Positions 1-64,000 of a DNA stretch of 64,000 bases are shown in pieces (the first letter of the stretch is position 1; each line of letters starts with the position of its first letter). A program made the translations under genes and the position numbers. The stretch is from Siphonodentalium dalli (Eukaryota > Mollusca > Scaphopoda > Gadilida > Siphonodentaliidae), in the NCBI GenBank assembly GCA_032622095.1, contig CP136064.1:5883512-5947511 (forward strand), given 5' to 3'. The notes under the pieces are model-generated. The model was not told the DNA's origin. It searched no databases and saw only the letters and a list, made by a program, of their open reading frames with translations.

Positions 1-187
1 CCTGTAAAGTAAGACCCCCCCCCCCCCCCACAATTGAAAATTTGAGCAGAACTTCCCCTCTAGTCCTGTAAAGTAAGAACCCCCCCACAATTGAAAATTT
101 GAGCAGAACTTCCCCTATAGGGCTCTAAAAGACCCCCCCCCCCCCCACAATTGAAAATTTGAGCAGAACTTCCCCTATAGGCCTGTA
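1..187. repeat. Tandem repeat, 3 units of about 60 bp
   Basis: Three successive copies of a unit made of CCTGTAAAGTAAGA, a C-tract of 7 to 15 bases, ACAATTGAAAATTTGAG and CAGAACTTCCCCT. The C-tract length differs between copies, as expected for polymerase slippage. Read on the minus strand each unit holds CTTACTTTACAG followed by G, which resembles a 3' splice site. Because MPND is transcribed from this strand and its next exon is not found in the window, the unit could belong to another junction array cut by the window edge. That last point is speculative. Confidence 0.8.
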
Positions 188-2818
188 AAGAACCAAAACT
201 AAGACTCCAGTCAACACACAGTGGCTTCAAGATTATACGTATACATTGCGTAATTTTGCGCGTGCTTCTATAGTCGGATCATATACGAATAGTGGTGCCG
301 ACATATATACAGGTATTCGGTCAGTCACCAAAAGTTACGTTCCGGGGATACAACAGGTACAGTAGGTTGATATAGGTATCATGTTTCTCTCTATGAGAAA
401 TTATGGGGAGAGTTGACAATAAATGTGGTCGTAAACGCGTTTGCCTGGCATGATTCCCGGTAGGAATTTCCTGCAATATCAGCTGGTCGCGGAAATGACA
501 ATTAAAAACTACAGTTGAAGGGCAAACTACTATAAATCACAACGTTATGACAGCCATACGAAAACAAAAGCATTGTAGCTTGCATCATCCCATTGGCAAT
601 GTGTTCCATGTATTGATGTATATACTTGTGAAAACTTCTGAGCAAGCGATTTTAGTATCAGAAGTCCGTTTGTAGCAACATGCAAGTACGGTATAGTGCG
701 TAGGCCTACATGCCTTTTTCGCTCGCAAACGATCAGTCACGTAAATATATCGGACACGGTATGTTTTTTATAGAGATCCCCATATACTAAAAATGGGCCA
801 TGTATTGTGTACAGAATACTGTTCCTTGTATGCATTGCAAGGTCTCTGCAAACGATATAATATAGGATATAGCTTAATCACGGACAGTCATTTTCCCGCC
901 AAAACGCACGTGTTTTCACTGCTTGGTTTTATCGCGTACACAGTTGTCGCTCGTGCATGGTACATTGTATATATGTATACATATATACAATTTTACTCGC
1001 GAGTCCCCGAATACACAATCGATCGTGTCAGTTTCAGAAATAAACTGCGTAGACGGGCGGTGTTAATAGTATATTTCAATGCGATGTCGTATGTTCTATA
1101 TTTAGCCCGATTCCAGGAATTCGCGTCATCAGGTTTACGTTTCTGGGAACAGCTTTGTCACCGCCCAATTACGCGAAGTATTTAAGTTTGAGGCGCTATA
1201 ATACATTGTATTTTGTTTACAAACACAGGCCATAAACGACGTGGGATTTCCGATTGATTGATTGATTGATTGGGGTTTAACGTCGATTTAGCAACAAAGC
1301 CATATCACGACGAGGCGAAAGTGGGATTTCCGAAGTGACTCGCCAGTTTATAGTTCGAAATACGCGACGCAATTCGATGTGTGGCATGGCCGACAGCGGG
1401 TTGTCTAGATTTATATCTAGAATACGCGATCGCATACGCTCACCCATGCGTCAGTTGATGTATGCGGCGGTTGTTTATTGATGCTTTGGGATTGGGAAAA
1501 CAATAAATATTAACACACGGACAGGTTAATGTGCAGACTAGCCGTCTGAAAAAGAAAAAAAAAATTGAGGCCGGCAAGAAAATCTCAGCCAGGCCGGGTA
1601 CCGGAAACAGAGACGTTTTTTTTTTTGGCCTAACCACAGTCAACTATAGTATAAAATTGCCCAAAAACTTATTTATCAACATTTTGTTCAACAAAATTTT
1701 GCCGGTTTGTCAAATATCTGACACAAAAAAGCCACTTGATTTTAGAGTTATCCATCTTCATCTGCATATTTGGTCTGAGACCGTCTTCTCATCAACTTTT
1801 ACTGGGCCACTAAATATTTCAGGTGGTGAAAAATAATAGATTTCAAAAATAGATATCTGATCACTCTGAGATTTGCTAGGTGGGTTCCTCGACTTGATCA
1901 AATATTTTTTACCCCCCCCCAAGCCAAATAAATAGTAATTGAGGGGTGCTTAATCGGATTGAGTACCTTTAACCATAAATTTCTGAATGAATTCTACCAT
2001 TTAGTTATAAAAGTATATATTGGAACAGTCTATTATTCATTTGGAGGGATTTCAGGAAATATAAGCAGACAACAGACAGAATAACAGATACATATAATAC
2101 AAGTGCAGAAGGATTCCTATTCATTGTTGCGAAATGTTCAGATACTAAGTTTAATAAATGACCTATATGAAGATTTCCTAATGGATCTGCTCTTCAATCA
2201 ATGAGTATTTAGCAAAGAAAGCATTAAAGGCTCATTAAATTTTCGAATCACCAGATCACATTATATATATTATCCCATACTATGCTTTTATTACCTGAAC
2301 ACCCCTCCAGATGAATAATAGATCATTCCAATATATACTTTTATAACTGGGTGGGAAAATCCATTTAGTATAGAAAGGGTTAAAATATTGGTTAAAATCA
2401 AGTATATGGGGACTGCAATGCAATGGGCATAACTCAGAAACTAATACTACAAACATATCTAAGTACAAATAGATGGTATTGGTCTGACACACATACAGAC
2501 GGACACTGCTCAGATGGTGTGGTTTGACAAATTCTATCTAAACTAAACAATGGCGTCATTTCTAAGAAGAATGGCTCAACATAGATCGTGGTCTGGGCTA
2601 GACGAGGTGGTGCTGGTTCGAACCCCGACATGGCCGAAAATTGGGACCTATTTTCAAGATTGATTTGAGTTGAGGGACATCTCAATGTGCCATTCTGATC
2701 GATACATGGACATTTCCATAAGAAAAGAAAATTTGTTCACACTCACTAAAGTAAGCACATTTGAAGCAATGAACACTCATACTGAGTTTGTGCCTCCATA
2801 ACTCTGATATATACTTAC
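188..2818. other. Unassigned DNA left of the last visible MPND exon
   Basis: No exon of a known family was recognised here on either strand. It should hold, or lead towards, the C-terminal MPND exons, but none matching the end of the MPN domain could be read. A GATTGATT run followed by GGGTTTAACGTCG at 1255-1330 looks like a dispersed repeat of a type I associate with bivalve genomes. A tRNA-like B-box on the plus strand near 2616-2627 may come from a SINE. Open frames at 793-1185 and elsewhere have no recognisable domains. Confidence 0.5.
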
Positions 2819-2987
2819 AGACAATAATGCCGATACAGGGATAGTATATGGACCCTGGTCCTTTCATCCGTAGCTGGTATGACATCTGTGAATCGATGTC
2901 TTTGATTGACGGTTCTGGCTCACTGTGTGGGTGGCTATGGTACCAGCCTACTAATGTTAGACCTGCTCTGTTCATTGATTGTCGGAT
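2819..2987 (-). CDS. MPND: MPND exon 10: JAMM metal-binding core of the MPN+ domain
   Basis: Fifty-six codons plus one base, entered after TTTTCCAG and left at a GTAAGT donor. The peptide starts IRQSMNRAGLTLVG and carries the full JAMM signature: HSH, seven residues, S-I-K-D. The two histidines and the aspartate would bind the catalytic zinc of a JAB1/MPN metalloprotease. Together with the glutamate supplied by exon 8, all active-site residues are present, so an active isopeptidase is plausible. The phase (starts at 0, ends at 1) fits exon 9. The domain continues in exons that I could not find at lower coordinates; they are probably outside the window. Similarity to vertebrate MPND is high around WYHSHPHS and DIDSQM. 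Confidence 0.93.
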
Positions 2988-3439
2988 CTGGAAAATCAGC
3001 AGATAAAAAGTCTGATCAAGGATGTGTTGTGGGTTCCATACCTTTAGTTAGTTAACAACATACACAATCTAATTAGGAAAACTTGCATTATGTAATACTG
3101 GCTGGGGTATCCGGAGTTGCTCGTTTAAAGAAGATTGGAAAAAATTTAAGTATTTCAACATACATTTAATCAATTGCAAAGAACTTCTTTGTACACCATA
3201 TTGGTGGTCTTCCCATTTGCTGCATGGATGATGATCCAACTGTCGAGCACCCAAATGAGCTGACCATGGGAGAAACACGGCAATATTAAATTAAGTCCAG
3301 CGATCTTGAGGGACTGCCCTGAGCCTTATTTATAGTCATTGCAAAGCTGAGTCTAACTGAAATTGAAGATCCTTGAACTGGAAGGGTAGGTCTGTTGGGA
3401 TGATTGGAATCCGTGGGATGAATACATCCTCTAATTTGC

Positions 3440-4098
3440 ATTGTTTAGTTGATCTTGGTGTTCGTCTGGGGTCTCAGCTGCTCGGCGGGCTGCCAATTGA
3501 GTGTGGACATCTTTTAGTCGATCTTGACGTTCGTCTGGGATTGCAGCTGCTCGGCTGGCTGCCAATTGAGTGCAGACATTGTTTAGTCGATCTTGACATT
3601 CGTCTGGGGTCTCAGCTGCTCGGCGGGCTGCCAATTGAGTGCAGACATTGTTTAGTCAATCTTGACGTTCGTCTGGGGTCTCAGCTGCTCGGGAGGCTGC
3701 CAATTGAGTGCAGACATCTTTTAGTCGATCTTGACGTTCGTCTGAGGTCTCTCAGCTACTCGGGAGGCTGCCAATTGAGTGCAGACATTGTTTAGTCGAT
3801 CTAGATGTTCGTCTGGGGTTTCAGCTGCTCTGCGGGCTGCCAATTGAGTGCGGACATCTTTTAGTCGATCTTGACGTTCGTCTGGGGTCTCAGCTACTCG
3901 GGAGGCTGCCAATGGAGTGCAGACATTGTTTAGTCGATCTTGACGTTCGTCTGGGGTCTCAGCTGCTCGGCGGGCTGCCAGTTGAGTGCGGACATCATTT
4001 AGTCGATCTTGATGTTCATCTGCCATCTAAGCTGCTTGTGTAGCAGACTTTCTCTCTTTTCTGGTTTTTCTTGAGAACTTAAAGCGTTTTGGAGGCAT
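3440..4098 (-). pseudogene. STPR (23-residue repeat) protein remnant inside MPND intron 9
   Basis: On the minus strand an ATG at 4098 opens MPPKRFKFSRKTRKERKSA, typical of the basic start of such proteins, then meets a TAG stop after 23 codons. Reading resumes at MADEHQDRL and gives about nine 69-bp (23-residue) repeats of the form DERQDRLNNV-CTQLAARRAAETP. This length and pattern match the STPR ('one score and three') DNA-binding repeats known from insect FMBP-1, and similar repeats occur in large helicase-type mobile-element proteins of invertebrates. A 2-bp change near 3752 also shifts the frame. No helicase or other domain follows, so this is a broken, probably transposon-derived fragment. 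It lies on the same strand as MPND but shows no splice link to it. Confidence 0.75.
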
Positions 4099-4678
4099 GT
4101 TGCTGTAAAACAATTCTGTTCATAACAATGAACCACATTCACTGTTGATCTATTCCAGATTGTATTCGTGATATGGTATGGATAAAGAGCATTCTGGTCA
4201 CTTGCTTATGCTATTCGAGGAGGTGTGTGACATTGATTGCGGTCTCTGTGTAGACTAACAACAAAGAGCATTCACTATTGATCTATTCCTGATATGGTAT
4301 GAATAAAGAGCGTTCTGCTTGCTTATGTGCGCGACTACATTGTGTGCAGAGTATCAGTTGGTCTGGGACATCTGAGGTCAAAGAAACCTATTTAATAAGA
4401 TTCTCCGGGTCAAATTAAACCTATAAACAAATTTTCAGCTGTTTGGTCACCAATAAGCGGAAAAACGAACAAACAAACAAATTGATTTTTATTAGTATAG
4501 ATACTATTAAGCCTTTCATGACGGGAGCTGCGCTGGTGCAGCATTAAAGATCCTGTGCCAATGCATTCTTATATATATGCGAGTCTCCCTATAAGAGAAT
4601 GCACATGCATACAAGGTCAAGGTAAATATTGTTAGACCAATCTATTGTCTTATATATGCGTTGGCACAGGGTTTTCGC

Positions 4679-4829
4679 CAAGCCTTGAAATAGGGTGTCT
4701 GTCATTTGCAGAATGAGGTCCCCAGAGGGTGAATTTAGTGATGCTACCCCGCATAGCGGGCTAGCATCACCAAATTCATCCTCTGGGGACCTCATTCTGC
4801 AAATGACAGACACCCTATTTCAAGGCTTG
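4679..4829. mobile_element. Palindromic hAT-type MITE, family B, intact
   Basis: An almost perfect 151-bp palindrome beginning CAAGCCTTGAAATAGGGTG and ending with its reverse complement. It is flanked by a perfect 8-bp duplication, GTTTTCGC (4671-4678 and 4830-4837), as expected of hAT transposition. Internal bases GTGATGCTA and CCCGCATAGCGGG form the hairpin loop. Many related copies occur in this window. The open frames read through it are by-products of the palindrome. Confidence 0.88.
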
Positions 4830-4899
4830 GTTTTCGCAAAATTTCAGGAAGCTCTAGTCATAGAAGGGTTAATATCCATAGGTTAACAGGCTCACGTAC

Positions 4900-4976
4900 C
4901 TCGTCTTCCACTCTCGGGACACTGTTTTTGTCACCTAAATGACACCGGCATGGGAAAGCCTGTATAATACTCAAAT
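4900..4976 (-). CDS. MPND: MPND exon 9: MPN domain segment AFPCRCHLGDKNS
   Basis: Seventy-seven bases between a TTTATCTTTCAG acceptor and a GTACGTGAG donor. It completes the split codon from exon 8 (C+AT = His) and then encodes LSIIQAFPCRCHLGDKNS followed by VPRVEDE. This lines up with the human MPND stretch around AFPCRSRLGDAE, and the exon ends in phase 0, as exon 10 requires. The acceptor and the first 40 or so bases of this exon are the seed of the large array that follows at higher coordinates (upstream in the transcript). Confidence 0.93.
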
Positions 4977-6285
4977 CTGAAAGATAAAAACTTAGAATGA
5001 CGACCAACATAAAGTGACTCAGTCACTTAACCAACACAGCCTGTATAATACTTAAATCTGAAAGATAAAAACTTAGAATGACGACCAACATAAAGTGACT
5101 CAGTAACCTAACTGACACCGGCCTGTATAATACTTAAATCTGAAAGATAAAAACTTAGAATGACGACCAACATAAAGTGACTCAGTAACCTAACTGACAC
5201 CGGCCTGTATAATACTTAAATCTGAAATACAAAAACTTAGAATGACGACCAACATAAAGTGACTCAGTCACCTAACTGACACCGGCCTGTATAATACTTA
5301 AATCTGAAATACAAAAACTTAGAATGACGACCAACATAAAGTGACTCAGTCACTTAACCAACACAGCCTGTATAATACTTAAATCTGAAAGATAAAAACT
5401 TAGAATGACGACCAACATAAAGTGACTCAGTCACTTAACTGACACCGGCCTGTATAATACTAAAATCTGAAAGAAAAAAACTTAGAATGACGACCAACAT
5501 AAAGTGACTCAGTAACCTAACTGACACCGGCCTGTATAATACTTAAATCTGAAATACAAAAACTTAGAATGACGACCAACATAAAGTGACTTAGTCACTT
5601 AACCAACACAGCCTGTATAATACTTAAATCTGAAATACAAAAACTTAGAATGACGACCAACATAAAGTGACTCAGTCACTTAACCAACACAGCCTGTATA
5701 ATACTAAAATCTGAAATACAAAAACTTAGACTGACGACCAACATAAAGTGACTCAGTCACTTAACTGACACCGGCCTGTATAATACTAAAATCTGAAAGA
5801 AAAAAACTTAGAATGACGACCAACATAAAGTGACTCAGTAACCTAACTGACACCGGCCTGTATAATACTTAAATCTGAAATACAAAAACTTAGAATGACG
5901 ACCAACATAAAGTGACTCAGTCACTTAACCAACACAGCCTGTATAATACTAAAATCTGAAATACAAAAACTTAGACTGACGACCAACATAAAGTGACTCA
6001 GTCACTTAACTGACACCGGCCTGTATAATACTAAAATCTGAAAGAAAAAAACTTAGAATGACGACCAACATAAAGTGACTCAGTAACCTAACTGACACCG
6101 GCCTGTATAATACTTAAATCTGAAATACAAAAACTTAGAATGACGACCAACATAAAGTGACTCAGTCACCTAACTGACACCGGCCTGTATAATACTCAAC
6201 TCTGAAAGAAAAAAACTTGGACTGGTGACCAACATATGAAGTGACTCAACACTAAACACTAAAAGACACTGGCCTGTATAATAAT
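4958..6285 (-). repeat. Array of about 16 decoy 3' splice sites copied from MPND exon 9
   Basis: Units of about 81 bp, each beginning CCTGTATAATACTTAAATCTG and running through ACTTAGAATGACGACCAAC and AAAGTGACTCAG. On the transcribed minus strand every unit keeps a pyrimidine tract, a CAG acceptor and ATTTAAGTATTATACAG, the opening of exon 9. A short stretch present in the real exon (around CTTTCCCATG) is missing in the copies, and the frame then meets TAG or TAA. Three pyrimidine-tract variants alternate (from GATAAAAA, ATACAAAA and AGAAAAAA on the plus strand), suggesting higher-order amplification. The last units near 6180-6285 are the most diverged. Confidence 0.93.
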
Positions 6286-6409
6286 AAAATTTGAACGACC
6301 AAAACTTAAAATCAACATATGAAGTGACTCAGTGGATGGATCAGGGACCAGCCTAGAGGTTTCAATGTGGGAGAAGTCACTTCTCCCTGTTGCGTTATTG
6401 GGTAGAAGC

Positions 6410-7309
6410 TAGTGTTGAAACGATTAGTGAATTTCAGAGTCGACTAGTCGAGACCCAAAAGTCGCGTTGCGTCGACTAGTCGGTACCCGATATCAAAACT
6501 TTCAAACATAACATGGTACGGAAAATTCATCGTACATGGCGTACACTGATGACTGATGGAATGACGGTCTATTGCGTAGCGCATTTCCCTGCATAGACAC
6601 CAATTTATTTGGGAAATAATACTGTAAACATCTTGATATTTATCCAACACACTGAATGTAATTATATAATTAGACATGTGGTGGATAATGATTAGAAACT
6701 CGATCATTTATACAGGTTTTAAATTTAATATCAGCGTTCGAGATTTCGTTTAGTCACGTGATCACCAATAAACCGGTGCCGAGCGGTGTCACTATAAAAT
6801 GTTAATGTTCCGACTAAATACGCCTTATAGAATGGGCTATGTTGTAGAATACGATAGCCAGGTTCTTAATGTCAGTATCATTTATATACGGTAGCAACAA
6901 TGATGTCACCTTAAGCGACCTTCAATTGATCAATTGAAATATACACTGTCTAGATCAAAGCGGTCTCCGACAAACGATAAAGCCGCGTCAATCATTGCCA
7001 TCATGTCGCAGTGATGTCTTTGACTTCAAACGACGAGTGAGACATTGTGTTGTCAATTTCATTCTTTCAATTAATAGTCGGGTCACCGTGTGTGTCTATA
7101 CTAGTAACACTGTCAATTCCGGGTGCCACCAAACATTATACTTACCGTAACTTACGCGCAGTTAACACCGTTTATGTCGGAATCGATCTTGAAAACGTTA
7201 TACATGGAACTAATACACTATGTTCCGACTAGTCGACGGCAAAATTCAGAGTCGACGTTCTGACATTTCAGCGTCATCTACGACTAGTCGATTAATCGTT
7301 TCAACCCTA
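6410..7309. mobile_element. Non-autonomous hAT element with 8-bp target duplication
   Basis: The left end is TAGTGTTGAAACGATTA and the right end, reversed, is TAGGGTTGAAACGATTAATC, each followed by a CGACTAGTCG-type motif. A perfect 8-bp duplication GTAGAAGC flanks the element (6402-6409 and 7310-7317). The first five bases fit the hAT terminal rule YARNG. The 900-bp interior has no transposase-like frame. It sits in MPND intron 8, just left of the exon 9 array. A second copy of the same terminus is found at 33638. Confidence 0.9.
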
Positions 7310-7510
7310 GTAGAAGCGGACTGTCATCAGGGAGAAATAACAATGGTTAAAGTTCAATTTACACCCCAATATCACCCTTCTATGATACAATAAATATTAT
7401 CCAACAGAAGAGACCATTTATAAAACCATAGTGAGTAAGAACACCACTAAATATTCTTTAATTAATTATGCTGCTGGGACATATGCATACTGGTGATACA
7501 ATTCAGGGAG

Positions 7511-7606
7511 AAGATGTCTTCCAAGTCGCCGTCTAGGCTGGTCTCTGTCTCCCAAGTCGCCCTCCAGACTGGGCCCTGTCTCCCAAGTCATCCTCCAGAC
7601 TGGTCA
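7511..7606. repeat. Short tandem repeat, about 2.7 units of 37 bp
   Basis: Copies of a TCTCCCAAGTCGCC / CCAGACTGG unit with a few substitutions, in MPND intron 8. No splice-site or coding meaning is visible. Confidence 0.7.
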
Positions 7607-7862
7607 AACAAACCCTGAAGGCCTCCTTCATTGTTCCACAGCAATACATTTAGTATGATTACATCAACACTAGGATACCTTACCATATCATGAAAATGAT
7701 AACACATATATATGCGCGTACAAGATTTCATATGCATTTAAAGAAGGTTCGATTTGATGTAATTAGTATGCAAATAAATAAATCGTTACTATCATCACTT
7801 TGATGGCATCATCTAACGAAGTAAGAATAATTCATAGTCATTGGTGGGAAATAATACTTTAA

Positions 7863-8254
7863 CCCTTTACCCAACAGAAGGGCCCTGTGCCAATGCATTC
7901 TCTTATATATGCGAGTCGACCATAGGTCACCTCGCATATATAAGAGAATGCATTGGCTTAACACATTAAAAATTATAAAATTGTTAAAGAATGTAAGAAA
8001 AAATGGTAAAAAGTGTTAAAAAAAGATTTTTTTTAGGCCAATGCATTCTCTTATATATGCGAGGCGACCTATGGTCGACTCGCATATATAAGAGAATGCA
8101 TTGGCACAGGGCATAACTGTAACTATCACAATGTGGTCAAGGAGCCAGTTCCAATGATATCCATATTTGTATGGTTCTATTGAGACAGACCGAAGATATT
8201 TTAGGCTGTTGAAGCTTTATTTGGCCGGTTTTGGCCGTTTTGTTGGGTAAAGGG
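7863..8254. mobile_element. TTAA-flanked MITE, family A (piggyBac-like), copy 1
   Basis: Terminal inverted repeats CCCTTTACCCAACA are flanked on both sides by TTAA (7859-7862, 8255-8258), the target duplication of piggyBac elements. Inside are two hairpins built from CCAATGCATTCTCTTATATA, joined by an AT-rich spacer. The segment GATATTTTAGGCTGTTGAAG lies near the right end. The class is inferred from the TTAA sites and CCY termini, since no transposase is present. Confidence 0.82.
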
Positions 8255-8718
8255 TTAAATGACTTATGGTCGTTTGTTGAACTTATTATAGGGACATATC
8301 CTAAGAGAACAATGAGTATTTACTATAGAAAGGGTTTATCAGCAATAAATTGAGGAGTAAATATTCATAATTGTGCACAGTTTGTATTTTTATGAAATGG
8401 CACGATCAGTGTGGTTGGAATTTTTCTGAAATATTAGTTGCATGCTAAATTTTTTTAGAGGACAAAGTGCTGGGGGACTCAGTTATCATAAGTTAAAATA
8501 AGTTCCACAATATGTCTGAAATGTCACAATATGTAGAAATGGTGTTCAACTGTCCCAAATGTAAGTCAATTTAAGCAGGAAACACCAAGAAACTGAAAAG
8601 TACATACCCCTCCCGATTCCAAATCATGCTAATAAAAAGAGCCTGTGACTAACAGAAGGTGCTCGACAGCTTGTGATAATGACCCCATCAGTCTGACTCT
8701 ATCTCGATTATTACTTAC

Positions 8719-8791
8719 GTTGTGTGTTTGGGTCCCATTTCCCTCCTAAATATCCAACAACTTCACTCATTGTTAAATGGCAATGGTAGTC
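8719..8791 (-). CDS. MPND: MPND exon 8: MPN+ catalytic glutamate exon
   Basis: Seventy-three bases between a TTGCATTGTAG acceptor and a GTAAGTAATA donor. It encodes DYHCHLTMSEVVGYLGGKWD followed by PNTQ, very close to the human DFHSHLTRSEVVGYLGG segment. The E of MSEVVGYLGG is the conserved MPN+ glutamate that acts as general base in JAMM proteases. The exon starts in phase 0 and ends with one spare base, in agreement with exons 7 and 9. Confidence 0.94.
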
Positions 8792-10189
8792 CTACAATGC
8801 AAAACATGTTCATCTATAGTAATAATACAGATTAATTCTCAGGCATTTTTTTTTTAAATCAATGGGGGAGCGAGGGTTTTATTTTTATTTTTTATTTCTT
8901 TCTGCCCATAGTAAAAATGGGTAATTATACCTTCCGAGGTCCAGAAAATGTAGGGAGAACTTTGTAATGGATATAAACTAATTTGATCTGATGTAAAGAA
9001 TGACAAATTATGACATTGTAGTACCCGTACATCATATAGGGATTACCTAGAATGATATATATATTGATATGATTTTAATATCGGCACAATCATTTCTATC
9101 AAAATGCAGAACTACATATCCGATTCATATCAAAATACGGAACGTAAATACAGTCGAAACGAAAAGATAAATTGATCTTCCAAACTTTCATATAAAGTCT
9201 TGATTCACTTATTCTGCTGACTAATTAACCCTTTACCCAACAGAACGGCCCTGTGCCAATGCATTCTCTTATATATGCGAGTCGACCATAGGTCGCCTCG
9301 CATATATAAGAGAATGCATTGGCTTAACACATTAAAAATTATAAAATTGTTAAAGAATGTAAGAAAAAATGGTAAAAAGTGTTAAAAAAAGATTTTTTTT
9401 AGGCCAATGCATTCTCTTATATATGCGAGGCGACATATGGTCGACTCGCATATATAAGAACATGCATTGGCACAGGGCATAACTGTAACTATCACAATGT
9501 GGTCAAGGAGCCGGTTCCAATGATATCCATATTTGTATGGTTCTATTGAGACAGACCGAAGATATTTTAGGCTGTTGAAGCTTTATTTGGCCGGTTTGTT
9601 GGGTAAAGGGTTAAGAGACTGTATATGTACCGCAATGGATGATAGACGATAAAACTTCAAATAACCATCATAAACATGAACATCACTTGTCAAACTGCTC
9701 CGGTTTTCATACCTCGATCACAACAGCGGGGGAAACACTATCTTGCAGGGTTACTTACTTACTGTGCAAAGGTCGCCATGGTCAGGTTGGTGGATGACTT
9801 ATTCAATATCCAACATCCTGCTTTTATCGAAATATATCAACACATTTGACAAATAAACTTGGGGGTTTGGACAGCCTGTGGTGACAATATATCTGATAAT
9901 AATCGTTGCCTATGGTCTTTTGTTGAATAACCACAAATACACCGTTGAATTTAGCTCCTATTCGATATTTGAACTAATTGTGACAGTTTCCTATTTTCGT
10001 GTTACCAGTTTACAACTACAGTGAAATCCAAATATTTAAATAAAATGGTCCAAAGCGGGCCATTTTTATTGATGCAGCAATGCCTGAGAATCAAAACCTT
10101 TTTTTTGCATTAATGTGTTAATGTAGCACAAATCTGCCCAGATCAGACATTTCAATCTTACTAGTACTAGTATCAGAAGCATTGCGTTT
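8792..10189. other. MPND intron 7, MITE-rich part
   Basis: A diverged relative of the element at 59997-60623 can be traced by its subterminal motifs: the GAGGGTTTTATTTTTATTTTT motif near 8871 and TGCCTGAGAATCAAAACC near 10081. A TTAA-flanked family A MITE (9229-9610) lies within it. No further exon was found. Confidence 0.55.
9229..9610. mobile_element. TTAA-flanked MITE, family A, copy 2
   Basis: Same structure as the copy at 7863, with TTAA at 9225-9228 and 9611-9614 and CCCTTTACCCAACA termini. The two copies are nearly identical, which implies recent spread. Confidence 0.82.
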
Positions 10190-13100
10190 GTCACGACAGT
10201 GATGGTGAATGGTTCTATATATAACTTACCATGAGAAGCATCGCCTTTGTTGCGACAGTGATGGCGAATGGTTCTATATATAACTTACCATGAGAAGCAT
10301 CGCCTTTGTTGTGATGGTGAACGTTCTATATATAACTTACCATGAGAAGCATCGCCTTTGTTGTGACAGTGATGGTGAACGTTCTATATATAACTTACCA
10401 TGAGAAGCATCGCCTTTGTTGCGACAGGGATGGTGAATGGTTCTATATATAACTTACCATGAGAAGCATGGCGTTTGTCACGACAGTGATGGTGAATGGT
10501 TCTATATATAACTTACCATGAGAAGCATCGCCTTTGTTGCGACAGTGATGGTGAATGGTTCTATATATAACTTACCATGAGAAGCATCGCCTTTGTTGTG
10601 ATGGTGAACATTCTATATATAACTTACCATGAGAAGCATCGCCTTTGTTGCGACAGTGATGGTGAATGGTTCTATATATAACTTACCATGAGAAGCATCG
10701 CCTTTGTTGCGACAGTGATGGTGAAGGGTTCTATATATAACTTACCATGAGAAGCATCGCCTTTGTTGCGACAGTGATGGTGAAGGGTTCTATATATAAC
10801 TTACCATGAGAAGCATTGCATTTGTTGCAACAGTGATGGTGAAGGGTTCTATATATAACTTACCATGAGAAGCATCGCCTTTGTTGCGACAGTGATGGTG
10901 AATGGTTCTATATATAACTTACCATGAGAAGCATCGCCTTTGTTGTGATGGTGAACGTTCTATATATAACGTACCATGAGAAGCATCGCCTTTGTTGCGA
11001 CAGTGATGGTGAATGGTTCTATATATAACTTACCATGAGAAGCATCGCCTTTGTTGTGATGGTGAACGTTCTATATATAACTTACCATGAGAAGCATCGC
11101 CTTTGTTGCGACAGTGATGGTGAATGGTTCTATATATAACTTACCATGAGAAGCATCGCCAACTTACCATGAGAAGCATCGCCTTTGTTGCGACAGTGAT
11201 GGTGAAGGGTTCTATATATAACTTACCATGAGAAGCATCGCCTTTGTTGCGACAGTGATGGTGAATGGTTCTATATATAACTTACCATGAGAAGCATCGC
11301 CTTTGTTGCGACAGTGATGGTGAATGGTTCTATATATAACTTACCATGAGAAGCATCGCCTTTGTTGCGACAGTGATGGTGAATGGTTCTATATATAACT
11401 TACTATGAGAAGCATGGCGTTTGTCACGACAGTGATGGTGAATGGTTCTATATATAACTTACCATGAGAAGCATCGCCTTTGTTGTGATGGTGAACGTTC
11501 TATATATAACTTACCATGAGAAGCATCGCCTTTGTTGCGACAGTGATGGTGAATGGTTCTATATATAACTTACCATGAGAAGCATCGTCTTTGTTGCGAC
11601 AGTGATGGTGAATGGTTCTATATATAACTTACCATGAGAAGCATCGCCTTTGTTGTGATAGTGAACGTTCTATATATAACTTACCATGAGAAGCATCGCC
11701 TTTGTTGCGACAGTGATGGTGAATGGTTCTATATATAACTTACCATGAGAAGCATCGCCTTTGTTGTGATGGTGAACGTTCTATATATAACTTACCATGA
11801 GAAGCATCGCCTTTGTTGCGACAGTGATGGTGAAGGGTTCTATATATAACTTACCATGAGAAGCATCGCCTTTGTTGCGACAGTGATGGTGAATTGTTCT
11901 ATATATAACTTACCATGAGAAGCATCGCCTTTGTTGCGACAGTGATGGTGAATGGTTCTATATATAACTTACCATGAGAAGCATCGCCTTTGTTGTGATG
12001 GTGAACGTTCTATATATAACTTACCATGAGAAGCATCGCCTTTGTTGCGACAGTGATGGTGAAGGGTTCTATATATAACTTACCATGAGAAGCATCGCCT
12101 TTGTTGCGACAGTGATGGTGAATGGTTCTATATATAACTTACCATGAGAAGCATCGCCTTTGTTGCGACAGTGATGGTGAATGGTTCTATATATAACTTA
12201 CTATGAGAAGCATGGCGTTTGTCACGACAGTGATGGTGAAGGGTTCTATATATAACTTACCATGAGAAGCATCGCCTTTGTTGCGACAGTGATGGTGAAT
12301 GGTTCTATATATAACTTACCATGAGAAGCATCGCCTTTGTTGCGACAGTGATGGTGAACGTTCTATATATAACTTACCATGAGAAGCATCGCCTTTGTTG
12401 CGACAGTGATGGTGAAGGGTTCTATATATAACTTACCATGAGAAGCATCGCCTTTGTTGCGACAGTGATGGTGAATGGTTCTATATATAACTTACCATGA
12501 GAAGAATGGCGTTTGTCACGACAGTGATGGTGAATGGTTCTATATATAACTTACCATGAGAAGCATCGCCTTTGTTGCGACAGTGATGGTGAAGGGTTCT
12601 ATATATAACTTACCATGAGAAGCATGGCGTTTGTCACGACAGTGATGGTGAATGGTTCTATATATAACTTACCATGAGAAGCATCGCCTTTGTTGTGATG
12701 GTGAACGTTCTATATATAACTTACCATGAGAAGCATCGCCTTTGTTGCGACAGTGATGGTGAATGGTTCTATATATAACTTACCATGAGAAGCATCGCCT
12801 TTGTTGTGATGGTGACGTTCTATATATAACTTACCATGAGAAGCATCGCCTTTGTTGCGACAGTGATGGTGAAGGGTTCTATATATAACTTACCATGAGA
12901 AGCATCGCCTTTGTTGCGACAGTAATGGTGAATGGTTCTTTATATAACTTACCATGAGAAGCATCGCCTTTGTTGTGATGGTGAACGTCCTATATATAAC
13001 TTACCATGAGAAGCATCGCCTTTGTTGCGACAGTGATGGTGAAGGGTTCTATATATAACTTACCATGAGAAGCATGGCGTTTGTCACGACAGTGATGGTG

Positions 13101-14368
13101 AATGGTTCTTTATATAACTTACCATGAGAAGCATCGCCTTTGTTGCGACAGTGATGGTGAATGGTTCTATATATAACTTACCATGAGAAGCATCGCCTTT
13201 GTTGTGATGGTGAACGTTCTATATATAACTTACCATGAGAAGCATCGCCTTTGTTGCGACAGTGATGGTGAATGGTTCTATATATAACTTACCATGAGAA
13301 GCATCGCCTTTGTTGTGATGGTGAACGTTCTATATATAACTTACCATGAGAAGCATCGCCTTTGTTGCGACAGTGATGGTGAAGGGTTCTATATATAACT
13401 TACCATGAGAAGCATCGCCTTTGTTGCGACAGTGATGGTGAAGGGTTCTATATATAACTTACCATGAGAAGCATTGCATTTGTTGCGACAGTGATGGTGA
13501 AGGGTTCTATATATAACTTACCATGAGAAGCATCGCCTTTGCTGCGACAGTGATGGTGAATGGTTCTATATATAACTTACCATGAGAAGCATCGCCTTTG
13601 TTGTGATGGTGAACGTTCTATATATAACTTACCATGAGAAGCATCGCCTTTGTTGCGACAGTGATGGTGAATGGTTCTATATATAACTTACCATGAGAAG
13701 CATCGCCTTTGTTGTGATGGTGAACGTTCTATATATAACTTACCATGAGAAGCATCGCCTTTGTTGCGACAGTGATGGTGAAGGGTTCTATATATAACTT
13801 ACCATGAGAAGCATCGCCTTTGTTGCGACCGTGATGGTGAAGGGTTCTATATATAACTTACCATGAGAAGCATTGCATTTGTTGCGACAGTGATGGTGAA
13901 GGGTTCTATATATAACTTACCATGAGAAGCATCGCCTTTGTTGCGACAGTGATGGTGAATGGTTCTATATATAACTTACCATGAGAAGCATCGCCTTTGT
14001 TGTGATGGTGAACGTTCTATATATAACTTACCATGAGAAGCATCACCTTTGTTGCGACAGTGATGGTGAATGGTTCTATATATAACTTACCATGAGAAGC
14101 ATCGCATTTGTTGTGATGGTGAACGTTCTATATATAACTTACCATGAGAAGCATCGCCTTTGTTGCGACAGTGATGGTGAAGGGTTCTATATATAACTTA
14201 CCATGAGAAGCATCGCCTTTGTTGCGACAGTGATGGTGAAGGGTTCTATATATAACTTACCATGAGAAGCATTGCATTTGTCACGACAGTGATGGTGAAG
14301 GGTTGCAAACTTACCATGAGAAGCATCGCATTTGTCACGACAGTGATGGTGAAGGGTTGCAAACTTAC
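10175..14368 (-). repeat. Array of about 70 decoy 5' splice sites copied from MPND exon 7
   Basis: A 4.2-kb minisatellite of mainly 59-bp and 52-bp units (plus strand: ACCATGAGAAGCATCGCC, TTTGTTGCGACAGTGATGG, then TTCTATATATAACTT). On the transcribed minus strand each unit is the last 40 or so bases of MPND exon 7 (ATCACTGTCGC...CTTCTCATG) followed directly by its donor GTAAGTT. The two units next to the genuine exon (14261-14368) are 54 bp, carry GTAAGTTTGCAACC, and keep the reading frame. Later units have GTAAGTTATATATAG, which brings an in-frame TAG. A partly deleted unit occurs near 11160. I estimated the copy number from length, not by exact count. Confidence 0.95.
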
Positions 14369-14465
14369 CATGAGAAGCATCGCATTTGTCGCGACAGTGA
14401 TGGTGAAGGGTTGTACTATTCCGCTGTTGGTGAAGGTTTCGCACTTGACTAGAGTATTTGGATCG
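14369..14465 (-). CDS. MPND: MPND exon 7: start of the MPN domain
   Basis: Ninety-seven bases entered after TTTGTTTCCAG and left at GTAAGTTTGC. It completes an Asn codon begun in exon 6 and encodes DPNTLVKCETFTNSGIVQPF followed by TITVATNAMLLM. This aligns with the human segment NPHTLVEVTSF...QPFNVAVSSNVLFLL at the first strands of the MPN fold. It ends in phase 0, and exon 8 then continues with DYHCHLT. The 3' end and donor of this exon are the template of the large array at lower coordinates. Confidence 0.94.
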
Positions 14466-14556
14466 CTGGAAACAAAGCAAGAAATATGTTGATTCTCATT
14501 AATTTATATTTTTAAGACCTGAGCACCCTCATACAAAATATCAGATCAATTTGCAT

Positions 14557-14953
14557 CCAAGCCTTGAAATAGGGTGTCTGTCATTGGCAGAATGAGGTCC
14601 CCAGAGGGTGAATTTGGTGATGCTATCCCGCTATGCGGGGTAGCATAACTAAATTCATCCTCTGGGGACCTCATTCTGCAAATGACAGACACCCTATTTC
14701 AAGGCTTGACCGAGCCTGAGAATATAGTGTCAAACATCTGCAGAATGAGGTCCCCAGAGGGTTAATTTAGTGATGCTACCCCACACAGCACTATCATAAC
14801 CAAGCCTTGAAATAGTGTGCCTGTCATTTGCAGAATGAGGTCCCCAGAGGGTTAATTTAGTGATGCTACCCCACACAGCGCTATCATAACCAAGCCTTGA
14901 AATAGTGTGCCTGTCATTTGCAGAATGAGGTCCCCAGAGGGTGAATTTAGTGA
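14557..14953. mobile_element. Family B MITE followed by three truncated tandem half-copies
   Basis: A complete palindromic copy (about 14559-14709, bounded by CAAGCCTTGAAATAGGG arms) is followed by three direct half-copies, each ending near a CAGAATGAGGTCCCCAGAGG arm. The repeated CACACAGC...ATCATAACCAAGCC joints suggest local tandem duplication rather than separate insertions. Confidence 0.75.
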
Positions 14954-15109
14954 ATAAATATAGTCTCTTTTTAGTGGTTGTGGTTAGTTAACTCATTCAA
15001 ACTGGAAAGCTGATAGCAACAATTAAATGGGACTAAAGGCATTCAAAGTGGGTTCATGCAAAATAACATAAAAGTCTGAAAATAAACCAAACAACTATCA
15101 TCAGTAAGT

Positions 15110-15406
15110 ATAGTAATGCCCTAAATAATCGACTCCTTAACCACAGCAGAATTATGGGTATTTTTTCAGGATTTAGTCGGAAATATGGCTTGTTGCCATC
15201 ATCGAAAAGCTCTCACTGAGAGCTTTCCAATAAGCTAGCATTACCAAATTCACCCTCTGGGAACCTCATTCTGCTGAGGTGTAAGCAGAATGAGGTCCCC
15301 AGAGGGTGAATTTGGTGATGCTAGCCTGCTATGCGGGGTAGCATCACTAAATCCACCCTCTGGGGACCTCATTCTGCAAATGACAGACACACTATTTCAA
15401 GGCTTG
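15110..15406. mobile_element. Hybrid MITE: family C left arm joined to family B
   Basis: The left part (AGTAATGCCCTAAATAATCG ... GGAAATATGGCTTGTTGCC ... AGAGCTTTCC) is one arm of the TA-flanked palindromic family C. It switches near 15228 into a family B double hairpin that ends ATTTCAAGGCTTG. The joint suggests insertion of one family into the other followed by loss, or template switching. Confidence 0.6.
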
Positions 15407-15629
15407 ATCATCAGCAAATATATGTAAAAATATATCAATTTTGATCTTATTTTCATTATTAATAACTACAATAAAGAGATTTTGAATATTGAAACCATTG
15501 TTATGTAAATATTTCTGTAACAGTAGCCTTACCAATCAAAGTCCAATCATAGATATAAAAGTTTAATAAAAACTTGACGGTAAATATTGGAATGGTCAAA
15601 GCATAAGTAACCATATTCTGAAAATGCCC

Positions 15630-15676
15630 GAGCATCGAGAAATTTACTGCTTTCCATTCAAATGAAACCTATGGGT
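15630..15676 (-). other. Diverged duplicate of the MPND exon 6 3' end
   Basis: On the minus strand GGAAAGCAGTAAATTTCTCG followed by ATGCTCGGGCA is a clear relative of GGAAAGCAGTCAAGTTCTCG followed by ACACTCGGGCG at the end of MPND exon 6. The frame encodes KAVNFSMLG against KAVKFSTLG. No good flanking splice sites retain it as an exon, so it is probably a decayed duplicate lying downstream of exon 6. It could be an unused alternative exon. Confidence 0.55.
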
Positions 15677-15712
15677 AAAATGTTATAAACACACAATAAC
15701 CATGAGAGTTAA

Positions 15713-16104
15713 CCCTTTACCCAACAGAATGGCCCTGTGCCAATGCATTCTCTTATATATGCGAGTCGACCATAGGTCGCCTCGCATATATAAGAGAATG
15801 CATTGGCTTAACACATTAAAAATTATAAAATTGTTAAAGAATGTAAGAAAAAATTGTAAAAAGTGTTAAAAAAAGATTTTTTTTAGGCCAATGCATTCTC
15901 TTATATATGCGAGGCGACCTATGGTCGACTCGCATATATAAGAGAATGCATTGGCACAGGGCATAACTGTAACTATCACAATGTGGTCAAGGAGCCGGTT
16001 CCAATGATATCCATATTTGTATGGTTCTATTGAGACAGACCGAAGATATTTTAGGCTGTTGAAGCTTTATTTGCCCGGTTTTGGCCGGTTTGTTGGGTAA
16101 AGAG
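15713..16104. mobile_element. TTAA-flanked MITE, family A, copy 3
   Basis: CCCTTTACCCAACA termini with TTAA at 15709-15712 and 16105-16108, and two CCAATGCATTCTCTTATATA hairpins. It ends only about 30 bp from MPND exon 6, close to that exon's donor. Confidence 0.82.
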
Positions 16105-16137
16105 TTAAAGAATTACGACGGGTAAATAGATTATTAC

Positions 16138-16384
16138 TTTTCCATCCTGCGTCGCCCGAGTGTCGAGAACTTGACTGCTTTCCGTTCGACTGATGGTTTT
16201 GATTTGTGGTGTGGTTTCTCTCTCTGTTTTTCTTCAATGAGAGCTCGATCGGCCTTCTCACGTGGCGCTCGATCGGCCTTCCCATGCGGCACTGGATCGG
16301 CCTTCTCACGTGGCGCTCGATCGGCCTTCCCATGCGGCACTGGATCGGTCTTCCCATGTGGCCCCTTCATCGACAGGTTCAGGG
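16138..16384 (-). CDS. MPND: MPND exon 6: charged linker with 8-residue repeats, leading into the MPN domain
   Basis: The 247-bp exon is entered after ATTGTTGCAG and left at GTAATAATC. It completes a split codon from exon 5 and reads LNLSMKGPHGKTDPVPHGKA... to ...ERKAVKFSTLGRRRME. Near its start it contains a coding 24-bp minisatellite giving alternating octapeptides ADPVPHGK and ADRAPREK. The rest is basic and low in complexity until KAVKFSTLG, which aligns with the conserved stretch VRYCMLG just before the MPN fold in human MPND. The spare AA at its end joins C of exon 7 to give Asn. Phase agreement on both sides makes it a real exon, although the repeats are probably disordered and variable. 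Confidence 0.85.
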
Positions 16385-16827
16385 CTGCAACAATGTCAAT
16401 ATCATGTGACTATTTCTTTCTCCCCACATACATTTTTTTGCAGTGGAAAAATATAATGGGAATGTCACGAAAACCATACAAATAAATTCATGCAAAAGCT
16501 AATATAATTACCAATCCTGCAACAACAACCCATTGATTGAAATATAGAGATACTCTGGTTCAGTTGCACTAATATCTTAGTTCCCCTAATGAATGACGGC
16601 TGCCTGCTAGTGTGCGTAAGTAGGTCCATACTCAGTACAGACGTATAGCACACAGCATGACATTTTAGAATCGTACTCAGTACTGACGTATAGCAGCCAA
16701 GGGGTTAATCAGTTAACTGTACCAGTGTTGTCAATTCTTTCTACTCTCTTTACATTATCATAAAAAAACACGTATTTAAAAATATTTGAGTTATTTCTGA
16801 TGACACACAACAATTTATCAAACGTAC

Positions 16828-16865
16828 CTTCTTCTTGCGGTTGTTCAACAGGTTCTGGTGATGAG
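16828..16865 (-). CDS. MPND: MPND exon 5: 38-bp micro-exon in the acidic linker
   Basis: A 38-bp segment between ATTTTTTAG and the donor GTACGTTT. With AG from exon 4 it encodes SSSPEPVEQPQEEG, an acidic Ser/Pro-rich linker. Its phase (needs two bases before, leaves one after) agrees exactly with exon 4 read through its GTGATT donor and with exon 6. Sequence alone gives little homology, so the call rests on phases and splice signals. Confidence 0.65.
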
Positions 16866-16984
16866 CTAAAAAATAGTTTGAATGCGAAATCAGTGAATTC
16901 AGAACTGTCTAAATGAAATGAGAAGTCATACATAATTTTCAGATCAACAAAGATGAATTAATCTAGAATGGAAAACACGAACAA

Positions 16985-17240
16985 AACGATTGAACACTCC
17001 ATTGAATGTGCTCACAGTAGTGATCATCCACACCAAATTTCAATCAGTAGTGATCATCCACACCAAATTTCAATCAGTAGTGATCATCCACACCAAATTT
17101 CAATCAGATCCGACAAAAAGCCAACATTTCCAGATAAACAAAGATGAAAAATTCTAGAACAGAAAACCCAAACAAAATGATTGAAAACTCCATTGAATAT
17201 CCTCATAGTAGTGAACATCCTCATAGTAGTGAACATCCAT
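16985..17240. repeat. Short tandem repeats, 30-bp and 18-bp units
   Basis: Three 30-bp copies of AGTAGTGATCATCCACACCA plus AATTTCAATC at 17015-17104, then a related segment with two 18-bp copies of AGTAGTGAACATCCTCAT (about 17206-17240). The flanking AACAAAGATGAA motif occurs twice. In MPND intron 4. Confidence 0.7.
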
Positions 17241-18825
17241 ACCTAATTTCATTCAGATCTGAACACTACTGTTCAAGTTATGACCTGAACAGACATAGTA
17301 GATGCAAAACAGTATACCAATATAATATGACCATACACTAGTGTAATTAACGAACCACAGCTGCATCACACATAAGGGTATATATGTGGCTTTTAAAAAA
17401 ATCTCCATTGAAACTCAAGTTATGACCTGAATAGACATCGGACGGATGGACAGACGCACGGACGGATAGATGCAAAACAGTATACCAATATAATATAACC
17501 ATACTCTAGCGTAATTAACGAACCATAGTTAAATCACATAAAAGGGTATATATGTGGCTTTTTTTTTTAATCTGATAAAAAATAGGTTCATAGATATGTT
17601 TCACAGTTGGTGATGTTCACCCATTAGTCACCTCGATTATGCAATTTATCTTCTGCAAATTCGGAGATATAGAAACTGAAGAGAAGGGAAAAAGTAACTA
17701 CAAACAATTTTAATTTGAGACCATAGATACTTCCCACAAGATGAGGACTAAGCAGAGAGGTCCCCAGAGGGTAAATTTGGTGATGCTAGCCTGCTGTGTG
17801 GGTAGCATCACTAAATTCATCCTCTGGGGACCTCATTCTGCAAATGTCAGACACACTAAATTCAGGTTTGGTCAGTAATGTAAGACATCCATCTCAAATC
17901 TCACTGTTTAATGTTTAACCCACAGGGAGCCTCACACAAATGGAAGCATGCACTAGAGAGTGTTGTCTGCTCCAGTCTATGTGGGGCTCTCTACGGGTTA
18001 AAATAATACTCACTAATTGGTCTTACTTCTTGGGGTGATTATGATTAATTGTACTCTGGACACAAGGGCTCATCAAAAGAGTGGGCCAAAATAGCAATTT
18101 CGTATAATATTAGGTCAATCATATATCCGGGTATTTGAGAAATCCAAGATTCACAATGCAAACAAACTATGGGCTCACTACCTCAGACATAAAACATAAA
18201 AAATACATTTAAAAAAATGTTTATTATAGAATATAAACTCCCAATATCATAGTACTCAAAAGTGAAGAGACTTGGTTGTATTTTATTGAAATATTATTGA
18301 TGCTGGAGGAACACTCAGCTTCAGATACTAGATTCATTATGTTCATTTCATTCACAAAATATCATCATGTCGATTTCAACAAAACTCAACAAACAACGTC
18401 ATCAAATAGCTTTCCCCATTGACCGTATTCATGTTAACCTGAATGTATCATAATTATGTGTTCCTTTTGATTCAAGAAAATAGAAGGATATATTTGGATT
18501 ATCAGATGCATGTATTTAATATGTAGTAATATACTATGCAAGGCACATATAATGACCCAGCATTATGTTAAAAGGAAGGACCTATATGCCTGTTTAGACC
18601 TAACGCATGGTAACAATGCGAATGCTTGATTATTCTTGGATGGGAGTATGTCTAGACTTGGCTAATTATGCCTACATATTATGCCTAAATTAGCTTTTGG
18701 TTTAGACATCGGCCTTTGACAATAAAGGCCTATCATATAATATTGTATTTAGCTTAGTGAATGTTATACATGTCGCTGCAATTACAAGCCTTGAAATAGG
18801 GTGTCTGTCATTTGCAGAATGATGT
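17241..18825. other. MPND intron 4, dispersed repeats
   Basis: Holds a direct repeat (CAAAACAGTATACCAATATA at about 17307 and 17473), a truncated family B MITE at 17756-17866 and a family D element at about 17918-18002 (AACCCACAGGGAGCCTCACA ... GGGGCTCTCTACGGGTTA). The rest (18003-18780) is AT-rich with nothing recognised. Confidence 0.55.
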
Positions 18826-18833
18826 CCCCAGAG

Positions 18834-20471
18834 TAGGGCTGGGCGATATTTCAATATATTGACTCTAGTCGGTTTGGAAAAGAAAAACCGTATTGAAACC
18901 GTGTGTAAAATAAAACGGAGATGCTAGTGAAGCAATGCAAATCCTTTATCCCGATATGGTTGCTACTGGGAAAACCCAATGACTATCAATAGATCTCACA
19001 GTACTGCATAGACCTTATCACATCAGTACATGCGGAGCGATGTGGCAATCAGCCACTCAATTAGCCAGCTTCTATTCCTCACTTCACTAAGTGTCAACTG
19101 AGATAATGCCTTTGTTTGCCCTAAAGGAACGAGGATATATGCTAAAGCATTGGAACAACATATAAAGCCCATCGATATTGAGGGAGGAACTATTTTGCCC
19201 GGCGCCAAGTCACTTGAGTAATCACACAGCAGCATACTGTCTTTCGGGTAATTTCGTTCGACCGACTCGGTCGATATTATTTAACGCAACCCACCATCCC
19301 ACCCAATGTTTCCTGCTTCCATTTTGGGAGGGGGTACCCCTTGTGCTAACAGTTTTGCTTAGTGTGTTTCAGGACTACATAGGTGATCGTCGACCAGGAT
19401 CACATGGTTGGCGCTTGGGTGGTACCAAAAAAGGGCCTTCACCAATGACAAGAAAGCTGGAGGTCCATAAACACGTTTCCGACTACCTGTTGCTTTTGTG
19501 ATTAATAAAGGGTAGTCATTAAGGCAAACATGTCTTGTTATTAATAACAACCATGCGGGATAAAAATTCAATATATCGCAACCGCAATTTTATCACCTCA
19601 AAAGACGGTTTAAAATTACAATCCAATACTGAGTTGAATACTTTAGAGGACCGCTGATTGAAAGCAGCCTTTATCGGTCGCTCACAATTTAAGTCTCCAT
19701 TGTCTTTTATTGTAACCAATGACACAATGGTTGTATTTTGGGCTGAAGTAGAGCGATGGAGTATCTTCTTCCGAATCCAACCTGGTAGCGGTGTAACGTC
19801 ACAAGCGATACTTCGTCCAAACTTTCCGACTCATGACTCGGCGGTATTTGTCGTTCAATTATATCTTAAAACTTGACTCAGGGAACGAACATGTCTCAAT
19901 CCTTCTAGAGTTGACGTGTTGGTGTTCCTTGCCAAGAATATGGACACATAAACTCACGAACTGCAATACTGTTCAATGATTAATTATGATTATCTTTCCC
20001 GTGTTCAAAAGTTAATTAAAAATGTTCCGTAATTCATTGTGTATGATAAACTGCACACAGCCCAGAATGAACCATCTTGGCCCAATTCTACTAGGTCCTC
20101 TGTCAACCTATGAGCACGTGCTTAGCTATGACGTAACGGGAATGTGCATCGCATGCTGATATGTAAACAATGGAGTAATCAGGATAACTTGCGCCTGTAA
20201 TTCACTCAATGTTGTTTCGTATTCCAGAAGGCAGGAACTTTATAGAATGGGCACATGCTATTGTGAGAATAGGGTATAATTTACTGCCTGGCGATAGTGT
20301 GTACAACTTTACATCCCTTATAACGAAAACCCGGAGTGTTATATCTCTCATTTAAAATTTGATTTTACGTGGTAATTTTCAATAGTAAAATAATATTCAA
20401 TAAAACCGTATATCGCGGTGTTATTTTGGAAAAATCGCGGTTTTTAAAAACGTCAATACCACCCATCCCTA
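18834..20471. mobile_element. Non-autonomous hAT element nested in a family B MITE
   Basis: Begins TAGGGCTGGGCGATATT and ends, reversed, TAGGGATGGGTGGTATT. It is flanked by the perfect 8-bp duplication CCCCAGAG (18826-18833 and 20472-20479). The duplicated bases belong to the palindromic MITE around it, whose halves lie at 18786-18833 and 20472-20560, so the order of insertion is clear. The 1638-bp interior has short open frames but no transposase domain that I recognise. Confidence 0.9.
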
Positions 20472-20780
20472 CCCCAGAGGGTGAATTTAGTGATGCTACC
20501 CCGCATAGCGGGCTAGCATCACCAAATTCACCCTCTGGGGACCTCATTCTGCTTACACCTCAGCTATGTGGGGTAGCATCACTAAATTCACCCTCTGGGG
20601 ACCTCATTCTGCAAATGACAGACACACTAAACTCAGGCTTGTTCAGTAATGTTAGATATCCATCTCAAACCTCACTGATAAAGTTTAATGTTTAACCCAC
20701 AGGGAGCCTCACACAGATGGTAGCCTGCACTACACACTGTTGTCTGCTCCAGTCTATGTGGGGCTCTCTATGGGTGTTTC
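20472..20780. mobile_element. Family B MITE (right part) and family D element
   Basis: The MITE hairpins interrupted by the hAT insertion continue here to about 20630, with a second CAGAATGAGGTCCCC-type arm. They run into a family D unit (AACCCACAGGGAGCCTCACA to GGGGCTCTCTATGGG) at 20694-20776, which is the same order as at 17756-18002. Confidence 0.65.
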
Positions 20781-21407
20781 AAGGCTTGTGCAATTAAGCT
20801 GATAATTAAGGACGTCACCTTCAGATTTCAGCCCGATAAAAGGACATCTATAAGTAGAAACATGCATGACTAGATCACACGGACACGGATTTGATAGACC
20901 GTATTTAATATGAATATCCTAAGTTATACTAATTAAATTGTGCCTGCATAAACTTATAGGTATAGTTCAGTGAGGCAAAATCAGTTGTCTGGATATGATA
21001 TGATATGACAATAGCAGCCTTGTCTGGATTCTGGCCAGCCAAACCAAATGACATCATGTTGTAACTAGTTTTCATCTAACAAACGTACAAAATTGATCAA
21101 ACATGAACATATTTATTGATGATATAAACTGTTTATAAATAGATACTTAAATTTTTCATAATTGCGATAACTTATTTTGAAATACCGGCAAATGAAAGAC
21201 ACAGAACAAGATTTTCCGATTACGACATTAATGCTTTAAGCACACCGATCTAATGTGTGACAAAAGTGGTCTGATTCAAAATAGTAGCATTGTATTATAT
21301 AATAATTGGTGACGTTACAAAATCAGATATAGCCTATACGACCCATTGCGTTGCCTTTGGTTCGTTATATCAATTAAACAAAGGTTAGATTTTTTGACAA
21401 CATCAAG

Positions 21408-21413
21408 TTTATT
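21408..21413 (-). terminator. Possible polyadenylation signal after MPND exon 4
   Basis: AATAAA on the minus strand, about 25 bases beyond the TGA stop (21438-21440) that is reached if exon 4 is not spliced at its GTGATT donor. It would allow a short transcript ending here. One hexamer in AT-rich DNA is weak evidence. Confidence 0.4.
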
Positions 21414-21441
21414 CTTCATTAAAATATAAAATATAAATCAC

Positions 21442-21788
21442 CTGGTTTCACCCTTTGACAGATTAAGGATATCTGCAGGTTCTGATGACACTGGATTGTC
21501 CCCCTTTTTGGAGAAATCGAGACCGTCTGTTGCTTCAGGAGATTGTTGCTCATCCATTTTCACACATAGGTTGAGAATGTCCGTATCGTTGTCCTCTACA
21601 CTGTTACCATTAAGATCGGGTACATCCTCATGATCTCTCAACTCAGAGACGGGTGATGACCTGTCACTCTCAGGTGTGGCCTCAGGGACAGGTGTGTGCC
21701 TGTCACTCGTAGAAGCAATATCGGTGACAGGTGAGCGCCTGTCACTTACAGGAGTGATCCGGTCACTACTCGTAGCACTGGCTGGTGA
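21442..21788 (-). CDS. MPND: MPND exon 4: Ser/Pro-rich acidic linker, possible alternative last exon
   Basis: Entered after TTTATTTCTAG, the 347-bp exon encodes about 115 residues starting SPASATSSDRITPVSDRRSP and ending ADILNLSKGET. A motif S-D-R-x-S/T-P-V recurs about four times, then the chain becomes acidic (DHEDVPDLNGNSVEDNDTD). It would be a disordered linker between the RAMA and MPN domains, with possible phosphorylation sites. It leaves by a weak donor, CAG|GTGATT, in the phase that exon 5 needs. If unspliced, the next codons are AGG TGA, followed by AATAAA, giving a RAMA-only protein of about 267 residues. Confidence 0.82.
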
Positions 21789-21889
21789 CTAGAAATAAAA
21801 TAAATGTGTCAATGACACTATAGTTCAACTTGGAGATGGGATAATTTCATGTGTTACAGTCAATGGAATGCTTAGGAATGCAGCTAAAA

Positions 21890-22120
21890 CATCCATTACC
21901 CTGCAGGAAGCCCCACACATATATAGAAGCATATAGAAGAGTGTCGTCTGCTCATGTTTGTCTGGGGCTCTGTATGGGTGAAATTATTAAATTGTTAAAG
22001 AATACAAGAAAAAATTATTAAAATTGTAAAAAATTGTTAGGCCAATGCATTCTCTTATATATGCGAGGCAACCTATGGTCGACTCGCATATATAAGAGAA
22101 TGCATTGGCACAGGGTAAAA
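21890..22120. mobile_element. Truncated family E MITE
   Basis: Starts ACCCTGCAGGGAGCCCCACA, runs through GAGTGTCGTCTGCTCATG and GGGGCTCTGTATGGGTGAAA, and ends with the CCAATGCATTCTCTTATATA hairpin and CACAGGG. It matches the right half of the fuller copies at 27590-27990 and 59802-60890. Confidence 0.7.
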
Positions 22121-22673
22121 AATAAGTACATTTGTATCTGGCAATACAATAGCCCATTTATACAATTATATTTATACACGCCAATTGTAATTTTATGATG
22201 TTCAGACAGACGGTACAGTCTGTAGCCTTTGCTAATGGACTGAATATTGAAATCCAAGATGGCCACTAGCAGCCATGCATTTTGGCTGATTCACCCCAAA
22301 ACTTATCTTTCCCATCTACATGGCAAATTTCATGATTATCAGATGAATGGTACAGCCTGTAGCCACCACTGAATCAACCATGTCACTTTTAGTTTCAGAA
22401 CACAGAAATAATAATTGTCAATGTGTGTAGTCCTGTAAAGCATTCGTTTCCTGCCAAATTGTTCACTTGTGGTCATAGTTAATGCATGGGCAAATAAAAT
22501 TATCTTTGTTTATTACTCCATGTTGCAGCTGCATGTTGGTTATATTTATTGGCAGATATACACATGTGTTGTAGGCAATAATCGGTTAAGAACATATGTT
22601 GCAGGGGAAATTTGTTTGAGGGGAAAGGGTCATTAAAAGGGATCCGTAATGGAAACCGTTCTATAGGGCTTAC

Positions 22674-22760
22674 CATTCCTTGTACTGGAGACTTTTGTAA
22701 ATTTTGCCGACGACACCAGATGGATTTCCAGATATCCATTTTTTGTCCTTTGTATTTAAT
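22674..22760 (-). CDS. MPND: MPND exon 3: end of the RAMA domain
   Basis: Eighty-seven bases (29 codons, phase 0 on both sides) between TATCAATTTCAG and GTAAGCCC. It encodes IKYKGQKMDIWKSIWCRRQN followed by LQKSPVQGM, directly continuing GCGWAN of exon 2, as in the human SGCGWASVKYKGQKLDKYKA region. It closes the RAMA domain. A 97-bp satellite begins only about 38 bp upstream of its acceptor. Confidence 0.93.
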
Positions 22761-22798
22761 CTGAAATTGATAAATATATTCTGTGAGAATGGAACAAC

Positions 22799-25700
22799 AA
22801 GTAGCCTCTATACGGGCGCCTGTGGCGCATAAGATAATATGGGTGGCGGGATGGGGTGGTGGGTGGGAACTCATTATACTTATTATTTATGTGGGCAGTA
22901 GCCTCTATACGGGCGCCTGTGGCGCATAAGATACTATGGGTGGCGGGATGGGGTGGTGGGTGGGAACTCATTATACTTATTATTTATGTGGGCAGTAGCC
23001 TATATACGGGCGCCTGTGGCGCATAAGATACTATGGGTGGCGGGATGGGGTGGTGGGTGGGAACTCATTATACTTATTATTTATGTGGGCAGTAGCCTCT
23101 ATACGGGCGCCTGTGGCGCATAAGATACTATGGGTGGCGGGATGGGGTGGTGGGTGGGAACTCATTATACTTATTATTTATGTGGGCAGTAGCCTATATA
23201 CGGGCGCCTGTGGCGCATAAGATACTATGGGTGGCGGGATGGGGTGGTGGGTGGGAACTCATTATACTTATTATTTATGTGGGCAGTAGCCTCTATACGG
23301 GCGCCTGTGGCGCATAAGATACTATGGGTGGCGGGATGGGGTGGTGGGTGGGAACTCATTATACTTATTATTTATGTGGGCAGTAGCCTCTATACGGGCG
23401 CCTGTGGCGCATAAGATACTATGGGTGGCGGGATGGGGTGGTGGGTGGGAACTCATTATACTTATTATTTATGTGGGCAGTAGCCTCTATACGGGCGCCT
23501 GTGGCGCATAAGATACTATGGGTGGCGGGATGGGGTGGTGGGTGGGAACTCATTATACTTATTATTTATGTGGGCAGTAGCCTCTATACGGGCGCCTGTG
23601 GCGCATAAGATACTATGGGTGGCGGGATGGGGTGGTGGGTGGGAACTCATTATACTTATTATTTATGTGGGCAGTAGCCTCTATACGGGCGCCTGTGGCG
23701 CATAAGATACTATGGGTGGCGGGATGGGGTGGTGGGTGGGAACTCATTATACTTATTATTTATGTGGGCAGTAGCCTCTATACGGGCGCCTGTGGCGCAT
23801 AAGATACTATGGGTGGCGGGATGGGGTGGTGGGTGGGAACTCATTATACTTATTATTTATGTGGGCAGTAGCCTCTATACGGGCGCCTGTGGCGCATAAG
23901 ATACTATGGGTGGCGGGATGGGGTGGTGGGTGGGAACTCATTATACTTATTATTTATGTGGGCAGTAGCCTCTATACGGGCGCCTGTGGCGCATAAGATA
24001 CTATGGGTGGCGGGATGGGGTGGTGGGTGGGAACTCATTATACTTATTATTTATGTGGGCAGTAGCCTCTATACGGGCGCCTGTGGCGCATAAGATACTA
24101 TGGGTGGCGGGATGGGGTGGTGGGTGGGAACTCATTATACTTATTATTTATGTGGGCAGTAGCCTCTATACGGGCGCCTGTGGCGCATAAGATACTATGG
24201 GTGGCGGGATGGGGTGGTGGGTGGGAACTCATTATACTTATTATTTATGTGGGCAGTAGCCTCTATACGGGCGCCTGTGGCGCATAAGATACTATGGGTG
24301 GCGGGATGGGGTGGTGGGTGGGAACTCATTATACTTATTATTTATGTGGGCAGTAGCCTCTATACGGGCGCCTGTGGCGCATAAGATACTATGGGTGGCG
24401 GGATGGGGTGGTGGGTGGGAACTCATTATACTTATTATTTATGTGGGCAGTAGCCTCTATACGGGCGCCTGTGGCGCATAAGATACTATGGGTGGCGGGA
24501 TGGGGTGGTGGGTGGGAACTCATTATACTTATTATTTATGTGGGCAGTAGCCTATATACGGGCGCCTGTGGCGCATAAGATACTATGGGTGGCGGGATGG
24601 GGTGGTGGGTGGGAACTCATTATACTTATTATTTATGTGGGCAGTAGCCTCTATACGGGCGCCTGTGGCGCATAAGATACTATGGGTGGCGGGATGGGGT
24701 GGTGGGTGGGAACTCATTATACTTATTATTTATGTGGGCAGTAGCCTCTATACGGGCGCCTGTGGCGCATAAGATACTATGGGTGGCGGGATGGGGTGGT
24801 GGGTGGGAACTCATTATACTTATTATTTATGTGGGCAGTAGCCTCTATACGGGCGCCTGTGGCGCATAAGATACTATGGGTGGCGGGATGGGGTGGTGGG
24901 TGGGAACTCATTATACTTATTATTTATGTGGGCAGTAGCCTCTATACGGGCGCCTGTGGCGCATAAGATACTATGGGTGGCGGGATGGGGTGGTGGGTGG
25001 GAACTCATTATACTTATTATTTATGTGGGCAGTAGCCTATATACGGGCGCCTGTGGCGCATAAGATACTATGGGTGGCGGGATGGGGTGGTGGGTGGGAA
25101 CTCATTATACTTATTATTTATGTGGGCAGTAGCCTCTATACGGGCGCCTGTGGCGCATAAGATACTATGGGTGGCGGGATGGGGTGGTGGGTGGGAACTC
25201 ATTATACTTATTATTTATGTGGGCAGTAGCCTCTATACGGGCGCCTGTGGCGCATAAGATACTATGGGTGGCGGGATGGGGTGGTGGGTGGGAACTCATT
25301 ATACTTATTATTTATGTGGGCAGTAGCCTCTATACGGGCGCCTGTGGCGCATAAGATACTATGGGTGGCGGGATGGGGTGGTGGGTGGGAACTCATTATA
25401 CTTATTATTTATGTGGGCAGTAGCCTCTATACGGGCGCCTGTGGCGCATAAGATACTATGGGTGGCGGGATGGGGTGGTGGGTGGGAACTCATTATACTT
25501 ATTATTTATGTGGGCAGTAGCCTCTATACGGGCGCCTGTGGCGCATAAGATACTATGGGTGGCGGGATGGGGTGGTGGGTGGGAACTCATTATACTTATT
25601 ATTTATGTGGGCAGTAGCCTCTATACGGGCGCCTGTGGCGCATAAGATACTATGGGTGGCGGGATGGGGTGGTGGGTGGGAACTCATTATACTTATTATT

Positions 25701-26566
25701 TATGTGGGCAGTAGCCTCTATACGGGCGCCTGTGGCGCATAAGATACTATGGGTGGCGGGATGGGGTGGTGGGTGGGAACTCATTATACTTATTATTTAT
25801 GTGGGCAGTAGCCTCTATACGGGCGCCTGTGGCGCATAAGATACTATGGGTGGCGGGATGGGGTGGTGGGTGGGAACTCATTATACTTATTATTTATGTG
25901 GGCAGTAGCCTCTATACGGGCGCCTGTGGCGCATAAGATACTATGGGTGGCGGGATGGGGTGGTGGGTGGGAACTCATTATACTTATTATTTATGTGGGC
26001 AGTAGCCTCTATACGGGCGCCTGTGGCGCATAAGATACTATGGGTGGCGGGATGGGGTGGTGGGTGGGAACTCATTATACTTATTATTTATGTGGGCAGT
26101 AGCCTCTATACGGGCGCCTGTGGCGCATAAGATACTATGGGTGGCGGGATGGGGTGGTGGGTGGGAACTCATTATACTTATTATTTATGTGGGCAGTAGC
26201 CTCTATACGGGCGCCTGTGGCGCATAAGATACTATGGGTGGCGGGATGGGGTGGTGGGTGGGAACTCATTATACTTATTATTTATGTGGGCAGTAGCCTC
26301 TATACGGGCGCCTGTGGCGCATAAGATACTATGGGTGGCGGGATGGGGTGGTGGGTGGGAACTCATTATACTTATTATTTATGTGGGCAGTAGCCTCTAT
26401 ACGGGCGCCTGTGGCGCATAAGATACTATGGGTGGCGGGATGGGGTGGTGGGTGGGAACTCATTATACTTATTATTTATGTGGGCAGTAGCCTCTATACG
26501 GGCGCCTGTGGCGCATAAGATACTATGGGTGGCGGGATGGGGTGGTGGGTGGGAACTCATTATACT
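22799..26566. repeat. 97-bp satellite, about 39 near-identical units, G-quadruplex motif in each
   Basis: Unit starts CCTCTATACGGGCGCCTGTG, continues GCGCATAAGATACTATGGG and ends ACTTATTATTTATGTGGGCA plus GTAG. Spacing between two starts (22801 and 22898) is 97 bp. Copies differ only at one or two positions (CTCTAT or CTATAT), so the array is young or kept uniform. Each unit contains runs GGG-TGGC-GGG-AT-GGGG-TGGT-GGG-T-GGG, which fits the G-quadruplex rule. On the MPND transcript the complement is a long C-rich tract followed by CCATAG and CCACAG, which resemble acceptors. The array ends abruptly at a family B MITE. It lies in MPND intron 2. Confidence 0.97.
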
Positions 26567-26567
26567 G

Positions 26568-26990
26568 TCATTTGCAGAGTCCTTAGAGGGTGAATTTGGT
26601 GAAGCTATCCCACATAATGCGGGCTAGCATCACTATATTCACCCTCTGGGGACCTCATTCTGCTTAGGCATAATTTCTCTGGAAAGTTTCTTTATTATAA
26701 AATTTATAAAGAAACTTCTTCACATAGATTTTATTTCTTTTTTAGTTTAGGTTCTCTAAATTGGATGACACATGGCATAATCGAGGTGCCCAATGGGTGT
26801 ACATCACAAACAAAATTCACCTTTTGGGAACTTCAATCTGATTATATGTCTGCCATAGCAGATTAGGTCATGTAGAATGAGGTGCCCAGAAGATGAATGT
26901 GGTAATGCTAGCCTGCTATGCGGGATAGCATCACAAAATTCAACCTCATTCTGCAAATGACAGGCACACTCAAACTCAGACTTGAACAAC
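26568..26990. mobile_element. Two degraded family B MITE copies
   Basis: GTCATTTGCAGAGTCC...CACCCTCTGGGGACCTCATT (26568-26665) abuts the last satellite unit. A second, more diverged copy is at about 26810-26985. Between them is AT-rich DNA that holds nothing recognisable. Confidence 0.65.
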
Positions 26991-27057
26991 AATTAGAAAT
27001 AAAAGCTACATTCCATTCAAAAATAAAAATAGTGCAAATATCATGAGGTGAATGTCA

Positions 27058-27372
27058 CAAAACGAAAACTACAGAAACATCAGACCATCTCAAGTGGACC
27101 AAAATAACTACAGGCCACAAGATGTAAACATCAGACCATCTCAAGTGGAACAAAATAACTACAGTCCCCAAGATGTAAACATCAGACCATCTCAAGTGGA
27201 ACAAAATAACTACAGTCCACAAGATGTAAACATCAGACCATCTCAAGTGGAACAAAATAACTACAGTCCCCAAGATGTAAACATCAGACCATCTCAAGTG
27301 GAACAAAATAACTACAGTCCCCAAGATGTAAACATCAGACCATCTCAAGTGGAACAAAATAACTACAGAAAC
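27058..27372. repeat. 57-bp minisatellite, about 5.5 units
   Basis: Copies of AACATCAGACCATCTCAAG plus TGGAACAAAATAACTACAG plus TCCCCAAGATGTA. Fifty-seven is a multiple of three, so both strands stay open (a 19-residue repeat with IRPSQVEQNNY on plus), but no start, splice or conserved context supports coding. In MPND intron 2. Confidence 0.85.
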
Positions 27373-27589
27373 TGTCAAAGGTCAACTTGACATAAATCTA
27401 ATAACTCCTATCTACCCATCATGCTGATAAAGTTGACAAAGTGCAGTAAATTTATAAATAAAGTTTATGCAATGTTAGTCCAAGTTTCCATCATGTTCAA
27501 AGAAATAATACTCAATCTTGTACCACTAAGATTTAAAGGGGGACTGTATCCGGCATCAGGTCTGAGAATAAGGTACCTGTTCAAAGTTG

Positions 27590-27990
27590 ACCCTGTGCCA
27601 ATGCATTCTCTTATATATGCGAGTCGACCATAGGTCGCCTCGCATATATAAGAGAATGCATTGGCCTAACAATTTTTTTAAATAAATGTTTCTTACAATT
27701 TTTAGGACATAAAATAAAAAACATCCATTACCCTGCAGGGAGCCCCACACATATATAGAAGCATATAGAAGAGTGTCGTCTGCTCATGTTTGTCTGGGGC
27801 TCTGTATGGGTGAAATTATAAAATTGTTAAAGAATACAAGAAAAAATTATTAAAATTGTAAAAAATTGTTAGGCCAATGCATTCTCTTATACATGTATAT
27901 CCTATGGTCGACTCGCATATATAAGAGAATGCATTGGCACAGGGTAAAAAAATCCTGACTTACGACTGGATTTGATATAGCGGGTCACAT
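27590..27990. mobile_element. Family E MITE, nearly complete
   Basis: Opens at CCCTGTGCCAATGCATTCTC, with the first hairpin at 27597-27665, then a central part containing AAACATCCATTACCCTGCAG, then the GGGAGCCCCACA unit and a second hairpin. It ends with CTTACGACTGGATTTGATAT and GCGGGTCACAT. Its centre preserves the unoccupied version of the site that carries an insertion at 59997-60623. Confidence 0.75.
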
Positions 27991-28115
27991 ATTCTGTTGA
28001 GTATAAAAGGAGATTGGCCGGATTTAGTGTACAGTACCCCGTTAACCCATTCTATAAATTAGTATGAGAAATGTCTGAACAATATAGATAACTAAACTTT
28101 AAGAATATAACATAC

Positions 28116-28262
28116 ATTAGCCCAGCCGCAGCCTGACTTGTTCTCTGGACTCACAATCCGCTTGCAGTGTAATGCCCATGTGCTCGGACTCTGGAACAAG
28201 TCTGCTGACTCCTCGTCCTTTATCTGTCCATTAGATAACAAATCCGCAAGGAACTTCCGACC
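28116..28262 (-). CDS. MPND: MPND exon 2: RAMA domain core
   Basis: A 147-bp exon (49 codons, phase 0) between CACTTGTGTTTACAG and GTATGTTAT. It encodes GRKFLADLLSNGQIKDEESA, then DLFQSPSTWALHC and KRIVSPENKSGCGWAN. This is the RAMA (restriction enzyme and adenine-methylase associated) domain. The FQSPSTWALHC and SGCGWA blocks match human MPND FNSPSAWATHC and SGCGWA. In vertebrates the RAMA domain of MPND has been linked to binding of N6-methyladenine DNA; that role here is inference. The acceptor of this exon seeds a small array immediately upstream. Confidence 0.95.
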
Positions 28263-28472
28263 CTGTAAACACAAGTGACGTCATTTCATTATATGCTCGC
28301 CGACCCTGTAAACACAAGTGACGTCATTTCATTATATGCTCGCCGACCCTGTAAACACAAGTGACGTCATTTCATTATATGCTCGCCGACCCTGTAAACA
28401 CAAGTGACGTCATTTCATTATATGCTCGCCGACCCTGTAAACACAATTACATCATTTCATTATATGCTTGCC
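28263..28472 (-). repeat. 43-bp array copying the MPND exon 2 acceptor, 4 extra copies
   Basis: The unit CGACCCTGTAAACACAAG plus TGACGTCATTTCATTATATG plus CTCGC recurs at 28258, 28301, 28344, 28387 and 28430. On the minus strand each unit gives CACTTGTGTTTACAG|GGTCGG, which is the intact acceptor and the first six bases of exon 2. In the copies the exon part is cut short by GCGAGCATATAATG. The first four units also contain the palindrome TGACGTCA, a consensus CRE/ATF site. The fifth has lost it. Confidence 0.93.
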
Positions 28473-29273
28473 TATAAAATAGCGGAAAATTACCAAAACA
28501 TAAATCGCCTTCTCTATCTCTTCAGATCTACAGTGAAATTTATGTTTTGTTATTTCACTATAGGTTTCGATTTTAATTATTTCACTGTAGGGCTTGAAAC
28601 TAACATGCATTGCCAAGGTCGATCAAGTGATCATTGCACCCTGTACACTAGCCAATCAAAAGCGACGAATTTATGATCAATGTGATCAATCGATAATTCT
28701 ATGTTTGAATCACAGCGTGTCCATTTCAATGGCTCTTTCCTGTTTGTAAACACTGACATGTGTGCTCTTTAATTAAGTAAAATTAATTATTTCATTAATT
28801 AACACTTAACTTTAACTAATTAAAGACTTAACTTAGCAACTTTGAGCCTAAATAAGCAACATATCATAAAAAGAATACCTACAGTTTTTTGTTTGAATTC
28901 CTGAAACCAAGCCTTGAAATAGGGTGTCTGTCATTTGCAGAATGAGGTCCCCAGAGGGTGAATTTAGTGATGCTACCCCGTATAGCAGGCTAGCATCACC
29001 AAATTCACCCTCTGGGGACCTCATTCTGCAAATGACAGACACCCTATTTCAAGGCTTGCTCATTCCTTGTAGCCACTCATGAAAATTTGATATTTCTCTC
29101 CAGACACAAATGAATATTTCGGTATTCAAACAAAAACTGAAGGTATTCTCTATATTTTGCTGGCGAGGATCACATTATAGATAGAATTTATACCTTACTC
29201 ATATTAAAATTTGTGCAGTAATATTTTTTGCACACCAATCTAAAACTGAGCAAAAAATAAAACGACTCATATG
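28473..29273. other. MPND intron 1, right after the exon 2 array
   Basis: AT-rich unique DNA, with a family B palindromic MITE at about 28910-29058 (CAAGCCTTGAAATAGGGTG to CACCCTATTTCAAGGCTTG). No exon was recognised. Confidence 0.6.
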
Positions 29274-29278
29274 TTTAA

Positions 29279-29718
29279 CCCTTTACCCAACAAAACCGGC
29301 CAAAAACGCCCAAATAAAGCTTCAACAGCCTAAAATATCTTCGGTCTGTCTCAATAACACCATACAAATATGGATATCATTGGAACCGGTTCATTGACCA
29401 CATTGTGATGATTACATTTATGGCCTGTGCCAATGCATTCTCTTATATATGCGAGTCGACCATAGGTCGCCTCGCATATATAAGAGAATGCATTGGCCTA
29501 ACACTTTTTACCATTTTTTCTTACATTCTTTAACAATTTTATAATTTTTTCTTACATTTTTTAACAATTTTTAACAATTTTTCTACATTCTTTGACAATT
29601 TTATCAATTTTAATATGTGTTAAGCCAATGCATTCTCTTGTATATGCGAGGCGACCTATGGTCGGCTCGCATATATAAGAGAATGCATTGGCACATGGCC
29701 GTTCTGTTGGGTAAAGAG
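29279..29718. mobile_element. TTAA-flanked MITE, family A, copy in reverse orientation
   Basis: Same termini as the other copies (CCCTTTACCCAACA), with TTAA at 29275-29278 and 29719-29722, and with the GATATTTTAGGCTG side at the left. The spacer between the two hairpins is longer through repeated AACAATTTT runs. Confidence 0.8.
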
Positions 29719-29722
29719 TTAA

Positions 29723-31960
29723 TGTCAAACAATAGGAAAATAAGAGGAGAGCTATTTTAGATAAATGTAGATAAATAGACAATTATATTTAAATGCAGTT
29801 AACCAATCTTTAACGGCATTATTCTTAGATCATTCATGTTGAAATGATTCAAGAAATATGTATACTCTAGGTTGAAGGTGCACGAAAGCATGCCTCCTTA
29901 TTCATAACCATGGGTGACACTGTGGTCAAACAGTCTGATTTAGTTATGCATTTAAAATATATGCAACCAAGAGTTGATTCTATCTGAAGTCAGTAACATA
30001 TACGCAGAATTGAAGAAGGAACACTGTTTATTTACATGAACTTTATTTGATAACAAAACATAAATTTAACACAAGCAAGATAAAATACATGAAGAAGCAC
30101 AATAATGAAGCACACAGAGTCTTGAAATGTCTACAACTTGATATGTTTATTAGACTTGAGCATCATCTGCTGCTGATGTTTTTGCGAGATGTCGTGTTAT
30201 TGTCAAAGAGAGATTTGAGATTTAGTTGTAAGTGAGCTAAAGATTTATGTTTTGGTAATTCAATTCCATGATGTCTATGAATATTTATTAAATATAAGAA
30301 TGATTATTTGTACCATATAAGCAGCCATCTTCACAACAAAATTATTACGCAGTTGTGTTCTATTTGATGTATATTATGTATATTACTAATGTCTTTAATA
30401 TATAAACAGGTATCTTTAGGAATAAAATAAAATTTGGATAAAACATTTAAGGTAAATCTCCAGGTGAACTGAACTTGTCATTTTCCTCAAGTGTGCAAAC
30501 CTGGAAAAGGGGTGTGCCAACAATCTGGAACTGCATCCAATTTCAAAGTCGAAAAGGGTTAATAACTCTGTAAAAAAAAAAAATCTGTCATCTATATACA
30601 TGTTGCACATCTCCAATATGTGGGTAACAATACTCTGAAGTTTCAAATATCTAGGATGAAAACTGTAGGAGGAGTTGATTACACCATGAAGGTACCCTCA
30701 TACTGAAAATTCGAAAAGGGTTAATAACTCCGTAAAAAAAAAAAAAAATTCCGTCACCTATATACATGTTGCACATCTTCAATATATGGGCAACAATATT
30801 CTGAACTTTCAAATCTCTGGGATGAAATCTGTAGGAGATGATTACACCATGAAGGTACTCAAAAGTGTGACGGACGGACGAACGGATGGATGGACGGACA
30901 AACCCTGATTCTATAGTCCCCCTTTTCTTTCAGAACGTCGGGGGACAATAAATGTGAGACTTCAGAAATTTATCATTTGAGCAGCGAACAAGAACATCAC
31001 TAAGGTCGGCAAAATATGCTCATGGTAATTCCAACAAATGGCCATAACTCTGGTGATTTGGAACCCAAATTCGAACTGTATTTTAGGCTAGTAAACTCAC
31101 AAATCAAATGTCATTCCATTCGGTCCAGACTTACTAAGTTACCATCCGGATATGAAAAAACTGAGTGCAAATTCCAACAAAAACTCTAAAAAACAACAAC
31201 TGTGGTGAAAATTGGAGGGCCATAACTCTGATTACACCATGAAGGTACCCTCATACTGAAAACCAAATTTGAACTTGACCAGTATTTTGTGATATAAAAC
31301 CCACGTATCAAATTTAATTCCATTCAGTAGAGACTATCTAAAGTTATCTGGAAACCAAAAGCCAACGGACAGATGGATACCCAGACTGTCAGATGGACAG
31401 ATCAAAAACATATTACCTGTACGTCCCGTTTTTTAAAGCAGGCATATACAAAATTATTTTTCAAGACTTTTTCAATCTGAGGCAATCCCTAAAGGAGAGA
31501 AAAAGCTTCATTGATGTAAAATTTCATAATATTCGGACACCGCCACACTGGTCAGAACTAAGGCAGCATCGATGCGGAACTTCATTGCAATGTTTATGTT
31601 AAGATGCAACACACATTCTAACGTTTATGTTATGATGCAACATGCATCACGATAATGATGCAGAATAGCTAATTTACACAACGATTAATTCAGCCTTCGT
31701 TGCAGGATCAAGTTGCTCACTGCCCGCAAGGCAACTTCCAACCTGATTCCTGATTAGGAAGGGTCAATTTATCTACTTTATTTTTCTCATTGATGAAATT
31801 GATATGTCATTTTGGGAAATAAAAGTTGAGAAAGTAAATACTTTTTATTGCACTCAGTTGAGACTATCGAAAGTTATCATTCGGAAACCAATAGCGAATG
31901 GACGGATCAATAACATAATACGTCCCCTTTTTAAAAAAACGGTCATATAAAAAAATTAGG
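29723..31960. other. MPND intron 1: dispersed direct repeats, no exon seen
   Basis: Contains two related blocks (about 30540-30700 and 30712-30860) sharing AATAACTC...GTAAAAAAAAAAA, TATATACATGTTGCACATCT and GATTACACCATGAAGGTAC. They are followed by a GACGGACGGACGAACGGATG-type run. A similar block with TAACTCTGATTACACCATGA follows near 31218. These look like an old, tandemly arranged dispersed repeat. Open frames here are short and lack domains. Confidence 0.55.
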
Positions 31961-31968
31961 AATGAGTA

Positions 31969-32033
31969 TATTAAAGAATGGCATACCAGATATCTTATAG
32001 ACAACACGCCAGTTATATTAAAGAATGGCATAC
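31969..32033 (-). repeat. Duplicate of the MPND exon 1 donor, one extra copy
   Basis: A 47-bp tandem duplication: AAAGAATGGCATACCAG plus TATCTTATAGACAACACGCC occurs at 31973 and again at 32020. On the minus strand the downstream copy reads GGCGTGTTGTCTATAAGATA plus TCTG|GTATGCC, that is the end of exon 1 with its donor repeated inside intron 1. Confidence 0.9.
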
Positions 32034-32252
32034 CAGGTATCTTATAGACAACACGCCTGTTCCTGGTTGGATCACCTTATCCTTTAGAAGCATAGACAGA
32101 GTGACACCTCGACCAGTTAGCGCATGCCATGTTGGTCGATCAGTGTTATCCGATTCCTCAGCGATCTCGTCTCCTCCACCATCGCTTGCTATTTCTTCGT
32201 CATCTTCCATAGGCTCCTCCAGACAAGGTTCATCTTTCGATGCTACAAACAT
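32034..32252 (-). CDS. MPND: MPND exon 1: start codon and beginning of the RAMA domain
   Basis: MPND is a JAMM-family (MPN+) protein with an N-terminal RAMA domain. JAMM proteins are zinc isopeptidases that remove ubiquitin or related modifiers, and this one is thought to act in the nucleus. This first exon starts at ATG (MFVASKDEPCLEEPMEDDEE), passes an acidic Gly/Asp stretch, and ends HALTGRGVTLSMLLKDKVIQ plus PGTGVLSIRYL. This matches human ALTRRAVTLRVLLKDALLEPGAGVLSIYYL. It has exactly 73 codons and joins exon 2 in phase 0 at a GTATGCC donor. The ten exons found total about 500 codons. A partial copy of the ATG region lies upstream at 32527. Confidence 0.93.
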
Positions 32253-32272
32253 TTTGTGAAATTTGAAAGCTT

Positions 32273-32526
32273 AAATGTGACCCGCCATATCAAATCCAGT
32301 CGTAAGTCGAGATTTTTTTACCCTGTGCCAATGCATTCTCTTATATATGCGAGTCGACCATAGGTCGCCTCGCATATATAAGAGAATGCATTGGCCTAAC
32401 AATTTTTTACAATTTTAATAATTTTTTCTTGTATTCTTTAACAATTTTATAACTTAACCCATACAGAGCCCCAGACAAACATGAGCAGACGACACTCTTC
32501 CATATGCTTCTATATATGTGTGGGGC
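32273..32526. mobile_element. Family E MITE fragment inserted next to the MPND start codon
   Basis: Begins AATGTGACCCGCCATATCAA plus ATCCAGTCGTAAGTCG, includes the CCAATGCATTCTCTTATATA hairpin, and ends at the GTGTGGGGCTCC motif of the family D/E unit. It separates two copies of the MPND exon 1 start region and so lies in the 5' untranslated or promoter region. Confidence 0.75.
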
Positions 32527-32582
32527 TCCATAGGCTCCTCCTGACAAGGTTCATCTTTCGATGCTACAAACATTTTGTGATA
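32527..32582 (-). other. Partial duplicate of the MPND ATG region
   Basis: ATAGGCTCCTCCTGACAAGG plus TTCATCTTTCGATGCTACAA plus ACATTTTGTGA repeats 32210-32262 with one visible difference. On the minus strand it encodes MFVASKDEPCQEEP before running into the MITE. If transcribed it would be an upstream ATG out of context. It probably arose by a duplication later split by the MITE. Confidence 0.8.
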
Positions 32583-33044
32583 TATTTTCAATGGGGATTT
32601 TCAAAAACTATAAAATGGTATAATAAATCCAAGTCTTGAAATAGTGTCTGCAGTTTAGTGTGTATAACCCATAGAGAGCCCCACGTAGTCTGGAGCAGAC
32701 AATACTCTGTAGTGCATGCTTCCATCTGGTGGAGGCTCCCTGTGGGTTAAACATTAAACTTTATTAATGATGTTTGAGATGGATGTCTTACATTACTGAT
32801 CAAGTCTGAGTTTAGTGTGCCCGTCATTTGAAGAATGAGGTCACCAGAGGGTGAATTTAGTGACGTTATCCTGCTGTGCGGGGGTAGCATCACCAAATTC
32901 ACCTTCCCTACCCGATCCAGATTAATGCTTACATCACCTGTGTAGCTGTCACTAATAAAACCAACATGGAGTGATAATTCATTGAAGAAAATTTTATTTG
33001 TCCGCTAATACTGATTATCAGGTCAGGGTAATTCACCGATCGCT
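32583..33044. other. Upstream region of MPND with family B and D MITE pieces
   Basis: A family D unit (AACCCATAGAGAGCCCCAC-like to CCTGTGGGTTAAACATTAAA, 32666-32765) is embedded in a family B remnant (AAGTCTTGAAATAGTGTCTG at 32632 and GAATGAGGTCACCAGAGGG near 32834). No conserved promoter element could be singled out. Confidence 0.5.
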
Positions 33045-33347
33045 CTATAATAGTCTGATCGAGCAAAAATAGATTGATTGGTCTTCCTGACACAGTGCAC
33101 ACTGTCGTAAGAGAGGGTCCAAGGGAACTCTAAATTTGAGACCCTCCGTAACTCGTGCTTCGATTCCACATGCTTCGAGTCCAACTTGGATTATAGACTT
33201 GCGGCCTGTAATGAGTTTTCCAGTTTGCCGAAATTGACACATAACACTCCAGCTATAGTCAAACATCATGTTACCGGTAGTAACACTGTCATTAATATGT
33301 CGCAAATTATAAGATGCCGACGGACAGCTGTGCCCTTGATGTAACAA
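33045..33347 (-). CDS. Unrecognised open frame, possibly part of an exon
   Basis: A 100-codon frame (MLHQGHSCPSASYNLRH... to ...CSIRLL) with several Cys and Trp. A possible acceptor TGTTTGACTATAG lies inside it. I recognise no family and no neighbour supports it. It could be chance or part of a gene on the minus strand upstream of MPND. Confidence 0.2.
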   Translation of the reverse strand: MLHQGHSCPSASYNLRHINDSVTTGNMMFDYSWSVMCQFRQTGKLITGRKSIIQVGLEACGIEARVTEGLKFRVPLDPLLRQCALCQEDQSIYFCSIRLL

Positions 33348-33637
33348 CTTGCAATAGACTAATACATGTAATACTACTGACTTGTTACACCAAGTTCATT
33401 AATTATTCTGATTCTCTTTGCCATAACATGTACAAAACAGTTCCCTTTCAAAGTGTGTTAACCCTTGAGATTCCATCTTTTTGCTACATGTATCTGACTA
33501 TATGCTGGTGTTTAAATGTACTCAATCCGATTCCATGTTCCCATATAATCAGATTCCAACAACATTTTTAGAAATGCTGCTTCAGTTATCAGAATCAATT
33601 CTAACGCCTAGAGCTTGATTTTAGAGTTATCCATCTT

Positions 33638-33830
33638 TAGTGTTGAAACGATTAATCGACTAGTCGAAGTCGATGCGATTATTGAATTAGTCGATCCCGA
33701 AATCTGCTAGTCAATTAGTCGCGAAAGCAGTGCCGAATTACCAAACAATTTAAACAGTTAGGCTATCGAAATACACAATCACAATTAACTTGTTAAAGCC
33801 TTCTTTGTTGTCCCTTTGATGCGATGATTG
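33638..33830. mobile_element. hAT terminus, only one end found
   Basis: TAGTGTTGAAACGATTAATC followed by GACTAGTCG is the same end as that of the element at 6410-7309. The bases to its left, TTGATTTTAGAGTTATCCATCTT, resemble a stretch at 1737-1760, so it inserted into a dispersed sequence. The matching right end was not found, so it is a truncated or rearranged copy. Confidence 0.6.
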
Positions 33831-33882
33831 CTGCTTTCAGTACTCGGTAGTCATGCAAAAGCGGGATCTGTCGGCGTGGCGG

Positions 33883-33942
33883 CTTTCTTTGAAGTTGATT
33901 ATCAAAGACGGCCGTCTTTGATAATCAACTTCAAAGAATCGG
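33883..33942. repeat. Perfect short palindrome
   Basis: TTCTTTGAAGTTGATTATCA followed by AAGACGG, and then the exact reverse complement, form a hairpin with arms of about 27 bp and no spacer. Its role is unknown; it could be the tip of a MITE. Confidence 0.8.
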
Positions 33943-34047
33943 CGCCTATCATGACCGTGTCTATTTCGGCGTGACGCAATTGATCTGAGTGAGAACATTT
34001 TTACACAAAACATATAGAATAATGCACCGGTTCCGATTGTTGCACGT

Positions 34048-34056
34048 GATTCGTAA
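34048..34056. repeat. 9-bp target site duplication of the MULE
   Basis: GATTCGTAA here is repeated exactly at 35761-35769. A 9-bp duplication is the hallmark of Mutator-like transposition, and the perfect match implies a fairly recent insertion. Confidence 0.88.
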
Positions 34057-34515
34057 GGGTACAGGACGTTTCGTACCATGGTCGTTTCGTACTTGGTCGT
34101 TTCGTACCATCTGGTCGTTTCGTACCGCATTGTTTGGTCGTTTCGTACCATGTAGAAAATCAATTGGTCGTTTCGTACCATGTGTTGGAAATGGGGAAAA
34201 CACGGTATTTTATATATATATTTATATTATGTATGTATAATTATTCATGTTCTGGAATGCGGCGAAAGATCTTATGAGATTTGCTTACATCGAATGTGAA
34301 TAACAATCACGCTGACAATAGTATTCATCTGATTGACTGCGGGAAAGATCTTATGAGATGTTTTTACAACAAGTGTTAATACTAATCACGCTGTATAAAC
34401 AAGAGGTGAGCTCTTACTGATTACCACTAATTACCACCTGGCTTCTTGATCACACCTTTTCGTGAGTTGTTTTTGTTGGAATCCTATAAGTAACATGAGA
34501 TCCCCCCATCTTCGA

Positions 34516-34719
34516 ATCACTGCTAAAACTACTACCAGATGAACTTGCGGTGAAGACAGTGACAATGGACTTTGAAAAGGCAACATGGAAGTCCATACAA
34601 AAGCTACTACCAGAGGTTGAAAGACGTGGTTGTTATTTTCACTGGACCCAGGCCGTGAATAGGCAGATTCAAAAGAAAGGGCTGATCGAACTGTACAACA
34701 AAAAATGAGACGAATACAG
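34516..34719 (+). pseudogene. MULE transposase fragment, first exon
   Basis: The frame runs LLKLLPDELAVKTVTMDFEK, then ATWKSIQKLLPEVERRGCYF and HWTQAVNRQIQKKGL. The pattern T-x-D-F-E-K-A followed by GC-x-F-H-x-x-Q-A is typical of the MULE transposase catalytic region, where the D is a catalytic aspartate and the C/H pair is conserved. A stop (TGA) follows the KK at 34706, and a possible donor CAG|GTAAAT lies at 34719. The upstream part of the transposase is absent. Confidence 0.8.
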
Positions 34720-34947
34720 GTAAATATTTGTTCTCATAGAATAGAATTGTATGAATAAAATAATAGAATTGTATGATTAAATGAATTTTTTCAAAATATA
34801 ACTTATATGATTTTATTTTTATTTCAATTATATAAGTAGAATAATGCTATTATTTCAATTAGCAGAAATAAGGGTATAATTAGAATAATATATAACAAAC
34901 TGAAATTTTTTCTTATTTATGTTTATATCTTCTTTTCATTTTTGTAG

Positions 34948-35452
34948 GCAACTGCGAAAGCTTTATGCTTTGCCACTTCTGCCAGCCGAACACATCCGAC
35001 CAGCATTTGCCAGGATGCGAGATCACCCGACAGCCAAAATCGGCAACATGCCGTTAATCTACGAATATGTGGAATCACAGTGGCTGGACTCTCGATGCCT
35101 ACCAATGGAATCGTGGTGCGTCTACGGGCGCTCCATCCGAACGAACAATGACACTGAGGGATGGCACAGACGCATCCAATACAAAAACAAGGCAACAAAC
35201 GTCCCATATTATATCCTGGTTCCAATGCTCAAGAAGGAATCGGCAACGACAGACATGACAGTAAAGTTGGTTGGTGAAAAAAAGATGAAAAGGTACCAAA
35301 GACTCCAGTATCGGGAGAACCAGGCGCAACTATTCTGCTTGTGGAGTAACTACGAAAACGGCGGCATCTCCACCAGTGGTCTGTTGAAGGCATGTTCAAA
35401 ACTGTTTGCGCCAACAGTTGTTGTCATTGCTGTCGAGTCGGCTGATTGTTAA
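34948..35452 (+). pseudogene. MULE transposase fragment, last exon
   Basis: After a TTTTTGTAG acceptor the frame encodes QLRKLYALPLLPAEHIRPAF... with RTNNDTEGWHRRIQ and VPYYILVPMLKKE. The N-N-D-x-E-G-W-H motif, holding the last catalytic acidic residue, and the following hydrophobic helix are characteristic of invertebrate MULE transposases. The frame ends with a TAA 120 bp before the right terminal repeats. Confidence 0.85.
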
Positions 35453-35930
35453 TATCAAATACCATGTTCGTCCCATATTGTTGTGTATAATAATGTTGTT
35501 AATGTTAATATGTTATTTTAAAATAAAGAATAAAGTATGAAATTAATACTGTTTTCCCCCATTCCCAACATGGTACAACACACGGTACGAAACGACCAAT
35601 TGATTTTTCTACATGGTACGAAACGACCAATTGATTTTCTACATGGTACGAAACGACCAAACAATACGGTACGAAACGACCAAGAAATATGGTACGAAAC
35701 GACCAGATGGTACGAAACGTCCAGGTACGAAACGACCATGGTACGAAACGTCTAGAAGCCGATTCGTAATCCATGGTGCTTCGTGGCGTAAGCCGCGGCG
35801 ACGTTTCACTGGGCCACTAATAAATCTCGATGGTCAGATTATAATTTCTATGACACCTGACAGCTCTATCGAAAAGTGTTCACAATCACATTGCAACATT
35901 TAATGATTTATAGAGTCGATTCTAATTTCT

Positions 35931-36203
35931 ATGACATTGCCATTTGACTTGGTTTATATTACGTCGAAGGCTGTGTCATCCAGTTTTGTACCAGGAATTG
36001 ATATACAGGGGAGTGACCATTTTGATAAGAACGATTTGATCAACACGAACATGAACAGTGAAGCCCTGGACGCGCACCTGTTGGTCGGCGTCACTCGCCG
36101 GTGTGAACTTTATTCGAGATGTTTTGAAAATGAAAGAAAGGCACGTCTCGAAAATCATATAGAAATGAGTACGGCAAAAAAGGTTATTCATATGGCAATT
36201 TAA
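35931..36203 (+). CDS. Unrecognised 90-codon frame
   Basis: Reads MTLPFDLVYITSKAVSSSFV... then NMNSEALDAHLLVGVTRRCE... and is rich in charged residues near its end. Composition looks protein-like, but I recognise no family, and no paired exon was seen. It may be a fragment of a host gene or of an element. Confidence 0.2.
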   Translation: MTLPFDLVYITSKAVSSSFVPGIDIQGSDHFDKNDLINTNMNSEALDAHLLVGVTRRCELYSRCFENERKARLENHIEMSTAKKVIHMAI

Positions 36204-36269
36204 ATTAATGTAGCTAAATACATACACATCGTAACTTCGTCCTTTAGCAAATCATTTAAATTTGGAGCT

Positions 36270-36300
36270 TCGAACGCGACCGGAAGTGTCTTTGTTTACG
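36270..36300. promoter_or_regulatory. Possible ETS-type promoter motif
   Basis: GCGACCGGAAGTGTCTTTGTTTACG contains CCGGAAGTG, the core ETS/GABP site common in housekeeping promoters. It lies in a local GC-richer patch with no identified transcript beside it. A single motif match is weak support. Confidence 0.3.
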
Positions 36301-36426
36301 TTTGATTTTCGAAAATAATTTATTTTGTACTTCTATAAATTCGTACCATTTTCAAGTTGAAAGGATATTACAAATTACGTGTGCCTGTTGAAAACATAAT
36401 AAGTAAACGTATTTCTAATGATATAT

Positions 36427-36585
36427 ACAATATTCACAGGCCTTCTAAACAGTGATTGATAAATAATTAAAATAATTTTTTTATTAATATTTACATATAA
36501 GAAGACATATATGTAAATGTTAATAAAAAAAAATATTTTAATTATTTATCACTCACTGTTTGGAAGGCCTGTGACAATATTGATA
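36427..36585. mobile_element. Palindromic MITE of about 155 bp
   Basis: ACAATATTCACAGGCCTTCT plus AAACAGTGATTGATAAATAA opens it, and the near reverse complement TTATCACTCACTGTTTGGAA plus GGCCTGTGACAATATTGAT closes it, around an AT-rich loop. Family unknown. Confidence 0.75.
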
Positions 36586-38217
36586 GATAATTTTTTTGGA
36601 TGTATTATCTGTATCAAGACAGATCCAGCTAAATAAAATGTATCTTAATATCTGACATTCTTGAGCTTAACAACACATTATGCAAGATTCCCTTGCGCTT
36701 ATTAGATAAATGAAGGTGTCAATGACACTGTAGCTCAACGTTTCCCGGAAATGTTATATTATTGACCGATATTCTAAAAACAGGAATTTATATGATTTGG
36801 CGCCGGGGAAGGGCTTTTTGTTGAGAGGTTTTGGGAGAATGTTAAATAACAGTGATAATTATGTGTATACTATCGTAGTTATGGAGGTGCAGACTCGGTA
36901 TGAGTGTTCATTACTTAAAATATGCTTAGTCACATAGGGAGCCTCACATATGAAAGAGAATACATTGGCCTAACAATATTACCTTGACCTTGTAAGCCAG
37001 TGCATTCTCTTATATATGCAAGGCTCATATATATAAGGATCATCAATGCTGCACCCGTTGTGAAAGGGATCCAAGGCCTTCGGAGTGGGTTCATGTGAAA
37101 TAAGGTCAATTTTATAAAAGTCTGTCAAACAAAGTTACTATAACAAGTTCATGTACATTTAAAAATAGATAACTTTTTCCTTTCAATGTCAAAGCAACAA
37201 GATTTATAAGTAAACAAAGCCTTGTGTTCCAGAGAATTTCGATTTTTCGCGCTATGAGAAAATGTTTGTAAACAATATATTAATCGATCATATCATCACT
37301 TTACCTTTTCAATCATTTTGAAGATTAATCGTGGACATGTCAGATGATTAATCACATTTCAGAGGTTCGCGTGAATGCCCGGGCTCCATGTGTAAATGTA
37401 GTACATCTTTTCAATGAAAGTCTGTTATAGAAGAGTAAAGGGACCTGACTTTGGGCCAAAGCAGCATCAACCCTACCGATATCCCAAGCTGTTGTGGAAC
37501 GCGAAGACTTGGTATATACATGGGACTGTCACCAGAATCTTGGCCAATGATATGCCATGACGGGGAACATGGAATGAATTAATAAGTCATGAAATATACA
37601 TTAAACAGTATGTAATATAGATAAATTTTATGCATTTATTAACATCATGAACAACACAATAAATTATGACCACCATGTAACAGTCCACATCAATTCACTA
37701 TTAAAATTATTGCTCAAATTTTGATGTATTTTGTACAAAAAAAAGGACAAACAACCAAAGAAATACAGGAGTGAATTAATCAGATGAATTAATCATCATC
37801 ATCAGTTTGGGGATTAAGTCGCCATAACTTCTACCCCTTTATAAATAATGACATACCAGTGGTATACAATGGATATACATGCAGATGCATTTGGTAGTTA
37901 TTGTGAACATATCGTTCATGCCAAAAGCAGTTATCAGATCATTTTAAATACATATGAATGATGAATAAAATGTTCAGATAAAAAGTTCAATAGCATTTAT
38001 GATCTACTTATCTCAACATCTACAAATGAAGGAATAACAATTCATAGGAGTTTCTCTGATCGCTTTTACTATCCGGACAGCCCGAAAATAAATACTAGTA
38101 GACCATTCCAGTGAACCAGGTAGCTCACCGTGCCTGGAAGTATAAAGTTCTCCATCTAAATCTTACTATTGTGTGACATAAATAATTCTGCATCAATCAC
38201 CAATGAATTATAAACTA
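36586..38217. other. Intergenic DNA between MPND and UBE2G2
   Basis: Short pieces of family A/D sequence occur at 36935-37080 (ATATGAAAGAGAATACATTGG and CCAGTGCATTCTCTTATATA). The rest is AT-rich and no exon was recognised. Confidence 0.5.
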
Positions 38218-38441
38218 CAGTAATGACCTAAATAATTGACCCCTAAACCACAGAAGAATTATGGGTATTTTTCTAGGATTTAGTTGGAAATATGGCTTGA
38301 TGCCATTCACCGGAAAGCTCTCGCTCTCAGGAGAGCTTTCCGATGAATGGCAACAAGCCATATTTCTGACTAAATCCATCCTGCAAAAATTTCCCCATAA
38401 TTCTGGTGTGGTTCAAGGGTCATATACTTTGGGCATTACTG
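38218..38441. mobile_element. TA-flanked palindromic MITE, family C, copy 1
   Basis: CAGTAATGACCTAAATAATT at the left mirrors TACTTTGGGCATTACTG at the right, flanked by TA. Arms of about 105 bp meet at AGAGCTTTCC/GGAAAGCTCTC. The TA duplication suggests Tc1/mariner origin. Confidence 0.82.
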
Positions 38442-38774
38442 TATATATATGATGCCATGGAAGAGAGAAATAGTAAATTTGATGCCATGAAAGAGAGAAA
38501 CAGTGAAATGTGAAGACTAGAAAAAGAGCTGACTAAAGCACAGATATTTGTGAGAGGGTCACGTTAAGTACATATTAATTGAGAATCTCTGATATCTAGG
38601 ATATTTGTGAGAGGGTCACATACATATTAATTGAGAATCTCTGATATCTAGGAACAAACATTATCATTGCACAAATGGGTCCAATCAAACAATTTATTAT
38701 ACATTTTAGTATATTGTTTATGTCAATTTCAAAAGAATGAGCATGGGGATTTGAATATTTCTTAATTATATTAA

Positions 38775-39137
38775 CCCTTTACCCAACAGAAGGGCCCTGT
38801 GCCAATGCATTCTCTTATATATGCGAGTCGACCATAGGTCGCCTCGCATATATAAGAGAATGCATTGGCTTAACACATTAAAAATTATAAAATTGTTAAA
38901 GAATGTAAGAAAAAAAAGATTTTTTTTAGGCCAATGCATTCTCTTATATATGCGAGGGGACCTATAGTCGACTCGCATATATAAGAGAATGCATTGGCAC
39001 AGGGCATAACTGTAACCATCACAATGTGGTCAAGGAGCCGGTTCCAATGATATCAATATTTGTATGGTTCTATTGAGACAGACCGAAGATATTTTAGGCT
39101 GTTGAAGCTTTATTTGGCCGGTTTGTTGGGTAAAGGG
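38775..39137. mobile_element. TTAA-flanked MITE, family A, copy 5
   Basis: CCCTTTACCCAACA ends with TTAA at 38771-38774 and 39138-39141. The middle spacer is slightly shorter than in other copies. A truncated family B arm follows at 39171-39245. Confidence 0.8.
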
Positions 39138-39694
39138 TTAAAAGAGAACTCATACAATATATACTTGGTTTCAAGTCTGAGTTTTGCCTGTCATTTACAG
39201 AATGAGGTCCCAGAGGGTGAATTTAGTGATGCTATCCCACATAGAATAGAGAAACGTAATTTCAACAAGTCCTTTGTTGAGCTTATTATCTGATCATTTT
39301 TCACCAATGCACAGGATACCTTCTGCACTTTCTATTGCCTGTCGTCTGCTAATAGACCATTCCAATGTACAATGGCACATTTCAGTGAATCTGTGTACCC
39401 CTCGTAACTTTTTTAGGTGAGAGTGACCTCTTCAACCATACTGAGTCTGTGCTTTGTCAGTCTTGGAAAAAATCTGGTATGAATGGACCGTTCTGTAGTG
39501 AATTAGCTTCTGTGCGCTTTGTATTATTATTACATGGATGTAGGGCACTTATTACTTATTACTCACGGGGGAGGAAGCAAAACAATCAGTTCCGCATTCA
39601 GGAACATCAGGATAAGCATACTGAAAATATCCATCCACTCTGTTAACATGCGAGCCCCATAGAACAACTATTAGTATAATATCAAACGTTACTG

Positions 39695-40180
39695 TTAACC
39701 CTTTCAGTGCCAGGGGCCAATCTCATCGGCCCTAATTTACGGTCTGTAAAATCGGCCCTACAAAAATTTAAAAAAAATTGTTTGTTTTTTTAGATTTTTT
39801 TTTTGTGGGTTGAATTTGATTTGGGTATGCTTAGGCATGCTATAGTGAATTTGAAAAAAAAACTGGATTAAACCTTAGGAGCATGTTATAACTCAAAACT
39901 ATCACCAAGTATTCATAGTAATAATTTTGATGCCCATGAAAAACCTAAGATTCCCTGGCACTAAACCTCCAAAATAAGTCTGTTAAAGAATATAAGAAAA
40001 ATTATTAAAATTGTAAAAAATTGTAAAACATAATAACAAATGATGAAAAATTGTTAGGCCAATGCATTCTCTTTTATATGCGAGGCGACCTATGGTCGAC
40101 TTGCATATTTAAGAGAATGCATTGGCACAGGGTATATGGGTTGATACAAAAATCAGACCTGGCACTGAAAGAGTTAAACA
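39695..40180. mobile_element. TTAA-flanked MITE, family F
   Basis: Ends TTAACCCTTTCAGTGCCAGG and, reversed, TTAACTCTTTCAGTGCCAGG, holding GGGCCAATCTCATCGGCCC near the left and a CCAATGCATTCTCTTTTATA hairpin near the right. It looks like a relative of family A that shares the hairpin module but has different termini. Another copy is at 43919-44107. Confidence 0.7.
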
Positions 40181-40486
40181 GAGAGCATGTTCCACTATTG
40201 TTTGCAAGGACCTCTGCTGACTTTTATTTGTTAAAGTTTTCTTTTTATCATAAGTGTATAAAAAGTCTGTGTAAATGGCACAACATAATTCAACCAACTG
40301 AATAGTCATAGAAACAACAAATAAACATTGTTTTTCATCAATAGGTCATGTCATACCAAACATTTTGATAAAAGCTGAATAGATGTTTAAATGCTAGTAT
40401 TTGAGGAAATGTTTATAAAGTGAGCTTCAGCCAGATAAAGAAACAGCAGCATCTCTTTAAATAATAACGTAAATATCTGTACAGAT

Positions 40487-40599
40487 TCATAAACCAAGCG
40501 ATTTCCGAACTGTACTTTGAGCAATTTTCTTAAATTTCTCCTTGTCATCTCGCCATGTTTTAGCTGCATCAACATTGGCTGCACTCTCATCATTGGGCT
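40487..40599 (-). CDS. UBE2G2: UBE2G2 exon 5: C-terminal end and stop
   Basis: Entered after TTCCTCTTGCAG, it completes the codon from exon 4 (G+AG = Glu) and encodes PNDESAANVDAAKTWRDDKE followed by KFKKIAQSTVRKSLGL and TGA. This is nearly the human UBE2G2 end (PNDESGANVDASKMWRDDRE ... VQKSLGL). The C-terminal helices complete the UBC fold. No clear AATAAA follows within 150 bp on the minus strand. Confidence 0.95.
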
Positions 40600-40841
40600 C
40601 TGCAAGAGGAAAACAAAAACATTTATCATTAAACTAAACAGGTTTTCTCCTTTAAGGGGATGGGGGCGGCCTTTGAAAAACTTGTGTTCCTGGGTTGGTT
40701 GGTCCAAAAATATAAAAAAAAAATTTCAACCTTGTATCCTGGAGTTTTCTTCCTCGTCCCCTGCTAATGCTGGTGAAAATTGGTGGGTGGACCTGAATTA
40801 ACTTAACATGGAATGGTCCCCCAGTAATATAAATACATGTA

Positions 40842-41054
40842 CAGTAATGCCCAAAGTAATCGACTCTTTAACTACAGCAGAATTATGGGTAACTTTTCAG
40901 GATTTAGTCGGAAATATGGCTTGTTGCCATTCATCGGAAAGCTCTCGGGGAGAGCTTTCCGATGAGTGGCAATAAGCCATATTTCCGTCTAAATCCTGAA
41001 AAATTACCCATAATTCTGTTGTAGTTAAAGAGTCGATTACTTAGGGCATTACTG
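40842..41054. mobile_element. TA-flanked palindromic MITE, family C, copy 2
   Basis: A near-perfect palindrome with ends CAGTAATGCCC/GGGCATTACTG and TA on both sides, in UBE2G2 intron 4. Confidence 0.85.
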
Positions 41055-41056
41055 TA

Positions 41057-41532
41057 ATTCAACACACCTGTGAGTATACTGACTACTGACAGTAATATAT
41101 ATGCATGTAATTCAACACACCTGCGATTATAATTTATTCATCTTTTTTGTTACAATTCATTCAAACATTTACATAAAGTGTATATAAATATATAATTTCA
41201 ACAATTGAGTTGAAGTCACAGCAGCCCGATCGGAGAGATGTGGAAAACCATATACATATAGCTCTCTGCGTCTACCTGAACGGGCAGCTGAAACACAAGA
41301 TAAGTTACAAATTGTGAGAAAAAACACAATGTTCATATTATTGTTAATTTGGTTCAGTCAGTGACCTAATTTCAGAAAGCTAAATTTTTTTCTATGCAAT
41401 TCTTATGTAATATATATACATGTAATTCAAAACACCTGCGAGCATACTGACAGTAATATTTAACACACCTGCGAGCATGCTGACAGTAATATTTAACACA
41501 CCTGCGAGCATACTGACTAATATTTAACACAC
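41057..41532 (-). repeat. Array copying the UBE2G2 exon 4 donor
   Basis: Downstream of exon 4 (lower coordinates) the segment AACACACCTGCGAGCATACTG recurs at about 41430, 41464 and 41497, and in decayed form near 41063 and 41118. On the minus strand each good copy reads GTCAGTATGCTCGCAG|GTGTGTTAAATATT, which is the last 16 or so bases of exon 4 plus its donor. Spacings are 31 and 33 bp. The 31-bp step puts decoys out of frame. Confidence 0.9.
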
Positions 41533-41673
41533 CTGCGAGCATACTGACTACAGACAGTAATATTTTTTCCACACTTTGCACAGGACTCCATCGCTCGGCA
41601 CTGCTCTCGTATCCCATGGGGTCATCACCGGGTGCGTGAAGAATTGATATACATACCCTCCCATCAGAATATA
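41533..41673 (-). CDS. UBE2G2: UBE2G2 exon 4: catalytic cysteine exon
   Basis: UBE2G2 is the E2 enzyme that works with ER-membrane E3 ligases in ER-associated degradation. This 141-bp exon lies between AACTTTTCAG and GTGTGTTA and encodes [20 protein letters not shown] followed by [20 protein letters not shown] plus VVSMLA. The Cys of GRVCISILH is residue 89 of the assembled 165-residue chain, as in the human enzyme. The acidic loop [17 protein letters not shown], an insertion specific to this E2 class near the active site, is conserved. Both splice borders of this exon are duplicated nearby. Confidence 0.97.
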
Positions 41674-41734
41674 CTGAAAAGTTCAACATACAGAATATTT
41701 TACAATCATGATCATGTGTGTACAATTTTAAAAC

Positions 41735-42003
41735 GATAAGCATCCATTACCCTGCAGGGAGCCCCACACATATATAGAAGCATATAGAAGAGTGTCGTCT
41801 GCTCATGTTTGTCTGGGGCTCTGTATGGGTGAAATTATAAAATTGTTAAAGAATACAAGAAAAAATTGTAAAAAAATTGTTAGGCCAATGCATTCTCTTA
41901 TATATGCGAGGCGACCTATGGTCGACTCGCATATATAAGAGAATGCATTGGCACAGGGTATATGGGTTGATACAAAAATCGGACTTGGCACTCAAAGGGT
42001 TAA
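41735..42003. mobile_element. Family E/F MITE composite
   Basis: Starts in CATCCATTACCCTGCAGGGA, includes the CCCCACACATATATAGAAGC unit and the CCAATGCATTCTCTTATATA hairpin. It ends GATACAAAAATCGGACTTGG plus CACTCAAAGGGTTAAA, the terminus of family F. It seems to be a fusion of two families. Confidence 0.65.
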
Positions 42004-42086
42004 ACATTTCTGGCTCAAACTGTGGTGTTTTATAAGGTTTACGAAAATTAACACCTCTATTAAGATGCAGTTAATCTAATAGCGAG

Positions 42087-42172
42087 CATACCCTCCCATC
42101 AGAATATACTGAAAATTTCAACATACAGAATATTTTAAAATCATGAACTATATGTGTAAATTAAAATTATTA
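42087..42172 (-). other. Duplicate of the UBE2G2 exon 4 acceptor
   Basis: GCATACCCTCCCATCAGAAT plus ATACTGAAAATTTCAACATA plus CAGAATATTTTA repeats 41650-41710 almost exactly. On the minus strand it holds the acceptor TTTTCAG and the first bases of exon 4 (TATATTCTGATGGGAGGGTA). It lies about 430 bp upstream of the real site, with a MITE between them. No donor follows, so use of this site should give a faulty message. Confidence 0.88.
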
Positions 42173-42179
42173 TGAGCCT

Positions 42180-43917
42180 TGAAAATTTCTTGCACAGTAA
42201 ATAACACTAATATTTTTTCGTAGTTTTCGGCCTCACAGCCTTTATTAACTCTAATAGCAAATGCATAATTTACATATTGAGGATGTCGATTCACACAAAT
42301 TTATAAGTTAACTTGCCACACTGAAGACAAAATTCTTGAGTCAGGAATCAAAATGTGATACCGGTATGAGTCATACCCTTATCATATTTTGATTCCTCTT
42401 GACATCGTGTGGGTCAATTTACCCCCCCCCCCCCCATGTTTCAATTTTCACTGACCAGATTGCAACCATTTTGGTTAAATAAATAATCATTTTATTTTAT
42501 TAATACTTAGTGCCCTTTAAAGACATCTGATGTCTAGTAAGATTTTCTGGGTCAAATTACCTCTATATACAAATTTTCCGTTCTAATGGTCCAGCTGTTT
42601 CTGTATAAACGATCAGTTATTGATTACCGCCGGTAGATAAAAGCCAATTGCGTCAGCCTTTCAAGTTTGACACTTTGTGTCGCTAGTAGTCCCTCATGTG
42701 ATGTCACATGAGGGAACATTAACTATTCAGACTGCATAATCCATGATGGAACTTTAAATCAGCATAACTTCAGTTACGGGCGGCCTATCACAAATTTTTT
42801 TTCGGCACCATGCTCAGCGATCGATAATGATAAAAAAAATCTAGACCGGAGTAATCTCTTAAGTAATGTAAGGGTGTTGTCATTTGGCACTGCATATAAC
42901 CATTTATATTGTATTGAACCATACATTTCGTTACAAAACATCAAGATACATGTAAATCCATGGGTGAAATAAGTGTACCAACAATTTTTCATAACAACGG
43001 TAGAGGAAGTTGTAAAAATTCGCAACTTATTTCTATGTCCGACTTCCCTAACATTGCATTAAGTAATGAAAACATGTTATACCATGAAATATTCCTGATC
43101 ATTCTTCAGTGCTAACATACTAGTATGGACCTTGAGTCGTCTACATACTCATAAATCAGAGTGTGTTATTTGACAATTTAATCGAGACATACATGTAACC
43201 AGACAGAAACAACAAGAGGTGTGCACTCGAGTGCTAGCATACCCCCACCGTGGAAAATTCAACCCGCATTATCCGTAAACCCAACAAAAAATATTTTTAA
43301 CTTTAAAGAAAAATTCGGACTAATAATATCGATATGGTGTCACAAGAAGCTTGTACAGTAAAAATTATTCAAATTGGTTCATATTTGTTCAAGTTATTAA
43401 GTCAGACAGAATTTTCTAAGTCAAAAATGAAGCGTAATATTACGGAAAAAACAGTCTGAGCCAATCCCTAGCCGCATCATGTAGAGAGGGTAATGTGAGA
43501 AGCATGTATACCAAAAATTATTAAAATCGGTTCATATTTGTTAAAGTTATTAAGTTTTCTAAGTCAAAATAAGTCGAAAATGAGGCGTAACTTGAAAAAA
43601 TAAAGTCAGACCGAACCGCAATTAGCATCATGCGAAGAGACCGTCCTGAGGAGATTGCATACAAAAAATTACCTGGATTTTAGCGATGTCTGTTTCGATA
43701 TCTTTAAAAAAAGGCAATAATTATTGATGTGTGTTCCTGAAAAGCATTCTTTTGAAAAATGGTTCGCTACTAGTGACCAGCGTTGTTTTAGACTAGCATT
43801 ATTTTAGGGCACTAATTAATAAATAACATAATTCATTATATAACCAAAATGGTTGAAATCTGGGGGTAAATTGACCCATAGTGTGTCAGAGTTAGATGCT
43901 GTTGACTTCAGATGACT
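42180..43917. other. UBE2G2 intron 3, no exon seen
   Basis: AT-rich DNA with a C-tract (42421-42435). A pair of related blocks around 43372 and 43528 shares TCATATTTGTT, AAGTTATTAAGT and TTTTCTAAGTCAAAA. A diffuse dispersed repeat is likely. No further feature was recognised. Confidence 0.5.
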
Positions 43918-43918
43918 C

Positions 43919-44107
43919 AACCCTTTGAGTGCCAGGTCGATTTTTGTATCAACCCATATACCCTGTGCCAATGCATTCTCTTATATATGCGAGTTTTTTT
44001 TTTTTTTTTTTTTTTTTACAATTTTAATAATTTATTCTTATATTCTTTAACAGACTTATTTTGTAGGTTTAGGGCTGATGAGATCGGCCCCTGGCACTCA
44101 AAGGGTT
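43919..44107. mobile_element. Family F MITE with T-tract deletion
   Basis: Ends CAACCCTTTGAGTGCCAGGT and, reversed, TTTAACCCTTTGAGTGCCAG. The hairpin is cut off after CTTATATATGCGAG and continues as a run of about 24 T, so one arm has been lost. Confidence 0.7.
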
Positions 44108-44197
44108 AAATCTGCACGCAGAATAGGTTCGTGCGTTTCCAGGATAGATAACTCTTGAAAAAACATATGAAGCGAACACTTTTTGCATAGATGTAGC

Positions 44198-45873
44198 CAG
44201 GCCTTTAGATTAGCCTAATTTGGGGACATTTCGGGAAACCGCGGGGGTTGGTTCGAAAGGGGGGGGGGGGGTACCCCCTTCTGACTATAGGGGGTCCGTG
44301 GGTTTCCCCCGGGGAGAATTCTTTTTAAACGTAAGCCTAAAATGGAATCTATCTGGTTGGTTCTGAAGCATTCAGCATGTTATATTACCTTTATATTTTC
44401 AAGTTTTGTAAGTTACAATCTGATATTTATTGACCACTTGGGAATATTGGATCATTTGACATCAACAAAGCCATTTTATAGATGTATGGTGCTTGAAATT
44501 TCTCCAAGCAGTCCACCAACATACTGATCATGGGTATTGCCAATTAAAATTTAATTTAATGTGAACCTGAAAAAAGTTAGAAAGTTGATATGTTGTGGTC
44601 AAATGAAGCAATATACATGTAGTAATAGTTAGTATATACACACACAAACAGGTCATAAAAAGGGTGAAAATATTTAATGAAAATTTAAATCCAGAAAGTT
44701 CAAATAGGCTCATCAACAAACAGATATATTATATTAAATTACAGTCGCCAAAACTGGCTGTACAGGTATATCTTATCTAAAAGTCATTACACAATTACTT
44801 AGATCAAGTTGATCATAAACACTGCGTGTGTTGAGCAACAGAATCAGTATTTCCTTTATTTTGAACTAATAACAAGTAACTACTGTAACTACTAAACTAG
44901 GCAAAACTGATGTTTTAAAGGGGTACTGGACACTAAATATTACCATTTATTTTATGGGACCATCTCATATTATACCCAACAAGATTTATACAGCCAACAA
45001 ATGAATAAATTGAGCAATGAATGAGTGCCATATACATGTACACTCATGTGCTTTAAGAATAACTCATTTTCATTAAAATTATCTTGTTGTTTCCATTTTT
45101 TCAAAGAGCACCTGTATGAGTGTATTTTCCAATCATCCATGGCATAAATTTATCCATATGTTGCATACATTCTGTTGGATATAATATGAGATAGTCCCAT
45201 AATGATAAATCATAAAAATTAAAATACCCAAATTTAGTGTTCATAATGACTTCATTACCCTTTAATGTTTCACTGTAACTAATGTAACTTAATATGTCTG
45301 TTTTTGTTGAAGTCCTTGTCAAATATATTTATAATTTCATTGATGGATGTGTTGTCCAAATGGAATGGAAACATGCGTATTCTAATTAGTTTATCAAGAG
45401 TCTCATCTTTTGTCGATCCCTGATGTTTTCCCAGTAACAATTGCATTTGGCTGAAACCTCTCTCGGAAATGGCATTAGAGCAGGCCTTTATATTGGTCTA
45501 ATTTGGGGATATCGGACACGGCGTGCCGACCATGGTTCGTCACGTCGTGAGAAATTTTTTAAATCTAAACCCGTGAAATGCAATATCTTGCATGGCTTCT
45601 AACAGGACATATATCTCGCAATAGAATGAGATATATTTCCATCCTGTACTAGTTTAATTGAAGTTTTATTACATTTCTGAAAAAATTTCATCACTTTAAA
45701 AAATCCTGCCCTTTTAAATAGATTTGACATATGATATATATCCAATTTTAGATTGTGTATTTGTATAAAAAAAAAATCTTTTTTTAATTTGGGGACATCT
45801 CTTTAATTTGGGGACATCTCTTTAATTTGGGGACATCGTTAAACGCTGTGAATTTGGGGTAATTTAAAGGCCT
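44198..45873 (-). mobile_element. hAT-superfamily element with transposase remnant
   Basis: Left end CAGGCCTTTAGATTAGCC and right end, reversed, AGGCCTTTAAATTACCCC. The 8-bp GATGTAGC flanks both sides (44190-44197 and 45874-45881). A second copy of the terminus, CAGGCCTTTATATTGGTCTA, lies inside at 45482, so one element is nested in or recombined with another. It contains a minus-strand hAT dimerisation-domain frame. In UBE2G2 intron 3. Confidence 0.75.
45272..45480 (-). pseudogene. hAT transposase C-terminal (dimerisation) domain fragment
   Basis: The minus strand encodes SNAISERGFSQMQLLLGKHQ followed by GSTKDETLDKLIRIRMFPFH and LDNTSINEIINIF, then a stop. The S-N-A-x-S-E-R-G-F-S-Q-M motif is typical of the hAT C-terminal dimerisation domain and of domesticated ZNF862-like proteins. 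The frame is cut at its start by the inner terminal repeat at 45482, so it is a remnant. Confidence 0.78.
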
Positions 45874-45943
45874 GATGTAGCGTAAAATTACTCTTTAGCT
45901 ATCACAACTTCTCCCCAATAACAGTACACTCTTCCTTGATATC

Positions 45944-46178
45944 CAAGCCTTGAAATAGCGTGTCTGTCATTTGCAGAATGAGGTTCCCAGAGGGTGAATT
46001 TAGTGATGCTACCCCGCATAGCGGGCTAGCATCACTAAATTCAACCTGAGGTGTAAGCAGAATGAGGTCCCCAGAGGGTGAATTTGGTGATGCTAGCCTG
46101 CTATGCGGGGTAGCATCACTAAATTCACCCACTGGGGACCTCATTCTGCAAATGACAGACACGCTATTTCAAGGCTTG
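45944..46178. mobile_element. Double-hairpin hAT-type MITE, family B, with 8-bp duplication
   Basis: Ends CAAGCCTTGAAATAGCGTG and its reverse complement, flanked exactly by TTGATATC (45936-45943 and 46179-46186). Two palindromic modules lie side by side, joined at CTGAGGTGTAAGCAG. With the copy at 4679 it establishes the 8-bp target rule for the family. Confidence 0.9.
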
Positions 46179-46312
46179 TTGATATCCAAATAGGGAGAAG
46201 AGACTTCTCCCAATTTGAACCTCTCGGATGGCCCCTGCATGTCATTTGATGCATTCTACTATTTTGTTACAATTTTGCAGAAATTAAATTGAGGTCAAAG
46301 TGAATAACATAC

Positions 46313-46431
46313 TATTTGGATGGAATATTTCACAAGTGAACTTCATTTTTGGAGGACTCAGTGGGTAGTCAGCCGGGAAGGTGAGACGAGCAGGAAAAAC
46401 TCCTCCCTCAAAAAAAGTTCCTTCTGGCCCC
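46313..46431 (-). CDS. UBE2G2: UBE2G2 exon 3: UBC core with HPN motif
   Basis: Entered after CTCTTTTTCAG and left at GTATGTTATT, 119 bp. It completes Met from exon 2 and encodes [20 protein letters not shown] followed by [19 protein letters not shown]. The P-L-S-P-P-K-M and F-H-P-N motifs are the conserved E2 beta-sheet and HPN signature that supports the active-site cysteine. The last base A joins TA of exon 4 to give Ile. Human UBE2G2 reads GPEDTCFEFGVFPAILSFPL here. Confidence 0.96.
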
Positions 46432-46459
46432 CTGAAAAAGAGTGAATTGATCAAGTGTA

Positions 46460-46602
46460 CAGTAATGCTCTAATTAATCAACTCCTTAACCACAGCAGAA
46501 TTATGGGTAACTTTTTAGGATTTAGTCGGAAATATGGCTTGTTGCCATTCACCGGAAAGCTCTCTGCTGTGGTTAAGGAGTCGATTAATTAGAGCATTAC
46601 TG
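46460..46602. mobile_element. Family C MITE with internal deletion
   Basis: CAGTAATGCTCTAATTAATC to GAGCATTACTG with TA on both sides. The right arm has lost most of its length, leaving GAAAGCTCTCTGCTGTGG. It starts about 30 bp upstream of the exon 3 acceptor of UBE2G2. Confidence 0.8.
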
Positions 46603-47900
46603 TAAAATGTATCTGAACATTTTTCGAAAGGCTATCTCACTGGGCTATAATGTTCATAATATTGATTGTTTATTTGTACAATATTTACAAACATAATGCT
46701 GACAGTGAAATATTCAGAAATAAACATGATTATATTGTACATGAGCGGCATGGCCAACTAGGCCGTCTTCCTGCCGCCCCTGTTTGGAAATGAAACTTAA
46801 ATAATAAATAGTAAAATGACAACGTGAAGTATAGTAACATCTAAATACATGAAAATATGAAAAAGAAAAAACAACAAAATATGCATGAATGGCGGCATAT
46901 CCAAACCATTTACATGGTATACATAGTATGCTGGTATATGTACTGGTTGTATGTACTGGTTATACCAAGCACTGGGCCAATATTACTGTATCATAAGTGT
47001 AGTGAGTATGGCTGAAATATTATAGTTTTAGACCATATAACAAAATAAGAGCCTTTTTTAAAGATTGCTACCGGGTATTCATTTTGTTCATATCCATCAG
47101 TTCTGTTCATAAAGGACAAGGTTACATATTATCCAGCCGAAATGAAAGGTGAACATACCAGGCTTTTTACTAGCAAGTAACAATGCTGGGGCTCATGTCA
47201 TGCATATAGGCATAACTGCACAATCTCGACAAAAGGTATTGTTGCATTTAATTTTAGACGAGTATACTATACTACAAGATCATATTTCTATCATTTAGAT
47301 TTATCAATACACATGTACTGTAGGTGAACCTATACATGTAATTGCATTATTAAAGCAAATTAAATCATCTGGAAATTCAATTTCATCACATAATTTAATT
47401 TAATACTGATATCTAAAAAAAATTCAACTTTGTGTCAAAATAATAAAAATACAGATCTAGTTTTAAGTCTTTAGATAAAGCGTAACTTTTGAGATAACAC
47501 AAATAATTCAAATCTAATGGAAGAATTAACTTTTGGAAATAAATAAATTATTTGAAGACAAATACAAATTTCAACATCCATTGTGATGATTTAAAACATA
47601 CCAGTACATGTATGTTTTCATATATCAATTTCATGTTCTGAGTCTCAAAACTCAGAAAAAAGGACACATTTTCCTTAAAAGTATATATAGAATCTACAAT
47701 ACATGACATACATGTAAATGGTATCACAAGACATACCGTACTGTTACATAGTATCACATGACATGCATGGCATCACAAGAGCAATATGCTCAATTCAATT
47801 TGCTTCAGTTGACAAGCAAGTTTTGCCTTATTTTGAAGAAGTATGCATTAAAATTCCACTGTTAAATTGCAGATGAGAATATTGCAGCATTTGATCTAAT
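46603..47900. other. UBE2G2 intron 2, unique AT-rich DNA
   Basis: No exon, array or element with clear ends was recognised. Motifs such as ACATGTA recur. Confidence 0.5.
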
Positions 47901-47902
47901 AA

Positions 47903-49153
47903 ACACCTAACAAAAAGTAAGTTCCCCCATATAATACCATGTATCTAGTCTCCTAACCGTATGTTATTCCTCCAGTCGTGTTGAAATTTTCAACATGATA
48001 AATGCAGCACATTGTGGTACTTAATTACAAGTATCCCAATGATTTTCTAAACTTCTTTTGATTGAAAAAATATCCATTTTGGAAAATCACACTTTAAACG
48101 TTGATGCTCGACACGGTAGCATGTTGATGAGCTAACTGGGTGAAGGTGTTTGTTGATTGTCACTGGCCTTATAACTGCATGGGATTTTTTCTTGAACTTC
48201 ACCAGCAGTCACACTGGAATTTAGGGGCATGATTTTGAACCACCCGGACACCCTCATATCTGGCCCACTGCATTCACTCGAAAGGATCCCTGCCCTGTAT
48301 GGTGGACCAAGCAAGTGTTACCAGTTACCACCATAGATTTATTGATTGCAAACAACCGAAGGTCGCTCAAAGAATCAGTGTTTCACCGACTGTGATAAGA
48401 AAACTTTCAAGAAACTGGCTATGCGAAAGACCGTTTCAAAATTGGGCAGTCTTCACACATCCAGTTTCTTGAAAATGAGTTTTCTTATCACATTCAGTGA
48501 AAAAACCCATTCTATGAGCGACATGCACTACCGAGGTGTTTGCATCCAACAGATTTATAGCGATAAGTCTTGCTTGGTCCGCCATATGGGCAACAGTTCC
48601 ATTTGAGTGAATGCAGTGGACCATATATGGGGGTGTTTCAAAATCATGCCCTAAATTCCCACAGTGTGACAACTGACTGGTCAATTTGAAGAAAATCCAA
48701 TGCAGTTACAGTAATGCCCTAATTAATCGACTCTCTAACCACAGCAGAATTATGGGTAACTTTTCAGGATTTAGTCGGAAATATGGCTTTCCGATGAATG
48801 GCAACAAGCCATATTTCCGACTAAATCCTGAAAAGTTACCAATAATTCTGCTGTGGTTAGAGAGTCGATTAATTAGGGCATTACTGTATATGGACAGTGA
48901 CACTTAACCAACAGTAATCACCCAGTTAGCCCATCAACATGCGATTATGTTGAGAGTCAAAGTTGAAAGGGTGATTTTTGAAATTAGTAACTTTTCCAAT
49001 CAAGCGAATATCAGAAGAAAGTTAGAGAACTAACTCCCACAATGTGCTGCACTTTTGTTCTCAATTTGTTTGATACACTGTATATCAATTTGACATTGGA
49101 GATACAGGGTATTATATGGTGGGGGAACTTACTTTTTTTAGGTGTTTATAAAT
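47903..49153. mobile_element. Foldback element of about 1.25 kb with Tc1-like remnant
   Basis: The outer ends TAAACACCTAACAAAAAGTA plus AGTTCCCCC and, reversed, TAAACACCTAAAAAAAGTA plus AGTTCCCCC begin two long imperfect arms. These stay complementary through GCAGCACATTGTGG, CATGTTGATGAGCTAACTGG and GGGCATGATTTTGAA, and meet near 48440. Near the centre the minus strand encodes a degenerate helix-turn-helix (ARLIAINLLDANTSVVHVAH) followed by FQETGCVKT, which resembles the DNA-binding region of Tc1 transposases. A family C MITE (48709-48886) is inserted in the right arm. Confidence 0.75.
48709..48886. mobile_element. TA-flanked palindromic MITE, family C, nested in the foldback element
   Basis: A palindrome with CAGTAATGCCC ends and TA on both sides. 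It has lost its central loop. Because it interrupts one arm of the foldback, it inserted later. Confidence 0.85.
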
Positions 49154-49453
49154 TACTACAATAAAGGTTTGAACACAACTGTACTGCCCTTTATGGAGCC
49201 CCAGACAGAGAGAACAATACACTGATGACTGTCGTCTGCTTGGGTCTGTGTGAGGCTCCATACGGGAGTGCTACCCTAAGTAAATGACTCATCGAACAAG
49301 GGGTGGCAACCCTGTTAGACCACATCTCGGTTAGACTTTCAACGATGTCATACACCGCAAGACAACCAGAGGATTGTGTGGTTAAAACACATAACCAGGG
49401 TGTCTTTACCGCATTTAATCGCAGTGCCATGGAACCAGTTACTGGGTCAATTA

Positions 49454-49667
49454 CAGTAATGCCCTAATTAATCGACTCCTTTAACCACAGCAGAATTATG
49501 GGTAACTTTTCAGGATTTAGTCGGAAATATGGCTTGTTGCCATTTATCGGAAAGCTCTCGGGGAGAGCTTTCCGATGAATGGCAACAAGCCATATTTCCG
49601 ACTAAATCCTGAAAAGTTACCCATAATTCTGCTGTGTTTAAGGAGTCGATTACTTAGGGCATTACTG
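49454..49667. mobile_element. TA-flanked palindromic MITE, family C, best-preserved copy
   Basis: A 214-bp almost perfect palindrome, CAGTAATGCCCTAATTAATC to GGGCATTACTG, whose centre is GAAAGCTCTCGGGGAGAGCTTTC. It lies about 40 bp downstream of the UBE2G2 exon 2 donor. A family D unit precedes it at 49188-49268. Confidence 0.88.
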
Positions 49668-49705
49668 TACTTAGTACAGTACTATAAGTGTGACTTAATA
49701 CTTAC

Positions 49706-49787
49706 ATGATAAGAGCCTCCCATTCGAAAAAATTTTCTTCATCCACTGGACCACCAATAATCCCTTCAGGAGGATTGAGTGTCAGCT
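49706..49787 (-). CDS. UBE2G2: UBE2G2 exon 2: LTLNPPEG exon
   Basis: Eighty-two bases between TTATTTTTCAG and GTAAGTATT. It completes Gln from exon 1 and encodes LTLNPPEGIIGGPVDEENFF followed by EWEALI, ending with AT of a split Met. It is nearly identical to human LTLNPPEGIVAGPMNEENFFEWEALIM. This forms the N-terminal helix to first strand of the E2 fold. Confidence 0.96.
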
Positions 49788-49829
49788 CTGAAAAATAAAC
49801 ACAAATGCTTAGGCCGCCACCACACCAAT

Positions 49830-49996
49830 ATTGTAGCCTGGTTATGAGGCCAAACGAATATTATAGCCTGGTTTACGAGGCCACACCAATATTATAGCCT
49901 GGTTTATGAGGCTACACCAATATTATAGCCTGGTTTAGGAGGCCACACCATTATTATAGCCTGGTTTACAAGGCCACACCGATTATTACAGCCTGG
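49830..49996. repeat. Tandem repeat of about 34 bp, five units
   Basis: Copies of ATTATAGCCTGGTTTATGAG plus GCCACACCAAT, in UBE2G2 intron 1 about 45 bp from the exon 2 acceptor. The units show no exon sequence. Confidence 0.75.
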
Positions 49997-50244
49997 GATA
50001 TAGGTGTAAAAGCAACCCATACACTTCAGTCCTCAAACTACACCTAGGAATGCCTCACTTTCGTGAAGTTTTGTCACGTTCCGGTTACTAAAATAGGTTG
50101 ATGAATGCAGGAAATACTATATACTAGTATAGACTTCATATACGGTACTCTAAAAAACTTATCATAGTCGTATTCATGTATATTATTATTATTAAACAAG
50201 CTGACATTTCCAAATTCCAAACAGAATCGATTCCGAGGCTACAC

Positions 50245-50508
50245 CCTTTACCCAACAAAACGGCCAAAACCGGCCAAATAAAGCTTCAACAGCCTAAAAT
50301 ATCTTCGGTCTGTCTCAATAGAACCATACAAATATGGATATCATTGGAACCGGCTCCTTGACCACATTGTGATAGTTACAGTTATGCCCTGTGCCAATGC
50401 ATTCTCTTATATATGCGAGTCGACCATAGGTCGCCTCGCATATATAAGAGAATGCATTGGCCTAAAAAAAATGCATTGGCACAGGGTCCTTCTGTTGGGT
50501 AAAGGGTT
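50245..50508. mobile_element. Family A MITE, shortened copy in reverse orientation
   Basis: CCCTTTACCCAACA termini and one complete hairpin, followed by a truncated second one (AAAAAAAATGCATTGGCACAG). TTAA is present on the right side only, so the left flank has changed. Confidence 0.7.
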
Positions 50509-51459
50509 AAGCAAGTCTGGGTATATACATGTATGCAGGGGTGGATCCAGGGATTTTTTGGGGACACCTGTTTTGGGACCATGATATGCCGAAGGCATAT
50601 CCAGAGGGCCATAGGCCCGAGATGGGGTTAGGTACGGGAGGGGGTCACCCCACTCCCTTAGGTGCAGCATTAAAGATCCCGCATAAGAAAATGCACTGGC
50701 TTACAAGGTCAAGATAAAGGCCAATGTATTATCTTATATATGCGAGGCTCCTTAGATGGGAGACTCTCATTTATATAAGAGAATGCATTGGCACAGGATT
50801 TTTGCAAAATTTCAAGAAGCCCCAGTCATGAAAGGGTTAAAATATTTCTCACTGGACACTTGATTAAGCAAATAAAGGCTCTATATCAACTGTATATTGA
50901 TGATTTGCATTGCATGTTGTTGAATTATAATAGAAGATTTCCTTCAAAATATAGAAAATTCAGCTTTAATAAAACTATCCACTTGCAATTTGGGGACATT
51001 TAGGCCACCAGAGTTTGGGCGCCCAAACCTGTAACAGGTATCAAAAGAGCCCTGGATCCTTCCCTGCATGTATGTCTATTTTAGTGAGACGAAATCAGTG
51101 GCCCCGATTGAGACTGGAGACGACAAGGCAAGTGCTATCTAGTCTGGATTCTGGCCCGCAATGCGAAATGACGTAAATTACATCACAAACCTTGTCATGA
51201 TGTATTCACTGGTTTTCATTATGCTAACCAGCGAAATTGGTGTAAATTATACTAATAGGCCTACCGGTAATTAAGTCTTCTTCGGAAGTTGTGAAGTAGC
51301 CAATTTTATTTTCCATTTTGTTGGTCTGTATCTGTATCAGTATCTGTACATGTATGTATACAATGCAGGAGCCGATTACGGCTTTAGGCGCATTGGTGGA
51401 GGAGGATGATGATGTCATGTTGGTGTTGGCGCTGCAACAGGATCAGTGTCTGGTTGTTC
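50509..51459. other. UBE2G2 intron 1, mixed fragments
   Basis: Contains a diverged family A/D hairpin (CCAATGTATTATCTTATATA at about 50722 to GAGAATGCATTGGCACAGG at 50797). A stretch resembling other dispersed repeats (GCAGGGGTGGATCCAGGGAT) lies at about 50536. No exon was recognised. Confidence 0.5.
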
Positions 51460-52540
51460 CCCTCACAGACCAGATAAAAAACTGTCAATGTCACTGATAT
51501 CAACAACTGACTGTTCCAGTTGGTTCCATTCCACAGTTGTTTTAACAAAGAAGGAGTATTCGTATTGTGAGCTGCTGGTATGCAGAAGTTGGAACAATTC
51601 TGTGTTGTTACACACCTCCTTCTCCACCGGATTTTGACTGACAGTCCACAAATTTAGTTGGCTTTATTTTCCTTGTGTCTTTCTTCTTGTGTTTGAGATA
51701 ATCAGGCTTAGGAAGGGCTGGGACCAACCCCTTGACTATTTTGTGGTATTGAACCAGTCGCTGTTCTTTCCTTCCTTCTTCGAGGGGTGGGAGCTTTAGC
51801 TCAGACAGCATGCCTGTGAGTCTGTGACTGATCCATCATCTCGTCTGTATTTGTTCTTTATGAAGCGTGCGGCTCTTCTTTGCACCTTCTCTAGTCTAGT
51901 GATGTCGGTCTGGTGGTGAGGGTCCCAAACGACAGCACCATAGTCCATGATGGATTGTGAAAGCGCGATGTAGGCTTTTTTTTCGCAGGTGTCAGGTGCA
52001 TGGCGAATGTTCCGTCTGAGTAGACCCAACGAGCAGCTTGCCTTCTTTGCTGTCTTCTTGATGTGTGTAGCCCAGGTTAAGTCGTCTCAGAATGTGATGC
52101 CCAAGTAGGGGTTTTCGGTGACTGTTTGAAGAATGTGGCCGTCCAATTGATACATGTATGGTGTTTTTTGACTGATGTAACAGTGATGTTCATTATGTAG
52201 CATTTTTTAGCATTGAATTTCATGCCCCATGTATCAGCCCATTCTTCAAGTGCATGAAGGTCATTCTGTAAGATGTTATGGTCCTTCTGGTTCTTCACCT
52301 CCCGGTATAGCAGACAGTCATCGGCAAACAACTGCACTTGGGAGCGGACGCAGTTTGGTAAGTCATTTATGTGGATCAGGAATAGTAAAGGACCCAGGAC
52401 AGTTACTTGTGGAACGCCAGATTTCACAGGGGCATATGATGAGCAGGATCCGTCGATGGTGACTCGCATCCTCCTTACCATGAGAAAAGTCTTCAACCAT
52501 GATACTATTGACGTATTGTCAGTATTGATAGTATGGGTCA
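51460..52540 (-). mobile_element. 5'-truncated LINE with reverse transcriptase remnant
   Basis: On the minus strand the frames give IVSWLKTFLMVRRMRVTIDG, then SGVPQVTVLGPLLFLIHIND and the catalytic box FADDCLLY. After a frameshift and an in-frame stop they continue DDLTWATHIKKTAKKASCSL and IMDYGAVVWDPHHQTDITRL, then LPKPDYLKH and near the end YEYSFFVKTTVEWNQLEQSV. This order, with thumb and C-terminal part, is that of jockey/CR1-type non-LTR retrotransposons. The N-terminal RT blocks and endonuclease are missing, and the frameshifts make it dead. It sits in UBE2G2 intron 1 in the same orientation as the gene. Confidence 0.88.
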
Positions 52541-52742
52541 GGTGATTTCCGATTCGGTGCCTCTGCGCAATTGCTAAACGGAAATCATGTGATGAAATAA
52601 AAAAAATCTTAACACGCAATCAGAAATTTGAGCTGATGGTATAGAAAAAAAATTTGACATCATTCACAACCACCGCATGGCCGTGAATGTGGTTGCTATT
52701 ATATATACATATCACGAAATATGGTAACTTAATTGAACATAC

Positions 52743-52785
52743 GCTTATATTCAGCCATCAAACGCTTCAACGCCGAACCAGCCAT
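52743..52785 (-). CDS. UBE2G2: UBE2G2 exon 1: start codon
   Basis: ATG at 52785 opens MAGSALKRLMAEYK and one spare C before the donor GTATGTTC. This is the human start MAGTALKRLMAEYK with one change. The spare C joins AG of exon 2 to give Gln. The five exons sum to 498 bp, or 165 codons plus stop, exactly the length of human UBE2G2. Confidence 0.96.
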
Positions 52786-55059
52786 AACTTAATTATGTCC
52801 GATGTGTTAATAAAGCTGATTAGGGAAACATAATTCGAAAGTGCGATATGTTGAAGCAGAAAACACAATTTGCACAAGCCGAGGCGAGCAATATTTTCTT
52901 GCTCTTCTGTCTTTGGAGACGAAAAAGCTGTAAGGCATGTAAGATGCATACTATGTTACATAGTCTTTGATTGGACAGCTTGTGAACTCTTAAACCGACA
53001 AGACCAATCAGAAGCTGTATCACACTTTTCCTTCGTTTAGCATTTCCCACTCTCCGGTTTTAAACTTTTGGCTATTGTTTTGTTAACCGTTTTTGCTTTT
53101 ATGTACCCATTTTACGGTGTTTTATTCTATTTTAATATGTAAACGAATGTGCCAGTTTTAAATTGTTTCCAAGATACAGAAATTAACAGGTAATTTTTAT
53201 AATTAGTTGATTTATTTTAACAATTTTCAACAGATTATGCTTTCTCGTAAATTCATAATGAGGGTTGTGGCATTTTTCATTGTCAGATTCTGGCATTCGG
53301 CTGATGTACATTTTGATGCAAGCGTAGCGCAGGAGTATGCAGGATTAATTGCAAAGAATGACCAACATCCATTGAAGAAATATCTTTATAAATGGAGGAT
53401 TGAGTACAAAGCATATGAGATTTCTGCAAGTCCTTTCTCACTAATGAATCAATCAATGATTCAAATTCAATGAAAACTAGTATTCTCAATACAATGCACT
53501 TATGCAGACACTGAGGAAGGTTGCAAAGAAGAGCTGTTGCAGAAATGGGTTCAAATGAGTGTATTATTATCTAGGAATTATGTGTCACACTTCGTCAAGC
53601 ACAAAAATGAGGATGATGATTAATCCCGTGCGCCAGCCCGGTAAACAATGCGAAGAGGTCAGGAGGACAAGTCAGTAATGAAACTTGGTCGAAAGAGAAC
53701 AGAATGGTCGCATCGACTCACTGATCTATTGCTGTATATAGATGAGTATCTGGGGGTGAATTAGGTGAGTTTACCCCTGGTATAGAATGACATATAAAAG
53801 TATAAGCCTTTAACATACCCAATTTATACTTTAGACGGGGAACGAGAGCTAGGAACGCCAAAGGTGGTAAATGATGGCGGCAGTGATTTGTATGGATGGA
53901 GAGCAAAGGCAAATGTGAAGGTACACTGTACATGTATATGTGGGATTAACTAAAAGGAGCAGAGATTGGTCTGGAATATCTGAGAAAAGTTCGAGTAAAG
54001 AACAAGGAAATTATAAGAGTGTTTACAGACTGTAGAATGGTTTACTCACATCAGTGACATGAGATTTCAGGCCATAAAATCCAGAAAATTTTGCGAGAAT
54101 CAAAATATAGCATTTCTATAGTGAATCAGATGCTCTTAGGAGAATCAAACTAAGAATCATGATTCCGATCCAGGCGATTCTTCTCAGATTATAAGTCCTG
54201 GATTCCGAGAGGGCAGACAGAAGAAGTAATAAAGATAAGAAGACATATGTAGAGTTTGAGCTAGGGCCCTGCGAATCTGAAATTCAGCAAACGAATAAAA
54301 TCTCGAATCTAATCAGCTGTCTGTCAGTGTCTGACATCGAATCCGAATCAAATCGGGATAAGCATGGGATGGTGAAAAATCATAGCTGATTATTGTTCAC
54401 TTATTTTTCATGAAAGCTGAGACTTTTTTCCAATATGAAACAAAGAACCACGACAGAGTTTGCAGGTAAACTTTTTGTGACTGACATCGTTCTCATCTTC
54501 ATTTTTGAACGAAAATTTAAATTATATATCACTTAGTATAACATGTGACATATACGTCGTCTAAACACAGACCTTGATGTCGACTACAGGTATAAAATGA
54601 ATAATTACTGCTGATGATACACTGATCGACTACTCTAGTAGTGTGTATACATGTATATACCGGTAATAGAGTTTATTTATTTGATAGTCGCAACTATAAC
54701 TATATTCCAAGGATTTCAGGACTGATGTATGCTGCATCATAAACAATTGCATGCATAATGATGCGCATGACAGGCCACCACATCAGTACCCGGATGGCTA
54801 CTTGTATAAATAATGCATTTCGTTTGACAGGAGGTAACTCTATTTAACCATCGTGAGAGTTTTATCATTGTGATACTAGCCAGAAAATTTACACCAATGC
54901 ATATAACTTTCATTGCATATAACTTTAATTTAACTTTTATGTTCAATGTTTTGGTGGCTCGCACATTTTCCAAAGAATTACATTGACTGCTCTATTAATA
55001 AGAAAGAGAAACTATTATTTTCAGAGTCCGTGTGATACGGGAGACAAATCACACCCATC
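52786..55059. promoter_or_regulatory. Divergent upstream region of UBE2G2 and TOP2
   Basis: About 2.3 kb separate the ATG of UBE2G2 (minus strand) from the probable first ATG of TOP2 (plus strand). No CpG-rich core, TATA box or conserved factor site could be singled out by eye. A plus-strand open frame at 53207-53473 (SRKFIMRVVAFFIVRFWHS...) is unrecognised. The rest is AT-rich unique DNA. Confidence 0.45.
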
Positions 55060-55095
55060 ATGTCAGATAGTGAGGCCAGTGATCTGAAGTGGCAG
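55060..55095 (+). CDS. TOP2: Probable TOP2 exon 1
   Basis: ATG at 55060 gives MSDSEASDLKWQ, then a donor CAG|GTTAGTATG. It is 36 bp, phase 0, and joins exon 2 (QMLGG...) in frame. The N-terminal tail of TOP2 is not conserved between phyla, so homology cannot confirm it. The call rests on the start, donor, phase and position. An alternative is that translation starts at the ATG at 57979 in exon 2. Confidence 0.5.
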
Positions 55096-57975
55096 GTTAG
55101 TATGTAATAATCAAGGCCACAATAAAAATATTGTTGGTTTCTACTTGCCCTACCCAAATTTTCAAAGTTTTGACAGCGGGTAGGTTGGTAGGGAAATTCT
55201 TCTCTTTTTTTTTGCGAGTTTAGTGTAGCACAGTAGCACTGTATACATGTATGCAAGGTATTTCTGTGAACACTGTTCTGATACATAACTTTAATAACGT
55301 TAATAACCATAGAAATAGCAGTAAGAGCAACAGTGCAGAGTACTTTTGAACAATAACATTAAACATTAATTAATACTCGGGCAATTAATTGATTTTACTA
55401 TAATACTAGTTGAATCTAGACTTCCTGCATAAATTTTTTTAGGAACAAATGGTGATTTTTTTTATATTCAAAATATACTGAAATCTGATCTCGTGGTTCA
55501 GTTCAACACAACCGAACATCATTGTCCAATAATTTCTAGTTAACATGTATGCATATTCTCTCAGAACATTCTTCTAATAAAATTACACTTCTTGTCACAA
55601 TTACAACAGCACCTGTCTTAACAACTTATCAAAGTGACCATTGCTTTAATTTCGTTGTCAGCAGATGAATAAGTATGACTAGTCTAATATTTAAAATAAA
55701 AAATTTAAACCTCAATGTAATAATATTGAGTCGCCGTCTTTTAAAGCAGTCGGTCGGGGCGAACAGAAACCAACAATTTATTAAGTGTGGCCCAAGTATG
55801 GTGGATAGATATGACTGAAAGGTTCAAGTTCTCATGATTCTGTTGCTTTAATACATGTACATGTAGCCACAGTAGGTTAACCATGATGTCTGAAACGTTG
55901 ATGAATATATAGGATCTCCAAATCTCACCCAAATAATGGGTTAGGCCAAAAAAAAAAATAGGTGTGTTTGGGGTCAACTACCACTAAAAAATTAGGGTAG
56001 GTAAGGTAGGTTTTTTTTTTTCTTTTAAGAAACTTTTAGTGTTTGGAAATTTCCGGGGTTTTCCCTCTATTAAGGTGCAGTAAAAGGGTTTATGAGCATA
56101 AAGTGGACACCAAAAGTACTTATTATCTCTATAGTTAATTTGTAAACATACCTTTCTATCTGAAACATTCCTTTTTGGGCAGATTTGGTTGCAAATCAAG
56201 CAATGTTTACCGCGATACAGAGGTCACGATACGATACGTATCGTGATTTTACTTACCTAAAATTATAGTGATATTGCCGAGTATTTGTACGGACTGTATA
56301 TACACTGATATATAGCGATAACGACGGGTGGGTATGTGCTTGCGTGGCTATATGTAAGCCAACATGAACTCGCTAAAATATGTGTACTAGACGTTCGTCT
56401 AAAATGTTTGTTGTTGCAACTTGTATTGTATTGTCTATTAAGAAGAAAAAAACTAATTAAAACCTCGTCCATGCATCGACTATCAGTGATATCCCATCGG
56501 CCTGGAAGCATAAAGATGCCGACATTGTTGCACTGCGTTGTCTGAACAAAATTAATTGGAGAGTACAAACACTACCCGTTGACCAATGAGGAACGTCGTC
56601 TCCGAAAATCTCTCAGTCAATGTCACGAGATTGACAGTTAAATGGGAGGGGCTTTATATTAATAACTCATGTCAAGTTGTCAACTTTATAATGGGAATTG
56701 GGGGAGAGGATTCATTGTCTGTTGACAAGTTTATTGCAGGAAGTTTAACAATTGCTCAGCAACCCACACGGGCCAGTACTGGCACAGTGCAGTGTTGACG
56801 TGACATGGGGAAAGACATACATGTAGATTGATCTGATATAGGTTGAGATCACTCTGGTTACTAGTAACAGTGAAAGAAAAATTGCAGCAATAGCAGTAAG
56901 ACAGACATCAAAGTTTGGCCGCCGGTTGTAAACGACATGTCATTGACAAAGTAGGTCACTTGCTGAATGACGTGTACTGTTGAAATAGGTCATTAAAATT
57001 GAGGTCAGGTCAGGTCTGTGCTTTGATCAGTGGACCACTAGCGACTGATTGATCTATTAATACAATGTGTTTCAAGAAGATGGCATTGTATTGTCCACAC
57101 ATGAGTCGGAGTTAAAGGGTTTGTGGAGACAACACAAATTTTTTTTTTTCTCATAATCAATAAAAACATTAGGGTCAGCGACTTTTTATAGGGTCGGTCA
57201 GGAGACCCCAAACACACCTATTTTTTTGTTTTGGCCTGGCACATGGTCTAGTTTCATAGCTACCAGTGATACAATAACTTACATAGTGGTATATACATAT
57301 ATACATGTACCTGTGAAGGTATGCAATGTTAACCAATTTAATTTATGATGTCAATCAGTTGTGTAAATTCTCTGTTAAATGAGCAGGTGCTAATTCTATT
57401 ATAATTGTGCAATTTGGAGAATCATTGACTGGATTTTCATCATATCTTCATCCTATTATCGTATATCGCTGAATGGGTCACTATCATCTCGCGACATGCG
57501 GTCGAGTACCCAGCTTAATATTTTGCATTGTCGAGTACCTCACTTAACAAATCTCACAGCTAAACGAGATTCCCAATATCGTCTGCAAAATTACTTTTAT
57601 TTTTGAAGGATTCCAATGTCCAAAACAAAATGAAAATGCAAGCTGGTGTGACATAAAGTCTAAAGACTCACAGTATCCTTACAATTAAATCGTTTGATGG
57701 TAGGCCTATATAAAATTCCTTTGTATCATGTGATCCCACTCCGATATTTCGTAGAGCGAGGTACTCGGCCACACTGATTTTATTAAGTGATGTACTAGTA
57801 ATCGACCGCACGAAATATTAAGCTGGGTACTCAACCGCACGTTGCGTGATGATAGTTAGTGACCCCTTCAGCATTACTATCCACATGATTACATGGTTCT
57901 TTATAAAGGCATAGGAAATTCCCTTTTCGTTTCAACACTAGTTAGTAGTTAGCATCCAAATTGTTTGTATTCCAG
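55096..57975. other. TOP2 intron 1
   Basis: Contains a TIR element of about 1.3 kb (55945-57236) and, on the right, paired motifs CTGGGTACTCAACCGCACGT and, reversed, GCGGTCGAGTACCCAGCTTA (about 57825 and 57499). These suggest a further inverted-repeat element at about 57470-57880. No exon was recognised. Confidence 0.55.
55945..57236. mobile_element. TIR element in TOP2 intron 1
   Basis: Left end GGCCAAAAAAAAAAATAGGT plus GTGTTTGGGGTC mirrors right end GACCCCAAACACACCTATTT plus TTTTGTTTTGGCC. The termini resemble the TTA-flanked elements at 59290 and 59997. A clear TTA duplication is lacking (left GTTA, right TGGC). No transposase frame is seen. Confidence 0.65.
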
Positions 57976-58233
57976 CAGATGCTAGGTGGTACTGCCAGTC
58001 AGGACAGTGCTCCAGCTGAAAAGAAAGCTAAGGCAACGAAAGCTAAGAAGGCAAAGGCAGAAGCACCAATGTTTGAAGATGGCAGCGGGGATTTTGACTC
58101 GGACGCCGCGTTTGATAAACAAGGAGGTAATAAGAAAATGAGTGTTGAGCGGATCTACCAGAAGAAGACGCAGCTAGAACACATCTTACTGAGACCTGAC
58201 ACATACATTGGTTCAGTTGAATCAGTTACGCAG
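57976..58233 (+). CDS. TOP2: TOP2 exon 2: basic N-tail and start of the ATPase domain
   Basis: DNA topoisomerase II is the ATP-driven type IIA enzyme that passes one DNA duplex through another in the nucleus. The exon follows TTTGTATTCCAG. Its 86 codons run QMLGGTASQDSAPAEKKAKA, then a Lys/Ala-rich and an acidic stretch, then the invariant block KKMSVERIYQKKTQLEHILL followed by RPDTYIGSVESVTQ. This is the start of the GHKL ATPase domain, almost identical to human TOP2A and TOP2B. It leaves at CAG|GTTAGTAAC in phase 0. An in-frame ATG at 57979 is a possible start if exon 1 is not used. Confidence 0.96.
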
Positions 58234-59286
58234 GTTAGTAACTCAGTCAGCATTACTCGCTTATTGAAAACAATCACAACTTTTGGTGAATTTCAGTTAT
58301 TTTTAACACTTCCGTGACAGGAGCTTCCTCAAATATTGCGAAAACCCTGTACATTACATGTATTTACCTTGACCTTGTACTTAACCAGTCCATTCTCTTA
58401 TTTAATATGCAAGGCTCCCTATGGGAGACTCGCGTATATAATATAATGAACTGGCACATGGTCTTTAATGCTGCACCAGCGCAACTCCCATTGGAAACCT
58501 CGATTTAATATGCAATGTGTTGCCTGCCTATTTGGGGATATAGAGAAACTTAACTAAAAAAGAAATAGAATCTATGTGAAGAAGTTTCTATATAGAAATT
58601 TGATAATAAAGGAACTTTCCAGAGAAGATGAGGCATAAGCAGAATGAGGTTCCCAGATTAGTGATACAAGCCCACTGGGGACCTCATTCTGCAAATGACA
58701 GACACACTAAACTCAGACTTGACTACCAAGCATGGAAATAACTCAAAATTTGGTTGCGGACTAAATCACATGCAGTCCATTTTTTTCCGACCATTTTTTG
58801 ACACCACCCCCCCCCCTTTAACACTAAAACAGAGATTTGCGGGGGGAAATTCACTGTAAACAACTGTATATGAATTAATTTCTGTGCATACTATTTATCA
58901 TGGATGTTAACATGGACATGTAAATAGGAATGAGTCATTTTGAGGTCATTCGGCAAAAAAACATAGCTGCCAGCGGCCATCTTGGATTTCAAAATTTGCA
59001 ACAAAATACAACATGATAACTGCCTGCAGTCAGTTTACCAGTTAGAATTACATTATTTCTCTCATTCAAAGTGGTTTTGAAGCCCAACTCATTGCCAAAA
59101 CACTAAAAAAAACAAGCAGGAATTTTTTTTTTTAGTTGCGGAAAAAATTGCTTGTTGGTGGCTTTGACCACCCACCCACCCTGGCATACTAGTATGTGCC
59201 GGAAATTTTTGTTTCACCCCCCCCCCTGTGCAGTCAGGTACCAATGAATTTTTACCTGTGCATGGTAGATAAATCAGTACCAGTCA
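58234..59286. other. TOP2 intron 2, left part
   Basis: Holds a diverged family D/A hairpin (58356-58460), a reduced family B MITE (58636-58725) and C-tracts at 58807 and 59217. No exon was recognised. Confidence 0.5.
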
Positions 59287-59289
59287 TTA

Positions 59290-59665
59290 GGCCAAAGAAA
59301 AATGAACATCTGGTTTGGGTTACAAGCCGGAAAAAAATAGGGTCGGTAGGTAGGCTTGAAATTTTATTTTTTTAATTAATTTTTTCATTTTGACATATTC
59401 TTATGACTTTTCAAGTGCGTATTTTACTCTGTAAGATTGACATAAAACTACTTTTGATTATTTTTGTATAAATTTTAATATTACACAATACTTTTACTTA
59501 GAAATCAACCTATTCTGAGATGCTTGAATGTGTTTTTTATGTTTTATGAAATTTTTGGAGAAAAAATTAAATAGATTTTCTTGAAAACCATGAAAAACAA
59601 TTTAGGGTAGGGGGTATAAAATAGGGTCAGGGAAACCCAAACCGCAAATAAGTTTTTCTTTGGCC
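59290..59665. mobile_element. TTA-flanked MITE, PIF/Harbinger-like
   Basis: Ends GGCCAAAGAAAAATGAACAT and, reversed, GGCCAAAGAAAAACTTATTT with subterminal GGTTTGGGTT motifs, flanked by TTA at 59287-59289 and 59666-59668. TTA/TAA duplications are typical of PIF/Harbinger elements. It has no transposase. Confidence 0.78.
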
Positions 59666-59801
59666 TTATGACAGCACACACAAACATGCATCGGTCTTAT
59701 ATGTGACCCACCATATAACCCACAGGGAGCCTCACACAGATGGAAGCATGCACTACATAGTGTCGTCTGCTCCAGGCTGTGTGGGGCTCTCTATGGGTTA
59801 A

Positions 59802-60890
59802 TAGACCCGCCATATCAAATCCAGTCGTAAGTCGGGATATTTTTACCCTGTGCCAATGCATTCTCTTATATATGCGAGTCGACCATAGGTCGCCTCGCAT
59901 ATATAAGAGAATGCATTGGCCTAACAATTTTTTATCATTTTTTTAAAATAAATGTTTCTTACAATTTTTAGGACATAAAATAAAAAACATCTATTAGGCC
60001 AAAAAAAAAAGGGTTTTGGTTCTCGGGCAATTTGTTTTTCAAATCAATGAGGGAGGGAGGGTTTTATTTTTATTTTTTATTTTTTTCTGCGCATAGTAAG
60101 CATGGACAAAGATACCTTCCTCTGTTTAGTAATAACCAGAAAGGTAGAGGGAACTGTTATGGATATAAACTCATTTAGTCTTATATAAAAATGACATTGT
60201 ACTACCAGTGTATGACTGGGATTACCTAACAATATATAATGCCCCTGACATTAACTACTGTTATTGTTGTCTAAAAACTGATACCTCCCCATTCTAATAT
60301 GTGATCCTGAATTTAGTCCTGTGCCTTTCAATTGTATAAAGTTACAATTAGTGTAAGTTGTTCACAATGACTAATTGTAAGAAGAGCATGAGGATCAGCT
60401 TATCATTTTCTTAATTGTAGTCATCTACTTCATGTTGTAAGCCTGCAAGTCACTTTTTAACACATTACATGTTAGAGCTCAATGCACACTAATATTCAAC
60501 ACATATCTGCTATGGACATGTTGATAAAATCCAACAAAAAAAAAGCAATAAAAAGGCCTAATGCGGCCCTTTATATTCAATGCGGCGGTGCCTGAGAACC
60601 AAAACCTTTTTTTTGTTTTGGCCTTACCCTGCAGGGAGCCCCACACATATATAGAAGCATATAGAAGAGTGTCGTCTGCTCATGTTTGTCTGGGGCTCTG
60701 TATGGGTGAAATTATAAAATTGTTAAAGAATACAAGAAAACATTATTAAAATTGTAAAAAATTGTTAGGCCAATGCATTCTCTTATATATGCGAGGCAAC
60801 CTATGGTCGACTCGCATATATAAGAGAATGCATTGGCACAGGGTAAAAAAAATCCCGACTTACGACTGGATTTGATATGGCGGGTCACAT
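59802..60890. mobile_element. Family E MITE interrupted by a TTA-flanked element
   Basis: The ends are GACCCGCCATATCAAATCCA and, reversed, TGTGACCCGCCATATCAAAT, with the CCAATGCATTCTCTTATATA hairpins and GGGAGCCCCACA unit inside. A 627-bp element splits it at 59997-60623. Without that insertion it is about 460 bp and matches 27590-27990. Confidence 0.8.
59997..60623. mobile_element. TTA-flanked element nested in a family E MITE, with a known empty site
   Basis: Begins GGCCAAAAAAAAAAGGGTTT plus TGGTTCTCGGGCA and ends TGCCTGAGAACCAAAACC plus TTTTTTTTGTTTTGGCC, with TTA on each side (59994-59996, 60624-60626). The uninterrupted version of the same target, AAACATCCATTACCCTGCAG, survives in the MITE at 27720-27745. 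This shows directly what was inserted and that TTA was duplicated. Confidence 0.9.
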
Positions 60891-61266
60891 TTAGGCATTT
60901 TCGGCCAGCCATTGTCTGTGACTGGACACTTATTTCCAGCCTTGTATACTGCACATAAATTCACCGATCACTGATGGGTTTCTACATGATTCACATTCAT
61001 TTATTTGTAGGGCTGTTTGGGTAAAAGTTCAACAATCAGCTTTATACAAAACACTCTAAATTATTTAGCAGCTACTTCTGGTTACTGACGTCTGTTTTTG
61101 CCTGATTTTAATAAAACATCATTTCATTACTGAGGTCTTTGTCAGTGTTGAGCATATGATATCTGATGTCCCTAGTATTTGAGAATTTGAGATCTGTGTA
61201 TCCAGGTAGTAGTATTACATGTTATGTTTGTGAGTGAAATTAAGATCTATTGATTTCTCTTTTCAG

Positions 61267-61360
61267 AGTATGTGGGTTTTTGATGAGGATACAAATTCCA
61301 TGGTTCAAAGAGAAATCTCATTTGTTCCTGGACTGTACAAGATATTTGATGAAATTCTTG
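61267..61360 (+). CDS. TOP2: TOP2 exon 3: ATPase domain with the catalytic glutamate
   Basis: Ninety-four bases between TCTCTTTTCAG and GTAAGGCC. It encodes SMWVFDEDTNSMVQREISFV followed by PGLYKIFDEIL and a spare G. Human TOP2A reads QMWVYDEDVGINYREVTFVPGLYKIFDEILVNA. The E of FDEIL starts the GHKL motif ExxxN, whose glutamate activates water for ATP hydrolysis. The spare G joins TG of exon 4 to give Val. Confidence 0.97.
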
Positions 61361-63480
61361 GTAAGGCCAAAGCATAAATATCTGTATTTAGGCCAACAAA
61401 ATTAATGTTTTGTTTCACGAGCATTTTTTTCTTCGAATCAGTGTGGGCGTGCAAGCGGGTTTTATTTAAAAAAAAATTAATTTACCGATAGCATAGTATA
61501 CCGGCATTGTAGCATGTTGGAAACAGTGTATTGTCCGTAAACATTTTATTTTAGCCTATTTCTAAGGAAACTTCCTTTGTTAATCCTTTACCCAACAGAA
61601 CGGCCCTGTGCCAATGCATTCTCTTATATATGCGAGTCGACCATAGGTCGCCTCGCATGTATAAGAGAATGCATTGGCTTAACACATATTAAAAATGATA
61701 AAATTGTCAAAGAATGTACAAAAATATTATAAAAATTGTTTAAAAATGTAAGAAAAAATTATAAAATTGCTAAAGAATGTAAGAAAAAATGGTAAAAAGT
61801 GTGGGCCAATGCATTCTCTTATATATGCGAGGCGACCTATAACTAACTATCACATTGTGGTCAATGAACCGGTTCCAATGATATCCATATTTGTATGGTG
61901 TTATTGAGACAGACCGAAGATATTTTAGGCTGTTGAAGCTTTATTTGGGCGTTTTTGGCCGTTTTGTTGGGTAAAGGGTTAATGCATCCAAAATTAAGAG
62001 ATTTATCCCACAGGGAGCCTCACACAGATGGAAGCATGCACTGCAGAGTGTCGATTGCTCCAGTCTATGTGGGGCTCTATAAAGGGTTAATCCATCCAAA
62101 AATTAAATATGCATCTACATGGAGCCCAGACATTGTCTCAATGTTCTATTTTTAGTTGATTTTTTTTTGGCGAGGTATTTATGTGGTCGGGCTTCTGTAA
62201 GGGCGCTAGACCGTTAGTGTGATAACTCAAACAAACGTCAACCGATTTAATTGATATGGGTGATAATGGGTCTGTTGCAGCAATATCTAGCTCATATTCG
62301 AAAACCAGGTTTGTCCAATCTTTTATTCAAGAGTTATGTCACTTATGTGCCTTACATGTAGTTTGTATAGTTTTAGCGATTTTGATCATTCGCGACTGTT
62401 GGCGCGAAAGCTCAAACAAACTTCGATCGATTTCAATGATATTCGGTATATGAGTCTAGGATCATCCCCAGATGGGAGCTGTCAAATTTTAACGATTTTC
62501 GATGAATAACATGGCCACGGGCAGCTATCTTTCATTTTAATCTTTGCATCACTAAATCCTTTGGCACACCCTACATAGCATATTCCTCATCCAATCATCC
62601 CAGAACTTCATATGGAACCTTCATATGCATTACAAGGATACCTGATAATGAGCAGTGAAAGATCTTGTCAGTATGCTAGCCATATGGTATCCTCGCATAC
62701 TCCCGGCTGTACCTCCCCCTGTCCCCGGGGAGCAGTAGATGGTTACTGAATGTTCAGGCTCATCAGGGTAATAATTGTAAAACTTTGAGCGCTTTGGGCC
62801 TCATGGGAAAGGCGCTTTACAAATGCTATACATTATTTATTATGGCTGATTACTATTTTTTCCAAATTCTGTTAAAAAACATGGCTGCCAGTGGCCATCT
62901 TGGATTTTACTCTTTGGTTGACTAAATCCTTTAGCACACCTTACAGATCACATTTCTCATCCAATCGTCACCAAACTTCATATGGATGTTCAGGGTGACC
63001 TCTAGATGGAAGCCTCCATTTTTCCACGAAATTCGTTTTAAAAAAAACATGGCCGGGGCAACCATCTTGAATTTCAAATGTAAATCCATCAGCACACCCT
63101 GCAACCCACATTTTTTTGAGAATTATTTTGAAACTTTACAGGTCGCACTGTGTCCTGTATCACAATCTCTCCCAATACCTATACAGTCCTCGAAATTAGG
63201 AAAATGTCCCACAGCAATGTTAATGCTGAGGCATTATAGATTCAACATGTTGCCACGGCATTTCGCACGGTATTGCTTATTGCCATGGCCAATTTTGAGG
63301 ACTGCCTATATACAGTAATATGCTCATAGAAGCCTCATTGAGCCTCACTGTGTCCTGTTATATCATTTGTGCTGCCAGGGGCTCATATGCCAAATGAATA
63401 TCTGCCCTATGTTACCGGAAACATCACTTATATTTTGTTAAGGACTCACTAGTACATGTATGTATTTTCTTTGATTTTAG
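61361..63480. other. TOP2 intron 3
   Basis: Contains a family A MITE (61584-61978, flanked by TTAA at 61580-61583 and 61979-61982) and a family D unit at about 62007-62088. Two diverged copies of a dispersed repeat share CTTCATATGGA, CATCTTGGATTT and ACTAAATCCTTTGGCACACC-like motifs (about 62525-62640 and 62880-63000). No exon was recognised. Confidence 0.6.
61584..61978. mobile_element. TTAA-flanked MITE, family A, copy 7
   Basis: Left end TTAATCCTTTACCCAACA and right end TTGGGTAAAGGGTTAA. The spacer between hairpins is expanded by repeated TGTAAGAAAAAAT segments, and the second hairpin is cut short. It lies in TOP2 intron 3. Confidence 0.78.
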
Positions 63481-63544
63481 TGAATGCCTCAGATAATAAA
63501 CAGAGGGATCCAAACATGAATTGTATTAAGATTGACATCGATCC
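63481..63544 (+). CDS. TOP2: TOP2 exon 4: VNASDNKQRD segment
   Basis: Entered after TTCTTTGATTTTAG and left at GTAAGTAAAT, 64 bp. With G from exon 3 it encodes VNASDNKQRDPNMNCIKIDI followed by D and CC of a Pro codon. This matches human VNAADNKQRDPKMSCIRVTIDP. The N of VNASDN is the asparagine of GHKL motif ExxxN that binds magnesium with ATP. Downstream exons are outside the window. Its 3' end and donor seed the array that follows. Confidence 0.97.
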
Positions 63545-64000
63545 GTAAGTAAATAATACATTTAGACATCAATCCGTAAGTAAATAATACATTCAGTTAA
63601 AACTTACATGGAAGAAATATATCGCATTTTACTTAGTTTTTTTGGTTTCCATCTGATAAATCCAGTCATAGTTATTTGATCAAACACCAAACTTAATAAT
63701 ACATTCAGGTATTAAGATTGACATCGATCCGTAAGTAATTAAATACATTCAGGTATTAAGATTGACATCGATCCGTAAGTAAAGAATACATTCAGGTATT
63801 AAGATTGACATCGATCCGTAAGTAAAGAATACATTCAGGTATTAAGATTGACATCGATCCGTAAGTAAATAATACATTGAGGTATTAAGATTGACATCGA
63901 TCCGTAAGTAAATAATACATTCATGTATTAAGATTGACATCGATCCGTAAGTAAATAATACATTCAGGTATTAAGATTGACATCGATCCGTAAGTAAATA
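63545..64000 (+). repeat. Array of decoy 5' splice sites copied from TOP2 exon 4
   Basis: After a partial copy (GACATCAATCCGTAAGTAAA at 63563), seven consecutive units of about 42 bp run from about 63704 past the window edge. Each reads ACATTCAGGTATTAAGATTG plus ACATCGATCC|GTAAGTAA. The last 19 or so bases of exon 4 and its strong donor are therefore repeated. Each unit also carries ATACATTCAG|G before the exon piece, so every unit looks like a 21-base mini-exon with its own acceptor and donor. All seven donors are intact. Confidence 0.95.

What the first reader, a model, noticed from the sequence alone, without database searches (positions are those of the whole stretch)
4958..64000. Minisatellites are made of amplified exon-intron junctions in three unrelated genes
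At least six of the tandem repeats here are built from a piece of a conserved exon plus its own splice site. They sit on the intron side, next to the genuine site: MPND exon 1 donor, exon 2 acceptor, exon 7 donor, exon 9 acceptor, UBE2G2 exon 4 donor, and TOP2 exon 4 donor. Units (31 to 81 bp) and sequences differ, so this is a repeated process and not one spreading repeat. Possible causes are slippage or break repair at junctions, an RNA or R-loop intermediate, or selection keeping strong splice signals. I know of no named class for this, and its novelty is my inference.
Basis: partly seen in the sequence, partly recalled or inferred. Interest (0 to 1): 0.92.

Follow-up and report, generated by a model that had tools for sequence, protein, structure and literature searches.

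The report
Minisatellites built from splice junctions ("mirages")
In this animal genome short tandem repeats often grow out of the edge of an exon together with its own splice signal; the same oddity was described and named "mirages" in lancelets, and here it recurs at several per cent of the splice junctions sampled.

Summary
All six junction arrays exist at MPND, UBE2G2 and TOP2, copies 31-81 bp apart. Two further duplicated exon edges, each split by dispersed repeats, make 8 of 33 probed junctions. Elsewhere in the genome, 217 exons in 193 loci (kinesin, dynein, TCP1) carry 18 arrays that span a called splice junction (13 donor, 5 acceptor). Counting each array once and allowing for dispersed repeats, 15 locus-specific junction arrays stand against 2.4 expected (bootstrap ratio 2.8-16.4). 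Against this: the fixed-criteria TCP1 replication alone gave 1 versus 0.55; acceptors alone are weak; a per-position probe test shows no excess; a genome-wide tripled donor motif does not exceed controls. Best reading: mirage-type minisatellites, tolerated because the exon-proximal splice site stays intact, probably over-represented at junctions, mainly donors. The cause of the excess is open.

The parts
31967..32061 (-). MPND exon 1 donor array: 2 copies, 47 bp; 28 exonic bp (32034-32061) lie in the array
32206..32262 (-). MPND exon 1 5' edge (acceptor or start codon), original copy of a 57-bp duplication
32527..32583 (-). Second copy of the MPND exon 1 5' edge (96.5% identical); the stretch tested between the copies (32280-32520) is dispersed-repeat sequence
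28257..28472 (-). MPND exon 2 acceptor array: 43 bp x 5.0; 6 exonic bp (GGTCGG) per unit
10175..14412 (-). MPND exon 7 donor array: 59 bp period, 54 bp to the nearest copy, about 73 copies; 44 exonic bp (14369-14412) lie in the array
4958..6312 (-). MPND exon 9 acceptor array: 82 bp period (81 bp to the nearest copy), 16.5 copies
41425..41548 (-). UBE2G2 exon 4 donor array: 33 bp period (31 bp to the nearest copy) x 3.8; a further copy at 41057-41086
41652..41727 (-). UBE2G2 exon 4 acceptor edge, original copy of a 77-bp duplication
42087..42162 (-). Second copy of the UBE2G2 exon 4 acceptor edge (92% identical); the stretch tested between the copies (41740-42010) is almost wholly dispersed-repeat sequence
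63534..64000 (+). TOP2 exon 4 donor array: first copies 31 bp apart (63534-63593), then 43 bp x 7.1 from 63695, cut by the window end
2819..32245 (-). MPND gene, exons M10 to M1 (2819-2987, 4900-4976, 8719-8791, 14369-14465, 16138-16384, 16828-16865, 21442-21788, 22674-22760, 28116-28262, 32034-32245)
40487..52785 (-). UBE2G2 gene, exons 40487-40599, 41533-41673, 46314-46430, 49706-49787, 52743-52785
55060..63544 (+). TOP2 gene 5' part, exons 55060-55095, 57979-58233, 61267-61360, 63481-63544

Best explanation
These are mirage-type minisatellites. Step 1 (inferred): a short local duplication arises that straddles an exon-intron junction. Step 2 (consistent with the sequences): it is tolerated because the exon-proximal copy keeps a complete donor (8 or more intronic bp in the sampled donor units) or acceptor, so the normal site can still be used and all extra copies become intron. 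Step 3 (structure shown, process inferred): copies multiply by slippage or unequal exchange, giving homogenised arrays of 2 to about 73 copies that drift, are split by dispersed repeats and decay. About 4% of the sampled borders in this genome carry one, and junctions, mainly donors, appear to found arrays several times more often than equal lengths of neighbouring intron. The excess is most likely mutational. My preferred but weakly held cause is that exons are short islands of conserved sequence next to very variable introns, so repair or recombination that starts in the exon runs out of homology at the junction and re-copies the exon edge.
For: Window arrays. Independent sample: 18 TRF arrays (period >=28, score >=100) span a called junction at 217 exons; copies printed and read by eye for 9 donor and 5 acceptor cases, e.g. 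L050 with 34-bp units of 22 exonic + 12 intronic bp. One count per array, corrected for dispersed repeats: 15 locus-specific versus 2.39 expected, bootstrap ratio 2.8-16.4. Uncorrected in the first 175 exons: 15 versus 5.1 (P 0.0003), and 12 versus 1.5 for arrays of 2.4 or more copies. Of 5246 junction-derived or locus-specific array bases 6-356 bp from called junctions, 3574 are junction-derived. 15 of 18 junction units match no other sampled locus or window piece. Three recent kinesin paralogues carry the same donor array with 11.5, 14.5 and 14.5 copies at 93-97% aligned identity, which shows length change and argues against an assembly error. Same geometry in amphioxus, where regular splicing is reported undisturbed (passages), and in human CBS (passages).
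Against: Strict replication on TCP1 with criteria noted beforehand gave 1 junction array against 0.55 expected, P 0.42; one of its 4 controls continues that same junction array, the other three have 154-165 bp units shared with 6-13 other loci. Acceptors alone are not significant in the first sample (5 versus 2.8, P 0.15; 3 versus 0.8, P 0.04 for 2.4 or more copies). With all TRF rows (period >=12) the excess is small: 13 array edges in the 50 bp inside exons and 3 in the next 50 bp, against 4-12 per 50-bp intron bin. Per-position probes: donors 8 of 217 and acceptors 7 of 217 have a local copy (31/36 match) against 6-14 of 205-214 at twelve intron offsets, so junctions are not duplicated more often per base. 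Genome-wide tripled AGGTAAGT: 2060 matches versus 2042 for its reverse, 1401 for a dinucleotide-matched permutation and 2187 for the reverse of that; in the listed part about 10 separate arrays in 250 Mb versus about 9 in 287 Mb. That scan has low power: 7 of 129 well-scored donors have AGGTAAGT, and no sampled donor array with 2.4 or more copies does. Splice sites in the sample are called by a weight matrix, not RNA (129 of 217 donors score 2 or more); L156 and L088 are weak cases. Two-copy arrays may stay visible up to twice as long at junctions, because one copy is conserved. Thresholds in the first sample were explored, not fixed beforehand; the dispersed-repeat correction is one average figure. 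No evidence bears directly on the homology-boundary cause.
Confidence: 0.7

Rival explanations
1. Pure neutral sampling: tandem duplications strike everywhere at equal rate, those inside exons are purged, those at junctions and in introns survive. Junction arrays are then just the expected tail.
For: Per-position probe rates are no higher at junctions than in introns; the motif scan shows no excess; array edges of all kinds are nearly evenly spread; the fixed-criteria TCP1 set alone is not significant.
Against: Counts with one vote per array exceed this null 3- to 16-fold, and 0 of 20,000 window placements reach 6. The per-position test counts every copy of long intron arrays, including those that grew from junctions.
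Confidence: 0.27
2. Exonic DNA is simply more prone to duplication (composition or chromatin), and only junction-straddling events survive selection.
For: Exonic share of donor units is often above half.
Against: Not separable from the preferred cause with these data; only 2 arrays lay wholly inside exons at 175 exons, but such arrays would be purged anyway.
Confidence: 0.2
3. Selection keeps junction arrays because spare splice signals or exon-edge copies help exon definition.
For: Donor sites in copies vary less than the rest of the unit in the M7 (55 copies aligned), T4 and L050 arrays (3 of 495, 0 of 63, 0 of 126 mismatches versus 69 of 2720, 5 of 229, 7 of 350).
Against: L051 donors show no clear difference (1 of 90 versus 3 of 210), and the acceptor arrays M9 and L137 vary more at the site than elsewhere (12 of 168 versus 28 of 971; 3 of 80 versus 8 of 408). 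No clear preference for multiples of three: 8 of 16 donor distances, P 0.13. In amphioxus mirages are reported not to interfere with regular splicing (passages).
Confidence: 0.08
4. A transposon or introner-like element spreads by carrying splice sites.
For: Dispersed repeats are dense here (at least 36.7% of flank bases match another sampled locus or window piece).
Against: Units are built from the host exon at each locus, and 15 of 18 match no other sampled locus; the 3 that do (1, 1 and 5 other loci) were not examined further, conserved exon sequence in paralogues being the likely reason. The search with the M7 junction reported matches only in its own array.
Confidence: 0.03
5. Assembly artefact.
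For: No reads could be examined.
Against: Copies differ from each other, some are split by dispersed repeats, and three separate paralogues carry the same array with different copy numbers.
Confidence: 0.03

Closest known systems
Amphioxus 'mirages' (Adh3, globins BflGb6 and BflGb9, TnC, PGBD5)
   Same: [quoted passage not shown] PMC3902484).
   Different: Described there gene by gene in lancelets; RT-PCR, haplotype and (for Adh3) somatic length data are cited there, none here. Here 217 exons of a 2.2 Gb genome are sampled and a rate and enrichment are estimated. I did not identify the species.
Human CBS 31-bp VNTR c.1444_1467+7 and CBS 844ins68
   Same: The variant name gives 24 exonic + 7 intronic bp, 16-21 copies; 844ins68 duplicates an intron 7/exon 8 junction and splicing strongly favours one of the two sites (passages of PMC2630376).
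   Different: Single human loci, described as polymorphisms.
Intron gain by tandem duplication of AG/GT segments
   Same: Tandem duplication including splice signals (listing of PMC4974935; discussed in passages of PMC3087553).
   Different: There the duplication creates a new intron; here existing junctions are duplicated and no new intron is shown.

Membership tests
Mirage (junction-spanning minisatellite) | Tandem units span the exon-intron boundary | tested here: met
   6 window arrays plus 2 split duplications; 18 arrays in the 217-exon sample
Mirage (junction-spanning minisatellite) | Both 5' and 3' boundaries can be affected | tested here: met
   13 donor and 5 acceptor in the sample; both kinds in the window
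Mirage (junction-spanning minisatellite) | Units of about 10-160 bp | tested here: met
   TRF periods 30-90 bp in the sample; nearest copies 31-81 bp apart in the six window arrays
Mirage (junction-spanning minisatellite) | Regular splicing is not disturbed | not testable with these tools
   No RNA; only that exon frames are open up to the exon-proximal sites and the spliced pieces match known proteins
Mirage (junction-spanning minisatellite) | Length instability between haplotypes or cells | tested here: inconclusive
   No haplotypes; three paralogues have 11.5, 14.5 and 14.5 copies
Introner / splice-site-carrying transposon | One sequence family at many loci | tested here: not met
   15 of 18 junction units match no other sampled locus; matches to the M7 junction reported only in its own array
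Intron gain by tandem duplication | A new intron position is created | not tested
   Intron positions were not compared with other species

The most novel reading that the evidence does not exclude
Splice junctions are hot spots of tandem duplication in this genome: a mutational process acts at the boundary between conserved exon and variable intron, founding minisatellites there several times more often than in intron, on about one junction in 25, so that exon edges continually feed repeat DNA into introns. Shared by lancelets and this animal, it could be a general feature of very polymorphic genomes.
Probability: 0.38. Interest if true: 0.78.

Novelty: new member of a known kind. Interest (0 to 1): 0.55.

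Why it matters
In the passages I saw, mirages are reported from single lancelet genes, and PMC3087553 calls the mechanism that generates them unclear. A genome in which about 4% of sampled borders carry one (18 of 434) makes the question countable: it offers rates, unit breakpoints and age classes, and links minisatellite birth, intron lengthening and possible intron gain. It also warns gene predictors about decoy splice sites.

Tried and rejected
Rejected: a reading-frame preference. TRF periods at donors looked rich in multiples of three, but exact site-to-site distances gave 8 of 16, P 0.13.

Rejected as too blunt: the genome-wide tripled-donor pattern. Matches are counted per position, the listed part is dominated by large satellites (for example C1:231.99-232.06 Mb), and no sampled donor array with 2.4 or more copies carries the exact motif.

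Not used for the junction test: myosin exons (many recent tandem paralogues) and kinase hits (mostly near-identical intronless copies). Rows dropped: of 272 exon matches were examined (103 of 123 kinesin, 72 of 96 dynein, 42 of 53 TCP1). Of the 55 left out, 34 were judged recent paralogues (11 kinesin, 14 dynein, 9 TCP1), 2 were intronless TCP1 genes and 19 were left for space.

My note says 20 of 100 loci had a repeat overlapping the exon; the output shows 18. Self-repeats that TRF did not report as junction arrays (for example L061, L074, L098) were not counted; L155 (1 exonic bp) was dropped by the 5-bp rule. Three arrays that abut a called junction within 4 bp (L051 acceptor, L075, L128) were left as controls. 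Other window arrays (3439-4036, 7515-7603, 17015-17107, 22800-26566, 27075-27368, 49820-49996) are not junction arrays by position.

Papers: 10 searches. PMC3087553, PMC3902484, PMC2630376 and PMC12783039 were seen as passages only; PMC4974935 and the other papers in listings only. The original mirage paper (Canestro 2002) is not held, so its content is second-hand. Earthworm metallothionein introns hold minisatellites, but the passages do not say that they span junctions.
Full report
What is there. The window is G000:C4:5883512-5947511 of a 2.23 Gb, 9-contig genome; the species was not identified (molluscan-looking repeats are only a recollection). Three genes are present: MPND on the minus strand with ten exons in view, UBE2G2 on the minus strand with five exons, and the 5' end of TOP2 on the plus strand. 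Tandem Repeats Finder lists 51 overlapping rows. Forty-base probes centred on 33 junctions found junction-crossing copies beside 8 of them; every position printed is on the intron side. Two more, at the 5' edges of MPND exon 1 and UBE2G2 exon 4, are single duplications of 57 and 77 bp whose copies are now separated by dispersed repeats. UBE2G2 exon 3, found in the same call, adds one donor and one acceptor that were not probed, making 35 junctions. Whether MPND exon 1 begins with an acceptor or a start codon is not settled.

Anatomy. By TRF limits a donor unit is the last 11-72 exonic bases plus the donor and some intronic bases; a sampled acceptor unit is the last 16-49 intronic bases plus the first 5-45 exonic bases. 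The copy next to the exon is the real site. Example L050: 15.6 copies of a 34-bp unit, each 22 exonic bases then GTAACTATGACT or a close variant. Arrays are homogenised: 55 MPND exon 7 copies aligned to a typed consensus differ from it at about 2% of positions. Some are broken by dispersed repeats.

More than chance? I therefore sampled the same genome. Exons matching Pfam kinesin, dynein AAA_6 and TCP1 models were fetched with about 500 bp (TCP1: 800 bp) of flank; splice sites were called by a weight matrix and arrays by TRF. At 217 exons (434 borders, 193 loci), 18 arrays with period >=28 and score >=100 straddle a called junction by 5 bp or more: 15 at the 175 kinesin and dynein exons, 3 at the 42 TCP1 exons. 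In the first 175 exons, with no correction, 15 stand against 5.1 expected (P 0.0003); the excess is at donors (10 versus 2.3) while acceptors alone are not significant (5 versus 2.8, P 0.15); for arrays of 2.4 or more copies it is 12 versus 1.5. Over all 217 exons, taking each array once and treating every intronic position as an equally likely founder, 11 locus-specific intronic arrays within 350 bp predict 2.39 junction arrays after allowing for the 36.7% of flank bases that match other loci; 15 locus-specific ones are seen, and a bootstrap over loci gives a ratio of 2.8 to 16.4. Three control arrays abut a junction within 4 bp (L051, L075, L128) and were left as controls.

Results that point the other way. 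I fixed criteria before the TCP1 set was fetched; on those it gave 1 junction array, 4 controls, 0.55 expected, P 0.42. One of the four controls continues the junction array of L177; the others have 154-165 bp units that recur at 6-13 other loci. With every TRF row of period 12 or more, array edges are spread almost evenly: 13 in the 50 bp just inside exons and 3 in the 50 bp before that, against 4-12 per 50-bp intron bin. A per-position test without TRF found local copies at 8 of 217 donors and 7 of 217 acceptors, against 6-14 of 205-214 at twelve intron offsets (31 of 36 bases identical). So, base for base, junctions are no more often inside repeats than introns are; the excess exists only when long arrays are counted once and small or dispersed ones are set aside. 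I think counting once is right if the question is where arrays start, but this is a choice. A genome-wide scan for three AGGTAAGT 20-45 bp apart gave 2060 matches and its reverse 2042; a dinucleotide-matched permutation gave 1401 and its reverse 2187; counting separate arrays by eye in the listed matches gives about 10 in 250 Mb against about 9 in 287 Mb. That scan is blunt, since only 7 of 129 well-scored donors carry the exact motif.

What it is. There is one. [quoted passage not shown] PMC3902484 (passage) adds TnC and PGBD5. The human CBS VNTR named c.1444_1467+7(16_21) has the same geometry (PMC2630376, passages). The structural features are met here; splicing and instability between haplotypes or cells could not be tested.

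How it works. Shown: units straddle the junction, the exon-proximal site is intact, 15 of 18 sampled units match no other sampled locus, and copy number differs between paralogues (11.5, 14.5, 14.5 copies at L051, L194, L195). Inferred: a founding local duplication, tolerance because the first intact donor or last intact acceptor is used, and growth by slippage or unequal exchange. The excess at junctions, if it stands, is not predicted by neutral survival alone. Selection on copies is not supported consistently: donor sites in M7, T4 and L050 vary less than the rest of the unit, L051 does not, and acceptor sites in M9 and L137 vary more. I favour a mutational cause tied to the conserved-exon / variable-intron boundary, which would also fit lancelets, known to me as unusually polymorphic (recalled), but nothing here tests it.

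Verdict. What I did not find in print, in ten searches of a partial library, is a rate (about 4% of sampled borders) or an estimate of enrichment.

Noticed in passing
window 16243-16362: A 24-bp repeat lies wholly inside MPND exon 6 and is translated as an 8-residue repeat (PHGKADRA-like); the frame stays open.
   Followed up: partly
window 22800-26566 and 49820-49996: A 97-bp array of 38.8 copies, 99% matches, starts 40 bp upstream of the MPND exon 3 acceptor without including it; a 31-bp array similarly starts 33 bp from the UBE2G2 exon 2 acceptor.
   Followed up: partly
window 34067-35752: Transposon-like unit: an ORF (34904-35452 +) flanked by inverted arrays of GGTACGAAACGACC; MULE-like by recollection only.
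   Followed up: no
window 51796-52619 (-): Two reading frames that look like pieces of a reverse transcriptase (FADD motif), between UBE2G2 exons; recalled motif, no search run.
   Followed up: no
window, e.g. 7870-8115, 9236-9480, 15730-15970, 38780-39015: Several copies, seen by eye, of palindromic MITE-like elements containing CCAATGCATTCTCTTATATATGCGAG; dispersed repeats of this kind lie inside the split junction duplications.
   Followed up: partly
G000:C2:149826753-150592734: Dozens of near-identical, intron-free protein kinase reading frames (mostly 281 aa) in about 0.8 Mb, all on the minus strand in the listing.
   Followed up: no
G000:C4:274219791-275507830: A cluster of similar myosin head gene copies, several with one TAG inside the same match.
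   Followed up: no
L057, 592-739 on the coding strand: The array ends on TTAACCC, shared between the exon and the start of an adjacent stretch resembling a dispersed repeat, as if short homology fixed one breakpoint (by eye).
   Followed up: no
L114 and L123; L071 and L084: Paralogous dynein acceptors and paralogous kinesin donors at apparently homologous junctions carry separate arrays with different units (by eye).
   Followed up: no
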